This document shows positions 1 to 63,184 of a DNA stretch of 63,184 nucleotides, piece by piece. The notes beneath the pieces are model-generated. The model worked only from the letters and a program-made list of their open reading frames with translations. It searched no databases and had not been told where the DNA came from. Every line of letters starts with the position of its first letter. Positions within the stretch are counted from its first letter, which is position 1. Origin of the DNA: a bacterium (GTDB taxonomy: Bacteria; SM23-81; DAOVCL01); NCBI GenBank assembly GCA_029932675.1, contig JAOZPP010000009.1:1-63184 (forward strand). Direction: 5' to 3'. The translations under genes were made by a program, and so were the position numbers.

Positions 1-715
1 AATAGACACGGTAATACTCATAAGCATAGGGATAGATGATTCTCACCCCCCATATAACCACATCATCATAACCATCGCCATTAATATCACCACCTCCGGT
101 AACGCTCTCACCAAAGTAGGAGTGGTCCCTATCTCCCACCACCGTCCAATCAGGGATGCTATCCATATCCGGCCCACCGAAAAAGATATAGACCTTGCCT
201 CTAAGATCGTCTCCATAGCAAGCATTTGCGGCTATAACATCATCATATCCATCACCATTTACATCCTCTGCCCCTGAGAGTGATGCTAAATTCCCTTCAT
301 CTCCAACCAGGATCACATCCGGAGTAGTATCCAGGAGGGAACCCCCAAAGTATATGTATATCTTACCCCCCCCACCCAGGATCATGAAATCACAAACTCC
401 GTCTCCATTAACATCCCCCGCAGAACTTAATCGCGCGAATCTACTCTGAAACACCATATCCGGTATGGGGTCCATTGGTGAGCCACCATAGTAGAGATAG
501 GCTTTCCGGTCGCCACTTGCCGCAGCGATGATGTCATCATAGCCATCCCCATTCTGATCCCCAATGCCAGCAACACTCACCCCTAACCTGCTCCCTGCAC
601 TATCCCCCACCGCCTCAAACAGCTTTAAGGTGTCTGGATTCCACTGCCCCCGGGCAGTCACAGCAAAGCATAGAACTGCTGTTGCCAAAACCAAGATCAT
701 ACATCTTACTCTCAT
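1..715 (-). CDS. FG-GAP/VCBS repeat protein, N-terminal part (cut by window edge)
   Basis: The reading frame opens at an ATG at 715 behind the Shine-Dalgarno GAGGAGG and runs off the left edge with no stop, so only about 238 residues are visible. Residues 1-22 form a hydrophobic signal peptide. The rest holds at least four FG-GAP-type repeats with calcium-binding loops: GDQNGDGYDD, GDVNGDGVCD, EDVNGDGYDD and GDINGDGYDD, each followed by a strand such as VYIFFGGP. In this family the repeats fold into an integrin-alpha-like beta-propeller on secreted or surface proteins. Role is inferred as an extracellular adhesin or scaffold; the C-terminus, which may carry a sorting or anchoring domain, lies outside the window. 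Confidence 0.85.
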   Translation of the reverse strand, partial: MRVRCMILVLATAVLCFAVTARGQWNPDTLKLFEAVGDSAGSRLGVSVAGIGDQNGDGYDDIIAAASGDRKAYLYYGGSPMDPIPDMVFQSRFARLSSAGDVNGDGVCDFMILGGGGKIYIYFGGSLLDTTPDVILVGDEGNLASLSGAEDVNGDGYDDVIAANACYGDDLRGKVYIFFGGPDMDSIPDWTVVGDRDHSYFGESVTGGGDINGDGYDDVVIWGVRIIYPYAYEYYRVY

Positions 716-1025
716 CTTACCTCCTCTATTGAGTTCACTCAGTTCATTGAGTTGATTGAGTTATAGAGTCCGCTTTTCGTCTTTCGGTTTTCGTCTATCG
801 GCCTTCGGCCGTAGGTATTCACTCTTGCGTTTCCCCATGCTGTCAGCCCCGTTCCGACGGGATTCCTGGCGGAAGGCTCCCGCCCTGACAGATGCCCCGA
901 TCTACGATAGACGAACAACGAGCAACGGCCCCTTGTTTGCCATTCGGTTATCGGTATTCGCTCCTCGCCAATTTTCATTTTCTCTAAAATCCTACTCCTT
1001 CCCCTGTTCTCAAGTCAAGTGGTTT
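716..1025. other. Intergenic region with short repeats
   Basis: I see no convincing gene. Directly upstream of the FG-GAP gene there is a run of ATTGAGTT-like direct repeats (about 728-762). TTCGTCTATCG at 790-800 reappears inverted as CGATAGACGAA at 905-915, giving 11-bp arms about 104 bp apart. A palindrome GGCCTTCGGCC lies between. This looks like repeat-derived spacer DNA rather than a coding region. Confidence 0.5.
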
Positions 1026-1205
1026 CTACCAGTCACTGGGGTGCCTGCTTTCGCCCTCTTCCCTCCCCTTTCTCACCTGCTCCTCTAAGACCTCCAGTAT
1101 CCTCTGCCACACCCCCTTCTTCTTTTTCTCCTTCTTTGGTGGCTTAATCAGCTTAAGCTCCAGCCTTAATTCTGGCTTTGGCTTTTTATCATCATCGGGT
1201 TCCAT
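1026..1205 (-). CDS. Small highly charged hypothetical protein (59 aa)
   Basis: ATG at 1205 is preceded by GGAGGAG about 10 bases upstream, and the frame ends in TAG at 1026-1028. The product starts MEPDDDKKPKPELRLELKLI, has a poly-lysine stretch (residues 24-30), and then an amphipathic helix containing VWQRILEVLEEQVRKG. There is no signal peptide or membrane segment. I do not recognise the family. The good ribosome binding site and biased composition suggest a real small cytoplasmic protein, possibly one that binds nucleic acid or a partner through the helix. It could still be a chance frame in a repeat-rich spacer. Confidence 0.5.
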   Translation of the reverse strand: MEPDDDKKPKPELRLELKLIKPPKKEKKKKGVWQRILEVLEEQVRKGREEGESRHPSDW

Positions 1206-1267
1206 AAGGCTAACTCCTCCCCCTTCACTGAGCCCTCAGATCCCCGAATCTGACGGCAAGTGGAGTG

Positions 1268-1293
1268 GGTGGCAGAATCGGGATTCTGCCACC
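1268..1293. repeat. Palindromic repeat, copy 1
   Basis: Arms GGTGGCAGAAT and ATTCTGCCACC enclose CGGG. A second copy with one base changed (TGGG loop side) lies at 1654-1679. Both would form an 11-bp hairpin with a 4-base loop. Two near-identical copies 386 bases apart indicate a small dispersed repeat rather than a chance hairpin. Confidence 0.75.
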
Positions 1294-1408
1294 TCGCTAG
1301 AGGGGACCCTGGCGGGTCCCTGACCCCTCAATGGGACCCACCAGGCCACTCGGCAAACAAGGACGACAGGAATTCTGTAGTGGCCACCCATCCTACGGCA
1401 TGACATCA

Positions 1409-1445
1409 CCGATAATCTCCCGGGGGACCATAAGGAGATTATCGG
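1409..1445. repeat. Inverted repeat with 12-bp arms
   Basis: CCGATAATCTCC at 1409-1420 and GGAGATTATCGG at 1434-1445 are perfect inverted arms around a 13-base GC-rich loop. It is not followed by a T-run, so it is not an obvious intrinsic terminator on either strand. Confidence 0.7.
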
Positions 1446-1653
1446 ACCACACTCTACCGGCCCTCGCTTGCCTCTTGTGGTTTGTTAGGACAACCCCAGA
1501 TGGACGCAGATTCTACCGCACTTCAGTGCAGGGTTGAGGGCCTTTCAAGCCCTATATGGGGCTAAAGCCCCAAGAACCCTCAGCTAAAGCTGGGTAGAAA
1601 GGGGTTCTGCCATCTGTTTTCTGCTTTCTTTGCAATGGATACGGTCTGGTTCT

Positions 1654-1679
1654 GGTGGCAGAATTGGGATTCTGCCACC
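1654..1679. repeat. Palindromic repeat, copy 2
   Basis: Second copy of the element at 1268-1293: arms GGTGGCAGAAT and ATTCTGCCACC with loop TGGG. Only one base differs between copies over 26 positions. Confidence 0.75.
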
Positions 1680-1855
1680 TCATTTATGATCGGAGGGGCG
1701 GGCAGGGGTGAACCTACGGGCGTCTCCGCTATGTTTTGTCCCCAAATGCTGTCTCCAACCACCAAAGAAGGCAGCACCGGCTTCCTCTGCCCGCCCAAGC
1801 CACGGACAAGCGGAGACACTTAAGGGAAACGCAAAAAGCGTGCCAAAATAGGGGT

Positions 1856-1889
1856 AAAAAAATAAAAAAGCACTTAGTAAACTAAGTGC
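1856..1889 (-). terminator. Intrinsic terminator of the sigma-54 activator transcript
   Basis: On the minus strand a perfect 8-bp stem GCACTTAG/CTAAGTGC with a 4-base loop (1870-1889) is followed by a T-rich run of 14 bases (complement of 1856-1869). It lies about 180 bases past the stop of the minus-strand regulator gene, its most likely client. Confidence 0.8.
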
Positions 1890-1959
1890 CTGTTGCATAA
1901 GAAAAAAAGGGGGGAATTGTCCTAAAATTTACAACCGCTTTTTTGATGAAAAAGCAAGA

Positions 1960-1976
1960 TTGGCAAAGAAATTGCT
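1960..1976 (+). promoter_or_regulatory. Sigma-54 (-24/-12) promoter-like site
   Basis: TTGGCAAAGAAATTGCT matches the sigma-54 pattern TTGGCA-N6-TTGCW with exactly ten bases between the GG and GC pairs. It reads rightward, towards the 3' end of the sigma-54 activator gene and thus antisense to it. A short hairpin with a T-run, AAATTAGG (1991-1998) / CCTAATTT (2008-2015), follows at once. The match is good, but the lack of a downstream sense gene makes its role unclear. Confidence 0.45.
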
Positions 1977-2043
1977 ACCTGGAACCACATAAATTAGGTG
2001 TAATTCCCCTAATTTTTTAGAATTACGGAAAATGTCAATAGAG

Positions 2044-2059
2044 TTGGCAATATTGCCAA
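2044..2059. promoter_or_regulatory. Perfect 16-bp palindrome (operator-like)
   Basis: TTGGCAATATTGCCAA is its own reverse complement. It sits between the activator stop codon (2071) and the sigma-54-like site. A dimeric regulator such as the Fis-type HTH of the adjacent activator could bind it. This is inference from symmetry and position only. Confidence 0.35.
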
Positions 2060-2070
2060 TGTTATTGCCA

Positions 2071-4950
2071 CTATTCCACCCTGTAGACTATGTTTAATCT
2101 CTCCATCTTCTTACTCAAACCGAATCGACTTAATCCGAGGGCCCTTGCGGTTTTGCTCTTGTTCCACCCCTGTCTGGCAAGCTCAGCTGTGATTCTCTCC
2201 CTTTCCAGTTGTTTAATCTCCTCCTTTAAGGAGACAGCTGGAGAGCTAGCCTTTTTTGAACTCCCTTTCTCCCTTCCCACCCACAGCAGCTCTGCGGTAA
2301 TCCCCCCTTCCTCACCCTCTATATGGCTTACGGCTACCTCAATGGCCCGCTTCAACTCCCTGACATTCCCCGGCCAGTCGTATCCCATCAACACCTCTAA
2401 GGCAGCAGGGGTTATACCATTCACCTCCTTCCCATACTTTTCCCCAAAGAGCTTCATAAAATGCTCACAGAGTAGCGGTATGTCTCCCTTCCTCTCCCTC
2501 AGGGGAGGAAGCCACAAGGTTACCCCCTCTATCCGATAGTAAAGGTCATTCCGAAAAGAGCCCTCCACCATAGCCCGGTGGAGATCCTTGTTGGTGGCCA
2601 CTATCACCCGCACATCCACCTTGACCTCCTCTGTCCCCCCTACCCTGCGAAAGCTCTGGGTCTCCAGAAAACGAAGGAGCTTTGACTGCATAGCAGGGCT
2701 CATATCCCCTATCTCATCTAAGAATACCGTTCCCCCATCGGCTACCTCAAACAGCCCCTTGTGTTGGACCTTGGCATCGGTGAAAGCACCCTTCTCATAG
2801 CCAAAAAGCTCTGACTCCAAGAGGTTATCAGACATGTTGGCACAATTTATTGCCATAAATGGCCCCTCCTTCCGCGCCCCAATGGAATGAATGAACCTGG
2901 CTATTACCTCTTTCCCCGTGCCACTTTCCCCCTCAATTATAATCGGGTATTCAGCATTTCTAATCCTCTCCACCTCATCCAATACCCTGAGCATCTGGGG
3001 GTCCTGGGTGACTATTTCCCCAGTGAGCCTGAGTTGCCTCTTTAGGGAGGCCAACTCCCTCTCCAGGATCGCCTTGGCCACCCTCTCGGAGAGAAGATAG
3101 AAGAGGTCCAACTCCTTATCCAAGAAGGGTTCTTTGCCCTTTCGCCGATCCACATAGAGGTAACCCTCTGCCCTCTCCCCATTCCCATAGGGGATCAACA
3201 TTAGGCTACCAGCCCCCACAGCGGAGAAGCGCTCATCCAGGGAGCTATCATAGAGGATAGAGGGAGTGCCCACCTCAAAGCTATTTCCATCCGCCAACAG
3301 GGAGAGAAGCCCCTTGGTCTCCTCCCTGGTGAGGTTATGCGATGCCCCTACCTCCATCCCCTGGCCCCCATCCCCGGTGTAGGCCACAAACCCCCTGTCT
3401 GCTCCCAAAACCTTAATCACCTGGCCAAAGACCTCCTCCAAATCCCCTGAGGACAACCCCTGCAGGAACTCATACTTCCTGGCCGGAAAGCTCCTCAGCT
3501 TTTGGTTGAGCTCTGCCTTTAGCTTCTCTACCTCCTTGAGCTTTTCCACCTCCCCTTTGGCTTGCAGTAGCTTTTCCGCCTCTCCCAACACTTCCACTGC
3601 TTTTTTGTAGGAAGGCTCCACCTTGGCAATCTGGAGCAAAACCAGAGCCTGGTAGAACTCCGCCCCCTGGATCTGAGCAAAGAGCCTCTGGGCCTCCTGC
3701 AAGAGCTCGAGCTCACCCCTTAGCTCCCCCTGAGCCAGAAGAGTATGCGCCAGCTCAAACCTGTCCTCAAGGGAGCGGAGGATAGATACTGACTTCTCGT
3801 AGTTGACCTCAGCAGACTTGAAATCGCCTCTGGCCTGAGCTAGCCTGCCCAGAGTGCGATAACAGCACCCCTCCTCAAACCTGTCCCCAAGGGATTGAGA
3901 GACCTTGAGGGCTTCCTTAATGCATTCTGAGGCTTCCTCAAGGTCCTTCCCCTCGGCTATGAGCAAGTCTGCCCTTCTGCGCTGCACCTGATTTATCAAA
4001 TCCTTTTGCCCCAGCCTTCTCCCTATATCAAGGGTCCTCTGGTAATAGTCCCTGGCAAGGTCGAGATCTCCGTTTTCCTTGGCCACATCTCCCAGGGATT
4101 CGAGGCTCAAGGCCTCTTCCCTTTCGTAGCCGTGCTTTTGGGCAAGGGTTAAGGCTCTTCTAAGCAGTGCCTCTGCCTGACTGTGTTGCCTTTGGAGAAC
4201 CTTCAGGCGTGCATAAGAGATGAGCCCGTGGAGTTTGAGCAGAGTATCATTTAGTCCTTCACACTTTTCCAAATAGACTTGCAGGGTCTCAGAGGCTAAT
4301 GACCACTTACCTATCTTCCGATAAAGTGTACCGATATTACCCAAAATAAGGGCTTCCTCCCGTTTTCTTCCACTCTTTTGGGCAATAGTTAGACCCTTCT
4401 CAAGATTTATAAGGGCCTGTTTATAATCAGAATAAGCGAAATTTAGATTCGCAATGCAGTTATAGCAGATCAATATCTCCCCTTCATCGCCTAAAAGCCG
4501 AAATGAGGAAAGACTATCCTGGAAGAAGTCTTCTCCCCCTCTATAGTCACCTAACTGAGCAAACGCCCGGCCTACCATCCTTTGAGAAAGTCCTATTATC
4601 CTATGTTGTCCAGTTTGCCGGTAGGACTCATACACCTTTATACTGAGGTCTCTGGCCTCTTCACTTTTCCCCATCTCTAATAGCACATTGGCCACAAGGA
4701 GCTGTGCTTCGGCCAGTTTTATCTCATCCCCCAACCGAGCAAAGTTCTCCTCTGCTCCCCTTGCCTCTTTGAGGGCTAAATTCAGCTCTCCACTCCGCAG
4801 ATAACAGAGGGCCAAATCCTTCTTAATCCTTGCCCTCTGATCAGGTTTTGCTTCCTTAAGGACCTTTTGATAAAGTCCTATCGCCTGGGGGAACTTCCCA
4901 CGGCTCTGATACTCGTTGGCCGATTTAATCAGCTCTTCAAGTTTTGCCAT
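2071..4950 (-). CDS. TPR-GAF sigma-54-dependent transcriptional activator
   Basis: A 959-residue regulator. Residues 1 to about 480 are tandem TPR repeats (e.g. LGDYRGGEDFFQDSLSSF, ALILGNIGTLYRKIGKWSLA). Residues about 495-640 look like a GAF sensor domain. An AAA+ sigma-54 activator domain follows, with Walker A GESGTGKE near residue 673, the sigma-54 contact loop as GAFTDA near 720, Walker B GGTVFLDEIGD near 740 and arginine-finger motif FRNDLYYRI. The C-terminus is a Fis-type HTH (KTARALGLSRFGLSKKM). The contact loop normally reads GAFTGA, so the second Gly is Asp here. There is no receiver domain; the TPR array probably senses a protein or peptide. It lies 24 bases downstream of the secreted small protein at 4975-5331 and probably shares its promoter. 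Start ATG at 4950. Confidence 0.93.
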   Translation of the reverse strand: MAKLEELIKSANEYQSRGKFPQAIGLYQKVLKEAKPDQRARIKKDLALCYLRSGELNLALKEARGAEENFARLGDEIKLAEAQLLVANVLLEMGKSEEARDLSIKVYESYRQTGQHRIIGLSQRMVGRAFAQLGDYRGGEDFFQDSLSSFRLLGDEGEILICYNCIANLNFAYSDYKQALINLEKGLTIAQKSGRKREEALILGNIGTLYRKIGKWSLASETLQVYLEKCEGLNDTLLKLHGLISYARLKVLQRQHSQAEALLRRALTLAQKHGYEREEALSLESLGDVAKENGDLDLARDYYQRTLDIGRRLGQKDLINQVQRRRADLLIAEGKDLEEASECIKEALKVSQSLGDRFEEGCCYRTLGRLAQARGDFKSAEVNYEKSVSILRSLEDRFELAHTLLAQGELRGELELLQEAQRLFAQIQGAEFYQALVLLQIAKVEPSYKKAVEVLGEAEKLLQAKGEVEKLKEVEKLKAELNQKLRSFPARKYEFLQGLSSGDLEEVFGQVIKVLGADRGFVAYTGDGGQGMEVGASHNLTREETKGLLSLLADGNSFEVGTPSILYDSSLDERFSAVGAGSLMLIPYGNGERAEGYLYVDRRKGKEPFLDKELDLFYLLSERVAKAILERELASLKRQLRLTGEIVTQDPQMLRVLDEVERIRNAEYPIIIEGESGTGKEVIARFIHSIGARKEGPFMAINCANMSDNLLESELFGYEKGAFTDAKVQHKGLFEVADGGTVFLDEIGDMSPAMQSKLLRFLETQSFRRVGGTEEVKVDVRVIVATNKDLHRAMVEGSFRNDLYYRIEGVTLWLPPLRERKGDIPLLCEHFMKLFGEKYGKEVNGITPAALEVLMGYDWPGNVRELKRAIEVAVSHIEGEEGGITAELLWVGREKGSSKKASSPAVSLKEEIKQLERERITAELARQGWNKSKTARALGLSRFGLSKKMERLNIVYRVE

Positions 4951-4974
4951 CTATCTCCCCGTCAATGGAAAAAG

Positions 4975-5331
4975 CTATCCCCTGAAAATCATCTGCCAGA
5001 ATAAAAGAAGCTTCAACCTCCAGTTGAGGAGCTTCTCCTTCATACTGCGCTTTCTCTGATAATTGCTTGTCTGGGTGGAATTGCTAAAGGGATGTTTTGT
5101 TATAAAATGGTTGGCAGGATCAGATATTGCCTGGTTGCCTCCTTCCGCTGAACCTGAGCTTCCTCCCGAACCACCCTTGCCAGAATGATACCACCAATTC
5201 CACGGCTCGGCGGCCATAAGCATACATCTTTCTGACCCTGTGTTTGCGGATGCCCTCTTCACCGGCAGAAGGCTAAATGCTGATAAAAGAAAGGAGATGC
5301 TAAATAAAATTATCCCAAGCTTTTTCATCAT
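4975..5331 (-). CDS. Small secreted Gly-rich protein upstream of the TPR regulator
   Basis: A 118-residue product with a clear N-terminal signal peptide (hydrophobic residues 5-20, then LPVKRASA as a likely cleavage region). The mature part has an aromatic patch AAEPWNWWYHSG, a glycine/serine linker GKGGSGGSSGSAEGGNQ, and a basic helix near the C-terminus (KEKLLNWRLKLLLFWQMIF). No family is recognised. It starts at ATG 5331 (or the next codon, also ATG) behind GAGGTGATGA, with a good sigma-70 promoter at 5377-5405. It is the first gene of a two-gene operon with the TPR sigma-54 activator, so it may be the ligand, a cell-envelope cue or a leader for that regulator; this is inference. Confidence 0.7.
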   Translation of the reverse strand: MMKKLGIILFSISFLLSAFSLLPVKRASANTGSERCMLMAAEPWNWWYHSGKGGSGGSSGSAEGGNQAISDPANHFITKHPFSNSTQTSNYQRKRSMKEKLLNWRLKLLLFWQMIFRG

Positions 5332-5376
5332 TCATCACCTCACAGAAGAAAATCTCCCGTGGGAATCTTATTGTAA

Positions 5377-5405
5377 AAAATAACAAATCTCTTGCAGAAA
5401 GTCAA
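5377..5405 (-). promoter_or_regulatory. Sigma-70 promoter of the peptide-regulator operon
   Basis: On the minus strand TTGACT (5405-5400), a 17-base spacer, and TATTTT (5382-5377) preceded by TGT, an extended -10. It lies about 45 bases upstream of the start codon at 5331. Confidence 0.7.
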
Positions 5406-5491
5406 GGATTTTTTGAGCTGGGGTTGGCTGATGACCCCACATGGTAACCGCCCTGGCCCTGGACGGTTTCTTTCTCTTCTATCCAGGCAGG

Positions 5492-5519
5492 CCTGTCTGC
5501 CGTAGCACAGGCAGACAGG
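5492..5519. repeat. 10-bp inverted repeat
   Basis: CCTGTCTGCC (5492-5501) and GGCAGACAGG (5510-5519) are perfect arms with an 8-base loop. No T-run follows. It resembles the GGACAG-type palindromes elsewhere in this window in sequence flavour and length, and may be a relative. Confidence 0.65.
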
Positions 5520-5861
5520 AGCTGGTCAACGATCACAGGAGCAAGGTTGAAGACCTCAAAGAATATCCCTATTATAGGCCATTGTCAGAGGCCCTTCAGA
5601 CAGTTGGTTTACCAACTCTTCCTTGTATATAGCTCAAACCAATTACAACCCCTGGGTCAGAAAAGGCGGACAATTGCGGCGGAGGAATATCCCCATCACC
5701 TCCCCTCCTAACCCTACCTCTCCCCCCTCCCTTGGACCCCCAACCCTCCCGCCCTGGTTACCATCTGCCTTCCCAGTACCAAAAATTATTTGCTCAAAAA
5801 ATCCGCTACCCAAGACTCAATACCCCTTCGAATTCTCTGAGAAACTCCGATAGTACAGAGG

Positions 5862-5963
5862 GGACGTTTGCCGAGGTTGTGCCCCCGGCAAGGGGAGGAT
5901 TGCGGAACGCCAGAGGGGCGAAAGCCCCTCTGGAGAACTCGGCGAGCCCAGTGAGCTAAGTCC
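5862..5963 (+). ncRNA. Candidate structured RNA element (function unknown)
   Basis: Nested complementarity suggests a multibranch fold: GGAC (5862-5865) pairs with GTCC (5960-5963), GCCGAG (5870-5875) with CTCGGC (5938-5943). Inside is a perfect 10-bp hairpin CCAGAGGGGC/GCCCCTCTGG (5910-5933) closed by a GAAA (GNRA) tetraloop, and a CCCC/GGGG hairpin near 5881-5896. I could not match it to a riboswitch class I know. Orientation is uncertain, because stems read on both strands, but the GNRA loop favours plus. It could also be a repeat-derived palindrome cluster. Confidence 0.35.
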
Positions 5964-5982
5964 GAAAAGGCACAAAAACAGT

Positions 5983-6009
5983 TAAGGAATATCCAAAATT
6001 TGCCGATTA
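5983..6009 (+). promoter_or_regulatory. Sigma-28-like promoter upstream of the Ig-like lipoprotein
   Basis: TAAG, 15 bases, then GCCGATTA, close to the sigma-28 pattern TAAA-N15-GCCGATAA seen at flgM in this window. One mismatch in the -35 core and one in the -10. It lies about 160 bases before the ATG at 6169, with a stronger sigma-70 site in between. Confidence 0.3.
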
Positions 6010-6109
6010 AAAGGAATAAACCCACAGAGCTAATCCCTCAGTGGAGCACAGTAAATAACGAGTATAGCAACCCGAACAAAGGGTTGGCCATAAGAGTTCA
6101 ATTTTTCCC

Positions 6110-6138
6110 TTGACAAACCTTTGGCAATCTGATAGTTT
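6110..6138 (+). promoter_or_regulatory. Sigma-70 promoter of the Ig-like lipoprotein operon
   Basis: Consensus TTGACA at 6110-6115, a 17-base spacer, and TAGTTT at 6133-6138 preceded by TGA (extended -10). It is 30 bases upstream of the ATG at 6169. Confidence 0.65.
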
Positions 6139-6168
6139 TGGAGATAAAATCTAACCAAGGAGGAATAG

Positions 6169-8268
6169 ATGAAGGTCAAGAGGCTTATCTCCACCATCTT
6201 TGCCCTCACCCTAATACTGGGGCTCTGGATTGGTTGTGGAAAGAAGGAGGGGGTAAATCCAGTTCCAAAGACTACCGAGGTAGCTCTCATAGACACCCTT
6301 TATGGCGCAGCCGATACCCTACAGGCGGGGGATACCCTTATCATTACCGCAAGGGTGGTGGATGAGGAGGATATGCCCAAACAGGGGGAGTGGGTCGATT
6401 TCTCAACTACCTACGGAACTCTAAACCCTCCCTCAGCCGTCTCAGACAGCTTGGGAGAGGCATGGGCCAACCTCATTGCTCCCGCTAATGCCCCCGACAC
6501 CTCAGCTACAGTAACGGCCAAGGTTAGGTCCAGTGGAAACAGCATGGAGCTCTCAGTTCCCATTAAGAGAAGAGGAGAGGTTACCCCTGGCGAACCATTT
6601 AACCTGAGCTTAGAGGTAACCCCCACTTCCCTCTTAGCCAATGAAAACGACACAGCCACGGTGACGGCAACGGTAACCGACATAAACTGGGACCCGGTTC
6701 CAGATGGGACACCGGTTGCCTTCGTTGCCGGGGAAAGGTTTGCAGACCTAAACGGCGATGGGTATTTCACTCCAGGGGTTGACTCCCTGCTCATAGATGC
6801 CAACGGAGATGGAGAGTGGAATCCGGTGGGGAGCATCCCCTCAACAGCAACAACCTCCGGGGGCCAGGCTACTGTCTACTATATCGCTGGAAGGAACCCC
6901 CAGCTTGTCTATATCAAGGCCACCTCCGGACCAGCCCAAAAGGAGGCCACCGTAAACCTCGAGGCCTTAAGGGAGATCTGTAGCATTGAGCTGGAGCCAA
7001 AGGAATCCTCCATCCAGGTAAAGGGAACCGGAGGGGAGGAGATCTGCGAGATCACTGCCACTGGGTTCGATCGCTTCGACAACCCTGTCCCCCAGGGATT
7101 GGGGATAACCTTCAGGATCCTCCTGGGACCCGGTGGAGGGGAAAGCTTAGAGGATTCCAGCTATGGCCCCCTCACCAAGTACACCAACTCCGAGGGCAAG
7201 GCTAAGGTCTATCTCCATAGTGGAACCATCTCTGGAACAGTTCAGATCAGGGCCTTCTCCGGCCTAATCGCCTCAAATAATACCCTGGTAACGATCTGCA
7301 GTGGGCCTCCAAATGTGATCTCCCTGAGCGCAGATCCCCTAAACATAAGAGGTTGGGATTATGATGGGGTTCAATCAAAGGTTATGGCCATAGTTACAGA
7401 CAGGTTTGGCAACCCGGTTCCAGATGGCACTGCGGTCTACTTCTCCACCGAGGAGGGGATGGTAAGCACAAGAAATAGCGTCACCACTGGTGGGATCACC
7501 ACAGTTACCTATTATAGCTGCACCGACCCTTGGGATGACGGCCTGGCCTGGGTGGTGGGGTCCACCAGGACCACCTACCCCTCTACCAGAACCATCAAGG
7601 ACAGCGTGGGAATCATCGTCTCCGGCCCGCCGGTGACGATCAACTTCATCGATTACCCACTTAGTTTAGAGGCAGATGGGAGGGACAAGGGCAAGATACT
7701 TGTGGAGGTCTTAGATGTTAATGGCCATTTTGTGGTGGGAGGAACAACTGTGAAGTTTGAGACCACCCATGGAACAATTACCAGCTCAGCCACTACCGAG
7801 GATGGTGTTCATGCCAGTATTGCCGAGGCCGAGCTCACCAGTGAGGTCTTGGACAAGGACTATTCACTTACTACTCCCGACGATGGCAGAGGTGCTGTTG
7901 CCGTTGTCGCTGCGAAATCAGGCCTCTTTGCCACCAACAGCATCTCCATCGACTTCAAAACCACCTCGGCGAGCGCGGACAACTCCTCCATCGAGATCCC
8001 CACCACGGTGGAGACAAACTCACAAAACGCCTTCACGGTGAAGATCAAGGACTATTATGGCAACCCCTTGGGGGGACATCAATTAAATATTACCGCGGCG
8101 GGGGGAGGATCGGTTGCTCCTCCCTCGGGGACGACAGATGAATATGGGGTGGCTTCCGGTTTCATCTTCACCGCCCCCTCTGATTCGGGCAAGGTCTCCA
8201 TCATAGCCGTGGATACAGATCCCCTATATGGGGGGATAACCCTGAGCAAAACCGTTGAGGTCAAATGA
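6169..8268 (+). CDS. Lipoprotein with bacterial Ig-like (invasin-type) domains
   Basis: A 699-residue lipoprotein. The first 24 residues end in the lipobox GLWIGC, so the mature protein would be lipid-anchored at Cys. The rest is a string of about six invasin/Big_1-type Ig-like domains, recognisable by recurring DRFGNPVPDGTAVYFST and GGQATVYYIAG type segments. An EF-hand-like insert (DLNGDGYF, DANGDGEW) lies near residues 195-220. Such proteins act as surface adhesins or stalks. Start ATG 6169 follows AAGGAGG with 5-base spacing. The next gene, a beta-barrel protein, begins 14 bases after the stop, so the two probably work together at the outer membrane. Confidence 0.85.
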   Translation: MKVKRLISTIFALTLILGLWIGCGKKEGVNPVPKTTEVALIDTLYGAADTLQAGDTLIITARVVDEEDMPKQGEWVDFSTTYGTLNPPSAVSDSLGEAWANLIAPANAPDTSATVTAKVRSSGNSMELSVPIKRRGEVTPGEPFNLSLEVTPTSLLANENDTATVTATVTDINWDPVPDGTPVAFVAGERFADLNGDGYFTPGVDSLLIDANGDGEWNPVGSIPSTATTSGGQATVYYIAGRNPQLVYIKATSGPAQKEATVNLEALREICSIELEPKESSIQVKGTGGEEICEITATGFDRFDNPVPQGLGITFRILLGPGGGESLEDSSYGPLTKYTNSEGKAKVYLHSGTISGTVQIRAFSGLIASNNTLVTICSGPPNVISLSADPLNIRGWDYDGVQSKVMAIVTDRFGNPVPDGTAVYFSTEEGMVSTRNSVTTGGITTVTYYSCTDPWDDGLAWVVGSTRTTYPSTRTIKDSVGIIVSGPPVTINFIDYPLSLEADGRDKGKILVEVLDVNGHFVVGGTTVKFETTHGTITSSATTEDGVHASIAEAELTSEVLDKDYSLTTPDDGRGAVAVVAAKSGLFATNSISIDFKTTSASADNSSIEIPTTVETNSQNAFTVKIKDYYGNPLGGHQLNITAAGGGSVAPPSGTTDEYGVASGFIFTAPSDSGKVSIIAVDTDPLYGGITLSKTVEVK

Positions 8269-8282
8269 GAAGGAGGAACCCT

Positions 8283-9050
8283 ATGACCAAAAGAAAAGCC
8301 CTTGGAACCCTCTGTCTCCTTATCTCCCTCTTCATTGGGAGAGAATGTATAGCCCAACCCCTGGGAAATCTAATTGGGATAGGGAGTCCGGGGACAGAGC
8401 GGGTAGCGATCGAATATAACTATATTGGCAGGGTGGTAGAGGAAGACAGGGGAACAACGAAATTTGAGATAACCTCTAATCGATTCTTTGTCAAGGGAGA
8501 TTACAGCCTCTCCAACTTTGCAAACCTCTTTCTCAAATTGGGGGCAGCCGATCTCGATGTCCCCACTAAGGACCCCAAGTACACAGACTGCGATGGGGAC
8601 TTCCGCTTCGCTTACGGAGGGGGGGTAAAGGTCAGGCCTCTGGTGATAGGCCAATCTGGGTTTTTCCTCATTGGCCAGGGCGTAGCCTTGACCTCCGAGG
8701 GAAGAATCAATGATAGAGCCAACCATGTGCGTATCAAGGAGAAATACCGGTGGAGGGAATATCAAGCTGCTCTGGCCTTTGCTACTCAGATAAAAAAGGT
8801 CAACCTTTATCTTGGGTTGGGGAAGACCTGGCTTGAGGGAAAGAGGGATTGGACCAAGTACCTTATCCCCTCCAACCAACCCATAGATAAAGGAAGCGCC
8901 GATTTCTCTGACGACCAACAGTCCCTTCGCCCTTTTATCGGTGTTGACCTGCAACTACCCCAGGGCTATGCGGTCTCCTTAGAGGCAGGTGGGGTAGGCA
9001 AGGATGAGGTAACCCTAATGCTGGGCTTCAGCCAGAAGTCATCGAGATAG
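8283..9050 (+). CDS. Outer-membrane beta-barrel protein (hypothetical)
   Basis: A 255-residue protein with a signal peptide (hydrophobic segment LGTLCLLISLF, then ECIAQP as the likely cleavage region). The mature part has alternating beta-strand character with many aromatic and glycine residues (e.g. KVNLYLGLGKTW, GYAVSLEAGGVG) and ends LMLGFSQKSSR, as in small outer-membrane porin-like barrels. An ATG at 8265 overlaps the upstream stop, but AAGGAGG at 8269-8276 is correctly spaced only for the ATG at 8283, so I start there. It is second in the operon with the Ig-like lipoprotein. Substrate or partner unknown. Confidence 0.75.
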   Translation: MTKRKALGTLCLLISLFIGRECIAQPLGNLIGIGSPGTERVAIEYNYIGRVVEEDRGTTKFEITSNRFFVKGDYSLSNFANLFLKLGAADLDVPTKDPKYTDCDGDFRFAYGGGVKVRPLVIGQSGFFLIGQGVALTSEGRINDRANHVRIKEKYRWREYQAALAFATQIKKVNLYLGLGKTWLEGKRDWTKYLIPSNQPIDKGSADFSDDQQSLRPFIGVDLQLPQGYAVSLEAGGVGKDEVTLMLGFSQKSSR

Positions 9051-9084
9051 AAGCCCTCGGTTTCAAAGAATTAAGGAGGATTCA

Positions 9085-9381
9085 ATGGCTCCTCAACCTC
9101 CTAAATTCTATAAAAACCCTGGAATTGCCACAGTTCTCTCCTTCCTCTATATGGGACTGGGCCAGATCTACAATGGGCAGATCGCTAAAGGAGTTGCTTT
9201 TATCGTCGCCTACGCGGTTTCCATCGGTTTGATGGCTGTCCTTATCGGCTTCATCACTACACCTTTACTTTGGATATGGGGAATGATTGATGCAAACAGG
9301 TCAGCAAAGAAGATCAACGAGGAGTTGGCTGCTGGTTCGCCACCAGGGCAGATCACGAGCGGGGAGACAAACAGCAACTGA
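9085..9381 (+). CDS. TM2-domain-like small membrane protein
   Basis: A 98-residue protein with two hydrophobic helices: TVLSFLYMGLGQIYNGQIAKG, split by the GLGQIYNGQ turn typical of TM2/DUF5683-like proteins, then VAYAVSIGLMAVLIGFITTP. The WGMIDA motif follows the second helix and the tail is hydrophilic. Start ATG 9085 follows AAGGAGGA. It lies 34 bases after the barrel gene and probably closes that operon. The family is widespread and of unknown function. Confidence 0.8.
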   Translation: MAPQPPKFYKNPGIATVLSFLYMGLGQIYNGQIAKGVAFIVAYAVSIGLMAVLIGFITTPLLWIWGMIDANRSAKKINEELAAGSPPGQITSGETNSN

Positions 9382-9452
9382 CCGAAATTGCCCTTTATGT
9401 ATCTGTTTCGTGGGGAGAGATGTCTCTCCGCCCTTTCTCCGCTAAGTTCTGC

Positions 9453-9474
9453 GGACAGGTCTAAAGGCCTGCCC
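9453..9474. repeat. GGACAG-type dispersed palindrome, copy 1
   Basis: GGACAGGTC-TAAA-GGCCTGCCC, a 22-base near-palindrome (one G:T-type mismatch) of the same design as the elements at 26433-26454 and 27450-27471. All three sit in intergenic DNA. Confidence 0.6.
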
Positions 9475-9506
9475 TACAGCTATAATCAAAAGTAGAAGCT
9501 AAGTCC

Positions 9507-9537
9507 TTGAAACTCAGTAACTTTCGTGAGTTATTAT
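9507..9537 (+). promoter_or_regulatory. Possible promoter of the structured RNA
   Basis: TTGAAA at 9507-9512 and TATTAT at 9532-9537 are separated by 19 bases, longer than ideal. Initiation would fall near 9544, just at the start of the structured segment. Confidence 0.35.
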
Positions 9538-9543
9538 AGACGA

Positions 9544-9703
9544 GCGCTGTGGATGATAACACCCCCAGCGAGCAAAAGTAGAGGTGTAGGGTTCGGGGAT
9601 GACGAGCCACGAACCCAATGATTTTTTGGGCGTGGCCTGGCTGCGCTATGAATAATCCGGGTTAAACGAGGGGCAGGAACAGCTCCTGTCACCTCGTTTT
9701 TTT
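9544..9703 (+). ncRNA. Candidate small RNA or 5' leader with strong hairpins
   Basis: About 160 bases with no ORF but dense pairing: CGCTG (9545-9549) with CAGCG (9566-9570); a long hairpin GCCACG-AA-CCCAA / TTGGG-CGTGGC (9606-9636); and a final intrinsic terminator (9665-9703). A plausible promoter precedes it. Size and promoter-terminator organisation fit an independent small RNA such as a 6S-type RNA or a regulatory sRNA; a terminated leader of the downstream dehydrogenase gene is less likely, because that gene has its own promoter at 9748. Three GGA trinucleotides lie in or near predicted loops (9551, 9597, 9676), so CsrA binding is conceivable. I could not assign it to a known family. 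Confidence 0.5.
9665..9703 (+). terminator. Intrinsic terminator of the structured RNA
   Basis: AACGAGG (9665-9671) pairs with CCTCGTT (9692-9698), with an inner stem CAGGA/TCCTG, followed by T7. It is among the strongest terminators in the window and points rightward. Confidence 0.9.
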
Positions 9704-9747
9704 ACCTCCGCTTCCCCGAAAATATCAGCAGGCTCGGAAATTATTGG

Positions 9748-9776
9748 TTGACGGCTTAAGCCCTTTTTGGTAATTT
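9748..9776 (+). promoter_or_regulatory. Sigma-70 promoter of the lipid A gene run
   Basis: TTGACG at 9748-9753, 17 bases, and TAATTT at 9771-9776 preceded by TGG (extended -10). It is 18 bases before the TTG start at 9795. Confidence 0.7.
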
Positions 9777-9794
9777 AAGCCCAAAGGAGAAAGA

Positions 9795-10760
9795 TTGCAG
9801 AGGATAAAGGTTGGAGTAATAGGGGTTGGCCACCTGGGAAAGTATCACCTGCAGAGGCTTTTAGAGCTTCCCCAGGCCCAAGTAGTTGGCCTCTTCGACC
9901 GCGATAAAGGGAGGGGGGAAAGGGTGGCCACGAGCCTGGGGCTTAAGGCCTGGCCCACTCTCACTAGCCTCCTTAGGGAGGCAGAGGCTGTGGTTGTTGC
10001 TGTCCCGACCATCTCCCATTACGAGATCGTGATGGAGGCCCTCTCTCAGGGACTGGATGTGTTGGTGGAGAAACCGATTGCCCGTAACCTTGATGAAGCG
10101 GGGGAGATGGTGGAAGTGGCCCAGAAGGGCAAAAGCATCCTTCAGATAGGTCATATTGAGAGGTTTAACCCCGCCTTCCTCTCTTTGCGGGAAATGAAGG
10201 TGAAACCCCAATTCATTGAAGGCCATAGGCTTTCCTCCTTTAGCCCCCGGGGGAGAGATGTAGCCGTGGTATTGGACCTGATGATTCACGATTTAGATCT
10301 TGTCCTTTGTTTGGTGAAGTCCCGGCCTCAATCTGTGGAGGCCATGGGGGTTGCGGTCATCTCTCCAGAGGAGGACATTGCCAATGCCAGAATTGACTTT
10401 GAGAATGGGTGTGTAGCTAATCTAACCGCCAGCAGGATTTCGGCCAAATCAATGCGCAAACTGAGGATCTTCCAGAAGGATTCCTACTTATCCCTTGACT
10501 TTATTCAAAGGAATTTAGAATTATACAGGCTTCTCCCCTCCCCGGGCAAGGGGAATGGGGAGAAATTATATGACTTAGGGGGGAAAAGCCTCATCCGCAA
10601 AAAATTGGGCGATCGCGGGATAGATCCTCTGCGAGAGGAACTCAACTCCTTTCTCCGCTCCGTGGCATCACGCACCCCTCCACCAGTCACCGGCAGGGAT
10701 GGATTGCAGGCCCTCAAGTTGGCTTTAAAGGTTATCGAGGCTATAAGATGCAGAACTTAG
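9795..10760 (+). CDS. gnnA: Gfo/Idh/MocA oxidoreductase, probable UDP-GlcNAc 3-dehydrogenase
   Basis: A 321-residue NAD-dependent dehydrogenase of the Gfo/Idh/MocA family. The N-terminal Rossmann motif is GVIGVGHLGKYH. The family signature VEKPIARNLDEA is near residue 93, and IGHIERFNP and VLDLMIHDLDL carry the catalytic Lys/Asp/His region. The start is TTG at 9795, well spaced from AAAGGAGA; no ATG fits the family N-terminus. It directly precedes lpxB, and a homologue in this position in other bacteria is GnnA, which oxidises UDP-GlcNAc towards the 3-amino lipid A precursor. The partner transaminase gnnB is not in this window, so the exact substrate is inferred from context. Confidence 0.8.
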   Translation: MQRIKVGVIGVGHLGKYHLQRLLELPQAQVVGLFDRDKGRGERVATSLGLKAWPTLTSLLREAEAVVVAVPTISHYEIVMEALSQGLDVLVEKPIARNLDEAGEMVEVAQKGKSILQIGHIERFNPAFLSLREMKVKPQFIEGHRLSSFSPRGRDVAVVLDLMIHDLDLVLCLVKSRPQSVEAMGVAVISPEEDIANARIDFENGCVANLTASRISAKSMRKLRIFQKDSYLSLDFIQRNLELYRLLPSPGKGNGEKLYDLGGKSLIRKKLGDRGIDPLREELNSFLRSVASRTPPPVTGRDGLQALKLALKVIEAIRCRT

Positions 10761-11986
10761 CCGGTTGGAATCACCCACCTTCCAGTGAGGTTTCAGGACC
10801 ATCTAATGCACTTCTTTCCACCTCTAAGGGCTCCGCCGGGGGGGCCAAAAACCTTAAGCTAATGATCCTCGCCGGTGAGGTCTCGGGAGATATTCATGCT
10901 GCAGGTCTGGTCCATAAGTTGAAGGAGATCCTCCCTAAAAGCTACTTCTTCGGAATGGGCGGACCGAAGATGGAGGAGGAGGGAGTTAAACTCTTCCACC
11001 ATATTCAGGAGCTTTCGTTTATCGGTTTCACTGAGCCCTTGAGGAAGCTCCCCTTTTTCCATCGCCTCATGCGGGAGATGACTTGGCTTTTAGATGAGGA
11101 GAGGCCAAATCTGGTAATCTTGGTTGATTACCCTGGCTTCAACTTGCGGTTCGCTCGGCAGGTGAAGAAAAGAAGAATTCGCCTCATCTACTATATCTGC
11201 CCTCAGGTCTGGGCTTGGGGAGGGTGGAGAGTAAAGAGGATGGCCAAATTAGTGGACAGGGCCATAGTCTTCTTCCCCTTTGAAGAGAACCTCTACCGCC
11301 GGGCAAGGCTGAGAGCTGATTTCGTTGGCCACCCTTTGATAGAGATAATTGGTGAAAAACAAAGAGCGGGTACCTTTCTTCAGGAGATGGGAGTAAGGAA
11401 AGGGGAAAAGGTCTTAGGGCTCTTCCCGGGAAGCAGGGAGGGGGAAGTAAGGAGAATCCTTCCCCTTATGCTGGAGGCCTGCAGGCTTTTAGCTAAAAAG
11501 GTTAAGCTAAGGGCATTCCTTGCCCTCTCCTCAAATATCCCTCTCCATCTCGCTGAGTCCTTAGTTCAAGGCTATGAGGTTAAGATCCTTCAAGAAAGGA
11601 ATTATGAACTTATCTGTTGTTCATCTATTATCTTGGTAGCCTCGGGGACTGCAACCCTCGAGGCAGCGATCGTGGGAACACCAATGGTTATCGTCTATAA
11701 ACTTCCCTTACTCTCCTGGATTTTGGGAAGGCTATTGGTCAGACTCCCCCATATAGGGATGGTCAACATACTCTCTGAAAACCGCCTGGTCCCTGAGCTG
11801 ATTCAGAATAAAGCCCAACCCCATCGCATAGCTAACGAGGCCTGGAGGTTGCTTAAGGATGAGCAACGGAGGGTGAAGATAAAGGAAGGGCTGTTAGAGG
11901 TGAAAAGGTTGTTGGGGGAACCCGGTGCTTACCTCAGGGCCGCCCATATAGTGGCCGAGGTCTTAGAGGATGGTGGGGAATGTTAA
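10748..11986 (+). CDS. lpxB: Lipid-A-disaccharide synthase
   Basis: LpxB condenses UDP-2,3-diacylglucosamine with lipid X to form the tetraacyl disaccharide 1-phosphate at the inner membrane. Family motifs are clear: MILAGEVSGDIHAAGLV, FFGMGGPKM, LVDYPGFNLR, YYICPQVWAWG, FVGHPLIE, LFPGSREGEV and ASGTATLEAAI. At 412 residues it is about 35 longer than usual: the extra N-terminus (NHPPSSEVSGPSNAL and on) looks non-conserved. ATG 10748 overlaps the upstream gene by 13 bases and may use translational coupling. An internal start near ATG 10862 would give a normal length but lacks a Shine-Dalgarno. Confidence 0.95.
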   Translation: MQNLAGWNHPPSSEVSGPSNALLSTSKGSAGGAKNLKLMILAGEVSGDIHAAGLVHKLKEILPKSYFFGMGGPKMEEEGVKLFHHIQELSFIGFTEPLRKLPFFHRLMREMTWLLDEERPNLVILVDYPGFNLRFARQVKKRRIRLIYYICPQVWAWGGWRVKRMAKLVDRAIVFFPFEENLYRRARLRADFVGHPLIEIIGEKQRAGTFLQEMGVRKGEKVLGLFPGSREGEVRRILPLMLEACRLLAKKVKLRAFLALSSNIPLHLAESLVQGYEVKILQERNYELICCSSIILVASGTATLEAAIVGTPMVIVYKLPLLSWILGRLLVRLPHIGMVNILSENRLVPELIQNKAQPHRIANEAWRLLKDEQRRVKIKEGLLEVKRLLGEPGAYLRAAHIVAEVLEDGGEC

Positions 11987-12596
11987 CCTAAAATTGGCCA
12001 CTCTCTTCGGACCAACCCTCCTGCTGAGCTGGGGAAGAAGCCTGAGGATAAGGTTCTGCGGGAGTGGTGATCAGAGGAGGTGTATCTATGCCCTCTGGCA
12101 TGGGAGGATGTTCATCCTCATCTACTTCTACCGGAAGAGGGGAATAAAGGTGCTGATCAGCCAGCATTTGGACGGGGAACTGGTGGCGAGGATAATTAAG
12201 GGTTTAGGTTATCACCCGGCGAGGGGATCGAGCACAAGAGGGGGCCTGAAGGGATTCTTTGAATTGTCCCAGGAAGCAGGGACAAGGAGTTTGGCTATTA
12301 CCCCTGACGGTCCGCGGGGTCCAAAAGAGATTGTCCAACCAGGAATCATCTTGCTCGCCCAGAGGACTAACCTTCCCATTATCCCTTTAGGGGCCTCTGC
12401 CCAAAGAAAGTGGATTCTTCCCAGTTGGGATGGCTTCCTCCTCCCCCACCCTTTCTCCCCCGCAGTGGTAGTTGAGGGCCAACCACTCTGGGTGGAGAGA
12501 AACTTGGGGGAAGAGGCCTTAGAGGAGAAGAGGAATGAGTTGGCCCGGAGGTTAAGGGAAGTTAACCTCAAGGCAGATAATTTCTTTTTGAGATGA
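11970..12596 (+). CDS. DUF374 lysophospholipid acyltransferase-like protein
   Basis: A 208-residue protein of the DUF374 family, related to lysophospholipid and lipid A acyltransferases. It carries WHGRMFILI (the acyltransferase H-block region), GSSTRGGLKGFFEL, and ITPDGPRGPKE followed by PIIPLGASA. Members typically sit beside waaA, as here, and are thought to acylate or process lipid A/Kdo intermediates; the reaction is not established. It overlaps lpxB by 17 bases and the waaA start by 4 (ATGA), so the genes are translationally coupled. Confidence 0.88.
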   Translation: MVGNVNLKLATLFGPTLLLSWGRSLRIRFCGSGDQRRCIYALWHGRMFILIYFYRKRGIKVLISQHLDGELVARIIKGLGYHPARGSSTRGGLKGFFELSQEAGTRSLAITPDGPRGPKEIVQPGIILLAQRTNLPIIPLGASAQRKWILPSWDGFLLPHPFSPAVVVEGQPLWVERNLGEEALEEKRNELARRLREVNLKADNFFLR

Positions 12597-13831
12597 GAGG
12601 GATATATACCTTTCTGTTTTGGCTTCTCCTGATTGGCTCCTCTCCGATTCTCTTACCCCTCTCCATCCTCAAAGGCTATGGGGTAAAGGGCAGGCTGGGA
12701 ATCCTGCCTAAAGGGGTAAAGGCAGGTGGGATCTGGCTCCATGGGGCTTCCATAGGGGAGATAGGGATCTTAGCCTCCCTGGCCAAGAGGATAAGGGGCA
12801 ATGCCCCGCAACTTCCTCTCTCCATCTCAGCTACTACCTTAACTGGGTTGCAGAGGGCCAAGTCCCTATTCCCCGCGGCAACCCCTTTCCTCCTCCCCCT
12901 TGATCTTCCCCTAACCATAGCCAGAGCCTTTAACTCCCTCAGGCCAAGGGCTCTGATCATTGCGGAGTCAGAGCTCTGGCCCAACCTAATATATGAGGCT
13001 GCGCTACGCAATTGTCCCCTCTTTTTGGTCAATGCCCGCATATCCCCCTCCTCACGGTATAGGCTTTTGAAATCGCTCTTCCCTTATCTCTTCGGCTCCT
13101 TTACTAAGATCTTCTGTCGGGGAGAGGGGGACAAAAGAGGGTTTAAGGCCTTAGGGGTAAAGGAAGGGAGGTTGCGGGTGGCCGGAGATCTTAAATTCGA
13201 CCCTCTTCTCTCCTCCCCTGCACCTCTTGTTTTGAGGAAAAGTCTGGGGGTTCAGCCTGAGGAAAAGGTCTTAGTAGCCGGTTGCACCAGGAAAGGGGAG
13301 GAGGAAAAGGTCCTCAGGGCCTTCTCCCAAGTGAACTCACCGCAGACCGTCCTTATCCTTGCCCCCAGACACCTGGAGAGGTTAGAAGAGGTGGAGAGGA
13401 TCTTGAAGAAAATGGGGATTGGCTATATCCGTCGGGGCCAGGCGTCACAGAGGACCCAAGAGAGGGTGATCCTCCTGGATACATATGGTGAACTCTCCTC
13501 CATCTACTCCATCTGCTATGCGGCATTTATCGGGGGGAGCTTGGAGCCATTCGGTGGACACAACCCGTTGGAACCCGCTTGGTATGGGGTCCCGGTCCTT
13601 TTTGGCCCCCATACTGAATCAAACCCAGAGGGGGCTAAGGCCCTCTTAAGAAGGGGAGGAGGGGTGAGGGTAAGGGATGAGGATGAATTGGCTCAGACCT
13701 GGAGGGGACTCCTTGATGATCCCGAGGAGAGGGAGAGGAAGGGAAAAGCTGCCCAAAGGGTGGTGGAGGAGAGTATGGGGAAGGCTGAGCAAATAGCTCA
13801 AGAGATCCTTCAGGAGCTTGACTACCCGTAG
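12593..13831 (+). CDS. waaA: 3-deoxy-D-manno-octulosonic acid (Kdo) transferase
   Basis: WaaA/KdtA transfers Kdo from CMP-Kdo to lipid IVA. The 412-residue length is normal. An N-terminal membrane anchor (residues 4-25) is followed by IWLHGASIGEI with the catalytic-region Glu, ISATTLTGLQRA, IIAESELWPNL, FLVNARISPSS, and in the C-terminal half YAAFIGGSLEPFGGHNPLEP and PVLFGPHTES. The start ATG overlaps the previous stop. Confidence 0.96.
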   Translation: MRGIYTFLFWLLLIGSSPILLPLSILKGYGVKGRLGILPKGVKAGGIWLHGASIGEIGILASLAKRIRGNAPQLPLSISATTLTGLQRAKSLFPAATPFLLPLDLPLTIARAFNSLRPRALIIAESELWPNLIYEAALRNCPLFLVNARISPSSRYRLLKSLFPYLFGSFTKIFCRGEGDKRGFKALGVKEGRLRVAGDLKFDPLLSSPAPLVLRKSLGVQPEEKVLVAGCTRKGEEEKVLRAFSQVNSPQTVLILAPRHLERLEEVERILKKMGIGYIRRGQASQRTQERVILLDTYGELSSIYSICYAAFIGGSLEPFGGHNPLEPAWYGVPVLFGPHTESNPEGAKALLRRGGGVRVRDEDELAQTWRGLLDDPEERERKGKAAQRVVEESMGKAEQIAQEILQELDYP

Positions 13832-13888
13832 CAAATCAAAGAAAAGCGGATAGATCTGAAGGCCCTCTCCTACGAAACCGAACAGATT

Positions 13889-14932
13889 ATGAGAGCGAAA
13901 AAATTCCCCCTTTGCCTTTTAGGCCTCCCCCTCGTCCCCCTCTACTTTCTGGGGTGGGGTTTGAGAACCTCCCTCTACCGACGAGGGTTTATCCCCCAGA
14001 AGAAACTCCGGGCCAGGGTGATCTCAGTAGGAAATATCACCTTAGGGGGAAGTGGTAAAACACCATTTGTCCTCTACTTAGCTCAAAGGCTGAAAAAGAA
14101 GGGCCACCGACCAGCGGTGCTTAGTCGCGGGTATGGACGCAAGGGGAAGGAACCCCTTTTGGTAGAAAGGGCAGAGGGTAAAACCCCGCGAGATATGGGA
14201 GATGAGCCTTATCTTCTATCCAGATATGGCATACCAGTTCTGGTTGGAAAGGACAGGTTCTCCTCAGGAGTGCTTGCTCAATCTAAGGGGTTTTCCCCCC
14301 TGATCCTGGACGATGGATTTCAATATTTAAACCTCTACCGGGATGTGGAGATCCTGATCATTGACTCCTCCAACCCTTTTGGCAATGGTCTTCTCCTTCC
14401 CGCAGGTCCGCTGAGAGAGCCTTTAAGCGAAGTGGGGAGGGCAGATCTTATCATCCTCAATAGGGCTGATCAGGCCAGGGGTTTGGAGGCCCTGAAGGGA
14501 AGATTGCGCAAGCTCAACCCCAGAGCTCCCCTTTTTGAGGCGTACTATCTTCCCCAATCCCTCCACTTACTGGGGGAAACCAAGGAGAGACCCCTAACTG
14601 AGTTGGAAGGGAGGAGGGTGTTCGCCCTCTCTGCCCTGGGGAACCCTGGACCCTTCGAAACCTCCTTGGTCAATCTAAGAGCTGTGTTAGTGGGGAGAAA
14701 GAGGTTCCTCGACCACCATTTCTATAAAAAGGGCGAAGTGGAAAGGCTGGAGAGGGAGGCGAGGGGAAAGGGAGCAGAGTGGGTGGTAACCACTGAGAAG
14801 GATGAAGTAAAGCTCTCGGCCTTCCTTCCGTTTAGACTACCCATCCTTTCCCTACAGATGAAATTGATCATCAAGCAAGAAAGGGATTTCTGGCGAACTT
14901 TGGATGCCTTATTGGCCGAACAAAATCCGTGA
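13889..14932 (+). CDS. lpxK: Tetraacyldisaccharide 4'-kinase
   Basis: LpxK phosphorylates the lipid A disaccharide at the 4' position. Motifs: SVGNITLGGSGKTPFVLYLA holds the P-loop (GGSGKT), followed by VLSRGYGRKG, MGDEPYLLS, ILDDGFQYLNL, DSSNPFGNGLLLPAGPLREP and a C-terminal DHHFY with TTEKDEVKL. At 347 residues it is of usual size. It lies 57 bases downstream of waaA and starts with ATG 13889. Together with the genes before it, it completes a late lipid A block. Confidence 0.96.
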   Translation: MRAKKFPLCLLGLPLVPLYFLGWGLRTSLYRRGFIPQKKLRARVISVGNITLGGSGKTPFVLYLAQRLKKKGHRPAVLSRGYGRKGKEPLLVERAEGKTPRDMGDEPYLLSRYGIPVLVGKDRFSSGVLAQSKGFSPLILDDGFQYLNLYRDVEILIIDSSNPFGNGLLLPAGPLREPLSEVGRADLIILNRADQARGLEALKGRLRKLNPRAPLFEAYYLPQSLHLLGETKERPLTELEGRRVFALSALGNPGPFETSLVNLRAVLVGRKRFLDHHFYKKGEVERLEREARGKGAEWVVTTEKDEVKLSAFLPFRLPILSLQMKLIIKQERDFWRTLDALLAEQNP

Positions 14933-14965
14933 TTACTGACCCCTAAGAGAGGTTTAAGGAAGAGA

Positions 14966-15934
14966 ATGAGAGCGACAACATTTCTTAAACAATTAAAAAG
15001 GGGACAGATAGCTCCCTCCTACCTCTTCTTTGGGGAGGAGGAGTTCTTGCTTGAGGAGGCCATCGAGGCCCTCATCAAAAGATTAGTACCTCCTCCCCTG
15101 CGTCCCTTCAATCTCAACCTTATTTATGGGGATGAAGTTGATGGAGAGAGGTTAACGGGTTTGACCAATACCCTCCCTATGTTAGCGGAGAAGAGGCTAC
15201 TCTTGGTGAGGAGAGCGAACAGGCTCAGCCCAGGAGCCAGAAAAGTGCTCCTCGATCTCTTGCAGCCCCCTCCCTCTACCTGTTGCCTTGTCCTCATCGC
15301 CCCCCATACTGATCCCAAATCTGCCTTCATCCGGGAATTTTCTCGGGTCTCCACCCCCATTCAGTTCTTCCCCTTGCGGGAGAGGGAGGTCTATCCTTGG
15401 ATCATAAAGAGGGCCAGGGAAGGGGGGAAGAGGATTACAAGGGGGGCTGCACATCGGCTTTGGCTATTGGCCGGAGAAGACTTAATGGTCCTTTCCAATG
15501 AATTGGAGAAGCTCTCCCTATATGTGGGTGCTAAGGAAGAGATTGAAGAAGAAGATGTCCTTAAACTCTTTACCGGAGGGAAATCCTACAACATCTTCAA
15601 CCTAACCTCTGCCTTAGGGGATAAGGATCTGGGGAAAGCCTGGAAGATACTTGATGCCTTACTCCATGGGGGGGAATCACCAGGGGGTATTCTGGCGATG
15701 ATAGCACGCCAATTCACTATTCTTTTAAAAATAAAGCTTGGTTCCACAAATAAAGTGGGAGTCCACCCCTACTACCTCAACGAATATAGGCGCCAAGCAA
15801 ATAGGACCACTATCAAGGATTTAGAAAGAGGACTGGAGCACACCCTCCGGGCTGAGGTGGAGATAAAGAGTGGCGAGTCCGAACCCCGCTTGGCCCTGGA
15901 GTTTCTCGTCTATAAGCTTTGTAAAGGTGGATAA
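14966..15934 (+). CDS. holA: DNA polymerase III subunit delta
   Basis: HolA is the clamp-loader subunit that opens the beta sliding clamp. The 322-residue protein begins with LKRGQIAPSYLFFGEEEFLLEEAI, the typical PxYLxxGEExxL motif. It continues with TLPMLAEKRLLLVRRANRLS, LVLIAPHTDPK and AHRLWLLAGEDLMVLSNELEKL, and ends with the alpha-helical collar domain (LLKIKLG, LVYKLCK). Start ATG 14966 follows GGAAGAGA loosely. The gene has no functional link to its lipid A neighbours. Confidence 0.93.
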   Translation: MRATTFLKQLKRGQIAPSYLFFGEEEFLLEEAIEALIKRLVPPPLRPFNLNLIYGDEVDGERLTGLTNTLPMLAEKRLLLVRRANRLSPGARKVLLDLLQPPPSTCCLVLIAPHTDPKSAFIREFSRVSTPIQFFPLREREVYPWIIKRAREGGKRITRGAAHRLWLLAGEDLMVLSNELEKLSLYVGAKEEIEEEDVLKLFTGGKSYNIFNLTSALGDKDLGKAWKILDALLHGGESPGGILAMIARQFTILLKIKLGSTNKVGVHPYYLNEYRRQANRTTIKDLERGLEHTLRAEVEIKSGESEPRLALEFLVYKLCKGG

Positions 15935-15940
15935 ATACCC

Positions 15941-16654
15941 ATGGGGGGTCCTCTAATATACAATCAAGGACTGGCTGTGAGTCCCTCTAAGATAGAGACT
16001 ATCTGTTCGCTCCTCTTCTCTAAGTATGGCCAACCCCAGTGGAAAGGGGGAAGGGACCCTCTCTCCGAGCTTATCGCCACCATCCTCTCCCAAAACACAT
16101 CTGACCGCAACTCCCATCGTGCTTTCCTAAACCTGAAGAGGAGATTTCCCACCTGGGAGGAGGTGCAGAAGGCTACTCAAGGGGAGATAGCCGAGGCCAT
16201 AAAGGTCGGTGGGCTCTCGGCCCAGAAGGCAAACAGGATAAAGTCCCTCTTGGGAAGGATCTACCAAGAGGAAGGAGTACTTGACCTCTCCTTTCTGGCC
16301 AAGATGGAGGTCAATCAGGTCCAGAGGTACCTCCTCCGGTTTAAGGGGGTTGGACCAAAGACTGCCGCCTGCGTAGTTTTATTCTCCTTGGGAAAACCAT
16401 CTATGCCAGTAGATACCCATATTCTCAGGGTAACCAAGAGGCTCGGCCTCGTGCCCCACAGGGCAAGTGCTGTCCAGGCTCAAGCCGCCTTGGAAGGGTT
16501 CCTTCCTTCCCCTCTCATCTATCCCTTACATCTATGCCTTATCGAACACGGAAGGAAAATCTGCAAAGCTAAACGGCCCTTATGCGCAGATTGTGTCCTC
16601 AGGGGTGAATGCGATTACCCCAGAAAAAACGAATTTACTAAAAAAAAGACTTGA
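15941..16654 (+). CDS. nth: Endonuclease III (DNA glycosylase/AP lyase)
   Basis: A 237-residue base-excision repair enzyme. The helix-hairpin-helix motif reads FKGVGPKTAACVVLFSL, with the catalytic Lys in the PKTA segment, and the catalytic Asp is in MPVDTHILRV. A [4Fe-4S] cluster loop is present as C-x6-C-x2-C-x5-C (CKAKRPLCADCVLRGEC). ISQN-type substrate motif ILSQNTSDRNS lies near residue 47. It starts with ATG 15941, 6 bases after holA, so both are probably co-transcribed. Closely related two-domain glycosylases (OGG-like) would lack the cluster, so the assignment is firm at family level. Confidence 0.92.
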   Translation: MGGPLIYNQGLAVSPSKIETICSLLFSKYGQPQWKGGRDPLSELIATILSQNTSDRNSHRAFLNLKRRFPTWEEVQKATQGEIAEAIKVGGLSAQKANRIKSLLGRIYQEEGVLDLSFLAKMEVNQVQRYLLRFKGVGPKTAACVVLFSLGKPSMPVDTHILRVTKRLGLVPHRASAVQAQAALEGFLPSPLIYPLHLCLIEHGRKICKAKRPLCADCVLRGECDYPRKNEFTKKKT

Positions 16655-16679
16655 CACTGAACGAATGGTATGTTAGTTA
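16651..16679 (+). promoter_or_regulatory. Sigma-70 promoter of the OmpA/TSP3 gene
   Basis: Consensus TTGACA at 16651-16656, a 17-base spacer, and TAGTTA at 16674-16679 preceded by TGT (extended -10). It overlaps the end of nth and gives a leader of about 130 bases that contains AAGGAGGTGAT at about 16727-16737 without an obvious start codon behind it. Confidence 0.65.
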
Positions 16680-16816
16680 TTAAGGAAATTTGAGACCGTT
16701 TCTTTAGAGAAAAATTACATTGGAGAAGGAGGTGATAAAAGGGAGAGATAGTGACCTGAGGAGCAGATGCTCTTTTTAGTTTATGAGGAAACATTATTAA
16801 AGAAGGAGGTAGAGAG

Positions 16817-18229
16817 GTGAAGAAAATCATACCTTTTCTGATGGTTTTTATCTTGGCCTTGGGTTTGGCCCTTCCTGCCCTGGGGGTAGATCTAACCAAC
16901 AAAATAGGGGTAGGGGGATTGGTTTCACCCATAAAGCCCGTATTAAGCGACCGTTCAGATTGGTGGGCCATCGGGGGACAGGGAAAGCTTGCCTTAAAGT
17001 ATGGGATCAACAAGAACTTCGCCGTGGGGCTGAGCGGTGGATTCGCCAGAGCCTGGAACGATACCACCACTGGAAATGATGGAGTGGGCTTCGCCTTTCC
17101 TAGCCCCAGCGACAGAGCCTCCCGGGTTTGGGATATGTATCTTGTGGAGGCAAATGGCTATTACAGCATAATCCCTGACAATCCAAAGTTTAATCCCTAT
17201 GTATCACTGGGGTTAGGGGCCAACATCTGGAAGGTGGTGGACTACAACACCGGCAACGATGTCCCCAGCCTCGACAAGGACGACAACTTCAGAAGCGACT
17301 TTGCCGCCACAGAGGTCACGGTGGGGGTTGGTGGTGGTTTAGAATATTTCGTCAAGGAGAACGTAGGGATAAACAGTGGGGTCAAATTTAACTTCCTCAC
17401 TGGTTTAGGGGCCGACCTGAGCACCAATACCGATCTGCTGGACAGAAGCAGGGGAATAGTAGAGGGCTTCGTTGGGGTGACCTACTATATAGAGATGAAG
17501 AAGGATTCAGATGGAGATGGGATAAAGGATGACCTGGACGGTTGTCCACTTCAGCCGGAGGATTTCGATGGCTTCCAGGACGACGACGGCTGCCCAGACC
17601 CTGACAACGACAACGATGGTATCCCCGATATCTCCGATAAATGCCCTAACGAACCGGAGGATATAGACGGCTACCAGGACGACGACGGCTGCCCAGACCC
17701 TGACAACGACAACGATGGAGTCCTCGATGTGGAGGACAACTGCCCCAATGAGGCCGGCCCTGCCTCCAACCACGGCTGCCCCATAGTCGACTCCGATAAC
17801 GATGGTGTCTTAGACCCCGATGACCAATGTCCCAATACCCCAGCTGGGGTAAAGGTAGATGTGCACGGCTGCCCCACTGCCCCCAAAATAGAGGGGAAGA
17901 TGGTTCTGGAAGGGGTGAAGTTTGCCTCAGGGAAGGCCACATTTACCCCCGGCTCCGAGGCCGCTCTGGACAAGCTCTATGAGTCCCTGAAGGCCTATCC
18001 TGATCTGAGGATAGAGATCCAGGGATATACGGACAGTTGGGGTAAGGCTAGTGCCAACAAGGTCCTCTCCCAGAAGAGGGCAGAGGCGGTGATGAACTAC
18101 CTGATTAAGAAGGGTATTGCCTCCTATAGGCTAAAGGCTGTAGGCTATGGAGAGGCCAACCCCATCGCCAGCAACAAGACTAAGGCTGGCCGAGCCAAAA
18201 ACAGAAGGATTGAGATCCTGCCGAAGTAA
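16817..18229 (+). CDS. OmpA-family outer-membrane protein with TSP3 repeats
   Basis: A 470-residue envelope protein that would tether the outer membrane to peptidoglycan. Residues 1-22 are a signal peptide. Residues about 25-225 form a beta-barrel domain. Residues 232-340 hold thrombospondin type 3 calcium-binding repeats (DSDGDGIKDDLDGCP, DNDNDGIPDISDKCP, DNDNDGVLDVEDNCP, DSDNDGVLDPDDQCP). Residues 355-470 form an OmpA C-terminal domain with GYTDSWGKASANKVLSQKRA and GYGEANPIASNKT. The start is GTG 16817 behind AAGGAGG. From 17622 to 18222 the DNA is identical to 53854-54454 in a second such gene. Confidence 0.93.
   Translation: MKKIIPFLMVFILALGLALPALGVDLTNKIGVGGLVSPIKPVLSDRSDWWAIGGQGKLALKYGINKNFAVGLSGGFARAWNDTTTGNDGVGFAFPSPSDRASRVWDMYLVEANGYYSIIPDNPKFNPYVSLGLGANIWKVVDYNTGNDVPSLDKDDNFRSDFAATEVTVGVGGGLEYFVKENVGINSGVKFNFLTGLGADLSTNTDLLDRSRGIVEGFVGVTYYIEMKKDSDGDGIKDDLDGCPLQPEDFDGFQDDDGCPDPDNDNDGIPDISDKCPNEPEDIDGYQDDDGCPDPDNDNDGVLDVEDNCPNEAGPASNHGCPIVDSDNDGVLDPDDQCPNTPAGVKVDVHGCPTAPKIEGKMVLEGVKFASGKATFTPGSEAALDKLYESLKAYPDLRIEIQGYTDSWGKASANKVLSQKRAEAVMNYLIKKGIASYRLKAVGYGEANPIASNKTKAGRAKNRRIEILPK
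17622..18222 (+). repeat. 601-bp exact duplication, copy A (TSP3 plus OmpA domain)
   Basis: Every base I compared here matches 53854-54454 at a constant offset of 36232. The identity stops three bases short of the stop codon, where the two genes end CCGAAGTAA and CCCTTTTAA. Just upstream (17536-17621) the copies differ at several bases, mostly silent. This is expected of recent gene conversion or segmental duplication. Confidence 0.95.
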
Positions 18230-18240
18230 CCTCTTTGATG

Positions 18241-18281
18241 AAAAGGGGCATAGCTTCCATAGCTATGCCCCTTTTTTGTTT
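18241..18281 (+). terminator. Intrinsic terminator of the OmpA/TSP3 gene
   Basis: GGGGCATAGCT (18245-18255) pairs perfectly with AGCTATGCCCC (18261-18271), followed by TTTTTTGTTTT. It lies 15 bases after the stop codon. Confidence 0.95.
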
Positions 18282-18326
18282 TATCCCCTCTTCTGGAGCA
18301 CCTATGGGATAACCTAAAGATTCTCC

Positions 18327-18357
18327 TTGACAAAGGGAAGCTGGGGTTCAATATTGT
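18327..18357 (+). promoter_or_regulatory. Possible promoter of nadC-coaX
   Basis: Consensus TTGACA at 18327-18332 with TATTGT at 18352-18357 (19-base spacer) or CAATAT at 18349-18354 (16 bases). Either would start transcription at or within a few bases of the GTG start codon at 18362, implying a very short or absent leader. Confidence 0.4.
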
Positions 18358-18361
18358 CCCA

Positions 18362-19213
18362 GTGGAAGAGCAATATCTAAACCTAATCGAGGAAGCGCTG
18401 CGGGAGGACATTGGGGAGGGAGATATTACCACCGAGGTAATAGTCCCACCCCACCTCATCGCCCAAGGGAGGTTGGTGGCAAAGGAGGAAGGGGTAATCT
18501 CCGGCCTCTTCCTAGCAGAAGAGGTCTTTCGGAAGTTGGACAAAAAGATGGAGTTCGAAAGTTTAGTTGCTGAGGGGGAAAGGGTAAGAGAAGACGAGGA
18601 GATAGCCCGATTAAGGGGACTGGCTCGAGCCTTATTGCAGGGGGAGAGAACCGCCCTCAACTTTTTGAGCAGGCTCTCCGGGATATCCACCTTGACGGCA
18701 AGATTCGTTCAGGCCGTAGCCGGAACCAAAGCCAAGATCTTGGACACCAGAAAGACAACCCCTGGTTGGAGAAGGCTGGAAAAATATGCAGTAAAAATGG
18801 GTGGTGGGGTAAACCATAGGTTTGGGCTCTGGGATATGGTTTTGGTAAAAGACAACCACATTGATCTCTTAGGAGGGATCCTCCAATCCGTAGGGAAAGG
18901 TTTAGGCAGTCCCTTGTGGAAGGGGAAGAAGGTAGAGGTGGAGGTGAGAAACCTCAGGGAATTGAGAGAGGTCCTTCCCTTAGGGGTAAAAAGAATAATG
19001 TTGGATAACTTCTCCCCATCACAGATAAGAGAGGCAATGGAGACCATTACTAAGCGTCAGGGGAGAGAGAGGCCGGAGGTGGAGGTTTCTGGCGGGGTTA
19101 ACCTCCAGAATGTGGGGGAAATCGCTCATACTGGCGTTGACTACATCTCCATTGGAAGTTTAACCCACTCCGCGCCGGCCTTGGATATTAGCCTGGTCAT
19201 CGAGAAAGGGTAA
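18362..19213 (+). CDS. nadC: Nicotinate-nucleotide pyrophosphorylase
   Basis: NadC converts quinolinate and PRPP to nicotinate mononucleotide in NAD synthesis. The 283-residue sequence has the family landmarks: ALREDIGEGDITTEVIVPP, GERTALNFLSRLSGISTLTA, DTRKTTPGWRRLEKYAVKMGG, NHRFGLWDMVLVKDNHI, MLDNFSP and VEVSGGVNLQNV, with GVDYISIGSLTHSAPALDIS at the end. The start is GTG 18362; no Shine-Dalgarno is seen, which fits the short leader suggested above. It overlaps coaX by one base. Confidence 0.96.
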   Translation: MEEQYLNLIEEALREDIGEGDITTEVIVPPHLIAQGRLVAKEEGVISGLFLAEEVFRKLDKKMEFESLVAEGERVREDEEIARLRGLARALLQGERTALNFLSRLSGISTLTARFVQAVAGTKAKILDTRKTTPGWRRLEKYAVKMGGGVNHRFGLWDMVLVKDNHIDLLGGILQSVGKGLGSPLWKGKKVEVEVRNLRELREVLPLGVKRIMLDNFSPSQIREAMETITKRQGRERPEVEVSGGVNLQNVGEIAHTGVDYISIGSLTHSAPALDISLVIEKG

Positions 19214-19998
19214 TGATGGCCCTTCTGGCAATTGACATTGGAAACACATCCACATCCATCGGTCTTTACCAAAGGGGAAGGTGGCAGAAGATCGCTCGGG
19301 TAAAGAGCCATCGGGCAGAGACGCCAGACGAGGTCTCCTCTTTGATAAATGACCTCTTCCCTCCCTGGACAGGGGATTTGAAGGATGTCGTGATCTGCTC
19401 CGTCGTCCCTCACCTGAACTGGGCATATGAGGCGGGTTTGAGAAATGGATTCCGAGTTGAACCTCTCTTCATCGGTTTGCACCTCGACTTCGGACTTACC
19501 TGGGAGGGGGTAGAGATAGATCGGGTGGGGTTGGATAGGTTAGTAAACTCGGCGGCGGCCTTTCAAATCTATGGGGGACCACTCATCGTGGTGGATATGG
19601 GCACCGCTACTACCTTTGACCTTGTCTCCGAGGAGGGCACCTACAGGGGCGGGGTGATTGCCCCGGGATTCTATACCTCCGCCCATACCCTCTTCGAACG
19701 GGCTGCCCAATTGGGAGAGGTGGAGATAGGGCCCCCTCCTAAGGTGATTGGCTCCACCACTGCAGAATCTATTAGATCAGGACTTTTCTATGGGGCCATT
19801 GGCGGGGTGGACGAAATCGTCAGGAGGATGGCCAAGGAGGCAAAGGTCCACCCTAAGGTTGTAGCTACAGGGGGGGCCGCGCCATTGATCGCCCCCGCTT
19901 CGGCCACCATTGAGGAGGTCGCCCCCCATCTCACCTTAGATGGACTGAGAATGGTTTATAATAGGCAAAAATTGGCAAAAAGAAACAAAATTTTGTAA
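19213..19998 (+). CDS. coaX: Type III pantothenate kinase
   Basis: CoaX catalyses the first step of coenzyme A synthesis and is the bacterial form that is not feedback inhibited. The 261 residues contain LAIDIGNTSTSIGLY (phosphate loop), the GLDRLVNSAAAF segment with catalytic Asp, VVDMGTATTFDLV, GGVIAPGFYTSA and TGGAAPLIAPA. The first ATG (19213) overlaps the nadC stop; a second ATG at 19216 is equally possible. Stop-start overlap with nadC indicates one operon of two cofactor genes. Confidence 0.95.
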   Translation: MMALLAIDIGNTSTSIGLYQRGRWQKIARVKSHRAETPDEVSSLINDLFPPWTGDLKDVVICSVVPHLNWAYEAGLRNGFRVEPLFIGLHLDFGLTWEGVEIDRVGLDRLVNSAAAFQIYGGPLIVVDMGTATTFDLVSEEGTYRGGVIAPGFYTSAHTLFERAAQLGEVEIGPPPKVIGSTTAESIRSGLFYGAIGGVDEIVRRMAKEAKVHPKVVATGGAAPLIAPASATIEEVAPHLTLDGLRMVYNRQKLAKRNKIL

Positions 19999-20067
19999 AA
20001 AGGCTATATTTTTTTTATTAATCTGTCCTTTTAGGGGATATTTCCCAATTTCATCCATTACTGACTA

Positions 20068-20095
20068 TTGCCTCTCTCAATTTATTTTTTATTTT
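20068..20095 (+). promoter_or_regulatory. Probable groESL promoter
   Basis: TTGCCT at 20068-20073 and TATTTT at 20090-20095 with a 16-base spacer, in an AT-rich stretch right before the CIRCE operator. Initiation would fall at the left half of the operator, the usual arrangement for HrcA repression. Confidence 0.5.
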
Positions 20096-20103
20096 AAGCT
20101 AAC

Positions 20104-20130
20104 TTGGCACTCTTAAAGTGAGAGTGCTAA
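20104..20130 (+). promoter_or_regulatory. CIRCE operator (HrcA binding site)
   Basis: TTGGCACTC, 9 bases, GAGTGCTAA. This matches the CIRCE consensus TTAGCACTC-N9-GAGTGCTAA with one base changed, and sits 24 bases before the groES start. Heat-shock control by HrcA follows from established knowledge; hrcA itself is not in the window. Confidence 0.96.
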
Positions 20131-20153
20131 AAATTTAGAAAGGAGGGCGATCG

Positions 20154-20453
20154 ATGGTTACAGTGGAAAAGATAAAACCTCTGGCCGATAGGGTGCTGGT
20201 TAAACCCTTGGAGGAGGAAGAGGTGAAGAGGGGAGGAATAATCATTCCTGATACCGCCAAAGAAAAGCCCCAACAGGGTGAGGTTATCGCTGTGGGGCCT
20301 GGTAAACTCAGCGATTCAGGGGAGAAGATGAAGATGGAGGTGAAAAAGGGGGATAAAATCCTCTATGGAAAATACTCAGGCACAGAGGTCACCATTAATG
20401 GAGATGAATACCTCATTATGAGGGAAAGCGATATATTGGCAATAGTTGGATAG
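20154..20453 (+). CDS. groES: Co-chaperonin GroES
   Basis: A 99-residue GroES (Hsp10). It shows [34 protein letters not shown] (mobile loop that binds GroEL), [17 protein letters not shown] and the end [19 protein letters not shown] 20154 follows AAAGGAGGG. It forms the heptameric lid over GroEL and is the first gene of the CIRCE-controlled operon. Confidence 0.98.
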
Positions 20454-20473
20454 CCAAAGAGGGGGTGATATAA

Positions 20474-22093
20474 ATGGCTGCAAAACTGATCGAATTCGAT
20501 ACTTCGGCAAGGGACAAGCTAAAGAGTGGAATAGAAAAACTTTCTGAAGCGGTAAAAGTGACCCTTGGACCCAAGGGGAGAAATGTAGCGCTGGACAAAA
20601 AGTTTGGTTCACCCACGGTAACCAAGGATGGGGTTACTGTGGCCAAGGAGATAGAGCTTGAGGAACCATTTGAGAATATGGGGGCCCAGATGGTCAGGGA
20701 GGTGGCCTCTAAGACCAGCGATGTAGCTGGGGATGGAACTACTACGGCTACCGTACTGGCTGAGGCCATATTCAAAGAAGGCCTGAAGAATGTTACTGCC
20801 GGGGCCAATCCAATGGCCCTAAAAAGGGGTGTAGAGAAGTCAGTAAAAGTAGTTGTCGATGAGCTAAAGAAGATAAGCAAGGAGGTCACCGATAGGACGG
20901 AGATAGCTCAAGTAGGGACTATTTCAGCCAATAATGATAAGGCCATTGGAGACCTGATTGCTGAGGCCATGGAGAAGGTGGGTAAGGACGGGGTAATCAC
21001 CGTGGAAGAAGCAAAGGGAACGGAGACCACCTTAGAGGTAGTGGAGGGGATGCAGTTTGATAGAGGCTACCTCTCCCCCTACTTTGTGACCAATGCTGAT
21101 ACTATGGAGGCTGTCTTAGAGGAGCCACTCATCCTTATCCATGATAAGAAGATAAGCAGTATGAAGGATCTGCTTCCTATCCTGGAAAAGGTAGCTCAGA
21201 TGGGCAAACCTCTTCTGGTCATAGCAGAGGATGTAGAGGGCGAGGCACTGGCCACCCTGGTGGTCAACAAACTGAGGGGAACCCTCAAGGCGTGCGCAGT
21301 GAAGGCTCCAGGATTCGGTGACCGGCGTAAAGCGATGTTGGAGGACATTGCCGTTCTTACCGGAGGGAGTGTCATCTCTGAGGAGAAGGGTTTCAAATTA
21401 GAGAATGCCAACATCAATGACTTAGGAAAGGCTAAGAGGGTGACCATCGACAAGGACAACACCACCATCGTGGAAGGCGCTGGGGCTACGGAGAACATAA
21501 AGGCCAGGATAAACCAGATAAAAAAGCAGATAGAAGAGTCAACTTCTGACTATGATAAGGAAAAACTACAGGAGAGGTTGGCTAAGCTTTCCGGTGGGGT
21601 GGCAGTAATAAATGTGGGGGCATCTACCGAAACAGAGATGAAGGAGAGGAAGGCCAGGGTGGAGGATGCCCTCCATGCTACCAGAGCAGCCGTGGAGGAG
21701 GGAATCCTCCCTGGGGGGGGAGTAGCCTATCTGCGTGCCTTGCCAGCCTTGGACAAGTTAGAGGTGGAAGGTGATGAAAAGGTAGGCGTACTCATAATCA
21801 AGAAGGCCTTAGAACAGCCCATCAGGCAGATTGCGGAGAACGCAGGCGTTGAGGGCTCCATCGTTATTAATAAGGTGAAAGAAGGAAAGGGTGGATTTGG
21901 CTTCAACGCAGAGACAGAGAAGTATGAGGACCTGATGGAAGCTGGAGTAATAGACCCCACAAAGGTTGCCCGGGCAGCTTTGGAGAATGCGGCCAGCATT
22001 GCTTCCCTCCTCATTACCACTGAAGCTTTGGTCACTGAAAAACCAGAGAAGGAGAAACCACCGGCGATGCCTCCAGGAGGAGGGATGTATTAA
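20474..22093 (+). CDS. groEL: Chaperonin GroEL
   Basis: A 539-residue Hsp60. The sequence contains [34 protein letters not shown] (ATP site), the apical-domain stretch ending [33 protein letters not shown] and the end [15 protein letters not shown]. The C-terminal tail is short of the usual GGM repeats. It lies 20 bases after groES behind GAGGGGGTGAT, so the two are co-transcribed. Confidence 0.98.
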
Positions 22094-22094
22094 A

Positions 22095-22141
22095 AGCAAA
22101 AGGAGAAGCCCCCTCTATTGGAGGGGGCTTCTCCTTTGCTT
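22095..22141. terminator. Bidirectional terminator after groEL
   Basis: A stem of about 20 bp, with arms AGCAAAAGGAGAAGCCCCCT and its complement ending in CTTTGCT. On the plus strand it starts two bases after the groEL stop; on the minus strand it is followed by TTTTGCTTTT and would end the converging flagellar transcript. Confidence 0.85.
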
Positions 22142-22184
22142 GGAGGAGGGCAAATATGTCAGCTAAACGGGCAAAATTCTCTCC

Positions 22185-22412
22185 TCATCCCCCTGAAGAT
22201 GAAGTATCGTATTCAAAATCAATCTTAATTTTCTCCCCGCATGTACAGAGGATCTCCAACCCCTGAACTATCCCCCTCTCCCCTCTTACTTCCACCTGAG
22301 GTTCTTCCCTCTCCTTCACCTTGATTACTTTCTTCGCGGGGTGAATTCTGATCTGAGGCCTTTTTATCACCGGAGATGGGCCGCTCTGATATCCAAACCT
22401 CTTTTCTTCCAT
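22185..22412 (-). CDS. Small Cys-motif protein at the end of the flagellar operon
   Basis: A 75-residue protein. The N-terminal half is basic and proline-rich; the C-terminal half ends with LEILCTCGEKIKIDFEYD, a CxCG pair followed by an alternating hydrophobic strand. I do not recognise a named family, but the CTCGEKI segment looks like a conserved knuckle that might bind metal. It is the last gene of the flgM-fliS-fliD run, about 100 bases after flgM, and ends just before the shared terminator with groEL. No clear Shine-Dalgarno precedes ATG 22412, so the start is uncertain. Confidence 0.6.
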   Translation of the reverse strand: MEEKRFGYQSGPSPVIKRPQIRIHPAKKVIKVKEREEPQVEVRGERGIVQGLEILCTCGEKIKIDFEYDTSSSGG

Positions 22413-22509
22413 ACATTAAGGGAACAATTTAACATGTAATGTGAGGACGAAGGGAGACTTAAGAATTAAATTGCGTTCGCTTTCCCTTCCACTGGGGACC
22501 AATCCCTAA

Positions 22510-22836
22510 CTATTCCTCTGATTTCGGTGATGAATTCAGCCCGTAGGACTCCAGGATTCTACTGGCAGTAGCCCGCTGTACATCTTCATTGTTGTAGTAT
22601 CCCTCTCTTATCCTTTTCATCACTTGCTGAACCTTCTCCTGGCGCACCTCCGGTATATCCCTTAGGCTGGCCTTCACCAGGTCAATAACATATTGTTTCC
22701 TTAAGAGGGCTCTTCCTTCGGCAGATATCTCTACTTTGTCCTGCGCACTCTTCCCCCCCTTAGCCTCTCTATTTCGGTTATCTTTGTTCAATCGATGAAG
22801 ATGAGAGGCCCCTTCCACCTTGTTTAGGTTTACCAT
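22510..22836 (-). CDS. flgM: Negative regulator of flagellin synthesis (anti-sigma-28)
   Basis: FlgM binds sigma-28 until the hook is complete and is then exported. The C-terminal half is typical: DKVEISAEGRALLRKQYVID, then VKASLRDIPEVRQEKVQQVM and GYYNNEDVQRATASRILESY. A frame extends up to an ATG at 22893, but that codon lies only 2 bases from the -10 of a perfect sigma-28 promoter (22895-22921), so it would precede the transcript start. The ATG at 22836 (MVNLNKVEG) has GGAGG with 8-base spacing, and gives 108 residues, normal for FlgM, so I start there. Confidence 0.92.
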   Translation of the reverse strand: MVNLNKVEGASHLHRLNKDNRNREAKGGKSAQDKVEISAEGRALLRKQYVIDLVKASLRDIPEVRQEKVQQVMKRIREGYYNNEDVQRATASRILESYGLNSSPKSEE

Positions 22837-22894
22837 CCTATCAACCTCCATCTGCGGACCGCCCCCTTCATTTATTATAGGACTTCTATTCATA

Positions 22895-22921
22895 TTATCG
22901 GCAAAATATGAAAAAACTTTA
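22895..22921 (-). promoter_or_regulatory. Sigma-28 (FliA) promoter of flgM
   Basis: On the minus strand TAAAGTTT, 11 bases, GCCGATAA: an exact match to the sigma-28 consensus. It gives sigma-28-dependent, self-limiting expression of its own anti-sigma factor. Confidence 0.92.
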
Positions 22922-22984
22922 GCCTTTTTTACAGAAATTTAAATCTTTTTCTCACCTCAACAAAAACCCGTTCAATCCAACAAC

Positions 22985-23356
22985 TTATCCTAAACCACCG
23001 CAGCGGTAGGCGCGGAGGAGCTTCTGACCAGTTTTTATCTTTTCCATCTCCTCCCCTACCTTCCTCCGTGCTACCCCCATTAGCTCTTCATTCTGATGAG
23101 AGAGGTGAAGTAACTCTTTTAACATCAGACCAATTTCCTCTTTCGTTTCCTCTGAATGAGGTGTAAAGTCTGCCCTCCCCTTAAACGCCTCCACCTTTAC
23201 CTCAATTGTCTTCATCCTGTTTGAGACCTCGGCAAGCAACGGCTCCAACCCCTCCATCTCCCCCTTTATGATTATGGTCTGCTCCTCACGGAGAAGTTCC
23301 CCAAGCGCTTTATACTCATCTAATAGTTGGATCAAGGAAGCAGTCTCATCGGTCAT
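22985..23356 (-). CDS. FlgN-like flagellar export chaperone
   Basis: A 123-residue, almost wholly alpha-helical protein: LIQLLDEYKALGELLREEQ, MEGLEPLLAEVSNRMKTIEV and, at the end, KTGQKLLRAYRCG. Length, helix pattern and position between fliS and flgM fit FlgN, the chaperone of hook-filament junction proteins FlgK/FlgL; FliT is the alternative. Its start overlaps the end of the second fliS by 11 bases. Confidence 0.72.
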   Translation of the reverse strand: MTDETASLIQLLDEYKALGELLREEQTIIIKGEMEGLEPLLAEVSNRMKTIEVKVEAFKGRADFTPHSEETKEEIGLMLKELLHLSHQNEELMGVARRKVGEEMEKIKTGQKLLRAYRCGGLG

Positions 23357-23714
23357 AGGAGAAGGTCCCCTCTTCCTTCTGCACCGCTTCGTTCCAACCC
23401 TCCTTAAGTTCGGAGAGGATCGTTAACACCTCCTTTATAGGCTCCCCTTCCCCTTGAGTACTTGCTTGCATTAACCTCCTATTCGAGTAGTCGTAGAGGC
23501 GATATAACGAATTGGCAATCTCCCCAGCCTCCATGTTTAAACTGCACATAAGCTCCGTAATACAGTCTTGGGCGCGGAAGAGCATCTTCTTCTTGCCCTC
23601 CAGATCCCCTCTGTTGAGCATCTCCTCAGCTTTTTTTAGATAATCAATCGCTCCATCATAGACCATTAGAATTAACTCCCCTGGAGTATAGGAAGTTCCC
23701 TTTGAAGTTGACAT
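23346..23714 (-). CDS. fliS: Flagellar chaperone FliS, paralogue 2
   Basis: FliS keeps flagellin unpolymerised in the cytoplasm. This 122-residue copy has the hallmark GELILMVYDGAIDYLKKAEE, RAQDCITELMCSLNMEAGEI and SLYRLYDYSNRRLMQAS. It is clearly related to the copy at 23730-24113 (the RAQDCITELMC and LNMEAGE blocks are shared). ATG 23714 follows GGAGGGGA. Confidence 0.92.
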   Translation of the reverse strand: MSTSKGTSYTPGELILMVYDGAIDYLKKAEEMLNRGDLEGKKKMLFRAQDCITELMCSLNMEAGEIANSLYRLYDYSNRRLMQASTQGEGEPIKEVLTILSELKEGWNEAVQKEEGTFSYDR

Positions 23715-23729
23715 TTCCTCCCCTCCTGG

Positions 23730-24113
23730 TTATTTAATCATTTCTACCTTCCTCACCGCACCCTCCCACCCCTCCCTCAATATGGACATCAACTCCTTGA
23801 CTTCGGTTATCCCCTTGAGACTCTTCTTGGCATTTGCTTGAGCTAATCTCCAATTAAGATACTCATAAAGCTTATATAGAAGCTGGGCGACCTCCCCTGC
23901 CTCCATATTCAGGCAACACATAAGCTCTGTAATACAATCCTGGGCGCGGAGGATCATCTCCCCCTTTCCCTCCCAATCTCCCCTCTTCAACCTTTCCGCT
24001 GCCTCATCCAAAAAGGTGAGCGTCCCATCATAGACCATCAAAATCAGCTTCCCCGGACTTACCGTCTCAAGCTGGGTCTGAAGATACTGTTGGGATAGAT
24101 CTTTATGGTTCAT
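23730..24113 (-). CDS. fliS: Flagellar chaperone FliS, paralogue 1
   Basis: A 127-residue FliS: LETVSPGKLILMVYDGTLTF, RAQDCITELMCCLNMEAGEV and LLYKLYEYLNWRLAQANAKK. It lies 15 bases upstream of the second fliS in the same operon. Two adjacent divergent FliS copies suggest separate clients, e.g. different flagellins or FlaG/FliW-type partners, or a recent tandem duplication. Confidence 0.92.
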   Translation of the reverse strand: MNHKDLSQQYLQTQLETVSPGKLILMVYDGTLTFLDEAAERLKRGDWEGKGEMILRAQDCITELMCCLNMEAGEVAQLLYKLYEYLNWRLAQANAKKSLKGITEVKELMSILREGWEGAVRKVEMIK

Positions 24114-24173
24114 TTTACCCCTTTCTGTGTGAACCGTTCTTCAACCTATAGCGCGACCTCCGGCGACTTCCAT

Positions 24174-26390
24174 CTAACTATACCAGGCGGAGACCTGCTG
24201 GGTGAGCCAATCACTGGTCGCCTTCAGTTGATTGAGGAGCATCTCCATATTGGTGAATTGCGCTTCCATCTGCTGCCTCTTTAGCTCTAACTGGGCCTCC
24301 ATATCGGAAATCCGATCCTCCAAATCATCGATGGTGTCCTGGAGACCCTCCTGGCGGGTGCTGATCAACCCATCTGAGGAGGTCCAGGAATCGAGTTTCC
24401 TCTCTAATTGTTCGGCAACTCCAAAGATCAAGGTTATCTGGCCCTGATCCCCTGTGGTATCAGAGCTAATCCCTACCATCAACCCCTTGGTCTCCCCCTC
24501 TGAACCGGTAAGATAGAGGCCTGAACCGGTGGCAGCATAGGTATCCTCCCCCTGAGTAAAATATCCAGCCACATCTTGACCGGTGTCGCTCTTCGCGGTG
24601 GTACCAATCCCCGTGCTCGTGGAGGAACTGGTCCGATTGGAGACTACCTCCACGGTATGGGCTGAGCCATAGTAGTTGTGGGTGATCTTCAGCTTTCCCC
24701 CATCATTGGAGGCAGTTACCTCCACCCCCTGGCTATCCATCTCGGAGTTGATCTTGTTCACGATGTCATCGATCTTATCCCCAGCAGAGAGCTCCACCAC
24801 AACCTCAGTGGAGCCGTCAACCGTGAAGGTGAGCGTCTCATCCTGGGAGATACCTCCGGAATCGATCACATAATCTCCCTCCACCCAGGCCTTCTCCGCT
24901 ACCTGGGTGATGGTAATCCCATAGGTTCCGGCTACGGTGTCATCGGAATGGGTCATATAGGTAACATCCGGATCGGTAGTAGTGGCCGAGGCAGTAAAGA
25001 GGTCAATTATATCCTGAGCGTTGTTGGCTAAATAATCATCTAAGGTGGAGTCGTCAATCTCCAACTCCCCTGTATTGTAATCGGTGGTTATCCCAATGCG
25101 GGATAGAGCGTTGATGGTGGAGGAGAGGCCGGACACCTGGGAGATGATTATATCTCTGATGGCCTCTTCAATATACCTTAAGGTGGAATCGCCCATCAAG
25201 GGTTGGGCCTCGCTGTCCGTATCGGGATCGTAGCTGAACTGCTCCCGGATATAACTCATCAAACTGTTGTAAGAGCTAACAAAATCCTCAATGGCCTGTT
25301 TTCTGGTGCCTGTATCCTGGGAAACGGTCAAGGTCACTGCGGTGGCCGATGTATCCAAAAGGTTTAGGGTCACCCCCTCGATGAGATCGCTGATTTGGTT
25401 GGTGGACCTGGTCACCGAAAGCCCATCCACGGTGAGGGAAGCATCTTGGGCAGCCTCTAACTGGTTCTTAACTCCGGGCTTAACAAATCCCAGGACTTCC
25501 AGGGTGTTAGCAGAGTCAGTGTAACTGCTTATTCTACTGGTAATGTTGATACGGTAGATGGTATTACCGCTACTATCTGTATCACTCTCTATGGTGGCCC
25601 CAATCCCGGCAGCAACGAGCTTATCCTTTATCTCCTGCAGGGAATCCTGGGAGAGGTCGATGCTCACATTGGTACCGTTGATAGTAACCGTTTGGGAAGT
25701 GAAGGATGCCGCGGAGCCAATAAGGCTCTTTATCGTGGAGGTGGTATCGGAAAACCAGAGGCTGTTATCTTGGCTGGAGTCTGAGGTATCCACCAAGCCC
25801 AGGTCCTCCAAGAGGGTATCTCCATTCACATCGGCAAGGGCGATCTCAGTGGAACCTGTCTCTTCCCTGGTTAAGATAAGCCTGTAGCTACTATCAGAAA
25901 CCTTTAGGATGGTAGCTGTTACACCGGCATCTGCGCTGTTTATCTTATCCTTGATATCGCTCAAGGTGTCTGTGGATTCAACCTCTACTACATTCCCGTT
26001 GATCGCCAACTCACCGGAATATCCTAATGCAGTATCTGTGGAGGAGATCTCATCTGAAGAAAGCTTGTGAGCTTGAGCCAACGCGGAGATGATTATGGAA
26101 TAATTGCCGATGCTCGCCGCTGAGGTCGCTGTAGCTGTAAGCACCGTTTCATCGCTGGAACTAGCGGTCATCGCCCCCATCGTGGAGAGGTTGTTCAGGG
26201 TGCGCACATCGGAGAGAAGGGTAGAAAGCTTGCTGCTTACCGTCCCCCAGTAGGAAAGCTTGGTCTGATAATCACTCTTCTTGTTCTCTAAGATGTCTAC
26301 CCGCCGGTGTTCGATCTCCATCAACTGGTCGATGACATCATACCAATTTAACCCTGATACCAGACCGCCAACAGCAAATGTTCCTGCCAT
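24174..26390 (-). CDS. fliD: Flagellar filament capping protein
   Basis: FliD caps the growing filament and folds incoming flagellin. The 738 residues begin with MAGTFAVGGLVSGLNWYDV, giving the GLxSGL-DxxxII start of the family, with coiled-coil D0 segments at both ends: VDILENKKSDYQTKLSYW, and near the C-terminus DLEDRISDMEAQLELKRQQM followed by MEMLLNQLKATSDWL. The centre has Ser/Thr-rich beta domains. It is longer than most FliD proteins, consistent with extra exposed domains. ATG 26390 has GGAGAAAAG upstream. A second, truncated copy of its first 13 codons lies at 27512-27550. Confidence 0.94.
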   Translation of the reverse strand: MAGTFAVGGLVSGLNWYDVIDQLMEIEHRRVDILENKKSDYQTKLSYWGTVSSKLSTLLSDVRTLNNLSTMGAMTASSSDETVLTATATSAASIGNYSIIISALAQAHKLSSDEISSTDTALGYSGELAINGNVVEVESTDTLSDIKDKINSADAGVTATILKVSDSSYRLILTREETGSTEIALADVNGDTLLEDLGLVDTSDSSQDNSLWFSDTTSTIKSLIGSAASFTSQTVTINGTNVSIDLSQDSLQEIKDKLVAAGIGATIESDTDSSGNTIYRINITSRISSYTDSANTLEVLGFVKPGVKNQLEAAQDASLTVDGLSVTRSTNQISDLIEGVTLNLLDTSATAVTLTVSQDTGTRKQAIEDFVSSYNSLMSYIREQFSYDPDTDSEAQPLMGDSTLRYIEEAIRDIIISQVSGLSSTINALSRIGITTDYNTGELEIDDSTLDDYLANNAQDIIDLFTASATTTDPDVTYMTHSDDTVAGTYGITITQVAEKAWVEGDYVIDSGGISQDETLTFTVDGSTEVVVELSAGDKIDDIVNKINSEMDSQGVEVTASNDGGKLKITHNYYGSAHTVEVVSNRTSSSTSTGIGTTAKSDTGQDVAGYFTQGEDTYAATGSGLYLTGSEGETKGLMVGISSDTTGDQGQITLIFGVAEQLERKLDSWTSSDGLISTRQEGLQDTIDDLEDRISDMEAQLELKRQQMEAQFTNMEMLLNQLKATSDWLTQQVSAWYS

Positions 26391-26432
26391 CTTTTCTCCT
26401 CATTTATTTGAATCTTATGAACAATTCAGTAG

Positions 26433-26454
26433 GGACAGACCTTAAGGTCTGTCC
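26433..26454. repeat. GGACAG-type dispersed palindrome, copy 2
   Basis: GGACAGACC-TTAA-GGTCTGTCC, a perfect 22-base palindrome between fliD and the AT-rich lipoprotein gene. It is the best-formed copy of the family also seen at 9453 and 27450. Confidence 0.75.
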
Positions 26455-26501
26455 GGTCTCCTTGGTCAAGTGTAAAGACCACTCCATAGTAGCACAAATT
26501 T

Positions 26502-27368
26502 TTACCTCCCTAACCATATCTTCTCAGCTTGGATATACCCCTTTGACCAATCATTACTATAAACTTTAAAAATCCCGATAACATAAACCACTGGGTTTCC
26601 ATCTGACGAAAGGTGTCGCCAAACATACGGATTATCGGTTTTGTTATAGAATATTTCGATTGAAACGTCAACATCATAATCGTCAAGGCCACTTCCAGTC
26701 GAGGAAAATGTTCTAAATGAAGCTCTACCTACTCTATTATACAATACTTTTAGTGGGCCTACTTTTACTCTTTTGCCTACATACTTGAGTGGTTCAGCCT
26801 GAAGGTCACGTAGGTTTATTTCAAAAGGCTTATTTTTTTCTTCATCTAAACGTTTGCTGATAGTTTTGTATTCATCTTGCGTGAATAAATCTTTTGACTT
26901 TTGTAGTTCCACAGTAGCTTCCTCAAAGTTATGCTCAGTGATAGCAACCTCAATATTGCGTTTTGCTTTTTCAGTTTTTTCAATTTTTACTATCTCCCTC
27001 TGTGAACTATTGATATACTGTTTTGCTTTAGACAAATAGGATGATTGTGGAAACTTCTGAACTAATTGGGTAAATATATCGACAGCAGATTGAAAATCTT
27101 CCTTTGATTTGTTAGACCGAGCTTTATTATATGCATCTACACCGCTATTAAAGTAATCTTGGTCAGTTTCCTTCAATTTTCGAATTTCAATTTCCAATTG
27201 AGCAATTGTATGTTTGAGCTTTTGATTTTCACTTCTGAGTGTTTGAATTTCCTGTTCAAGTTTGCCATTTCCACATCCAGATGTTAAAAATAGAATAGCA
27301 AGCAGAAAGAAAAAAGTAAACAGCATCACAGGAATAGAGTCTATTTTCTTAATTTTTGTGATCCTCAT
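26502..27368 (-). CDS. Coiled-coil/TPR lipoprotein (inserted, unknown function)
   Basis: A 288-residue lipoprotein: a hydrophobic N-terminus (LFTFFFLLAILFLTSGC) with lipobox LTSGC, then a leucine-zipper coiled coil (LEQEIQTLRSENQKLKHTIA), a TPR-like helical pair (YFNSGVDAYNKARSNKSKED, AVDIFTQLVQKFPQSSYLSK), another coiled coil, and a C-terminal beta domain (VGKRVKVGPLKVLYN, VVYVIGIFKVYSNDWSKGYI). Its AT-rich codon use differs sharply from the surrounding flagellar genes, and it sits between GGACAG palindromes, so it was probably acquired. Family not recognised. Confidence 0.8.
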   Translation of the reverse strand: MRITKIKKIDSIPVMLFTFFFLLAILFLTSGCGNGKLEQEIQTLRSENQKLKHTIAQLEIEIRKLKETDQDYFNSGVDAYNKARSNKSKEDFQSAVDIFTQLVQKFPQSSYLSKAKQYINSSQREIVKIEKTEKAKRNIEVAITEHNFEEATVELQKSKDLFTQDEYKTISKRLDEEKNKPFEINLRDLQAEPLKYVGKRVKVGPLKVLYNRVGRASFRTFSSTGSGLDDYDVDVSIEIFYNKTDNPYVWRHLSSDGNPVVYVIGIFKVYSNDWSKGYIQAEKIWLGR

Positions 27369-27449
27369 TGTTATGGTATTCTTTATTAGTTTGCTATTTT
27401 GCCTGATTTATTTGAAATATAGACTTTCTGGGCCGCTAAATCTTTTTCC

Positions 27450-27471
27450 GGACAGGACTCAAAACCTGTCC
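27450..27471. repeat. GGACAG-type dispersed palindrome, copy 3
   Basis: GGACAGG and CCTGTCC arms (7 bp) around ACTCAAAA, 22 bases long. With copy 2 it brackets the inserted lipoprotein gene. Confidence 0.7.
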
Positions 27472-27511
27472 CCTGAGCTTCGTTAACTGGTCTTGATACA
27501 CGCCGGTTTGA

Positions 27512-27550
27512 TCCTGATACTAACCCGCTGAGGGTAAATGTTCCAGCCAT
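27512..27550 (-). pseudogene. Relic of a second fliD 5' end
   Basis: ATG at 27550 opens MAGTFTLSGLVSG, aligning with the first 13 codons of fliD (MAGTFAVGGLVSG), with bases GGAACATTT and GTATCAGG shared. After codon 13 the similarity stops and the frame continues into unrelated and repeat DNA. This is a truncated fliD start, left by a rearrangement or insertion in this part of the flagellar operon. Confidence 0.7.
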
Positions 27551-27673
27551 GAGACTCTCTTTCTTTTGTCCTCGGTTACGCTGAGGGCCAGCGTCACTTC
27601 GCCTATCCGGAGGTAAGCGTCTCCATTGTTACTCCGCCTAAATTCGCTTGCCCAGTTTGCTTATCCACCGCCC

Positions 27674-28354
27674 GTTAAGTGAATGAAGTTTAGTTTACCA
27701 TAACCATCAAATCCAACCTTTGGAATGACAATAGTTGTATTCATCAAGAAGCTTCAAAAGATTATTCTCCTGCGCTAATGTTGTCCCTTGAAGTTTTTTA
27801 GATTGTATGTGAGCAATATTCATAAAACTGCAATAGCGGTTTGCATTCATACCTGTGCGCCTCATAGCCAGACCATATCCTTTTGCAATTTTACGGTCCC
27901 AAAGTGGAAAGAATCGTGGGGCGAGTAAGTGAAGCGATTTTGCTGCCCCAGTAGGGCCCAAGACTTCCTCGAATGCCTTAAAGACCCTGTTGACTTTATC
28001 TTCATCGCGGTCTGTGAACGACAGTATAGAGCGGTTACGAAATCCAGTGATCAGTTCCTCGGCATACTTTTGAACAAGGTAATTAATCTCTTGAAAATGT
28101 TTATTGTCAAAATGATGGGGACGGAATTGATAATAAGCTTTATTCCAAGTTTGGAGCAGGACTGCCAACGAATCTGATAGAGTTAACTTCGTCTTGCCTA
28201 CGATAGCCAATTCAATGAGCTCAGTAGCCACTCGATAAAAAAGATCCCTCGGCTCTTTTTCCAAAAAGATTTTGTGTGCCTGGCGTAGATCTTCTGCGGA
28301 CGGGTGGTAGTTGTTTACTGGCAATGTTTCCTCCTATGAGGCATTTCACTTAAC
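27674..28354. mobile_element. Possible inserted cassette bounded by 10-bp inverted repeats
   Basis: GTTAAGTGAA (27674-27683) and TTCACTTAAC (28345-28354) are perfect inverted 10-mers that closely bracket the single AT-rich gene 27707-28324. No transposase is present, so this could be an element relic, an attachment-type boundary or coincidence. Confidence 0.3.
27707..28324 (-). CDS. Uncharacterised helical protein (GASK/LLAP-type motif)
   Basis: A 205-residue, mostly helical soluble protein. The strongest-looking segment is GPTGAAKSLHLLAPRFFPLW followed by DRKIAKGYG, resembling a conserved motif in uncharacterised proteins that may be distantly related to helix-hairpin-helix glycosylase-like folds; I cannot name the family. 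No signal peptide. The start is TTG 28324 with AGGAGG at 5-base spacing. It is AT-rich, interrupts the flagellar operon between flaG and fliD, and probably arrived by transfer. Confidence 0.7.
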   Translation of the reverse strand: MPVNNYHPSAEDLRQAHKIFLEKEPRDLFYRVATELIELAIVGKTKLTLSDSLAVLLQTWNKAYYQFRPHHFDNKHFQEINYLVQKYAEELITGFRNRSILSFTDRDEDKVNRVFKAFEEVLGPTGAAKSLHLLAPRFFPLWDRKIAKGYGLAMRRTGMNANRYCSFMNIAHIQSKKLQGTTLAQENNLLKLLDEYNYCHSKGWI

Positions 28355-28384
28355 TCTTCCCGTATATCTGAAATTACGACTCAG

Positions 28385-28414
28385 CTCTTTGTGGATGTTA
28401 TCATCCACAAAGAG
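28385..28414. repeat. Perfect 13-bp hairpin
   Basis: CTCTTTGTGGATG, loop TTAT, CATCCACAAAGAG. On the minus strand it contains TGTGGATGATAACA, which also occurs at 9548-9561 in the candidate small RNA. It lies in a 280-base gap downstream of flaG; no T-run follows, so it is a weak terminator candidate at best. Confidence 0.7.
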
Positions 28415-28603
28415 ATAGGAACCCTACCCGCACATCAATAGGGATAGTCTGTCCAATCCCCTCCGAAAAACCGAAGTCTCTATGGGCCATAAAATCGAGC
28501 AACTAGACCCCCTGATCCGACCATGAAGAAATGCCTTTTATTCGCATAATTTTTCCCTGGGGAAACCACCTATTGACGGAGATAGAGGAATAGTCTCTTT
28601 AAG

Positions 28604-28906
28604 TTAATGACTTGCCTTTCTCCCTCTTTGGTACATCCTTGCCGCTTCCTTGAGGGCGATGGAGAGTTTGAGCATCTTCTCATCTGGAATCTGCACTGTG
28701 ACCCCGTTTTTAATGGTCACCACCACTCGCCCTGCTTGCCGATCAAATGAGAAGATGAGATTTTTGTGATGGGCTTCTATAAACTTCTCTATCTCCTTAG
28801 CTGTCTGAGATGAGGAGATAGGTTCCTTGCGGGATTGAGGACGATCGGCTCTCCGCACTTCACTGGCCTCATTATTCACTAAAGGTGGTAAGCCTTCGAT
28901 CCTCAT
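28604..28906 (-). CDS. flaG: FlaG family flagellar protein
   Basis: A 100-residue protein whose C-terminal half is the FlaG domain: LIFSFDRQAGRVVVTIKNG, VQIPDEKMLKLSIALKEAAR. The N-terminal part is a charged linker. FlaG influences filament length and assembly and is usually encoded between flagellin and fliD, as here once the inserted genes are ignored. ATG 28906 follows GAAGGAGAG. Confidence 0.88.
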   Translation of the reverse strand: MRIEGLPPLVNNEASEVRRADRPQSRKEPISSSQTAKEIEKFIEAHHKNLIFSFDRQAGRVVVTIKNGVTVQIPDEKMLKLSIALKEAARMYQRGRKASH

Positions 28907-28937
28907 TTTTTTCTCTCCTTCTCAATCCATGGAGGAG

Positions 28938-28968
28938 GAGTGAGGGGGGTAAAGCCCCCCCTCACTCA
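28938..28968 (-). terminator. Strong GC hairpin after fliC
   Basis: GAGTGAGGGGGG pairs with a CCCCCCTCACTC-type arm around TAAA, starting about 15 bases after the flagellin stop. There is no T-run, so it may act as an mRNA 3'-end stabiliser that raises flagellin mRNA over flaG mRNA, rather than as a full terminator. Confidence 0.55.
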
Positions 28969-28983
28969 AATAGTGGTCCCTTC

Positions 28984-29808
28984 CTATACCCTAAGAAGGG
29001 TGAGCGCTGACTGGGGAACCATATTGGCTTGAGCTAACATTGCGGTCCCCGACTGCACCAGGAGTTGATTTCTGGTCAGCGCAGCGGTCTCATAGGCCAC
29101 ATCCACATCCCTGATCACCGATTCGGCAGCCTGAGTATTCTCGATGGCGATAGCCAAATTAGATTCTGCGTACTCTAACTTGTTCTGGTAGGCGCCGATA
29201 TCACCTCTGATCGAGGATAGGGATTGGATCGCCGTATCAATGGTCGTCAGGGCTGACCGGGCGTTGGCCGCAGTGGTGAGATCCAAACTGTCCACTCCCA
29301 GATCTGACTGGGTGGCTCCATTGATGGTCACGCCGATCTGGTCGTTGGTGGAGTTGTAGGCTCCCACCTGGAAGGTGCCGCTAAAGGTTCCGTCCAGTAG
29401 CGCCGTCCCATTGAACTTAGTGGAGTTGGCGATCTTGTCGATCTCGCCCAACAGCTCCGTCTTCTCATTATCTATCAAGACTCTCTGGCTGGAGCTGATG
29501 GTGGAGTCGGCTGCCTCAGTGGCCAGCTCCTTCAACCTGGTGAGCATGGCGTGGATCTGTTCCGTCCCTCCCTCGGCCACCTGCAGAAGGGTTATCGCCC
29601 TTCCCGCGTTCTGGTGGGCCATAGAGAGGCCGGCGATTAATCCCCTCATTCCTTGGGAGATGGCCAAGCCGGCGGCATCGTCAGAGGCGTGGTTGATGCG
29701 GTAGCCAGAGGACAACCTCTCCAATGACTTGTTTAAGGCTGCCGTATTTACGGCCAGGTGCCTCTGAGCGACCATTGACGCTATGTTGTGGGTTACTCTA
29801 AGGGCCAT
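28984..29808 (-). CDS. fliC: Flagellin
   Basis: A 274-residue flagellin with only the conserved D0/D1 domains and a minimal centre. N-terminus: RVTHNIASMVAQRHLAVN, LNKSLERLSSGYRINHASDD, AAGLAISQGMRGLIAGL. C-terminus: SLSSIRGDIGAYQNKLEYAE and RNQLLVQSGTAMLAQANMVP, ending in ALTLLRV. The central SGTFQVGAYNSTNDQIGVTI stretch and nearby Ser/Thr residues are possible O-glycosylation sites for the neighbouring glycosyltransferases. ATG 29808 has AAAAGGAGG with 7-base spacing. Expression is from a sigma-28-like promoter with a leader of about 110 bases. Confidence 0.97.
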   Translation of the reverse strand: MALRVTHNIASMVAQRHLAVNTAALNKSLERLSSGYRINHASDDAAGLAISQGMRGLIAGLSMAHQNAGRAITLLQVAEGGTEQIHAMLTRLKELATEAADSTISSSQRVLIDNEKTELLGEIDKIANSTKFNGTALLDGTFSGTFQVGAYNSTNDQIGVTINGATQSDLGVDSLDLTTAANARSALTTIDTAIQSLSSIRGDIGAYQNKLEYAESNLAIAIENTQAAESVIRDVDVAYETAALTRNQLLVQSGTAMLAQANMVPQSALTLLRV

Positions 29809-29815
29809 TTTTCGT

Positions 29816-29913
29816 CCTCCTTTTAAGTTTTTGTGGCTTAACCTCTATTGGTTACGACCACTCTACCTTGGGCCTGCGGCCCAGCGACCTATTCGGTTCT
29901 CTCACCTCCTTTT
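29816..29913 (-). promoter_or_regulatory. Flagellin leader with two CsrA-type sites
   Basis: The sequence AAAAGGAGG occurs twice in the leader, once at its 5' end (29913-29905) and once as the Shine-Dalgarno (29824-29816). A hairpin GGGCC-TGC-GGCCC (29870-29882) lies between them. Two GGA sites, one over the ribosome binding site, is the arrangement by which CsrA represses flagellin (hag) translation in Bacillus; csrA and its antagonist fliW are encoded in this locus. Confidence 0.6.
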
Positions 29914-29924
29914 CTTTTGTTATA

Positions 29925-29952
29925 TTATCGGCAGGAGGGGGGGAAAACTTTA
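29925..29952 (-). promoter_or_regulatory. Sigma-28 promoter of fliC
   Basis: On the minus strand TAAAGTTT, 12 bases (mostly C), GCCGATAA. Both boxes are perfect, but the spacer is one base longer than at flgM. It lies about 117 bases before the flagellin start codon. Confidence 0.85.
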
Positions 29953-30088
29953 GCAAAAAATGAAGGAGGTGAGAGAAAAAGGCCAGGAGGACAGATTTCT
30001 CAGCCCTTTTATGACTTTGACCGCCCTCGGGGCTCAATCCAGAGGAAGCAGAATTAGCACCCCCAAAATGGTTTTATGGACCCACTTC

Positions 30089-31846
30089 TCAAAGATCAAT
30101 CCTCTCCTTCAGGGCAGAGAGGTTGCTTTTAGCCTCATCTAAGTCCGGTTTTAAGCTAAGGGAAACATCAAAGGAGATTGCCGCCTCCGCTATCTTCTCG
30201 TCCTTAAGTAGGGCCTCCCCAAATCTATTGAAGGCTAAAGCCAGGGCATACACATCCTGAACCTTATGGGGGAGGGGGGGAGCCAACTTAGGGTATTTAG
30301 CAGCGATATCCGCATATTCGTTGAAAAGGTTGGGTATAGATCTCTCCTGGGCATATATTTTCGCCAGGCCAAGGCTTATATCTATCCTCCCCGGTCTCAA
30401 CCCCTTCACCTGGAGAAAGACCCTCTTCGCCCGTGGATAATCGTTTGCGCTCAGGTAGAGGTATCCTAAATTGGTTAAGGCCTCCACCTGATTGGGATCT
30501 ATCTCAAGGAGCTTCTTGTAACTTATCTCCGCCTGACGGATTTTTCCTTCTTTAGTATAGACATAAGCCAGCCTCAGGAGGGCCTCCCTGAAGTGAGGGG
30601 CAAATTTGATTGCTTTTTTCAATGCCTTCTCCGCCCCTTGCAGATCACCCAAGAGTATCTTGGCCATCCCCAAGTCGAAGTAATCGGCAGGGGAGTTTGA
30701 ACCCCAAGCGGCCAGTTTTTGATAGCACTCCTGAGCCCGGAGATAATTGCCATTTCTGAGGAATAGCTCACCCAAGGACCGCAGGGCGGGGGTGGAGCCT
30801 GGCTTGATGCGGAGGGCTTCTTCATATTCCTTACTCGCCTCCTTAACCCTCCCCTCCCTCTCATAACATTTTGCCAGGTAGAAGGAGTTAAAGTAGCGTA
30901 GTTCCCCTAAGGGGAGGGAAGCCAAACCAAGCTTTATCCCTTTCCTCTTCACCTCCTCAAAGTTTCCCTTTGCCTCAGCCAATCTCCCTAATTTATAGTG
31001 AAGTTCCCCCAGACAGTAGTTGGGTAGACCATCTTCAGGGTCAATCTTCCCGGCATCTTGATATTGCTGGAAGGCAAGGTTAAATTTCCCTAACTTTCGA
31101 TAGTTATTCCCCAAAATTATATGGGCCATTTTAGTGATCTCCGGAAAATCAGGGTTAGATTTAGCGATCCCTAAAAGTTCCGTCAACTCCCTTACCGCTT
31201 CTTTAACCATCCCTTTGGCATTATAGTTGGTGGCCAGTTGATACCTAATCGCCATGTCCTCAGGATTCCTCTCCACCTGTTTCTGTAGAATCCTCAGGTT
31301 TCGCTCCACCTTCCTCCTGTATTCCTCTGGGTGGGAATACCCAAGATGATTTATCCGCACCCCGGTGGTTACAGGCCTCAGCCCTAACCTATCCAGGGAA
31401 TAGGCCACCTGTTCGTGGACTGGATTCTCAAACCTTACTCCAGGAAGGTTGGGAAAACACCTAAGCTGAAGGAACTCAGTCCTCATCCCATTGAATTCGG
31501 TGGAAACCACCTGACAAAGAAAGTAGCAATTGGGGGGAGAGGATTTCGCTAAGCCCTTTAACTTAAGGGCTTCTCTGCTCTCCAATCGGTCGTCGGCATC
31601 CATCCAGAAGATCCAGTCCCCAGTGGCATGGCTCAGGGAGAAGTTTCTGGCCTCAGCGAAATCGTCCCTCCAGGGGAAGTGAAAAACCTTTGCCCCCAAC
31701 CGGCGGGCAATCCTCACCGTGCCATCCCGGGAACCGGTATCCACGACTACAATCTCATCGAAGATGCCCTTGACCGGGAGGAGGCAACCGGCCAAATTCT
31801 CCTCCTCATCCCTAACGATCATACAGAGGGAGATCTTTGGTTTCAT
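30089..31846 (-). CDS. Family 2 glycosyltransferase with TPR repeats
   Basis: A 585-residue protein. Residues 1-220 are a GT2 (GT-A) catalytic domain: ISLCMIVRDEEENLAGCLLP, VVVDTGSRDGTVRIAR, FPWRDDFAEARNFSLSHA and WMDADDRL, holding the nucleotide-binding DxD-type motif. Residues about 225-580 are tandem TPR repeats (e.g. EALTNLGYLYLSANDYPRAK). No signal peptide or membrane segment, so it works in the cytoplasm, where TPRs may present protein acceptors such as flagellin. Its ATG overlaps the previous stop by 4 bases. Closely related to the gene at 32902. Confidence 0.9.
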   Translation of the reverse strand: MKPKISLCMIVRDEEENLAGCLLPVKGIFDEIVVVDTGSRDGTVRIARRLGAKVFHFPWRDDFAEARNFSLSHATGDWIFWMDADDRLESREALKLKGLAKSSPPNCYFLCQVVSTEFNGMRTEFLQLRCFPNLPGVRFENPVHEQVAYSLDRLGLRPVTTGVRINHLGYSHPEEYRRKVERNLRILQKQVERNPEDMAIRYQLATNYNAKGMVKEAVRELTELLGIAKSNPDFPEITKMAHIILGNNYRKLGKFNLAFQQYQDAGKIDPEDGLPNYCLGELHYKLGRLAEAKGNFEEVKRKGIKLGLASLPLGELRYFNSFYLAKCYEREGRVKEASKEYEEALRIKPGSTPALRSLGELFLRNGNYLRAQECYQKLAAWGSNSPADYFDLGMAKILLGDLQGAEKALKKAIKFAPHFREALLRLAYVYTKEGKIRQAEISYKKLLEIDPNQVEALTNLGYLYLSANDYPRAKRVFLQVKGLRPGRIDISLGLAKIYAQERSIPNLFNEYADIAAKYPKLAPPLPHKVQDVYALALAFNRFGEALLKDEKIAEAAISFDVSLSLKPDLDEAKSNLSALKERIDL

Positions 31847-32844
31847 AGGGTTACCATCTCCTCTTGGGCTTTATGGTTATACTCAACCAGTGTTTCTTTA
31901 ACCGCTTTATGCCAGCTTTTCACAAAATCCTGGAGAGAGAACCTCTCCAATACCGTCTTCCTGGCATTCCTCCCCAGCTTGATGGCCTCCCCCCGATCTT
32001 CCAAAAGGAACTTTACCCTTTCCCTCAGATAACCGAGATCATCGGAGATGAACCCATTGTAGCCATCAATGACCGGGGAGGTGGGGTGCCTGGTGCTCAC
32101 CACAGGCATACCGGTAGCCATAGCCTCTAAAGTGGCCAGGTTGTACCCATCCTCCAATCCCTCTCGGTTGGTGACCAAGAAGAGCCGATAGCGACGGTAC
32201 ATCCCCTTCAAAGCCTCCCAGCTTTGGGCAGGCTTTGCCCCAGGAAGGGAGGGGTTAATGCCGACGACATCCGAGGGCAGGCCCTGGAGGATCTCCTCTT
32301 GGATGAAAAAACCCAAAAGGGGATCTCTCTCCTTCAGATAATTTGCCACCCGGAGAACCTTAGGGATCTCTCCAGAGTAGCCACAACACTCCTGGGTTGG
32401 CGCAGAGAGCTTAATTACCTCCCCCTTCATCCCCCAGTCCCTCCGTTTTAAGGAGGAGACGAATACAGGCTTTACCCTCCAATAGGCATGAAGCCTTGCT
32501 ACCATTCGGCGAAAGCTGTTGTAGTCGATAGCACTTCCCTCCTCGACTATCCTCCCCCGCAGGGTGTTGTGAAAGATGGACATCTTCGGTAGGGAGTAGT
32601 CCCTAATATCCAATAGATCCTGGTTATTGTGACATATGGCCAAGTCGTAAAGTCCCACCCCTAAGTTCTCCTTGGCCTCATCAAGACCCAAAAGCCTGCA
32701 CCCTGGGGGCAGGGGCCTTACCCGCGGCAGCCAACGCAGCTTTCCCCCATACCGAGCATTGGATTCTACTATGTCTATGGGGCCGAAGGCTTTAGCCAAA
32801 AGATAAACGTAGGCTTGATGAGAATTAAAGGTCAATATCTTCAT
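31843..32844 (-). CDS. Family 4-type glycosyltransferase
   Basis: A 333-residue GT-B enzyme. The N-terminal half is divergent (MKILTFNSHQAYVYLLAKAF). The C-terminal half carries the GT4 donor-site signature NREGLEDGYNLATLEAMATG, MPVVSTRHPTSPVIDGYNG, with the E-x7-E pair, then LGRNARKTVLERFSLQDFV. It lies between two GT2-TPR genes with 4-base overlap to the next and probably adds one sugar of the flagellar glycan. Donor unknown. Confidence 0.85.
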   Translation of the reverse strand: MKILTFNSHQAYVYLLAKAFGPIDIVESNARYGGKLRWLPRVRPLPPGCRLLGLDEAKENLGVGLYDLAICHNNQDLLDIRDYSLPKMSIFHNTLRGRIVEEGSAIDYNSFRRMVARLHAYWRVKPVFVSSLKRRDWGMKGEVIKLSAPTQECCGYSGEIPKVLRVANYLKERDPLLGFFIQEEILQGLPSDVVGINPSLPGAKPAQSWEALKGMYRRYRLFLVTNREGLEDGYNLATLEAMATGMPVVSTRHPTSPVIDGYNGFISDDLGYLRERVKFLLEDRGEAIKLGRNARKTVLERFSLQDFVKSWHKAVKETLVEYNHKAQEEMVTL

Positions 32845-32901
32845 CTCTTGAATTGGGAACTTTGCCCTTGGATATAGGGGCCCTGCTGGTGCAAGCCAAG
32901 T

Positions 32902-34053
32902 TTATTCCCCATCCCTAATTACTTGAGCCATCTGGATGGACCTCTCGATCAGGGGTATGGCTTCCTCCTTTCTGTTCCCTTTAAGGAACAGCTTACCCAA
33001 CCTATAATATGGCACAAAGGAATCTGGCTTCTGGGCAATACACCTTTGGTAGGCATCTATCGCTTGAGGGATCTGACCCGTCTCTTCATAGCAGATGCCT
33101 AACCAATAGTCGGTCTTCACCTTCATCAAGGATAGGGGAAGGGGGAGGCTAAGGGCATTGAGACCACCCTTCTTTACTTCCTCAAGATAGGGCAAGGCCT
33201 GAGGGTAATCCTTTCTGAGACAGAGCAGTTCAGCCAGGTAGAACTTGGCCGGCCAGAAATCCCCTTTCCTCTGCAGGGCGCTGCGCAGGGTATCGATGGA
33301 TTTAACATCCTCCCCCAACTTGCAGTAGAGTTTAGCTCTTAGGAGATGGGCGTAGAGGAAAAGATCCTCGGAAAAGGTGGGAAACCTGGAGTCTTCTAAG
33401 AGCTCCCTGGTTAGCTCTAAGGCCCTCTGGGGTTCGCCTAAGGAGTCATAGGTTAAGGCCAGTTGGAACCTTGAGTAGAAATCGTCTTGGTTTTCGGCCA
33501 GCCATTTCTTCAGGATCTTCAAGTCCCTGAGGTCCTTTTTCCGCTTCCTCTCCCCCAGCATATAGCCAAGATGGTGGATGATGATCTCCTGGCGCTCGAC
33601 CCCTACCCCCAAGCTGCGCAGTGTTCCCTCCACCTGCTCGTGGATTGCACCTTCAAACTTGACCCCGGGAAGTTTAGGAAATAGCCTTAATTGATAAAAC
33701 TCTTCACCAGTCCCTTGATTGATCACCCGAAAGGAGAAAGCATTTCTCCCCCCTGGTCCGGCCAGTTCCCTTATCCTGCGACCCTCCTTAGGGTCGATCC
33801 GATCATCGGCATCCATCCAGAGGATCCAATCCCCCTGAGCATAGTTCAAGGAAGCGTTTCTGGCCGCAGAGAAATCATCTCGCCAAGGGAAATAGAAGAC
33901 CTTTGCTCCCATCTCCTTGGCCAATCGAGGAGTGCGGTCCCTGGAACCCGTGTCCACAACTATTAGCTCGTCGCAAACCTGGCGTAAAGGGAGAAGACAG
34001 TCCCGGAGGTTTGTCTCCTCATCCCTAACTATCATACAGAGAGAAAGGCTCAT
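32902..34053 (-). CDS. Family 2 glycosyltransferase with TPR repeats
   Basis: A 383-residue protein with the same plan as 30089-31846 but shorter. GT2 motifs are SLCMIVRDEETNLRDCLLPL, VVDTGSRDRTPRLAKEMGA, FPWRDDFSAARNASLNYAQG and WMDADDRI. TPR helices occupy residues about 215-375. The start overlaps the giant glycosyltransferase gene by 4 bases. Shared motifs show that this and the 585-residue protein arose by duplication. Confidence 0.9.
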   Translation of the reverse strand: MSLSLCMIVRDEETNLRDCLLPLRQVCDELIVVDTGSRDRTPRLAKEMGAKVFYFPWRDDFSAARNASLNYAQGDWILWMDADDRIDPKEGRRIRELAGPGGRNAFSFRVINQGTGEEFYQLRLFPKLPGVKFEGAIHEQVEGTLRSLGVGVERQEIIIHHLGYMLGERKRKKDLRDLKILKKWLAENQDDFYSRFQLALTYDSLGEPQRALELTRELLEDSRFPTFSEDLFLYAHLLRAKLYCKLGEDVKSIDTLRSALQRKGDFWPAKFYLAELLCLRKDYPQALPYLEEVKKGGLNALSLPLPLSLMKVKTDYWLGICYEETGQIPQAIDAYQRCIAQKPDSFVPYYRLGKLFLKGNRKEEAIPLIERSIQMAQVIRDGE

Positions 34054-37000
34054 CCCCCAAGCTCCTGCAGCCTCTTCTCCGCCTCTTTTAGCTCGGGATC
34101 GAGGGAAAGGGCAAGTTCAAACTCCTTCTTCGCCAGATCCCTCCTCTCCATATGGAAGTAACAGTCTCCCAAACAGAGGTGGACATCAGCATCGGGAGAC
34201 TGGAGACCTGAATACCTCTCTAAGAGCCCTGCCGCCTCTTCATACATCCCCACCTGATAGCAGATAAGGGCTAAGTTCAAGATCGTATCTGGGTCCTCTG
34301 GCGCTATCTGGAGAGCCCCTTGCAGATGATTCAAAGCCTCCTCCAAGTCCCCCTCTTGCCAGAAGACAACCCCCAGATCACTTTGGATTTGGACATTCGT
34401 TGGATCCAATTCCAGCCCTTTCTGGAGGACAGACCTTGCCTCTTCCATCCTCTCCGTCCTGAAAAGACACTCCCCTAATGACTGAAGATTCTCCACTGAC
34501 CATGGTTCCATCTCGGTCAACCTGCGATACAAGGGGATGGCTTCCTCAAACCTATTGACCTCTAAGAGCAGGGCTCCCAACTTCTTTAAGGCTTCCTGGT
34601 TATATGGGTTATTCTTCAATGACTTTTGATAAAACCTCTCCGCCAACTCATTCTCCCCTGCCTCCCGATGTTGATCTCCCATCCTCATAAATTCTATAGC
34701 CTTTCTTTCCCTCAGAACTGACATTCTCAACCCCCCTTCTTTTCTTAAAATCGGCTTACCTTTTAAATCAGATAACCTCTTCAAAATCAACTCCACTGAC
34801 CTATCCCAACCCAAGATTTCCCTCACCTTCTCCGCAGACTCCAGGCCCCTCTTCCTTGCCTCTTCTTGCTGAGAATAAATCTCCCTTAACCTCTGGGCGA
34901 GCACTTCAGTGGATGGTTCTAACACCCAGGGCTTCCCTGCCGTTTTTAATTTCACCTTGATCCCCCTCCTCTGGGAGGGAACCCAGTAGACACATTCTGA
35001 GGGGCAGAACTCATCACAGGGCCCCCCTTTGGTGACTATTACGGGCAGACCACAGGCAAGGGCCTCCGCCACCGGGAGACCGAAACCTTCCCCCCTATAG
35101 GGGTGGACAAGACAGTTGCAGGCGGTATAGAGGCCAGCCATTTTATCCTCCGGGAGGATATCCTTTAGATAGAGTATCTCCGGAGCATCCTTATCCTTTT
35201 GTATCTCTTTAATTAGCTCTCCCGCCCCCTGACCTCGATAGAAACTATCCTGTCCCATATCCTTAATTACCAAGCAGACATCATCCTGAGCGGTAAAGCT
35301 CTGACGATAAGCTTCTAAGAGGATGTCTATCCCCTTTCTCCAAATGGTTCCCCCCACAAAGAGGAATTTAAACCTCTTCTTCGTCCTGAGCTTCCAGGGG
35401 GGGGCCTGGGGGTTAAAGAGATCAAAGTTTACCCCATTGGGAATAACAAATATCTTTCCGGGGTTAACCCCACTTTGGATGTAACAACTCCTCACGAATT
35501 GGCTGGGCACCCATAACTCGTCAACCATTGTATTTATGGGTTCGACCCAATCCTGAGGGATGGCTCCATATTCCCAGGGTTGGATCATCACCCAGTGTCC
35601 TTCTGGTGGCGGATTGAAGTTTGGCGGCCACTGGTGACGGAGATGCACATCGGCAGGCCTGGAGAGGGGCGCCTTTACCCTCGCAGCAAGCCTGGCAAAA
35701 CGGGGATCAACCTCTGGACTGAATTGATCTGGCTCATAGGGAGTAAGCGAGAGCTCAACATTATCCCGCTCTAACAGGCGAAGGCTCAGTTCCCTGTTGA
35801 TCAGGGCTAAAGAGTGATGAATAAATAGGGATCCTTCCCATCGGATGGCAATAGGTTGATGGGTTGTTGGGCGATGACTGATAACTTCCAGGCGCTGTAA
35901 TACCAAGCTGGCAGCGTTATCCCAACCCCATTTCTCTACTACATCCTGCCGTGCTTGACGTCCCTTCTCGGAGGAGGATTTGCGGTTGGCAAAAACATAG
36001 CGCATGAGATCCCGCAGATGCTCCGCCGAGGGCTGGGCCCAACGATGCCCTCGATAAAAGGGGAACTCCATTCGGTCGTCTACCTTCACTAACCCCTCGA
36101 TATCCACTAAGTAAGAATTCGAATCGTTCATAAAAGCCATGTTGCCCCCCCAGCGGGTGCCAATGGTGGGCAGGCCACAGGCCATTGCTTCGATATATGG
36201 GCGGCCCCAACCCTCCCCTCGCGAGGGCATTACATAGGCATCAGCCGCCGCATAAAGCCTGGGCATATCCTGCTGGGGAACCTGAGTGCCCATCACGATA
36301 ATAGGAGCAACGGCATCACGGGAGAGCCCCAACTCACTCTCCAGAAAGTGATTTATACGCGACTCAACTTGGACTTGAACATCGGGCTTATCAGTAACGT
36401 TTGGTAGGTATGTGCGTAGAATAAGACAGACATCGTCATCAGGCGTAAAAGCTTTAGCCCATGCCCTTAAGAGGATGTCCCAGCCCTTACGATGAATCCA
36501 TTCAAAAACGGAGAGGAAAGCAAACCTACGCCGACCAGGAATGGGTAAAGGTGTCAGACCAGGCCGGAACAAGTCCGTATCCACCCCCTCGGGCACAGCG
36601 TAGATGGGGACAGTAACTCCTGCTTTTTGGAATGTCTCCACATTGAAGATGGTTGGAACCCATATTTCATTCATTTCGTTACATTTAGCAACCCAATCTC
36701 CAGGGAGACTGTCCGTTTCAAAGACCGTGCGTCCAATGGCATATATCGCTTTGGGATCGCGTCGGAAGGCATAAGCAGGGGCCTGAATGATCTGAATATA
36801 GCTTTCCTTAAGGGGGGTGTTCATAAGGCGAGTAAAGAGATCACGCTCACTGTCGACCATTTGGCTCAGAAATACCTCCGAGCTTCGGCCTATGGCCTCA
36901 ACCTTCACCTTCCATTTCCTTGAAATATGGCGGATAAGGTGCCGGGCGTCATCAGCGTAACCACTGGGGTCGAAGACCGGTGCCTGCCAAAGAAGAGCGT

Positions 37001-39482
37001 TTTTCCTTACCTCTTTCCCTTTCATATAGTCAACCTTCCTCTGTTCTGCAAACTGATCTAAAACGGTAAGGATTTGCCCCTTAACTCCCTCCGGCTGATC
37101 AGAGGTAGCGGCTATTTCCCTTAGACAACTTTGGGTCAATTCCTTAGTCTGACTCTGAGCTGCCAAACGGCGAAAGCGAGAGAAAGCCCCTTCCTTTTCA
37201 CCCATCTGTAACAACGCCAAACTTAAACCGATTTCTGTAAAGGTGTTTTCAGTCGAGGCCTTTGACCGTCTATTATGAAACACCCGCTGGTGAAATTCTG
37301 CCTCCTCGTCCCTTCCCTTCTCCCTCAGTGCTTGAGCTAAACCCTCCAAGGCCCATAGGTTTCTGGGTTTATCTGATCTATGGGTGTAGAGATAGAGGAA
37401 GTAATCCCTCCAAAATTCGGCCTGTTCTGCACCCCCTAAATTCTGCAGAAAACTCAGCCCCACCCTCCAATGACTCTTAATCTGTTCTGCCTCAGTATCC
37501 ATCGATTTCGAGCCTTCACGCCAACGCACATAGGACAATACTTCGTCTATATGATCAAACCGATAATGGCTAATGCTGCGCAGCCAATACTCATAATCAA
37601 TCGAAAAATGCAGCCCTTGGTTGAACGGTCCAACCCTCTCTATCAGTGCTCGGGAGTAAAACATTGAGGGTTGATGGGGATGAACCCAGGCTTCCCACCA
37701 GCGGAGGAGCAATCCCAAACTAATCTGAGGGGAGGGCTTCTTCAAAGCTATCCGCTTTCCCTGTGCATCTACAAAAACCGCTTGGCCATAAACAATATGG
37801 CAATTGGGCTGAGAGGACATCCTTTGAATAACTTTCTTAAAGGCATCCCTCTCATACCAATCATCTGCATTGAGCCAACCAATAATATCCCCAGTAGCCA
37901 TGCGCAGCCCTTTATTCAATGCCTCTGCCTCCCCTCGGTCAGGCTCGGATACCCATTTGAGATGGGGATATTGCCTAAGGATTTCCACCGTTCCATCTTT
38001 GGAGCCACCATCGATAATGATGTGCTCGAAGTGTCGATAATCTTGCGCCAAGACGCTTTCGATACAATCTTTTATAAAAGAAGCGTTGTTAAGGGAGGGA
38101 GTTATTACAGATATCTTGGGTTGGTGCGAAACTTCCCCTCTTGAAGCTTTTGTCTTAGCTAACGAGGAGAGATCCACTTGGATAGTCTCCCTCAGCTTGG
38201 GAGCAATGAACATTCTTTCCCTATTTGCCTGAGCCTTTGCTATGGCCTCCTCCCATCCTTTCACCTGCACCTTTGGTGAGAACTTCTCCTCTATGGTCTG
38301 CCGTGCTGCCTTACCAAGTTTGCGACAGAGGGCCTTATCGTGAGAGAGCTGAATAACGTATTCAGCAAATTCCGCAGCGTCGTTAGCGATAAGCCCGTTT
38401 ATCTCGTGTTGAATGGGCGAGCTATGTGCAATGTTTTTCAAAGCAATCACGGGAACCCCATGCGCCATAGCCTCAACTATCTTCACCTGCATCCCGGTGC
38501 CCCCAATTATAGGGCAGATTGCAAACCTACTTTTCGCATATATGGGCTTAAGATCAGAAATATATCCCAACAGTTGAATACCCTGTGTCGGGCGGACCTT
38601 GTCACAAGCGCCCCCTATTACCCGGAGATTAAAATGGGGGCACTTCTGTAGCACTGTTGGCAATACTTTAACTGCGAAATAGGCATACCCTTGGATATTC
38701 AGGGAATAGTTAGAGATCACCAAAACCGGTGATCCGTTGTATGTATTTTGAATTCGCTTTATCGGGGACGTGACCGGTATCTGCTGCACGTAGGTCTTTG
38801 AGGTATGTTTACGAATCATCTGTTCATCATAGGCGGAAACGGCAATAACACCATCGTACTGATCATATATCCTATATTCCTCTGCCTCAGCAACTTCATC
38901 TTCGAGATGCAATCGCTTGAAGAAGTCTTCCTCTAAGATGGACGGGCTGACCCCCTGAGGGTCGAGGGGAACTGGTAAATATGGCCTCACTGCCTGTTGC
39001 ATCCGCTCATTAATGGTGAGTGAATCGTGACTTACCAAGATCCTAATGGCTCTCCTGAACTCCTTACCGATGGCCAGCTTTCCCCACCAGGCATACTCAA
39101 TGATGACCAAATCCGGGTTTAACTTATGGAACAGTTCACGGAATTTATCCAAAAACCAGGGGGGATTATACTTATCCCAACTCATTGGACGGAGGATGCT
39201 TTGCCGTTGGGAGAACAAGGCATCGATCCAATCGTGCCGGTATAAATATACCTCTGCCCCAAATTCATCTCTCAGATAATCCACACTACCGCGTTCCCAA
39301 GGCAAATCCGTGGCCAGGGTAGAACCGAAGATAGAGATCTCATAGCCCAACTCCCGAAGCGCGTGGAGAACCATAAGTTCCCCATGATGTGTTCCCGTTT
39401 GGGGCGGATATGGACGGTGAGGATCAAAAACTAAAGCTCTCTTTGTAGACGAGTTCAAACCTTGATCGGCCATCACAGTCAC
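34050..39482 (-). CDS. Giant multi-module glycosyltransferase (GT4-GT2-GT4-GT4-TPR)
   Basis: An 1810-residue protein with four apparent catalytic modules. 1-420: GT4-like, with AHGVPVIALKNIAHSSPIQ and AARQTIEEKFSPKVQ. About 450-690: GT2, with KISVITPSLNNASFIKDCIE, IIDGGSKDGT, GEAEALNKGLRMATGD and WLNADDWY. About 820-1195: GT4, with AVPEGVDTDLFRPG and SRGEGWGRPYIEAMACGLPT. About 1210-1570: GT4, with VIPNGVNFDLFNP and YRGEGFGLPVAEALACGLPV. About 1590-1807: TPR repeats. No secretion signal. GTG 39482 abuts the upstream stop; ATG at 39473 behind AGGTGA is the likelier start. Several sugar transfers by one polypeptide on a TPR-bound acceptor is the inferred role. Confidence 0.88.
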   Translation of the reverse strand: MTVMADQGLNSSTKRALVFDPHRPYPPQTGTHHGELMVLHALRELGYEISIFGSTLATDLPWERGSVDYLRDEFGAEVYLYRHDWIDALFSQRQSILRPMSWDKYNPPWFLDKFRELFHKLNPDLVIIEYAWWGKLAIGKEFRRAIRILVSHDSLTINERMQQAVRPYLPVPLDPQGVSPSILEEDFFKRLHLEDEVAEAEEYRIYDQYDGVIAVSAYDEQMIRKHTSKTYVQQIPVTSPIKRIQNTYNGSPVLVISNYSLNIQGYAYFAVKVLPTVLQKCPHFNLRVIGGACDKVRPTQGIQLLGYISDLKPIYAKSRFAICPIIGGTGMQVKIVEAMAHGVPVIALKNIAHSSPIQHEINGLIANDAAEFAEYVIQLSHDKALCRKLGKAARQTIEEKFSPKVQVKGWEEAIAKAQANRERMFIAPKLRETIQVDLSSLAKTKASRGEVSHQPKISVITPSLNNASFIKDCIESVLAQDYRHFEHIIIDGGSKDGTVEILRQYPHLKWVSEPDRGEAEALNKGLRMATGDIIGWLNADDWYERDAFKKVIQRMSSQPNCHIVYGQAVFVDAQGKRIALKKPSPQISLGLLLRWWEAWVHPHQPSMFYSRALIERVGPFNQGLHFSIDYEYWLRSISHYRFDHIDEVLSYVRWREGSKSMDTEAEQIKSHWRVGLSFLQNLGGAEQAEFWRDYFLYLYTHRSDKPRNLWALEGLAQALREKGRDEEAEFHQRVFHNRRSKASTENTFTEIGLSLALLQMGEKEGAFSRFRRLAAQSQTKELTQSCLREIAATSDQPEGVKGQILTVLDQFAEQRKVDYMKGKEVRKNALLWQAPVFDPSGYADDARHLIRHISRKWKVKVEAIGRSSEVFLSQMVDSERDLFTRLMNTPLKESYIQIIQAPAYAFRRDPKAIYAIGRTVFETDSLPGDWVAKCNEMNEIWVPTIFNVETFQKAGVTVPIYAVPEGVDTDLFRPGLTPLPIPGRRRFAFLSVFEWIHRKGWDILLRAWAKAFTPDDDVCLILRTYLPNVTDKPDVQVQVESRINHFLESELGLSRDAVAPIIVMGTQVPQQDMPRLYAAADAYVMPSRGEGWGRPYIEAMACGLPTIGTRWGGNMAFMNDSNSYLVDIEGLVKVDDRMEFPFYRGHRWAQPSAEHLRDLMRYVFANRKSSSEKGRQARQDVVEKWGWDNAASLVLQRLEVISHRPTTHQPIAIRWEGSLFIHHSLALINRELSLRLLERDNVELSLTPYEPDQFSPEVDPRFARLAARVKAPLSRPADVHLRHQWPPNFNPPPEGHWVMIQPWEYGAIPQDWVEPINTMVDELWVPSQFVRSCYIQSGVNPGKIFVIPNGVNFDLFNPQAPPWKLRTKKRFKFLFVGGTIWRKGIDILLEAYRQSFTAQDDVCLVIKDMGQDSFYRGQGAGELIKEIQKDKDAPEILYLKDILPEDKMAGLYTACNCLVHPYRGEGFGLPVAEALACGLPVIVTKGGPCDEFCPSECVYWVPSQRRGIKVKLKTAGKPWVLEPSTEVLAQRLREIYSQQEEARKRGLESAEKVREILGWDRSVELILKRLSDLKGKPILRKEGGLRMSVLRERKAIEFMRMGDQHREAGENELAERFYQKSLKNNPYNQEALKKLGALLLEVNRFEEAIPLYRRLTEMEPWSVENLQSLGECLFRTERMEEARSVLQKGLELDPTNVQIQSDLGVVFWQEGDLEEALNHLQGALQIAPEDPDTILNLALICYQVGMYEEAAGLLERYSGLQSPDADVHLCLGDCYFHMERRDLAKKEFELALSLDPELKEAEKRLQELGG

Positions 39483-40550
39483 CTATAGTTTAACTCCTGG
39501 AATATCGGCTTTGGAATGGATAGCAAATCGATGAAGGACCACAGGATCACGAGACTCTAAGGCCAGCGCCCATTCGAAAGCCTTCCTGGCCTCTTCAGGT
39601 CGACCCACCTGACGCAGATGTTCGGCGATAATCCCCATCAGGTTAGCCGAGTCCGGCAAAGGGCTCTGTAATATAGGATCTATCAATTTACCATGAATAA
39701 GCGAAAGGTCTTTGAGGGCCAAAATGAAACCTGAGATTGCCGGAGCAGTTCTGGGCATTTCGATGGGCGCATTATTATAATAGAAAGCTGAAGAATGCAT
39801 CCGCAAACGGAAGGTATAATAGTCCCTCCAAAAGTGTATCTGCTCTCCACGGGTAAGATAAGGGAGGTATGTCTTACAAATTTCCAACCACTCCTTAGCC
39901 TTCACTACATAAGGAGTCTTGCTCTTACCGCCGGATCGATAGATCATCGCTTTGGCAAGCACTTGGTCTAAATAGAGAAATGAATATCCTTTAGCTGCCG
40001 TCCGAAGCCAATATTCATAATCCACCCCATATTGGAGATCCTCTCGAAAAAAACCTACATCGCGAAAGACTTTTTTGGTGAAGAAAATAGAAGGTTGAAA
40101 AAGATCCAATCTGAACCATCGAGTAAGTGTTACTAAGTTCAGCGGTACATAAGGGATAGCCCAATTTGTTGGTATCCCTTTTTCATCAATAAAGACAGTC
40201 TTTCCATAGACCAAATCGCTCTTTGGATTGGAGCACATTACCTCCACGACCTTCTGAAAGGTACCATCCACATAACAATCATCTGCATTGAGCCAACCGA
40301 TAATATCCCCACTCACCATTCGTAAGCCCTTATTTAATGCCTCAGCTTCCCCTCGGTCTGGCTCCGAAATCCATTTAAGATGAGGATATCGCTTTAGGAT
40401 TTCAACCGTCCCGTCGGTAGAGGCCCCGTCTACAACGATATGCTCAAAATTATCGTAACCTTGGGCTAAAACGCTTTCAATACACTCTCGCACAAATGCA
40501 GCGCAGTTGTATGATGGTGTCACGACAGAGAATTTAGGCTTGGTTCCCAC
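39483..40550 (-). CDS. Family 2 glycosyltransferase
   Basis: A 355-residue GT2 enzyme: KFSVVTPSYNCAAFVRECIE, VVDGASTDGTVEILKRYPHL, GEAEALNKGLRMVSGDIIGW and LNADDCY. It is highly similar to the GT2 module of the giant protein directly downstream (both have SEPDRGEAEALNKGLRM), so one arose from the other. A longer frame reaches a TTG at 40628 inside the upstream gene, but GTG 40550 places the catalytic domain at the N-terminus as usual and overlaps the upstream gene by only 17 bases. Confidence 0.87.
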   Translation of the reverse strand: MGTKPKFSVVTPSYNCAAFVRECIESVLAQGYDNFEHIVVDGASTDGTVEILKRYPHLKWISEPDRGEAEALNKGLRMVSGDIIGWLNADDCYVDGTFQKVVEVMCSNPKSDLVYGKTVFIDEKGIPTNWAIPYVPLNLVTLTRWFRLDLFQPSIFFTKKVFRDVGFFREDLQYGVDYEYWLRTAAKGYSFLYLDQVLAKAMIYRSGGKSKTPYVVKAKEWLEICKTYLPYLTRGEQIHFWRDYYTFRLRMHSSAFYYNNAPIEMPRTAPAISGFILALKDLSLIHGKLIDPILQSPLPDSANLMGIIAEHLRQVGRPEEARKAFEWALALESRDPVVLHRFAIHSKADIPGVKL

Positions 40551-42381
40551 CCTCTCTTCCCTCTTGGCTGACTTTTTGTATTTCGTGTAAATGTTGAATG
40601 GCGGCGATATTCGTCGGCTGCAATTCAACTGCCCGTTCTAAGTCGACCCGTGATCGATCTAACTCCCCAAGTTGGTGCAACAAAATGCCCCGGTAGAACC
40701 TCACTGAGGGTTCATCATACCCATATTCCAAAGCACGATCATATTGCTGGAGAGCTAACCTAAGATCCAGTTGCCCAAAGTGCAGGCACTGAGCTTTCAG
40801 ATAATGCCATTCTGGGTCGGCGGGGAGCTCACCAGAGAAACGCTGAAATAGAAGCAGAGCCGCTGCATACTGGTTCCGTTGCATCGATTCGCGTGCGTCA
40901 ACTTTAATTGTCTGACGAAGATGTTGAGCTGCATCTTGATGAGTTGGCCGCAGTTCCAGTGCCCTTTCCAAATCTGTACGAGAGGCATCAATGTCCTTTA
41001 GTTCCCGCAGTAGGATGCCACGATAGAATCGCACCCAAAACTCGTCGAAGCCGAACCTGAGGGCCAGGCTGTAGTTAATATGAGCCTGCTGCAGTTCTGT
41101 GCCCTGTTCGTGCAACACCCGTGCCTTAAGATAGTGCCACTCGGGGTCATTCGGATATTCGCCAGGGAAACGTTCCAGTAAAGATAGCGCTTCAGGCCAT
41201 TCCTTGCGCTCCATTGCCCTGCCTATCATAATCTTCAGTATCTCCCTTAATTCCTGAGATGCCCTTTCGTCCTCCGGCCGTAAGCTAACGGCAAGTTGCA
41301 ATTCTTCGCATGATGCCTTTAGGTCTCCCTTCTCCCGGAGATGAACCCCCCGGTTATAGTGCATCCAGAACCCACCCAAGTCTTGGACCTCTTTTCCCCT
41401 AAGTACGCTATCCAAGTGGCTAAGTAGCTTCTGAGCACCTTTATGGCGGGGATGGAGCCTTAATTCCACCTGGGCTGCCTTTCGTGCCTCCTCAAAACGT
41501 CCCAGATGGAATAAGGTCAAACTGCGTTGATAATTAAGGCCTTCGACATCGCCCAACCTCTTCCGTGCTTCGTCAAAGAGGTAAATCGCATATTCAAGGG
41601 TCAAGGAGCTGACTGTTCCTTCAGCAAGGGCTTGTTCCCGAGCTTGAATACCCACCTTAATGAGCTCGCCCTCGTCATAAGGAGGTGTAAGAGGTGGTTT
41701 CGGTGGTTGTTCATCACCATAGGTGAGGACAAAGTGAAAACTGGGTGACCCCTGTAGCGGACCACGTATCCAATCATGGCCAAAGTAATCGACCAACTGC
41801 GGATGGTTCCTGAAACCACCCCGGTGGAAGAAATCCTCCCACCAGTCTTTATCCTCTACTGTTTGGTGATAGTCTATCTTCCCCACCCTGTCCTGGAAAT
41901 CAGCGACACTCATAATCCAAAGCCCCCCTGGGCGGAGGTGACGGATGACATTATCGCAGACCCTTTGCAGATCCTCTTTCCGGATATGCTCCATTACCTC
42001 CCAAGCGGTGACTACATCAAACCTCGCATTGGCTTCCTCGCCGGAAATGAGGTCCCGACATTTTACCTGGAAGTCGGCGGCGATATCACAGGTGAAGAGG
42101 TTATCGGGGATCTTGGGCCATTCGGCTCGGGCAGTTTTCCTACTGTAATCGCTCCCCTCGAGGCCAATGGCGAGATGCCCGTCATCCAAGCAGTCCCTAA
42201 CAAACGCCCCTCCTGCACATCCCAAGTCAAGGATATATAGGGGCTTATGGTCAAAGAGTGCATATAACTTCTTGTTGAACAACGGGTTCCGGCTGTTGTC
42301 CTGTTTTGTCCCATGGGGAACCAGATGATCCGGTGAATCCACCGCAACTGGTTTCTCTGTGTTTAAGGTAAACTTAAGCAT
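40534..42381 (-). CDS. SAM-dependent methyltransferase with TPR repeats
   Basis: A 615-residue two-part protein. Residues about 40-230 form a class I methyltransferase: ILDLGCAGGAFVRDC (motif I, SAM binding), GLEGSDYSRKTAR, FDVVTAWEVMEHI and LRPGGLWIMSVADF. Residues about 260-610 are TPR repeats (LFHLGRFEEARKAAQVELRL, VRFYRGILLRELKDIDASRT). The same TPR fusion is used by its glycosyltransferase neighbours, which argues for a shared protein substrate. It may methylate a sugar of the glycan or the protein itself. Confidence 0.85.
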   Translation of the reverse strand: MLKFTLNTEKPVAVDSPDHLVPHGTKQDNSRNPLFNKKLYALFDHKPLYILDLGCAGGAFVRDCLDDGHLAIGLEGSDYSRKTARAEWPKIPDNLFTCDIAADFQVKCRDLISGEEANARFDVVTAWEVMEHIRKEDLQRVCDNVIRHLRPGGLWIMSVADFQDRVGKIDYHQTVEDKDWWEDFFHRGGFRNHPQLVDYFGHDWIRGPLQGSPSFHFVLTYGDEQPPKPPLTPPYDEGELIKVGIQAREQALAEGTVSSLTLEYAIYLFDEARKRLGDVEGLNYQRSLTLFHLGRFEEARKAAQVELRLHPRHKGAQKLLSHLDSVLRGKEVQDLGGFWMHYNRGVHLREKGDLKASCEELQLAVSLRPEDERASQELREILKIMIGRAMERKEWPEALSLLERFPGEYPNDPEWHYLKARVLHEQGTELQQAHINYSLALRFGFDEFWVRFYRGILLRELKDIDASRTDLERALELRPTHQDAAQHLRQTIKVDARESMQRNQYAAALLLFQRFSGELPADPEWHYLKAQCLHFGQLDLRLALQQYDRALEYGYDEPSVRFYRGILLHQLGELDRSRVDLERAVELQPTNIAAIQHLHEIQKVSQEGREGGNQA

Positions 42382-42441
42382 AAGGTCTCATAGGTGAGGC
42401 ATTCATTGTAATAAAGCCCTTATATTCCCCAAAGGGAGTAA

Positions 42442-43491
42442 CTAATGGTTTCCTTCAGGCAATTCGAGTTGACATAAGCTATAGAGATTGGCTAACTGCC
42501 GAAGGTTATTTAATCTGACAAGGAGTCGATCCAACTGTTTAAGTTTCTTGGGAATACACAAAATATCGGTATAGCCGTATGTTCTGTTATAGATAGAATC
42601 AACATAATTCGTCAAAGTACTCGGTTCGATCTCCACCAATTGCGTTGGTTGGATGGCGTAGAATATATCAAAGAGAAGGAAGTGCGCAAATAATTCCGAA
42701 AAGAGGTTCCCTATTAACTCTTGTTTTTCAAAGCGGGAGGGAGTGAATTCAAAGGTGAGGATTACAATCCGATCAAGAAGGATGTCCTTAATATTTTGGA
42801 TTATTTGGGGCTCCAAACCCTCAACATCGAGCTTAATGACTAAGGCACCCTCTATCCGACTTTTGGTGATGTATTCGTGTAAAGCAATAGAATCAACTAA
42901 GTAGCTGAGAGAGCCTTTTAGGTGATCCGAAAAGATGTTGTCACTATCAGAATAACCGGGTTTGTGATAGAGGATAGCCGGTCCCGAAATGTCTGAAATG
43001 GCAATTCTTTCAAAATGGGCCACCCCTCCCAGTCTGTTAACTCGGATATTTGGGGGGACAAGCTCCGCCGTGCGTCCAATATCAAAGAGAACAACCTCCC
43101 CGGGTCGACCAGAATACCTTATCAGATTAGCCAGGCGCAAACCAAATAGACCGATGTGGCAACCTACATCCAGAACGGTCACTTTAAACCCATTATCCCA
43201 AAGGTGATTAAGGATGTGGAAGAAGAGGTGATTCACACTATTACCAATCAAAGGCTTGGGCAACCTCTTTGCATCAAGTAGGTAGTCGCGAATAGATTGG
43301 TTCTTCTTTGAATCGGGAACGAAGCGATCATATAAGTTATCGTTTTTCAACATAAACAACTTTATGTCACCAAAATCTACAAAATCCACCTGACCTTGAT
43401 TTTGCATCAGTTCAATTTTGGAAACCCCCTCTCTCACTTCATCAAGCTCCGATTCAAGCCTTTGGATTCTTTCCAAAATAGTCTCATCCAT
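42442..43491 (-). CDS. FkbM-family methyltransferase
   Basis: A 349-residue protein. An N-terminal coiled coil (ERIQRLESELDEVREGVSKI) precedes an FkbM methyltransferase domain: VLDVGCHIGLFGLRLANLI (SAM site), VVLFDIGRTAEL, and the FkbM hallmark LVIKLDVEGLEPQIIQNIKD followed by ILTFEFTP. FkbM enzymes O-methylate sugars or polyketides. Within this operon a sugar O-methyltransferase is most likely. ATG 43491 lies behind GGAGGAAAG. Confidence 0.87.
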   Translation of the reverse strand: MDETILERIQRLESELDEVREGVSKIELMQNQGQVDFVDFGDIKLFMLKNDNLYDRFVPDSKKNQSIRDYLLDAKRLPKPLIGNSVNHLFFHILNHLWDNGFKVTVLDVGCHIGLFGLRLANLIRYSGRPGEVVLFDIGRTAELVPPNIRVNRLGGVAHFERIAISDISGPAILYHKPGYSDSDNIFSDHLKGSLSYLVDSIALHEYITKSRIEGALVIKLDVEGLEPQIIQNIKDILLDRIVILTFEFTPSRFEKQELIGNLFSELFAHFLLFDIFYAIQPTQLVEIEPSTLTNYVDSIYNRTYGYTDILCIPKKLKQLDRLLVRLNNLRQLANLYSLCQLELPEGNH

Positions 43492-43508
43492 CGAGATATC
43501 TTTCCTCC

Positions 43509-44498
43509 TTAGGGTTTATAAAAGATCAGGCGAGAGCCATGGTTTTCGAGCCCAAACCTGACCTCTCGCATATCAGAAAGTGCCCGTCGAACTCCAGGTT
43601 GGTTATAAGGCTCCACGTATAATAGCAGGAAACCTCCTCCCCCAGCACCAAGCAATTTCCCTCCGATAGCTCCTGCCCGGCGGGCACGCTCGTATGCTTC
43701 ATCTATCAGGCTATTACTGATAGCCTTAGAAAACTTACGCTTTAGTAGCCACCCCTGATGAAGGATCTCTCCAAAGTTGGAAAGATCATAACCATTGCAT
43801 AACATCTCTATCCCCTGGGGCACAAGTTCCTTCAATTTATTCAGATGGGGAGTAATCTCACCCGCCTTTGTGCGGGAAATCTGCTCCTCTAACACCTGAT
43901 GAGCGCTTCGCTGTAACCCTGTATAAAATATCATCAAACGCTCCTCAAGGGCCCGCTTACGCTCCTTAGAAATCACCACCGGTTTGAGGGTAACCTGGTT
44001 GCCGGCTTGAAATTCCAGATGTAACAAGCCGCCATGGGCGCAGATATATTGATCTTGGACCCCAACCCTCTCTTTGATCATCTCCCGATCAACATACACG
44101 GCCTCAGCGGCCAGTTGCTCCTGACTGACCATCTCCCCTTTAAAGGCGTGGAGCGCATTTAGCAATCCCACGGTAAAGGAGGATGAGGAACCCAATCCAG
44201 TGCGGGCAGGAAGATCGCTGACCGCAACTATTTCAATTCCCCCCTCTATTCCCATAAATCGGAGGCATTCACGCACTGAGGGATGTTGAATATCATCTAC
44301 ACATTTAACCAGTTCTGTCCGCGAGTAACTAACTCGAATGCGATGGTCAAAGAACTCAGTCAAGGGACTAACTGTAATGTAGATGTACTTATCTATTGAT
44401 GTTCCCAGCGCAGCCCCACCATGCTGGTTGAAGTGTTCCGGATAATCGGTCCCCCCGCCAATGAAGCTGACCCGGACTGGTGTCATACTAATTATCAT
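43509..44498 (-). CDS. hddA: D-glycero-D-manno-heptose 7-phosphate kinase
   Basis: A 329-residue GHMP kinase: PVRVSFIGGGTDYPEHFNQH at the N-terminus, the ATP motif DLPARTGLGSSSSFTVGLLN, and GAIGGKLLGAGGGGFLLLYV near the end. The FIGGGTDYPE opening with a downstream GmhB and nucleotidyltransferase is typical of HddA in the GDP-D-glycero-alpha-D-manno-heptose pathway, where it phosphorylates C1. The family also includes related sugar kinases, but the hddA-gmhB-hddC set supports this call. Confidence 0.88.
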   Translation of the reverse strand: MIISMTPVRVSFIGGGTDYPEHFNQHGGAALGTSIDKYIYITVSPLTEFFDHRIRVSYSRTELVKCVDDIQHPSVRECLRFMGIEGGIEIVAVSDLPARTGLGSSSSFTVGLLNALHAFKGEMVSQEQLAAEAVYVDREMIKERVGVQDQYICAHGGLLHLEFQAGNQVTLKPVVISKERKRALEERLMIFYTGLQRSAHQVLEEQISRTKAGEITPHLNKLKELVPQGIEMLCNGYDLSNFGEILHQGWLLKRKFSKAISNSLIDEAYERARRAGAIGGKLLGAGGGGFLLLYVEPYNQPGVRRALSDMREVRFGLENHGSRLIFYKP

Positions 44499-44510
44499 CG
44501 CTGGTTCTCC

Positions 44511-45443
44511 CTAAGATATCTTCTCTCCACACAACGCGGCCTGCTTTGATTGGAACCACTCAATTGTGGCCTTTAAACCGAATTTGAGCGACGTCAACTG
44601 CAGATCAGGGATGAGGCTCTTCAATTTCTCAATATTTAAACACTTTGAACGAGCCCCCACATAGCGCGAGCTATCAAACTGAATGGCATCATAGTCATAT
44701 CCGACCAGTTCACAGATCAACTGCGCAAAGTGACGGATGGTGAACTCCTCTCCTGAACCGATATTAATCAGGTCGTTCTCCCGGGTATCGCTCAGAAGGA
44801 TAAGGATCTGCACGAAGTCATCTAAATAAACTACCTCCCGCTTCTGATATCCATCGCCCCAGAGAACCACGGGATCACCATACAACTTCCCCCGCAAGAT
44901 CTTCCTGATTAGGTCAAAAATGAAATGCATTTGCCGTCCATCCGTATGATAGCCTGGTCCATATAGGGTTGAGGGGATAATGTGCAGATAGTCCATCCCA
45001 AACTGTTGATGTAAAGCCAGGGAACCTACATATAACATCCGCTTAGTCATCCCATAAGCAAAGAGGTCATCTATTGGCCTTCCCAGGAGGTAGTTCTCTT
45101 CGACTAATTCATAGTCTGGCGCATAGGAGCAACTGGTACCCATGGAAATCAATTTTGCCTGTGGTTGATAGCGGTGCCACCAAGTAAGCACATTGGTATT
45201 GATCTGCTGGTTAATTATCCACTGTTCCCCTTGATGATGAAGGCAAAAATCTCCCGCCTGGGTCCAAGCGGCCAAGTGATAAATCCGATCATAAGTGAAA
45301 GAATTGTAGGCATTAAGGCTATCCTGCTTGGTTAGATCACAATTCTTAGAGCTCAGCTCAACGAGCTGATGCCCTTCCTTTTTGAGTTGACCACATAGGG
45401 CTTGACCGAGGAAACCGGTGGCCCCGGTAACAAGAATCCTCAT
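44511..45443 (-). CDS. NAD-dependent epimerase/dehydratase (GDP-sugar, GFS-like)
   Basis: A 310-residue extended short-chain dehydrogenase: ILVTGATGFLGQALCGQLKK (NAD(P) loop), YHLAAWTQAG, the Ser of SMGTSCSYAP and the YGMTKRM catalytic Tyr/Lys. IIPSTLYGPGYHTDGRQMHF and REVVYLDDFVQI recall GDP-fucose synthase and the epimerase/reductases of the 6-deoxyheptose pathway. Given hddA/hddC, it probably acts on a GDP-heptose; the exact reaction cannot be read from sequence. Confidence 0.85.
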   Translation of the reverse strand: MRILVTGATGFLGQALCGQLKKEGHQLVELSSKNCDLTKQDSLNAYNSFTYDRIYHLAAWTQAGDFCLHHQGEQWIINQQINTNVLTWWHRYQPQAKLISMGTSCSYAPDYELVEENYLLGRPIDDLFAYGMTKRMLYVGSLALHQQFGMDYLHIIPSTLYGPGYHTDGRQMHFIFDLIRKILRGKLYGDPVVLWGDGYQKREVVYLDDFVQILILLSDTRENDLINIGSGEEFTIRHFAQLICELVGYDYDAIQFDSSRYVGARSKCLNIEKLKSLIPDLQLTSLKFGLKATIEWFQSKQAALCGEKIS

Positions 45444-45445
45444 AG

Positions 45446-46648
45446 CTAAATTGGATTGGGGTTAACGGGAAAATAGAATTCAACCCCCTCTTTAATCAAT
45501 GATTGGTTATTCCTCAGAATTTCATCCTTGAAGTTCCAAGCCAGCACATAATAGATATCGGGTGGGACCTTCAGCTCCTGCTCCATAACAATGGGGATAT
45601 GCATCCCAGGAGAATATAGACTACGTCGCAGCTCATTCTTCTCCACCAGACAATCGATGAAACTTGTGCCAATACGGAAGTAATTGAGTAGGGTATTCCC
45701 CTTGGCAGGAGCTCCAAAACCAAAAATCGTCTTCCCCGCATCTTTTCGTGCCTTTAGATACTCCAGGTTCTCAACCTTCATCTTTTCTATACGTTTAGCA
45801 AACTGGAGATAGGTGGAGAGGTCATTGCTCTTTCGCTTCTCCTCCGCTTTTCGCATTGATTGCAGCCGTTTTGAGGGCGAATACCTTCCGGTGTGGGTTA
45901 CAAAGCCAATAATGGAACCGCCATGAATGGGGGAGAGGTAGGCATCGAACATCGACAGGCCATGGAGGTTAAGCAAAGCTTCAATGGTTTTTAGATTATA
46001 GTAAAGGAGATGTTCATGGTAAATCTGATCAAAAGCCATGTTTTCTACAATCCGTTTCATATAGAGAAACTGCACGACAAATACCCCATCTGGACGCAGT
46101 GCCTCACGGATACCATCAGTCACTGAATGTAATTCCTCCAAGTGAAAGAATACCCCGGCAGCGTTGATGATATGGAATTTGCGTCCTATGCGATGGGCTA
46201 AATCTAAATTAAAAAATTCGTTAATTGTCTCAATCCCAGATCGATTGGCAATCTTGGCTATGGTTTTTGAGGACTCCACCCCCAGGACATCATAGCCTAA
46301 AGCCTTAAAATGCTTCAGTTGGGTGCCATCATTAGAGCCAATGTCGAGGACGGCTTTAGATGTCTGGTTCCTAAAAAATCGCCTGTCCACCTCTTCAGCC
46401 ACCCTCTTGAAGTGATCATTAAGTGATCTTGTCACACCAGAGAGGTAGGTATGATCACCGAACATAACCTCCTTTGGCACCGTGTAATCGAGCTGAACTG
46501 TGTTACACCGATGGCAATAGACCAGGCGCAGGGGATAGTGTGGTTCGGTTCCTATCTCATCTTGGCGAAGGAAGTGGTTACACCAGGGTTGCATCCCCAG
46601 GTCAATGGCCAACTCTAAATCATTGGAATCACATACACGACAGTTCAT
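45446..46648 (-). CDS. Sugar C-methyltransferase (zinc-motif N-terminus)
   Basis: A 400-residue protein of the TylC3/NovU-type C-methyltransferase family. The N-terminus is a zinc site (CRVCDSNDLELAIDLG and VYCHRCNTVQLDY). The SAM domain has VLDIGSNDGTQLKHFKALGY and the family segment FHIINAAGVFFHLEELHSVT. The C-terminal domain starts KTIFGFGAPAKGNTLLNYFR. In deoxysugar pathways these add a methyl to a nucleotide-linked keto sugar carbon. Two bases separate it from the downstream epimerase. Confidence 0.88.
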   Translation of the reverse strand: MNCRVCDSNDLELAIDLGMQPWCNHFLRQDEIGTEPHYPLRLVYCHRCNTVQLDYTVPKEVMFGDHTYLSGVTRSLNDHFKRVAEEVDRRFFRNQTSKAVLDIGSNDGTQLKHFKALGYDVLGVESSKTIAKIANRSGIETINEFFNLDLAHRIGRKFHIINAAGVFFHLEELHSVTDGIREALRPDGVFVVQFLYMKRIVENMAFDQIYHEHLLYYNLKTIEALLNLHGLSMFDAYLSPIHGGSIIGFVTHTGRYSPSKRLQSMRKAEEKRKSNDLSTYLQFAKRIEKMKVENLEYLKARKDAGKTIFGFGAPAKGNTLLNYFRIGTSFIDCLVEKNELRRSLYSPGMHIPIVMEQELKVPPDIYYVLAWNFKDEILRNNQSLIKEGVEFYFPVNPNPI

Positions 46649-46674
46649 TTTATCCCTTTTGTTTTGAAATTAAC

Positions 46675-47229
46675 TCAAACAGGAAGCAAGTGCCCGATGA
46701 CTTGAGCAGCCTCCCCCAGGCCGTCTACTATATAGTTTGGGATAACCATAGGGTCAGTCCCAAATCGGGCTCCATAGCCCGTGCGCACAAGAAAGGTAGT
46801 GGCCCCTACCCTTTGCCCCAACTCAATATCACAGGGTTTATCACCAATAACAAAAGTGGCCCCTGGATCAAATCCCAGCTCCTGAGCCGCTTTCTCTAAC
46901 AGGCCTGGTTTGGGCTTACGGCATTGACAGTTCTCCTCTGGGAGGTGGGGACAGAAGTAGATCCCATCGAGGTGGACGCCCTCGCTGGCTAAAAGCTCCT
47001 CCATACGCTGATGAATGCTTTCCAAGATAGCTTGATCAAAGAACCCGCGACCAATCCCAGATTGGTTTGTGATCACAACCAAACCCAGGCCCATCCCTTT
47101 AAGCCGCCGCAAACCATCTGTCGCTCCCGGGATTAACTCCACAAGCTCAGGGTTGGAGAGATAGCCTCGTTCGACAATTATCGTGCCGTCCCTATCCAAG
47201 ACTGCGAATTGCCGTTGAGTCATCCCCAT
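46675..47229 (-). CDS. gmhB: D-glycero-D-manno-heptose 1,7-bisphosphate 7-phosphatase
   Basis: A 184-residue HAD phosphatase: FAVLDRDGTIIVERGYLS (DxD nucleophile), LVVITNQSGIGRGFF, the zinc loop CPHLPEENCQCRKP, and FVIGDKPCDIELGQRVGA. It removes the 7-phosphate made by the GmhA/HddA steps. ATG 47229 is 5 bases after AAGGAGATC-type ribosome binding sequence and overlaps hddC by 10 bases. GmhA, the isomerase needed upstream, is not in the window. Confidence 0.95.
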   Translation of the reverse strand: MGMTQRQFAVLDRDGTIIVERGYLSNPELVELIPGATDGLRRLKGMGLGLVVITNQSGIGRGFFDQAILESIHQRMEELLASEGVHLDGIYFCPHLPEENCQCRKPKPGLLEKAAQELGFDPGATFVIGDKPCDIELGQRVGATTFLVRTGYGARFGTDPMVIPNYIVDGLGEAAQVIGHLLPV

Positions 47230-47963
47230 GAGATCTCCTTGAAGAAACCGTCTGCTTTCGCATAGGCCTCCGGCGTACCAATATCCAGGAAGGGAGCCTG
47301 GCTTTTATAACCATAAAGCCCTTGACCGACCCAGGAAGGAAAAACATCCCTTTCCAAAGATCCTGCTCTTTGAGCTGTGGGGGTAAGCAACATTTCCCTA
47401 TTAAGCAGATAAACGCCTGCATTGATTAGACCAGGGCCCCTCTCGGAGCCTTTTTCATCAAAGCCCAGCACCAACCCTTCCTCATCCACCCACACTCGCC
47501 CATAGCGCCCCGTGTCCTCGGTTTCTGTAAGCACCAATGTAGCCTGGGCATCGCGATACTGATGCCACTGCCAGAGATCCTGGAGGTCCACCTGACAAAA
47601 GGAATCCCCGTTCATCACTAACACCCGATCAGACTTCAGGAGGGGAAGGGCCAATTGAAGGGCACCGGCTGTGCCCAACAGGGAGGACTCCTGGGAGTAG
47701 GTGAGGTGAAGGGAACCATACCGGCTGCCTAAAGCCTCTTCTACTTGCTCACCAAGCCACCCCGTGCACAAAACCACATCTCTAATCCCCACCGCAGCTA
47801 ACTGATCTAAGATATAGGCCAAAAATGGCCGTCCTCTTACATCAGCGAGAACCTTTGGCCTGTCGGCCACTACGGGGCGCAGTCGAATCCCCAAGCCACC
47901 GGCCAAGACCGCTGCAGTTACTTCGGCCAGACCACTGGAAGTGAATATATTCACACCACCCAT
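47220..47963 (-). CDS. hddC: Nucleotidyltransferase, probable heptose-1-phosphate guanylyltransferase
   Basis: A 247-residue sugar-nucleotide transferase: AAVLAGGLGIRLRPVVADRP (nucleotide loop), GRPFLAYILDQL, DVVLCTGWLGEQVEEALG, LVMNGDSFCQVDL (metal Asp) and INAGVYLLNREML. Its position with gmhB and hddA indicates HddC, making GDP-D-glycero-alpha-D-manno-heptose. An extra six residues before the conserved AAVLAGG start point to ATG 47963 or a slightly later start. Confidence 0.87.
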   Translation of the reverse strand: MGGVNIFTSSGLAEVTAAVLAGGLGIRLRPVVADRPKVLADVRGRPFLAYILDQLAAVGIRDVVLCTGWLGEQVEEALGSRYGSLHLTYSQESSLLGTAGALQLALPLLKSDRVLVMNGDSFCQVDLQDLWQWHQYRDAQATLVLTETEDTGRYGRVWVDEEGLVLGFDEKGSERGPGLINAGVYLLNREMLLTPTAQRAGSLERDVFPSWVGQGLYGYKSQAPFLDIGTPEAYAKADGFFKEISWG

Positions 47964-47965
47964 GA

Positions 47966-48904
47966 TCAGATGTTCTTAAAAGGTGAACCGACCATCATTT
48001 TGTATCCCTTCACCAGTTCCCTTATCCCCTCTTCCAGGGTGCGTCTTGCCTCGAAGCCTGCTTCCCGCAACCTGCGGTTGGAGACGATATAGTTTCGCCT
48101 ATCCGGATCTTCTCCCACCTCCGAGAAATGGACATAGAAATTGGGTATCTGTTCCTTAATCTTCAAAGCCAGTTCCTCCTTGGAAAGGTTGGCCGAATCA
48201 AGCCCTACATTGTATGGCCGACCCACCATCTGTGCTGAATTCTCAATGCAATGGATAAAACAGTCGGCCACATCCCTGATATGTATATAGTTGCGTTTAA
48301 AATCCTTCTCAAAGATGACGATATACCCGTCCGTAACTGCGGCATAGACGAAGTGATTGACTAAAAGGTCCAACCTCATCCGCGGGGAGATGCCAAAGAC
48401 GGTAGCCAACCTCAAGGTAATTACATTGGGCGACTCCAATAGCTCGGCCTCGGCCTCCACCTTGGTTCGACCGTAGAGGGAGACTGGTTCAAGAGGTGTT
48501 TCCTCCGTGCAGTAGAGATCACCACTCTTAGTACCATAACCACTGTTGGTAGTGGGAAAGAGAACTAACTGGCTGGGGCTTCGTAACCGATTGAGCATCC
48601 TTACCGCCTCCAAGTTGATCGACTGAGCCGTCCAGGGATCTCGATCGCACGCCGGGGCACCGACTATAGCAGCCAAGGGGATAAGCACATCGGCCCCTTT
48701 AACCAACCTCTTCATTAGCTCTTCTTCGCGCACATCTCCGAAGATGAATTCAAAGCGGGAAAGGGAACAGAGATGAAAGAGGCTCTTCTGCCTATACATC
48801 AGATTGTCGACAACCGTAACCCTATATCCAGCATCGAGCAACCCCTCACATAAGATCGAACCCAAGTATCCGGCGCCCCCGGTTACCAGTATATGCGCAG
48901 CCAT
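47966..48904 (-). CDS. NAD-dependent epimerase/dehydratase (extended SDR)
   Basis: A 312-residue SDR: ILVTGGAGYLGSILCEGLLD (NAD loop), VTVVDNLMYRQKSL, ADVLIPLAAIVGAPACDRDP, FPTTNSGYGTKSGD and catalytic LYGRTKVEAE. The HIRDVADCFIHC segment matches nucleotide-sugar epimerases/dehydratases. It probably converts the GDP-heptose or a related sugar nucleotide. ATG overlaps the csrA stop by one base, so its translation is coupled to the regulator gene. Confidence 0.85.
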   Translation of the reverse strand: MAAHILVTGGAGYLGSILCEGLLDAGYRVTVVDNLMYRQKSLFHLCSLSRFEFIFGDVREEELMKRLVKGADVLIPLAAIVGAPACDRDPWTAQSINLEAVRMLNRLRSPSQLVLFPTTNSGYGTKSGDLYCTEETPLEPVSLYGRTKVEAEAELLESPNVITLRLATVFGISPRMRLDLLVNHFVYAAVTDGYIVIFEKDFKRNYIHIRDVADCFIHCIENSAQMVGRPYNVGLDSANLSKEELALKIKEQIPNFYVHFSEVGEDPDRRNYIVSNRRLREAGFEARRTLEEGIRELVKGYKMMVGSPFKNI

Positions 48905-49161
48905 TAGCTATCTATTCCTTGAGCTTCTTTTTCTGCTTTAAACAGCTCAACCATCTCCTTCACCTTCCTCTCTGAAGTTGAGGCGGATCGGCGATTCTCT
49001 ATTTGCAGCAGATGGTAGTTCTCCTGTTTGAGTACCGGAGTATGGGGAGGAAGCTCCAAAAGGAATCTCACCTGAGCCTGACCAACCTCCAAAATCACAA
49101 TTTCGATCTGGCCACCAATCTGTACCTTATCCCCCGGTTTGACGATCAGATTGACTCTCAT
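48904..49161 (-). CDS. csrA: CsrA-like translational regulator, divergent
   Basis: An 85-residue CsrA homologue immediately after fliW (ATGA overlap). It aligns through KPGDKVQIGGQIEIVILEVG, QVRFLLELPPHTPVLKQENY and LLQIENRRSA. The two arginines that make the main RNA contacts in studied CsrA proteins, in the N-terminal TR-R motif and the VHREE motif, appear as Val and Lys (LIVKPG; VLKQE). One extra residue lies in the first strand. It may bind RNA weakly or differently, or act mainly with FliW. The C-terminal tail (residues 65-85) is longer than average. Confidence 0.82.
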   Translation of the reverse strand: MRVNLIVKPGDKVQIGGQIEIVILEVGQAQVRFLLELPPHTPVLKQENYHLLQIENRRSASTSERKVKEMVELFKAEKEAQGIDS

Positions 49162-49616
49162 CCTTCGGAGGGGGCCTTCTTGATCTTTTCGGAGATCGCC
49201 TTCATTAAGGGGTAGCGAAGGGGATAAGAGGATTTGGTCAGGACTACCTGTTTGGCCAGTCTCTTCTTGGGGTTGACCAGGATCGGCCCTTTGAGATTAG
49301 CCGTTGCCTTCCCATTCCCCAGTGTGACCAGACAATATACCTTTAGATCCTTTACTCCCTTGACCCCCAAGCTCCTCAGATCCTCTTTGGTTATCTCCGG
49401 TTGATAATTTGGATAGAAACTTCTTGGCTCAAGGAGGGGAAATTTAAGCTGCTTCTCCTCTAAGGAGAGGAGCCAGGTGAAGGGCTCATATTCTTTGAGC
49501 TTTAAGAGGAGGTAATTCTTGAAACCTTCAAATCCGATTAATCCCTGGGGGAAGGTGATCACCTTCCCCACCTCAGTCTTCTTCTTCTCCTTTAATCCAA
49601 TCATCTTCCTATGCAA
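49158..49616 (-). CDS. fliW: Flagellar assembly factor FliW
   Basis: FliW binds flagellin or CsrA alternately, coupling flagellin export to translation. The 152 residues include VITFPQGLIGFEGFKNYLLL, FTWLLSLEEKQLKFPLLEP and YCLVTLGNGKATANLKGPIL followed by VNPKKRLAKQVV, all typical. The start may be TTG 49616 or ATG 49604 (MIGLKEKKK); neither has ideal spacing to AGGAAG. It overlaps csrA by 4 bases. Confidence 0.93.
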   Translation of the reverse strand: MHRKMIGLKEKKKTEVGKVITFPQGLIGFEGFKNYLLLKLKEYEPFTWLLSLEEKQLKFPLLEPRSFYPNYQPEITKEDLRSLGVKGVKDLKVYCLVTLGNGKATANLKGPILVNPKKRLAKQVVLTKSSYPLRYPLMKAISEKIKKAPSEG

Positions 49617-49689
49617 TGCTTCGGGTTAAATTATTTCGCTTTAACTGGCTTTTATAATGGAAACTTGCTAAGATTTAATGTTTTGCTGG

Positions 49690-50400
49690 TTATTTTATCT
49701 TCCCCAAATCATTAACCGCCCTGCTTAATGTCTGATCCTGCAATAAGATGGCCTTCCCATTCGCCTCATAAAGCCTGAGGAGACTAATAAGCTCTATCAT
49801 CTCCTTTGCTGGAGCCACATTTGAGGCCTCCAAATATCCTTGGAGTATCCGGGGATTTTCCACCCTCTTGGCTCTTCTCTCCCCTAAGGGAGAGAAGAGT
49901 CCCCTCCCCTCCCGGCGCAGGGGATAGGGAAGATCAAAATCTGAAATGAGCAATCTATCCACCAGCCGTCCATCCACAAATACCTTGCCCTGGCTGTCTA
50001 TCGTGACCCCTGTTCCATCCACCACTATGGGACCATTCTCTCCCAACAAGGGATCACCCTCCTGGGTAACGAGCAAGCCCTCCGCATTCAGGCTAAAATC
50101 TCCCTTTCTCGTATACCTTACCCCCTGCGCGGTCTCCACAGTAAAGAAACCGCGGCCCTCAATGGCCAAATTCAGTGGATCACCGGTCCTTTGAAGGCTA
50201 CCCGGAGAGAAGTCAGTTTTAGCTTCCAAACCCAACACCGGCAGTTGTTTGCCAGGAAGGGAGGAGTAGAGTTCCTGCAGGTTGGCCACTTCCCTCTTGA
50301 ATCCAGGGGAATTTAGATTAGCCACATTATTTGCCGTGATCTCCTGTTGAAGGATACGCGCTCTCATCCCGTTTGCCGAGACGTAAAGTCCAGGTAGCAT
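49690..50400 (-). CDS. Flagellar basal-body rod protein, FlgF/FlgG family
   Basis: A 236-residue rod protein: GLYVSANGMRARILQQEITA, NNVANLNSPGFKREVANLQE (rod N-terminal motif), GRGFFTVETAQGVRYTRKGD and FSLNAEGLLVTQEGDPLLGE, ending in the conserved YLEASNVAPAKEMIELISLL and YEANGKAILLQDQTL. A longer frame reaches 50472, but ATG 50400 is directly preceded by AGGAGGAGAT and matches the family N-terminus. FlgF and FlgG cannot be separated confidently from sequence by eye. Confidence 0.9.
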   Translation of the reverse strand: MLPGLYVSANGMRARILQQEITANNVANLNSPGFKREVANLQELYSSLPGKQLPVLGLEAKTDFSPGSLQRTGDPLNLAIEGRGFFTVETAQGVRYTRKGDFSLNAEGLLVTQEGDPLLGENGPIVVDGTGVTIDSQGKVFVDGRLVDRLLISDFDLPYPLRREGRGLFSPLGERRAKRVENPRILQGYLEASNVAPAKEMIELISLLRLYEANGKAILLQDQTLSRAVNDLGKIK

Positions 50401-50472
50401 ATCTCCTCCTTCCCGGTCAGGGGATAATATCCTATGCTGAGGTGGTGTTAGTTCACTTAGGAGGCAAAGCAA

Positions 50473-50842
50473 ATCTTATGCCATCTAAAAGGGTGACCCA
50501 AATTTGGATAAAAGAGGAGTGAATCCTTTGTGATTTCATTCCTTACACTAATTGTCAGCAATGGGGATCAGCTAAACCAATCCCCTTAGCTGGGGAAAGC
50601 TTTCCCAGGAAAGGGACTTTTTTTCCGCCCCCTATGCTTGAACGAGAAAATTTCTCCCCGCCAGAGGATCTTCAGCCAATCCAACCCTTAACATAATCAA
50701 GAGTTGGCCTGTTAAAGGCTTATGAGAAAAAGGACTTGCCTGGGGAAGGGGAAATTGTTATACTGCTGGGCAAGATATTGTCCCCAAACAACACCTATAA
50801 AGGGAGGTTTAATCCATAATTCTCGATTGTGGAAAGTTTTCC
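50473..50842. other. Intergenic region between divergent genes
   Basis: No gene is supported here. A 14-bp palindrome GGGAAAGCTTTCCC lies at 50593-50606, followed by AGGAAAGGGACTTTTTTT, a weak plus-strand terminator candidate. The right end leads into the sigma-28-like site at 50843. Confidence 0.5.
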
Positions 50843-50870
50843 TAAAGAAGTTGGCCTTATCTGCCGATAT
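50843..50870 (+). promoter_or_regulatory. Sigma-28-like promoter of the lipoprotein-OmpA operon
   Basis: TAAA at 50843-50846, 16 bases, GCCGATAT at 50863-50870. The spacing equals that of the fliC promoter in this window and the -10 differs at one base. It is 34 bases upstream of ATG 50904, and would place an envelope operon under flagellar sigma control. Confidence 0.5.
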
Positions 50871-50903
50871 AATATCAGTAGCGCTTTTTGATTAGGAGAG
50901 AAA

Positions 50904-52448
50904 ATGTGGAAAGCTTTCGTTAAAACCCTCTTTTTGGGCTTACCGCTCCTCATTGGATGTTCGGTGAAGAAACCATCATCCCCCACTTGGGATGTAAACC
51001 TCATTCTTCCCTTGATGAACAAAACTTATACGATGCCCCAGATAGCCGAAGATGAGGACTACCTCTCCCTGATTGGGGATAAGCTCTTCTTCTCAGTGCG
51101 GGATACGATACCGCCCTGCCATATGAATGGCTATCTAATAGAGAGCGCTCAATCCGAACCGGAAAAGCTTGGCCTAAGCCAAATAAACTCCTCCATCGCT
51201 CAATCCCACGGCTTAAACATCCCTATTCCCCCCTTTACCTTCCCTCTTATACAAAGGGAGGTTAGATTTACCAGCTTTTCTCTATTAGAGATCGATAGCG
51301 GATATATAGGAGTAAAGCTAATCAACCACCTACCCTTTCCAATAGATAGTATGGTAATTGGCATAGGGGAGTGTGGAGAGATAGAATTCGCCGGTATAAT
51401 AATGCCCGGAGCTGAAGCTTTCGACTCCCTGGATATTCATGGCAGAACCATACACAATCAACAGCATTTGGAGCTCTCCGGAAGGACTCCGGGAACTGGG
51501 GGCCAGAGTGTCCATATCGATACTACTGTCCAAACTTTAGATCTAGTGGTGATTCTCTCCTCCCTGAAGGTCGGTCAATTTGTAGGGGTGATGAAAAAGA
51601 CAAAGCTAAGGATTGAACCCAGAGAGGAATTGATCCACCTACCTCAAGGTTTGAAGGCGATTTCCCTCTCCACTGTGCAGATGGATCTGGAGGTAAAAAA
51701 CGGGGTCAATTTTCCAGCAGAGCTTGACTCGCTGATCTTACAGGGATATGACGATGGTGGGTCTCCATTAGAAGTACTAACTGTACCCGAGGATCAGAAG
51801 TATATCCCACCTGAATCGGAAACGACTATTCGGTTTGATAGCACAAATAGCAACATAGTCCACTTCGTCAATTCCTTGCCCCGGAAGATCGAGGCCAGCG
51901 GCTCTATTATTGTCGGGGATAGCCTATACGATGGCGATGCCAACCGCTCTGATTCAGTTCTCCTAAGCTACCATATCTGGTCCCCCTTAGAGCTTATCCT
52001 TGCGCCCCAAACGATCGAGGGTGGGACGACCAGGGTAGAAGTCGGTGAGGAAACCAGGGATTTGGTTGAAAATAGGCTGATGAGTGGGGCGATAATTGCC
52101 CGGGCCGAAAACCACCTCCCCTTAGGGGCCTCAGTCACTTACTATTTTGACCCAGATTCCACCAATCTGGACAGCTCAGCTTCCCTGATCGTCCCCTCCC
52201 CCCCGGACAGCCTCTACTTAAAACCAGGCCATACCAGTTCATCTGGGGAGGTAGATCAACCCGTAATAAGCACGCTTTCCATCCATCTCAGCCATGAGGA
52301 CCTCCAAGTCTTCCAAGATTCCCTCCTCTTCCTCCGCACCAAAGTGGAGATCCCGGGCACCCATGGCAAACCCATAAAGATCTGCCCTGGGGATTACCTG
52401 CGGATAACCGCCAGGCTGGAGGTGGGAGTTAAGGTAGGAGGGGACTAA
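50904..52448 (+). CDS. Lipoprotein of unknown function
   Basis: A 514-residue lipoprotein: signal segment TLFLGLPLLIGCSVKKPSSP with lipobox LLIGC. The remainder is beta-rich and acidic, with repeated modules such as LEIDSGYIGVKLINHLPFPI, LSTVQMDLEVKNGVNFPAEL and GSIIVGDSLYDGDANRSDSV. I do not recognise the family. ATG 50904 follows TAGGAGAG. It lies 12 bases before the OmpA/TSP3 barrel gene, suggesting a paired outer-membrane unit in which this protein sits on the inner leaflet. Confidence 0.82.
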   Translation: MWKAFVKTLFLGLPLLIGCSVKKPSSPTWDVNLILPLMNKTYTMPQIAEDEDYLSLIGDKLFFSVRDTIPPCHMNGYLIESAQSEPEKLGLSQINSSIAQSHGLNIPIPPFTFPLIQREVRFTSFSLLEIDSGYIGVKLINHLPFPIDSMVIGIGECGEIEFAGIIMPGAEAFDSLDIHGRTIHNQQHLELSGRTPGTGGQSVHIDTTVQTLDLVVILSSLKVGQFVGVMKKTKLRIEPREELIHLPQGLKAISLSTVQMDLEVKNGVNFPAELDSLILQGYDDGGSPLEVLTVPEDQKYIPPESETTIRFDSTNSNIVHFVNSLPRKIEASGSIIVGDSLYDGDANRSDSVLLSYHIWSPLELILAPQTIEGGTTRVEVGEETRDLVENRLMSGAIIARAENHLPLGASVTYYFDPDSTNLDSSASLIVPSPPDSLYLKPGHTSSSGEVDQPVISTLSIHLSHEDLQVFQDSLLFLRTKVEIPGTHGKPIKICPGDYLRITARLEVGVKVGGD

Positions 52449-52460
52449 CAAGGCCATAGA

Positions 52461-54461
52461 ATGAAGAATGCAAAAGCCAAAATTGTTCTTGCGTTATTGC
52501 TTATTGGCCTGTTCTCTAATGACGGCTGGTCATCCGTTGGCTTCCAGGCGAGAAGCTGGGGGATGGCCGGAGCCTACTCGGCTATAGCCAGAGGAGAAGA
52601 GGCCCCCTACTTTAATCCTGCCAACCTCGCTCTAGCAGGAGGACCGATTTTCTCCATATCCTTCCTCTCCCTGGGCGTCGGCTTAGGAAACAACAGTTTC
52701 ACCCTTTCCGATTACAACAGATACAACGGCAGTTACCTCTCCGAAAGGCATAAGAGGACAATCCTGGGCAAGATCCCCTCTTCCGGCTTCTCAGTGGATC
52801 TCCGAGCAGAACTTGGGCTCCTCAGCCTCTCCTATAGGAATTACGGATTTTTCATTGGGAGTTTTGCTGGTTCCCACCTTACCCTACCCAGAGATCCCTT
52901 CGAGCTCATCCTCTACGGAAACGAGCTAAACAGATGGTATGAGATCGCTGATGTGGATGGGGAAGTAGTCGCTCAGGCGATTACAGGTTTCTCCGCAGCT
53001 AAGCGATTAGACCTTAAATGGTTCGACGAGTTCTCTATAGGGGCAAACCTGAAATACCTGAGGGGAATATATTATGCAGAGGTGACTAGGTCAGGAGGGG
53101 GGATAACCACTACGGAAAGCGCCATAGAAGGGGAAGGGGAGGTAGTCTATCGTCACGCCCAAGGAGGGCAGGGGTTTTCTTTGGATCTAGGCCTTGCTGG
53201 TTCTTTTGGCCAAGGTTGGGTGGTGGGTCTGGCCCTCTTCAACCCCTTTGGGTCCCTCAAATGGAGCAAGGAAACTAAGGAAGGGTTTTTTACCTTTAAG
53301 GCTGAATCATTAACCGCCAGTTCCACAAAAAGTGATACATTGGTGACCTCAGAGGATTCCAGCTATGATATTGGCCCATTCCGCTCCCCTCTTCCCTCTT
53401 ACCTGAGGGTAGGCATCTCCCGACGGTTTCATTCCCTCCTCCTTGATCTTGACTATGAACAGGGGTTTAGGAACCTTGGCTGGTTGTGCACGACTCCCCG
53501 CTTCTCCTTGGGAGCGGAATATAAACCTTTAAAGTGGCTCCCCATCCGAGGAGGGATTGCTTTGGGAGGAAGGGAGGGGTTCAGCACCGCTTTAGGGGTT
53601 GGCCTCTCCATTGGGTCCTTTCGGATGGATCTCTCCACCTCCAGCAGAGGGTTGGTCTTCAACCCGGCAAGCAAGGGGATTGGGTTGGCAGCCTCTTTTG
53701 ACCTCTGGTTTGGCCAGATTTCACCCACCCCTCTTGACCAAGACAAGGATGGAGTGCAGGACAAGCTGGATGGTTGTCCACTTCAGCCGGAGGATTTCGA
53801 TGGCTTTCAGGACGACGATGGCTGCCCAGACCCTGATAACGACAACGATGGAGTCCCCGATATCTCCGATAAATGCCCTAACGAACCGGAGGATATAGAC
53901 GGCTACCAGGACGACGACGGCTGCCCAGACCCTGACAACGACAACGATGGAGTCCTCGATGTGGAGGACAACTGCCCCAATGAGGCCGGCCCTGCCTCCA
54001 ACCACGGCTGCCCCATAGTCGACTCCGATAACGATGGTGTCTTAGACCCCGATGACCAATGTCCCAATACCCCAGCTGGGGTAAAGGTAGATGTGCACGG
54101 CTGCCCCACTGCCCCCAAAATAGAGGGGAAGATGGTTCTGGAAGGGGTGAAGTTTGCCTCAGGGAAGGCCACATTTACCCCCGGCTCCGAGGCCGCTCTG
54201 GACAAGCTCTATGAGTCCCTGAAGGCCTATCCTGATCTGAGGATAGAGATCCAGGGATATACGGACAGTTGGGGTAAGGCTAGTGCCAACAAGGTCCTCT
54301 CCCAGAAGAGGGCAGAGGCGGTGATGAACTACCTGATTAAGAAGGGTATTGCCTCCTATAGGCTAAAGGCTGTAGGCTATGGAGAGGCCAACCCCATCGC
54401 CAGCAACAAGACTAAGGCTGGCCGAGCCAAAAACAGAAGGATTGAGATCCTGCCCTTTTAA
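52461..54461 (+). CDS. PorV-like barrel with TSP3 repeats and OmpA domain
   Basis: A 666-residue outer-membrane protein. Residues 1-25 are a signal peptide. Residues about 26-420 form a large beta-barrel of the FadL/PorV/DUF5723 kind, opening with GFQARSWGMAGAYSAIARGE, EAPYFNPANLALAGG. TSP3 repeats follow (DQDKDGVQDKLDGCP, DNDNDGVPDISDKCP and more), then an OmpA peptidoglycan-binding domain (GYTDSWGKASANKVLSQKRA). The last 201 codons are identical in DNA to those of the gene at 16817, apart from the final residue. The barrel halves are unrelated, so a shared C-terminal module has been copied onto a different barrel. Confidence 0.93.
   Translation: MKNAKAKIVLALLLIGLFSNDGWSSVGFQARSWGMAGAYSAIARGEEAPYFNPANLALAGGPIFSISFLSLGVGLGNNSFTLSDYNRYNGSYLSERHKRTILGKIPSSGFSVDLRAELGLLSLSYRNYGFFIGSFAGSHLTLPRDPFELILYGNELNRWYEIADVDGEVVAQAITGFSAAKRLDLKWFDEFSIGANLKYLRGIYYAEVTRSGGGITTTESAIEGEGEVVYRHAQGGQGFSLDLGLAGSFGQGWVVGLALFNPFGSLKWSKETKEGFFTFKAESLTASSTKSDTLVTSEDSSYDIGPFRSPLPSYLRVGISRRFHSLLLDLDYEQGFRNLGWLCTTPRFSLGAEYKPLKWLPIRGGIALGGREGFSTALGVGLSIGSFRMDLSTSSRGLVFNPASKGIGLAASFDLWFGQISPTPLDQDKDGVQDKLDGCPLQPEDFDGFQDDDGCPDPDNDNDGVPDISDKCPNEPEDIDGYQDDDGCPDPDNDNDGVLDVEDNCPNEAGPASNHGCPIVDSDNDGVLDPDDQCPNTPAGVKVDVHGCPTAPKIEGKMVLEGVKFASGKATFTPGSEAALDKLYESLKAYPDLRIEIQGYTDSWGKASANKVLSQKRAEAVMNYLIKKGIASYRLKAVGYGEANPIASNKTKAGRAKNRRIEILPF
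53854..54454 (+). repeat. 601-bp exact duplication, copy B (TSP3 plus OmpA domain)
   Basis: Identical to 17622-18222 with no mismatch found on direct comparison. The block begins inside the second TSP3 repeat and stops three bases before the stop codon. Confidence 0.95.
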
Positions 54462-54590
54462 TTGGGCGGTATCGCTCAGAAGGGGGGACTCCTCCTCTAC
54501 AGAAATGGAGGAGAGAACATTTCAGATGTGAAACTCTTCTGATTTAATGGGTAAACTCATCAAGAGCGGTTTGATCTAACCTGAAGTGGA

Positions 54591-55424
54591 TTAAGATTTT
54601 TCTACTTTGGCTATATACTCTTCCACTACTCTCCGTAAAGCATCCTCAGGGGAGACCCCCAAATTCCGAGCAAGGCTAACCAAGGAGAAAAGTAGCTCCC
54701 CCAACCTCTTCTCCTTCATCTCCACGTCCCCATCCTGGGCCGCTTTCCTTAATTGGAATAACCTATCCTCTACTTCTTTGCAAATCTCCTCACTCTCGCT
54801 TTGGCTAGCAGTTTCCACCCTGGCCAGCTTCTCCTGCGCCCTGAAGGCCTTAAGCAGAGCAGGAAGGCTCTTAGGAAGGCCATCCAAAATGGTTCCTCCC
54901 TTCTCCCCTCCCTTTATCCTCTCCCAGTTTTCTAAAACCTCTTGAGAGCTTTTCACTTTAACCCCACCGAAGACATGGGGGTGTCTTCTGATCAGCTTCT
55001 GAACTATCCCCTCAATCACCCCATAGATATCAAACCTACCTTCCTCCTTGGCCATTTGGGAGTGGAAGACGATCTGTAAAAGTAAATCGCCAAGCTCTTC
55101 CTTAAGCTTTCCATCATCTCCTGAGTCAATTGCCTCCAAGACCTCGTAGGTCTCTTCCAAAAGATATGGCCTGATGCTCTGATGGGTCTGTTCCCTATCC
55201 CATGGACACCCCTTAGGTCCTCTTAGGGTCTCCATCAACTCAACCAATTGAGCAAATTTACCCTTTTTCTCCAAGTTTCCTCCCTGCACTTTGGCCGTAA
55301 GCAGCGAGACTTCTCTGACAGGATCTTTACCCCAAATTATCCTGTGGGGGTTGCTTACCTTGTTCATCATGTCTATCCTGTCTAAAAATGTGATTAGGTA
55401 GGGTGGCTGATGAGTTACCCCCAC
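54591..55424 (-). CDS. mazG: Nucleoside triphosphate pyrophosphohydrolase
   Basis: MazG hydrolyses non-canonical NTPs. Landmarks are LVELMETLRGPKGCPWDREQ, THQSIRPYLLEETYEVLEAI, LKEELGDLLLQIVFHSQMAK and RRHPHVFGGV, with NWERIKGGEK following, and a second all-alpha half with RLGELLFSLVSLARNLGVSP. The 277-residue frame opens at GTG 55424 and has about 55 residues before the conserved start, so translation may begin later: ATG 55370 behind AGGA is possible. A promoter (TTGCCT-N17-TATATT) lies at 55439-55467 on this strand. Confidence 0.92.
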   Translation of the reverse strand: MGVTHQPPYLITFLDRIDMMNKVSNPHRIIWGKDPVREVSLLTAKVQGGNLEKKGKFAQLVELMETLRGPKGCPWDREQTHQSIRPYLLEETYEVLEAIDSGDDGKLKEELGDLLLQIVFHSQMAKEEGRFDIYGVIEGIVQKLIRRHPHVFGGVKVKSSQEVLENWERIKGGEKGGTILDGLPKSLPALLKAFRAQEKLARVETASQSESEEICKEVEDRLFQLRKAAQDGDVEMKEKRLGELLFSLVSLARNLGVSPEDALRRVVEEYIAKVEKS

Positions 55425-55438
55425 AACCTATACAGCCC

Positions 55439-55467
55439 AATATACTCCCTTAGTCCCTTAGAGGCAA
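55439..55467 (-). promoter_or_regulatory. Sigma-70 promoter of mazG
   Basis: On the minus strand TTGCCT (55467-55462), 17 bases, TATATT (55444-55439). It is divergent from the alanine racemase promoter, only 14 bases away. Confidence 0.55.
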
Positions 55468-55480
55468 GGGCAAAAAGGGC

Positions 55481-55509
55481 TTGATTTGGGGAGCAATATT
55501 TAATATATA
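55481..55509 (+). promoter_or_regulatory. Sigma-70 promoter of the alr operon, probably leaderless
   Basis: TTGATT at 55481-55486, 17 bases, TATATA at 55504-55509. The expected start point coincides with the ATG at 55516, so the mRNA would have little or no leader; accordingly no spaced Shine-Dalgarno is seen. Confidence 0.6.
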
Positions 55510-55515
55510 AAAGGG

Positions 55516-57411
55516 ATGAAAGGAAACTATCGCTCTTGGGCTCAGATTGACCTAAAGGCATTAGCCAAAAATATATCCGAGATCAAGGGATTGGTGGGGC
55601 CAAATGTCGGGTTACTCCAGGTGGTAAAGGCCGACGGCTACGGCCATGGGGCTCTGCAGGTGGCCAAGGTAGCCCTCTCCAACGGTGCCTATGGGTTAGG
55701 TGTGGCCAATGCTGAGGAGGGGATAGCCCTCAGGTTGGGCGGAATTGATGCTCCTATACTTATCTTGAGCCCTTCCCTCCCCGCCGAAGTCCCCGAGATA
55801 GTAGAATACAGCCTTACTCCTTCCTTATCCGACACCATTATCCTCTCCCCTCTCTCTGAAGAGGCAAAAAGGATGGGAAAGGAGGTCAGCGTCCATATCG
55901 AGGTGGACACAGGTATGGGGAGAGCGGGGGTGAGGCCAGAGGAGACGAGCCAATTAGCTAAGAAGGTGCTCTCCTCTGAGGGATTGAAGTTAGAAGGTAT
56001 CTTCTCCCATTTCGCCTCCGCTGACTTGGTGGACAGGGAGTTTTCCCATCATCAGTTAGAGAGGTTTAAGGCGACAATTAAGGCTCTAAGAGATGCGGGG
56101 ATAACCATCCCCTTGAAACATATGGCTAATAGTGCGGCCATCCTTGAATTTCCGGACTCCTACTTCAACCTGGTCAGGCCGGGGCTGCTCAGTTATGGCC
56201 TCTACCCCTCGGAGAAGGTTAAGAGGAAGATAGAGGTCAAGCCGGCCTTAAGTTTTAAGACAAAAGTGGCCCAGATAAAGGAGATCCCCCCCGGTGAGTC
56301 AGTTAGCTATGGGAGGACCTGGAAGGCTAAAGTCCCCTCCAAAGTTGCGGTCATCCCGGTAGGATATGGGGATGGATATGGTTTCCTCCTCTCCAACAAG
56401 GGGGAGGTTTTGGTTAAAGGGGAAAGAGCCCCCATAGTGGGGAGGGTGACCATGGACCTGACTATGGTGGATATAACCAACATCCCTGGAGTGGGGGTTG
56501 AGGAGGAGGTAACCATCATCGGCCGGGATGGAGAAGAGGAGATAACCGCCGATGAGGTGGCCCAAAGGGCCGGTAGCTTAAGCTATGAGGTCCTCTGTCT
56601 CATCGGAAAGAGAGCACCCAGAATTTATACCCAAGGGGAGAAGGTTGGTGGAATAAGGTTGGCCTTGAAGAGAAGAGATGTCTTGGATAGGCTCATCCCA
56701 CCTGAGGAGATGGAGGAGATAATCAAGGACTGCTTGCAACTGCGGCTAAACGAGGAAGTGGGAGAAGCTTTATACCAAGGTCTACTGGAGGCTATCTTCG
56801 GTCAGCGGGGAAAAGAGCTGCAGTATCGTCGAGATCTCCGGCATCGGGTCTGGTTCGAGGAGAGAGAAGATAGATATGAGGTAAGGACAGAGATTGAATA
56901 CTACAAAGTTCTCAATTCCGACTCCTTCTATGTAGCCTGCGCCAAGGATGAGGAAAGCTTAGCTTACTACTTTCAAGACCCCCTCTGCGAGTATAGGTGG
57001 CTGTTGGAGAGGGAGAGGGTGGAGACCCACGACTTTCAGGTGAGGAGTTTAAGGGTCGATGGCCGAAAACTTGCGCCAAAAGAGGAAAAGCAAACGGAGA
57101 GGGGTTATGAGGTCCACTTCCAGGAACCGCGTCTCCGCTCTAAACTTAACCAACCGGTGAAGATGGAGATCGAGACCCAAACTTGGCAGTCAAAGGTGAG
57201 CCGAGAACTTCCCATATATATCGTCTATCCCACCAAAGGAATGGAGGTTACCTTTGACTATGCGCAGACTAGCATAGAGGGGGTTAAGGCGATAAGCTTC
57301 TTAGCCGGTAAGGATAGGTATCCACAGAGGAGGGACTCACAGGGAAGGTCGCTCACCATCTCCCTGGAGGGTTGGGCCTTCCCTAACAGCGGGATAACCT
57401 TTATCTGGTAG
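55516..57411 (+). CDS. alr: Alanine racemase fused to an unknown C-terminal domain
   Basis: Residues 1-373 are a complete alanine racemase: LQVVKADGYGHGALQVA with the PLP Lys38, HIEVDTGMGRAGV, GIFSHFASAD, VRPGLLSYGLYP, GESVSYGRTWKA with the second catalytic Tyr, and MDLTMVDITNIPGV. It makes D-Ala for peptidoglycan. Residues 374-631 are an additional domain of about 258 residues not found in ordinary Alr: a charged helical part (PPEEMEEIIKDCLQLRLNEE) then a beta-rich part ending in LEGWAFPNSGITFIW. I do not recognise this domain. The frame is continuous, so the fusion is real in this sequence. Confidence 0.93.
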   Translation: MKGNYRSWAQIDLKALAKNISEIKGLVGPNVGLLQVVKADGYGHGALQVAKVALSNGAYGLGVANAEEGIALRLGGIDAPILILSPSLPAEVPEIVEYSLTPSLSDTIILSPLSEEAKRMGKEVSVHIEVDTGMGRAGVRPEETSQLAKKVLSSEGLKLEGIFSHFASADLVDREFSHHQLERFKATIKALRDAGITIPLKHMANSAAILEFPDSYFNLVRPGLLSYGLYPSEKVKRKIEVKPALSFKTKVAQIKEIPPGESVSYGRTWKAKVPSKVAVIPVGYGDGYGFLLSNKGEVLVKGERAPIVGRVTMDLTMVDITNIPGVGVEEEVTIIGRDGEEEITADEVAQRAGSLSYEVLCLIGKRAPRIYTQGEKVGGIRLALKRRDVLDRLIPPEEMEEIIKDCLQLRLNEEVGEALYQGLLEAIFGQRGKELQYRRDLRHRVWFEEREDRYEVRTEIEYYKVLNSDSFYVACAKDEESLAYYFQDPLCEYRWLLERERVETHDFQVRSLRVDGRKLAPKEEKQTERGYEVHFQEPRLRSKLNQPVKMEIETQTWQSKVSRELPIYIVYPTKGMEVTFDYAQTSIEGVKAISFLAGKDRYPQRRDSQGRSLTISLEGWAFPNSGITFIW

Positions 57412-58836
57412 GTGAAGATGAAAGCGTATGTCAATGGCAGATGGATCGAGGGGAAAAAGAAATTTCCTGTTTTCAATCCCTATACCAACCAGGAGATCGA
57501 TTATGCCCCCCTTCTCTCCTCGCAGGAGGTGAGGGAAGCAATTAGAGGGGCCCAGGAAGGCCTTCTTCAGATGAAAGCTCTTTCCGCATATGAGCGGTAC
57601 GAGATCTTACAGAGGGCGGCTCAGGGGCTTAAGGAAACCTCGGAGAAGCTAGCCCGCCTCCTCTCCTTGGAGGTGGGTAAGACAATAAAGGAGGCCAGAG
57701 GAGAAGTCTCCCGGGGAATCCAAACGCTCATCATCTCCGCAGAGGAGGCGAAAAGGTTAGGTGGTGAGATCGTCCCCTTTGGCTCTGCCCCTGGTGGGGG
57801 CGATAGATTCGGTTTCTACCTCCGGGTCCCCATAGGGGTTGTGGCAGCCATTACCCCCTTCAACTTCCCCCTCAACCTTGCCCTCCACAAAGTTGCCCCG
57901 GCATTGGCTGCCGGTAATAGCGTGATCCTCAAGCCTGCCTCCGCCACCCCTCTAAGCAGCGAGCTTCTCTGTCAGCTCCTCTTAGAGGCTGGCCTCCCTC
58001 CTCAGGGGATAACCCTGCTCACTGGAACCGGAAAGACCGTAGGCCAAGCCTTGGTAAGGGACGAGGGGATAAGGATGATTACCTTCACCGGCTCACTGGA
58101 TGTGGGCAAAGGGATAATGGACCGGTTAGGGCTCAAAAAGGCAACTATGGAGCTTGGTTCAAATTCTGCAGTAATTGTGGACCAGGATGCTAACCTCGAC
58201 GAAGCTCTCCCTAGGATAAGGGATGGGGCCTTTGCCCTTGCCGGGCAGGTCTGTATTTCAGTGCAGAGGGTCTATGTTCACCAGCAAATTTACCCAGAAT
58301 TCCTCAATGGCTTTGTCCCCTTAGTAAAGAAGATAAAAAGAGGCAATCCCTTGGATGAAGCTACCGATATGGGGCCGATGATCTCCCCCCAAGCTGCCCA
58401 AAGGGCAAAGCAGTGGGTAGAGGAAGCCATTGGAAGTGGTGGGAAGCTCCTCACCGGAGGTGGGGTGGAGGGGAGTTTTATGGAACCGACGGTCTTAGCC
58501 GAGGTTCCCCGGGACTGCAGGGTAAGTTGTCAGGAGGCATTTGCCCCCTTGGTAGTAGTCAATCCATTTAAAGAACTTGATGAGGCTATCGAGGAGGTAA
58601 ACAATTCCATATATGGCCTGCAGGCTGGGATATATACCCAGGATATCGATCGAGCCTTCAAGGCTGTGGAAAGGATAGAGGTGGGTGGGATAATCATAAA
58701 TGACATCCCCACCTTTCGCCTTGACCTTATGCCTTATGGTGGGGTAAAAGGGAGCGGATTGGGGAGGGAGGGTCCCCAGTATGCGATAGAAGAGTTCACC
58801 GAGTTGAAGCTTGTCTCCATTAAGTTACATAAATAG
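57412..58836 (+). CDS. NAD(P)-dependent aldehyde dehydrogenase
   Basis: A 474-residue [57 protein letters not shown], the catalytic Glu in [13 protein letters not shown] and the catalytic Cys in [17 protein letters not shown]. The variant MELGSNS, where most have LELGGKN, recalls the glyceraldehyde-3-phosphate (GapN) and lactaldehyde/sulfoacetaldehyde dehydrogenase clades. The substrate is unknown. GTG 57412 abuts the alr stop; ATG 57418 is an alternative. It ends inside the start of deoB. Confidence 0.9.
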
Positions 58837-59995
58837 GGTTCTGGTAATTGTGCTTAACGGGGTGGGGGTGGGGGAGCTTCCCGATGCCGGGGAGTATGGT
58901 GACCGAGGTTCAAATACCTTGGGGAACTTGGCCCGCGCGGTGGGAGGGCTTAAGCTCCCCAACCTGGAGCTTATGGGTTTGGGCAATATCATTCCCATAG
59001 AAGGGGTTAGGCCTCAACCAGCTCCCTGGGCAAATTTTGGCAAGATGGGGGAGAAGGCTCCGGGTAAGGACTCCACCTCCGGCCATTGGGAGCTTATGGG
59101 TTTAACCCTAAAGAAGCCATTCCCTACCTATCCAAATGGTTTCCCTCCTCAGTTAATCGCCAGGTTTGAGGCAAAGATAGGGAGGAAGGTGTTGGGAAAC
59201 TATCCAGCCTCAGGCACCCAAATCATCCAGGAATTAGGGGAGGAACACCAGAGAAGTGGCTCACCAATCGTCTATACATCAGCGGATAGCGTCTTCCAAG
59301 TTGCTGCTCATGAAGAGGTAATCCCTCCCCAGGAGCTTTATCAGATCTGCCTAAGGGCCAGGGAGTTACTCACTGGTGAAGCAGGGGTAGGTAGGGTAAT
59401 CGCTCGCCCCTTTTTGGGCAAGCCAGGCTCCTACTGGAGAACTACGCGGAGGAAGGATTTCTCCTTGCCTCCCCCTGGGGATACGGTTTTGGACCTCCTA
59501 AAGAAAGACGGTTATCCTGTGGTGGGAATAGGAAAGATTTCCGATCTCTTCGCTGGGAAGGGACTTACTGAGGTGGTAAAGGCAAAGGACAACAAAGAGA
59601 ATATGGCCAAGGTCCTGAAGGTCTGCCAGAGGGTGAAGAGGGGATTGATATTCACCAATCTCGTCGACTTCGATATGCTCTGGGGGCATCGGAACGATCC
59701 CCAAGGTTTTGCCCAAGGATTGGAAGAATTCGACCGCTGGCTACCCGACCTTCTAAAAGCCCTCACCCTGGCCGATCTCCTCTTTATCACCGCCGACCAC
59801 GGATGCGACCCCACTACCCCAAGCACCGATCACTCCCGCGAGTGGGTTCCCCTTTTGGCCTTAGGAAAAGGGATAAGATCCGGTGTAAACTTAGGCAGAA
59901 GGGAGACCTTTGCTGACTTAGGGGCCACTGTGGCTGAGGCCTTAGGGATCGAGGGCACTGGAGAGGGAAAAAGCTTCTTGAGGGAGGTGATTTGA
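58811..59995 (+). CDS. deoB: Phosphopentomutase (metal-site Asp changed to Asn)
   Basis: A 394-residue alkaline-phosphatase-superfamily enzyme interconverting (deoxy)ribose 1- and 5-phosphates. Features: [33 protein letters not shown] (phosphoacceptor region), [14 protein letters not shown] and ITADHGCDP followed by TDHSREWVP (metal ligands). The N-terminal metal Asp, in other DeoB proteins within V-L-D-S-V-G-I-G, is Asn here (VLNGVGVG, codon 58856-58858 AAC). The start is TTG 58811, overlapping the ALDH gene. With cdd it forms a nucleoside salvage pair. Confidence 0.9.
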
Positions 59996-60411
59996 GAGGT
60001 ATTGATGGTCTGGGGAGTATGTCTCAAAATTCCTTACAGTTGATCAAGAGGGCACAGCAAGCCCGCGCCAAGGCCTACGCCCCCTACTCCGGGTATAAGG
60101 TAGGGGCAGCTATCTTGGCAGAAGATGGGAAGATCTACAGCGGGTGTAATGTAGAAAACTCCTCCTATGGTCTGACCATCTGTGCGGAGAGGGTTGCCCT
60201 CTTTAAGGCCATCTCCGCGGGGCAACGGAGGTTTAAAGCTGTAGCCATCTTCACCGATGGGCCGGCAACACCGTGTGGAGCCTGCTTACAGACCCTGGCT
60301 GAGTTCTCGCCGCGGATGGAGGTCTATTTAGCCAGCAGAGAGGGGGGAGTAAAAAGGCTTAACCTCAGGGATCTCCTTCCCCAACCGTTTAAAATAGAAG
60401 ACAATCAATGA
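59992..60411 (+). CDS. cdd: Cytidine deaminase
   Basis: A 139-residue homotetrameric-type cytidine deaminase: [40 protein letters not shown] (zinc Cys and catalytic Glu in CAE) and [15 protein letters not shown] (two more zinc Cys). It deaminates cytidine and deoxycytidine. TTG 59992 overlaps the deoB stop and lies behind GGGAGGTGA; ATG 60019 is an alternative that would match the usual length better. Confidence 0.95.
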
Positions 60412-60433
60412 TCATTCACTAAAACAGCTTGCC

Positions 60434-61051
60434 CTATAACATCCAGGGGCCGGGAATCAGTCTCCATCCCCAAATGTATTCCAAGACTGTCCACCAGGAG
60501 AGAAGCAAGGCTAAGGAATAGGCCATATTCTCGCTGTCTGTCCTTGCCTTGACCATCCGGTAACCAAAAAGAATGGCCAGAAGGGCGAAACTAACACAAC
60601 TGGGATAAGTTATCCAGGAGGTTCTTCCCATAAGTTCAAATTGGTTTACCATAATAAAATGCAAGAACCATACGGCATTGAATCCTCCCACTGAGAAGAG
60701 AAGCCCTGCTGGCAAGTATTTCTTGATTCCGAAAAGCACCACTAAGAAGGTGAACCCACCCAGCAAGGGGAACATCCGCCACTGGGCCACTGCTATTATG
60801 CTAAGTTTTTCAACTACCTCCCCTAAAATCGCCCAAAGGAACAACCCAGAAAATATTCCGCAATAGTTGCTTTTCCTGACATCTGAAATAGTTATGGAGA
60901 AAAAGGTAAAAGCAATCCCCAATCCTAAAAAAATCAGCCCCATAATTATGATCGCCATAGTGCCCAACTTATAGACCCCGACCAGAGCCATATAGGTCCC
61001 AGTAAAGCCAAGCAACACAAACAACAGACATTTCAACCCTTTTTTGCCCAT
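60434..61051 (-). CDS. Polytopic membrane protein of unknown function
   Basis: A 205-residue hydrophobic protein with about six transmembrane helices: CLLFVLLGFTGTYMALVGVY, MAIIIMGLIFLGLGIAFTFF, CGIFSGLFLWAILGEVVEKL, FPLLGGFTFLVVLFGIKKYL, VSFALLAILFGYRMV and LALLLSWWTVLEYIWGW. No enzymatic motif is visible. It converges on cdd and probably has its own transcript. Confidence 0.8.
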   Translation of the reverse strand: MGKKGLKCLLFVLLGFTGTYMALVGVYKLGTMAIIIMGLIFLGLGIAFTFFSITISDVRKSNYCGIFSGLFLWAILGEVVEKLSIIAVAQWRMFPLLGGFTFLVVLFGIKKYLPAGLLFSVGGFNAVWFLHFIMVNQFELMGRTSWITYPSCVSFALLAILFGYRMVKARTDSENMAYSLALLLSWWTVLEYIWGWRLIPGPWML

Positions 61052-61319
61052 CTTTGCCCTTCCCTCCTGAGCACTAAAATTTTATGACGCCACCCTCATC
61101 CCTTTTGCCCGGCGTGGGTTGTCAAAGACCTGAATCAAATGGAAACTCATAACTGTGAAACTGTCGGGCATTTCCTATGGAAGTAACCGTGCACAAAGTT
61201 CATATGCTTGATGATTTCCCATGTGGTTTCAAGCTTCAGGAGAGGAGAAAAACAGCTAAAAGCAACCTTTACAAAAACAGATATGTTCTATAACCACCTC
61301 CCTTTGGTTACCAATTGGG
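61052..61319. other. Intergenic region, nothing recognised
   Basis: About 270 bases between two minus-strand genes. I see no gene, hairpin with T-run or clear promoter. Confidence 0.5.
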
Positions 61320-62015
61320 CTATTCTCCTCCCTCAAAATTTTTTGCAGGGAAATTATAAGAGCCAAGCTCCTCAACCTCAAACAGACCACTCGGAGGATC
61401 AAGGAGTATCTGCCTCACTCTCTCCTGCTCCCCCTTCCAGAACCGTTCCTTCTCCTCCTGGGTTGCTTTGCCCCCGATTATTTTCTTCTCCAATATCTCC
61501 CGTTCTGGATAGAGGAGAATGTGTTTATGAAAAGCTGCTTTTACAGCCATACCGGTATCCTCTCGTTGGAAGACCATTATGAAATCCCCTTCTTTACCGA
61601 GATCTTCATCTACAACAAGGGCTCCTCTGTTTGCCTCTCCACATCCATAGAATGCCCTGGCGCCTGTAATATAGGAGGCAACATCAAGTCCAACTCCAAA
61701 GCTATTGGCCACAACCCTTATCTTCCCTCGCTCGGGGACCTCATCTCCGTAGAGGGCCGCAAGCGCTAATTGGGTCAGCCTGTAGGCGCCGGCTACGCCG
61801 ATACAGATGTGTCCTATATACATCCCTACATCCCCTATGGTAATCTCAAAGATCTCCTCTCCCGGCCTGGTTGACCCCACCACAACCGCCATGGGGTCCT
61901 TGACCCTGATGGGCTTAGCCTGAGAGTAGAAGTCCTGTGCCCACTTGGCCCCGGCAACAGCGGAACTAAAGCAGCTAAGCAGCAGAGCCAATGCGGTCAA
62001 TGTCCTTTTGAACAT
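61320..62015 (-). CDS. Exported FmdE-like protein
   Basis: A 231-residue protein with a signal peptide (TLTALALLLSCFSSAVAGAK). The mature part is an FmdE-like domain: FEITIGDVGMYIGHICIGVA with the conserved His and Cys of the metal-binding HxC region, GAYRLTQLALAALYGDEVPE, RGKIRVVANSFGVGLDVASY and ITGARAFYGCG. FmdE domains bind metal (zinc) and accompany formylmethanofuran dehydrogenase or act alone; an exported form suggests a periplasmic metal or redox role. ATG 62015 follows AAGGAGGGG. It is last in an operon with the ICMT-like methyltransferase. Confidence 0.78.
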   Translation of the reverse strand: MFKRTLTALALLLSCFSSAVAGAKWAQDFYSQAKPIRVKDPMAVVVGSTRPGEEIFEITIGDVGMYIGHICIGVAGAYRLTQLALAALYGDEVPERGKIRVVANSFGVGLDVASYITGARAFYGCGEANRGALVVDEDLGKEGDFIMVFQREDTGMAVKAAFHKHILLYPEREILEKKIIGGKATQEEKERFWKGEQERVRQILLDPPSGLFEVEELGSYNFPAKNFEGGE

Positions 62016-62046
62016 CTTCCCCTCCTTTAAATATTTGAGAGTTTTT

Positions 62047-62373
62047 TTAATTACATAACCTCCCCGCTGCCTGGTAGCCCAGCCAGCAGAAGTAGACTAA
62101 CAGAATCCCCATAATGACATGAAAGACAAGTGGTTGGAGAACGACTCGATCCCCAGCACGATCCCGATGATGTAGCCCCAGCGAATGCGCAAGAGGCAGG
62201 TGACCAAGGCCAGAACATAGGCGGTGGAGAGGGCCAGGACACCAAAGGCCATCGGTGGTTCCGGAAATTGCCCTCGCGCCCGGCAGCTTCGCTACCAGCT
62301 TATGACCGAGCTGCCCCAGGATTAGCGCTGCTACGGCTTGGGCTTCAACCGGAAGTCCTTTTGATTTAGCCAT
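62047..62373 (-). pseudogene. Small membrane protein with two compensating frameshifts
   Basis: ATG 62373 has AAAAAGGAGGAG upstream and opens MAKSKGLPVEAQAVAALILG, QLGHKLVAKLPG. The sensible continuation, PMAFGVLALSTAYVLALVTC then LLRIRWGYIIGIVLGIE, is in the +1 frame, and the end PLVFHVIMGILLVYFCWLGY returns to the first frame. Read through, the product is a membrane protein of about 107 residues with two or three helices. The shifts near 62265-62280 and 62140-62160 are either sequencing or assembly indels or real damage. It lies 31 bases before the FmdE-like gene. Confidence 0.65.
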
Positions 62374-62401
62374 ATATAGCTCCTCCTTTTTAGCGGTCAA
62401 C

Positions 62402-62965
62402 TTAGACTATCCCGGGAATCATTCTCCAGGGAACCCTTTTCTTATAACTTTTGAAGTCCTCCCCATACTCCTCCAAAAGGGCCTTCTCCTCAAAATGTAT
62501 AATGAGGAGATAGGAGAGTGAATAAGGGATTGAAAACAAAAGGGCGAACAATGATTTAAAGAGAATGGCCATACCCAGAGCCAATAATCCATTGCTTAAA
62601 TATAAGGGGTGCCTCACCCACCCGTATATGCCTGTGGTGACCAACTTTCCATTGCTTTTTAAAGCTGGGGAAACACCTATTTGTCTTTGGGCTAATATCT
62701 TGATGACGAAATTTATTCCCAAAATAATCATCCCCACAGTTAAAGCGATGGGGGTAGGAATCGCCGTCTTCGGACCCCTCGTAAATGGCAAAACAACAGG
62801 CGGTGCTATGAAAGTTAACAGAATAAAGGTTCTCATAAGGGGTTTTGGCATTTTATTCTTAGCCTTAGTTCGCATACCAGATATGCCAAGCACTGCTATT
62901 GTTATCGTGTAACCTACCAGATAGAAACCTATCCAGAAAATTGGATTGATATAAAAATCAGTCAA
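62402..62965 (-). CDS. ICMT/PEMT-family membrane methyltransferase
   Basis: A 187-residue membrane protein with five helices and the C-terminal isoprenylcysteine carboxyl methyltransferase signature LVTTGIYGWVRHPLYLSNGL, then FEEKALLEEYGEDFKSYKKR and VPWRMIPGI. These enzymes methylate lipids or small hydrophobic acceptors with SAM; the acceptor is unknown in bacteria of this type. The TTG start at 62965 lies behind AGGAGGTGAT, which is also the end of the upstream flavodoxin-family gene, so the two are coupled. Confidence 0.85.
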   Translation of the reverse strand: MTDFYINPIFWIGFYLVGYTITIAVLGISGMRTKAKNKMPKPLMRTFILLTFIAPPVVLPFTRGPKTAIPTPIALTVGMIILGINFVIKILAQRQIGVSPALKSNGKLVTTGIYGWVRHPLYLSNGLLALGMAILFKSLFALLFSIPYSLSYLLIIHFEEKALLEEYGEDFKSYKKRVPWRMIPGIV

Positions 62966-62971
62966 TATCCA

Positions 62972-63130
62972 TCACCTCCTGGGTAAGTCTCCCAATAAAC
63001 TCTTTGCAAAATTTTCTGCATGTTCTAAGTCCTTTCCATCAGGTCTGCCTTTATTTATTCCACCAATAAATTTGAGTGGTCCAACTGTATCAAATCCTCT
63101 GCAAGAAAATTCTCCAACAATATCAAAAAC
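62972..63130 (-). pseudogene. Flavodoxin-family protein, C-terminal fragment
   Basis: In-frame residues VFDIVGEFSCRGFDTVGPLK, FIGGINKGRPDGKDLEHAEN and FAKSLLGDLPRR end at TGA 62972-62974. FSCRGFDTxGP and INKGRPDxxD are typical of the last third of flavodoxin-family proteins. The frame is interrupted upstream by the repeat-like end at 63131 and then a stop, so the N-terminal two thirds are missing. It is the first surviving gene of the ICMT-FmdE operon. Confidence 0.75.
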
Positions 63131-63184
63131 TGTACTGCACCCCAAAAATTGGACACTTGCTTAAGCAATAAATAGGCGTTACAT
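63131..63184. mobile_element. Probable insertion-sequence terminus at the window edge
   Basis: The sequence beginning TGTACTGCACCCC and continuing AAAAATTGGACA resembles the terminal inverted repeats of IS3-group and related elements (TGTCCAATTTTT-GGGGTGCAGT read from the other strand). It starts exactly where the flavodoxin-family frame is lost. The transposase and second end lie outside the window, so the identification is tentative. Confidence 0.55.

Follow-up and report, generated by a model that had tools for sequence, protein, structure and literature searches.

A flagellin-adjacent gene island predicted to make a C-methylated heptose and attach it to the flagellum

Results

The island lies between fliW-csrA and the only flagellin gene

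The window, that is, the whole stretch of DNA analysed, comprises 63,184 nt (contig JAOZPP010000009.1, positions 1 to 63,184; GCA_029932675.1), and every feature given here with coordinates lies on its minus strand. We confirmed the 13 consecutive ORFs at 30089-48904 that an earlier note on this DNA had described as tightly spaced and flanked by flagellar genes; their coordinates show overlaps or short gaps between them. Pfam and NCBIfam annotation agreed with the gene inventory proposed there: hddC-, gmhB- and hddA-type enzymes, two SDRs (SDR1 and SDR2), one sugar C-methyltransferase (CMT), an FkbM methyltransferase, a class-I methyltransferase with TPRs and five glycosyltransferase genes. 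Upstream of the island lie fliW, encoding a flagellar assembly factor (49158..49616; PF02623, 2e-37), a divergent csrA (48904..49161; PF02599, 1e-8) and a FlgF-like gene. Downstream are fliC, flaG, fliD, two fliS, a FlgN/FliT-like gene and flgM; the glycosyltransferase and sugar-nucleotide genes are thus contiguous with the flagellin genes on the same strand. The csrA stop codon and the SDR1 start codon overlap by one base (TAATG), and therefore a single transcript may span fliW-csrA and the island.

The fliC gene (28984..29808) encodes Flagellin_N and Flagellin_C domains, and it is present in a single copy as the genome's sole flagellin gene. Its product is the presumed acceptor of the island glycan. 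A sigma-28-type promoter of fliC (29925..29952) matches the consensus exactly, and three such exact matches occur in the window against 0.04 expected. A candidate second flagellin on contig C91 was rejected and read as FlgL instead, because its match is distant and it sits inside a run of flg-type genes. The flagellin, SDR1 and CMT are absent from the nearest relatives. Among all 13 island proteins, Pfam annotation found no flippase, polymerase, ligase or exporter, as would be expected of a flagellin glycosylation island whose glycan is assembled in the cytoplasm.

An apparently dedicated GDP-heptose supply

Three island genes correspond in type to the GDP-heptose branch: an HddC-type heptose-1-phosphate guanylyltransferase (47220..47963; NTP_transferase 1e-30, HddC model 2e-39, below its cut-off), a GmhB-type heptose bisphosphate 7-phosphatase (46675..47229; PRK08942 2e-51, 173.9 bits against a cut-off of 178) and an HddA-type heptose-7-phosphate kinase of the GHMP type (43509..44498; 3k85 4e-37, HddA model 9e-38, below its cut-off). 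Since all three score under the equivalog cut-offs of their NCBIfam models, their exact substrates rest on context. A search for gmhA, as the earlier note had advised, located this gene outside the island on contig C5, and the genome thus holds HddA, GmhB, HddC and GmhA as best-matching types below those cut-offs. The GDP branch looks dedicated, because a separate ADP-heptose synthase is also encoded in the genome. The GDP-heptose pathway proposed earlier is supported by this gene content, by gmhA on contig C5 and by the Cj1427-type SDR1 described below.

Were the nucleotide sugar derived from mannose, HddC would be a mannose-1-phosphate guanylyltransferase and the substrate of the GHMP kinase a hexose; this would fit the best NCBIfam match of HddC, which is a model of that guanylyltransferase, and the scores of HddA and HddC under their cut-offs. 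However, GmhB and SDR1 are each of a heptose type, many loci have GmhA close to the orthologous operon or fused to it (the related heptose operon of L024 carries a GmhB-GmhA fusion), and the solved structure nearest HddA is a heptose-phosphate kinase (3k85). We consider the mannose assignment highly improbable.

SDR1, CMT and SDR2 outline a predicted route to a C-methyl heptose

SDR1 (47966..48904) is 54% identical to Campylobacter Cj1427 (6vo6, E 4e-109) along its full length, over 310 residues with no gaps, and shares with it the motifs TNSGYG and YGxxK, while the next solved SDR is a far weaker match (5e-21). This similarity points to a GDP-heptose C4-dehydrogenase and therefore to a route of C4 oxidation rather than 4,6-dehydration; consequently, the sugar should not be 6-deoxy. 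The GDP-heptose dehydratase implied by the earlier note would not be needed. Neither SDR is dehydratase-like, and the 4,6-dehydratase route to a 6-deoxy-heptose was rejected; Pfam and NCBIfam annotation found no 4,6-dehydratase in the island.

CMT (45446..46648) belongs to the TylC3 family (TylC3 4rv9, 1e-71), with a Zn-binding Methyltransf_13 domain, a SAM domain and a Methyltransf_14 domain that carries the catalytic Tyr-His-Glu-His motif. The comparison covered relatives of known structure, which act at C3. SDR2 (44511..45443; GDP-fucose synthase, 2e-30) resembles a GDP-fucose-synthase-like C4-reductase, possibly a C5-epimerase/reductase, and keeps the Ser-Tyr-Lys triad and the Cys/His dyad (motifs TSC, YGMTK and MHF), which are conserved in all CMT-linked SDR2 proteins covering those regions. 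DdahC and MlghC, relatives from Campylobacter, are without C3/C5 epimerase activity. The match of CMT to TylC3 and the heptose-gene context favour the C-methylated heptose suggested earlier, and on this route the product would be a C-methyl heptose with its C6 hydroxyl intact.

Transferases and decorating enzymes

The five glycosyltransferase genes contain eight transferase domains, because the largest encodes a multidomain protein of 1810 aa with a GT4-GT2-GT4-GT4-TPR arrangement (34050..39482; domain annotation). Next to it lies a GT2 glycosyltransferase (39483..40628; PF00535 8e-32), whose true start is probably at about 40550 and which is a paralogue (46%) of the GT2 module in the 1810-aa protein. 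A Group-1 glycosyltransferase (31843..32844; PF13692 6e-8) separates two proteins with an N-terminal GT2 followed by TPRs, GT2-TPR A (30089..31846) and GT2-TPR B (32902..34053), which are 41% identical to each other and similar in sequence to GmaR (22ao, 5e-29 and 3e-27, respectively). An FkbM-family methyltransferase (42442..43491; TIGR01444, above its cut-off) probably decorates the glycan, and the class-I methyltransferase with TPR repeats (40534..42381) matches Methyltransf_23 at 4e-12. The Maf flagellin transferase (PF01973) had no match in the whole genome.

The CMT-SDR2 cassette in other genomes

CMT and SDR2 form a conserved pair that is nearly always found with heptose genes. Of 20 loci with the pair, 15 also hold SDR1, HddA and HddC, and contig ends cut most of the remainder; GmhA-HddC-CMT-SDR2 are contiguous in L134. 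The pair stands without SDR1, HddA or HddC nearby in L109 and L120, which would suit a scheme in which flagellin is glycosylated from the island but CMT-SDR2 works on another 4-keto sugar, for example by turning GDP-4-keto-6-deoxy-mannose into a virenose-like 6-deoxyhexose, the heptose being separate and unmethylated. 6-Deoxyhexoses are indeed substrates of TylC3 relatives, and a TylC3-like enzyme figures in a proposed route to GDP-virenose (PMC3539893). Yet the absence of a 4,6-dehydratase from the island and the co-occurrence in the 15 loci and in L134 argue against two separate sugars, and we regard this scheme as unlikely.

The island is a mosaic in which the CMT-SDR2 pair sits within a different, widespread heptose operon. 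A plain GDP-heptose operon adjoins flgK-flgL in two other lineages (L024 and L074). None of the CMT cassettes found elsewhere adjoins flagellar genes; they sit among other glycan genes, and the copy in L072 adjoins a distantly PglB-like protein. The earlier note would have counted relatives of the cluster away from flagella and beside O-antigen or capsule export genes against a flagellar role. Relatives of the cassette do occur away from flagella, but they do not imply another glycan for the present copy; rather, they mark the cassette as a portable supply of sugar.

These distant copies also bear on whether the island sugars could be destined for lipopolysaccharide or another surface polysaccharide, the proximity to fliC being incidental. 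Lipid A genes lie within the same window, therefore lipopolysaccharide could receive the sugar, and capsules are known to contain GDP-heptose-derived sugars. Nevertheless, the lack of export and polymerisation genes in the island lowers the case for an O-antigen or capsule, and the GmaR-like GT2-TPR enzymes and the overlap of the SDR1 start with the stop of csrA, which is paired with fliW, also speak against a polysaccharide, which we find improbable.

Discussion

Gene content, the flagellar neighbours and the GmaR-like enzymes support the earlier reading of this locus as a flagellin glycosylation island. We propose, with a probability of about 0.62, that it is self-supplied, making a GDP-C-methyl heptose that would be attached to flagellin within a longer glycan. 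From which genes are present and in what order, from homology, from the recurring gene associations and from the single flagellin we infer the reactions, methyl position, glycan structure and acceptor as follows. GmhA, encoded elsewhere, would isomerise sedoheptulose-7-phosphate, and the HddA-GmhB-HddC pathway would lead to GDP-manno-heptose. SDR1 would oxidise its C4 to give a 4-keto sugar, as Cj1427 does, with a bound NAD that, by analogy with Cj1427, may be recycled through alpha-ketoglutarate. CMT would then add a methyl group to a carbon adjoining the ketone, most likely C3 and possibly C5, and SDR2 would reduce C4, perhaps after C5 epimerisation, to yield the expected GDP-C-methyl heptose donor with its C6 hydroxyl kept. 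The GmaR-like GT2-TPR enzymes would dock on flagellin in the cytoplasm before export and begin the glycan on surface Ser/Thr residues, the GT4-GT2-GT4-GT4-TPR protein would lengthen it together with the remaining two transferases, and the two methyltransferases, FkbM-type and TPR-bearing, would decorate it. The more specific proposal, that a portable CMT-SDR2 pair grafted on Cj1427-type oxidation gives GDP-3-C-methyl-D-glycero-heptose (C6 hydroxyl kept), a nucleotide sugar not known to have been described, for use as a flagellin glycan, has in our view an even chance of being correct.

Nonulosonic acids, rhamnose/viosamine or hexosamines make up most of the flagellar glycans studied to date. 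Within the papers searched, neither a flagellin glycan derived from GDP-heptose nor a pathway to a C-methyl heptose was found. Flagellin glycosylation islands of Geobacillus (PMC5109656), Enterobacteriaceae (PMC4875605) and Clostridium (PMC13317340) likewise hold sugar-nucleotide, glycosyltransferase and methyltransferase genes among flagellin genes, and FkbM methyltransferases are common in such islands, as here; heptose is unmentioned in those papers. The Campylobacter jejuni HS:2 capsule pathway (Cj1427, Cj1430, Cj1428; PMC10680097) shares with our predicted route HddA-GmhB-HddC, the C4 oxidation of GDP-manno-heptose and the later C4 reduction, but its locus is capsular rather than flagellar and has a cupin C3/C5 epimerase where the island has a C-methyltransferase. 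The Coxiella GDP-virenose proposal (PMC3539893) shares with it TylC3-type C-methylation of a GDP-4-keto sugar followed by a GDP-fucose-synthase-type reduction, but starts from a 4,6-dehydrated hexose and ends in a 6-deoxy sugar for LPS.

Transferases bearing TPRs are not, as had been supposed, unusual on flagellin. GmaR, the Listeria flagellin GlcNAc transferase (PMC9638930), shares the N-terminal GT2 and TPRs with two island enzymes. The TPR domain binds the flagellin acceptor in FlmG (PMC7591256) and, as cited in PMC13317340, in Maf-1, although these two differ from the island enzymes in transferase fold and in their nonulosonic acid donors. The attachment machinery is thus of a known type, while a C-methyl heptose on the flagellum would be new and, if confirmed, a new class of flagellar sugar. 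In that case, the combination of a Cj1427-type SDR, a TylC3-type CMT and a GDP-fucose-synthase-like SDR with the Cys/His dyad would predict branched heptoses in several phyla. One phylum carries most CMT cassettes; when a chlamydial GroEL model was applied to identify it, no genome scored above the cut-off. P0003 had no match in the phylum of G057. Omnitrophota and a phylum of bacteria with small genomes also carry the CMT-SDR2 module, which, if our reading is right, would there supply other surface glycans.

Gene content of the island

The locus is a real flagellin glycosylation island, and its gene content is the most certain part of our reading. The ORF list contained thirteen genes on the minus strand from 48904 down to 30089, annotated with Pfam and NCBIfam, in transcription order, as SDR1 (a short-chain dehydrogenase), HddC, GmhB, CMT (a TylC3-family sugar C-methyltransferase), SDR2, HddA, an FkbM methyltransferase, a TPR-methyltransferase, a GT2, a 1810-aa multidomain transferase, GT2-TPR B, a group-1 GT and GT2-TPR A; HddA, HddC and GmhB each scored below the strict NCBIfam cut-offs. 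This agrees with the earlier note, which had placed a 13-gene minus-strand island beside flagellar genes. Since the 1810-aa protein combines four transferase modules with TPRs (GT4-GT2-GT4-GT4-TPR), the island totals eight transferase domains. No flippase, polymerase or exporter was found among the island genes by Pfam annotation, and no Maf is encoded in the genome.

Upstream lie csrA, whose stop overlaps the SDR1 start (TAATG), fliW and a flgF-like gene, and downstream fliC, flaG, fliD, two fliS, a FlgN/FliT-like gene and flgM. The genome has a single flagellin, fliC; a candidate second one, a distant match within a run of flg-type genes, was read as FlgL instead. Flagellin, SDR1 and CMT had no match in the three nearest relatives compared (G001, G002 and G003), so that motility and the island are missing together in this small sample (n = 3). 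The fliS genes stand in tandem (23346-24113), each above the FliS cut-off. Between flaG and fliD (26502-28324) lie two proteins without a confident family, one of 288 aa and weakly DivIC-like, the other of 205 aa with no family match.

Predicted sugar pathway

SDR1 matched the solved structure 6vo6 with an E-value of 4e-109 (54% identity over 310 residues, gap-free), against 5e-21 or worse for all other solved SDRs. We take 6vo6 to be Cj1427, the GDP-heptose C4-dehydrogenase from Campylobacter; its PDB title says just "putative sugar-nucleotide epimerase/dehydratase". CMT matched the TylC3 D-mycarose 3-C-methyltransferase at 1e-71 with the YHEH motif kept, and SDR2 is GDP-fucose-synthase-like with its triad and Cys/His dyad kept. 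The predicted route would run from C4 oxidation (SDR1) through C-methylation (CMT) to reduction (SDR2); whereas the Campylobacter pathways have a cupin epimerase between oxidation and reduction, the island has a methyltransferase in that place. With these matches of SDR1 and SDR2, the GDP-heptose dehydratase that the earlier note would have sought is not needed, and the product should retain its C6 hydroxyl. The gmhA search it suggested did succeed: GmhA, the pathway's missing first step, is encoded on another contig (C5). An ADP-heptose synthase domain also occurs in the genome, so heptose-7-phosphate is probably common to two branches.

Elsewhere, SDR1-HddC-GmhB-HddA and a more distant SDR2 form a widespread operon (Myxococcota, Thermodesulfobacteriota, Cyanobacteriota, Planctomycetota, Nitrospirota, Acidobacteriota and others). 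A GmhB-GmhA fusion lies inside such an operon in a thermodesulfobacterial locus (L024:8685-9875), several further loci have GmhA a few kilobases from SDR1, and in L134 GmhA, HddC, CMT and SDR2 are contiguous. These associations tie both the SDR1 operon and the CMT-SDR2 module to sedoheptulose-7-phosphate, despite the sub-cut-off scores of HddA, HddC and GmhB. That a heptose is oxidised at C4 and C-methylated is predicted with good certainty, the methyl position and stereochemistry with low certainty. The island yields a specific, testable prediction, a C-methyl heptose. The nearest chemistry is a proposed GDP-virenose route (PMC3539893); in the open-access literature searched, with subscription papers mostly outside its scope, we found no flagellin glycan with heptose or GDP-heptose and no 3-C-methyl heptose pathway.

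Origin of the CMT-SDR2 module

Among 386 genomes, most of them drawn from across the domain, just three, one being the window's own, had a CMT this close, and an Omnitrophota contig (L072) carried one 72% identical. CMT was also present in 21 of 234 genomes of one phylum with genomes mostly of 1-2 Mb, the source of loci L108-L127; about 9% of these genomes carry the C-methyl heptose cassette. Several GroEL copies, together with genome size, hint that this phylum may be Chlamydiota. CMT, SDR2, SDR1, HddA and HddC stood together in 15 of the 20 loci read; a contig end lay close to the cassette in L115, L123, L124 and L126, and L120 had the CMT-SDR2 pair alone. CMT-linked SDR2 proteins share the motifs TSC, Y(A/G)MTKR and (M/L)HF; their identity to the SDR2 of the window is 52-66%, against mostly 25-34% for the SDR2 of operons without CMT. 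SDR1 identities are biased because the latter loci were fetched with SDR1. In quick trees with many weak branches, the window's SDR1 and HddC grouped with operons without CMT, and its CMT and SDR2 with the CMT group. G+C was 0.42-0.47 in CMT, SDR2 and FkbM versus 0.51-0.54 in SDR1-HddC-GmhB. By these comparisons, the island is a mosaic of a CMT-SDR2 module and an operon of the type without CMT.

Acceptor and flagellar context

Among bacterial transferases in the PDB, both GT2-TPR proteins matched GmaR best (3e-27 for GT2-TPR B, 5e-29 for GT2-TPR A), then SunS. The GT domain of GmaR adds GlcNAc to flagellin and its TPR domain is next in the chain (PMC9638930), FlmG binds flagellins via an N-terminal TPR domain (PMC7591256), and Maf-1 is described, as cited in PMC13317340, as binding flagellin via a C-terminal one. 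TPR-bearing transferases are therefore an expected form on flagellin, and the earlier view of them as unusual does not hold. Lipid A genes also lie in the window, so LPS may take the island's sugar; we hold flagellin as the acceptor with fair certainty, and the order of sugars in its glycan with low certainty.

Flagellar placement elsewhere is occasional, being seen in just 2 of 63 loci: in L024 a plain GDP-heptose operon follows flgI-flgK-flgL-fliW, and in L074 SDR1 comes after flgK-flgL, in a locus that also matched csrA and fliW. None of the CMT cassettes of other genomes adjoins flagellar genes; the sugar module is therefore portable and not flagellar in itself.

Three exact sigma-28-type sites were found in the window against 0.04 expected, all on the minus strand: 29925-29952, which serves fliC as its own, 22895-22921, just upstream of flgM, and 9242-9267. 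In the fliC leader (29809-29925, minus strand), AAAAGGAGG occurs twice, once at the ribosome-binding site; the two stretches resemble paired CsrA sites (ANGGA core), and such candidate sites would fit the adjoining csrA-fliW. Away from the flagellar genes, 2071-4950 encodes an activator of 959 aa (TPR-GAF-sigma54) that carries a Fis-type HTH.
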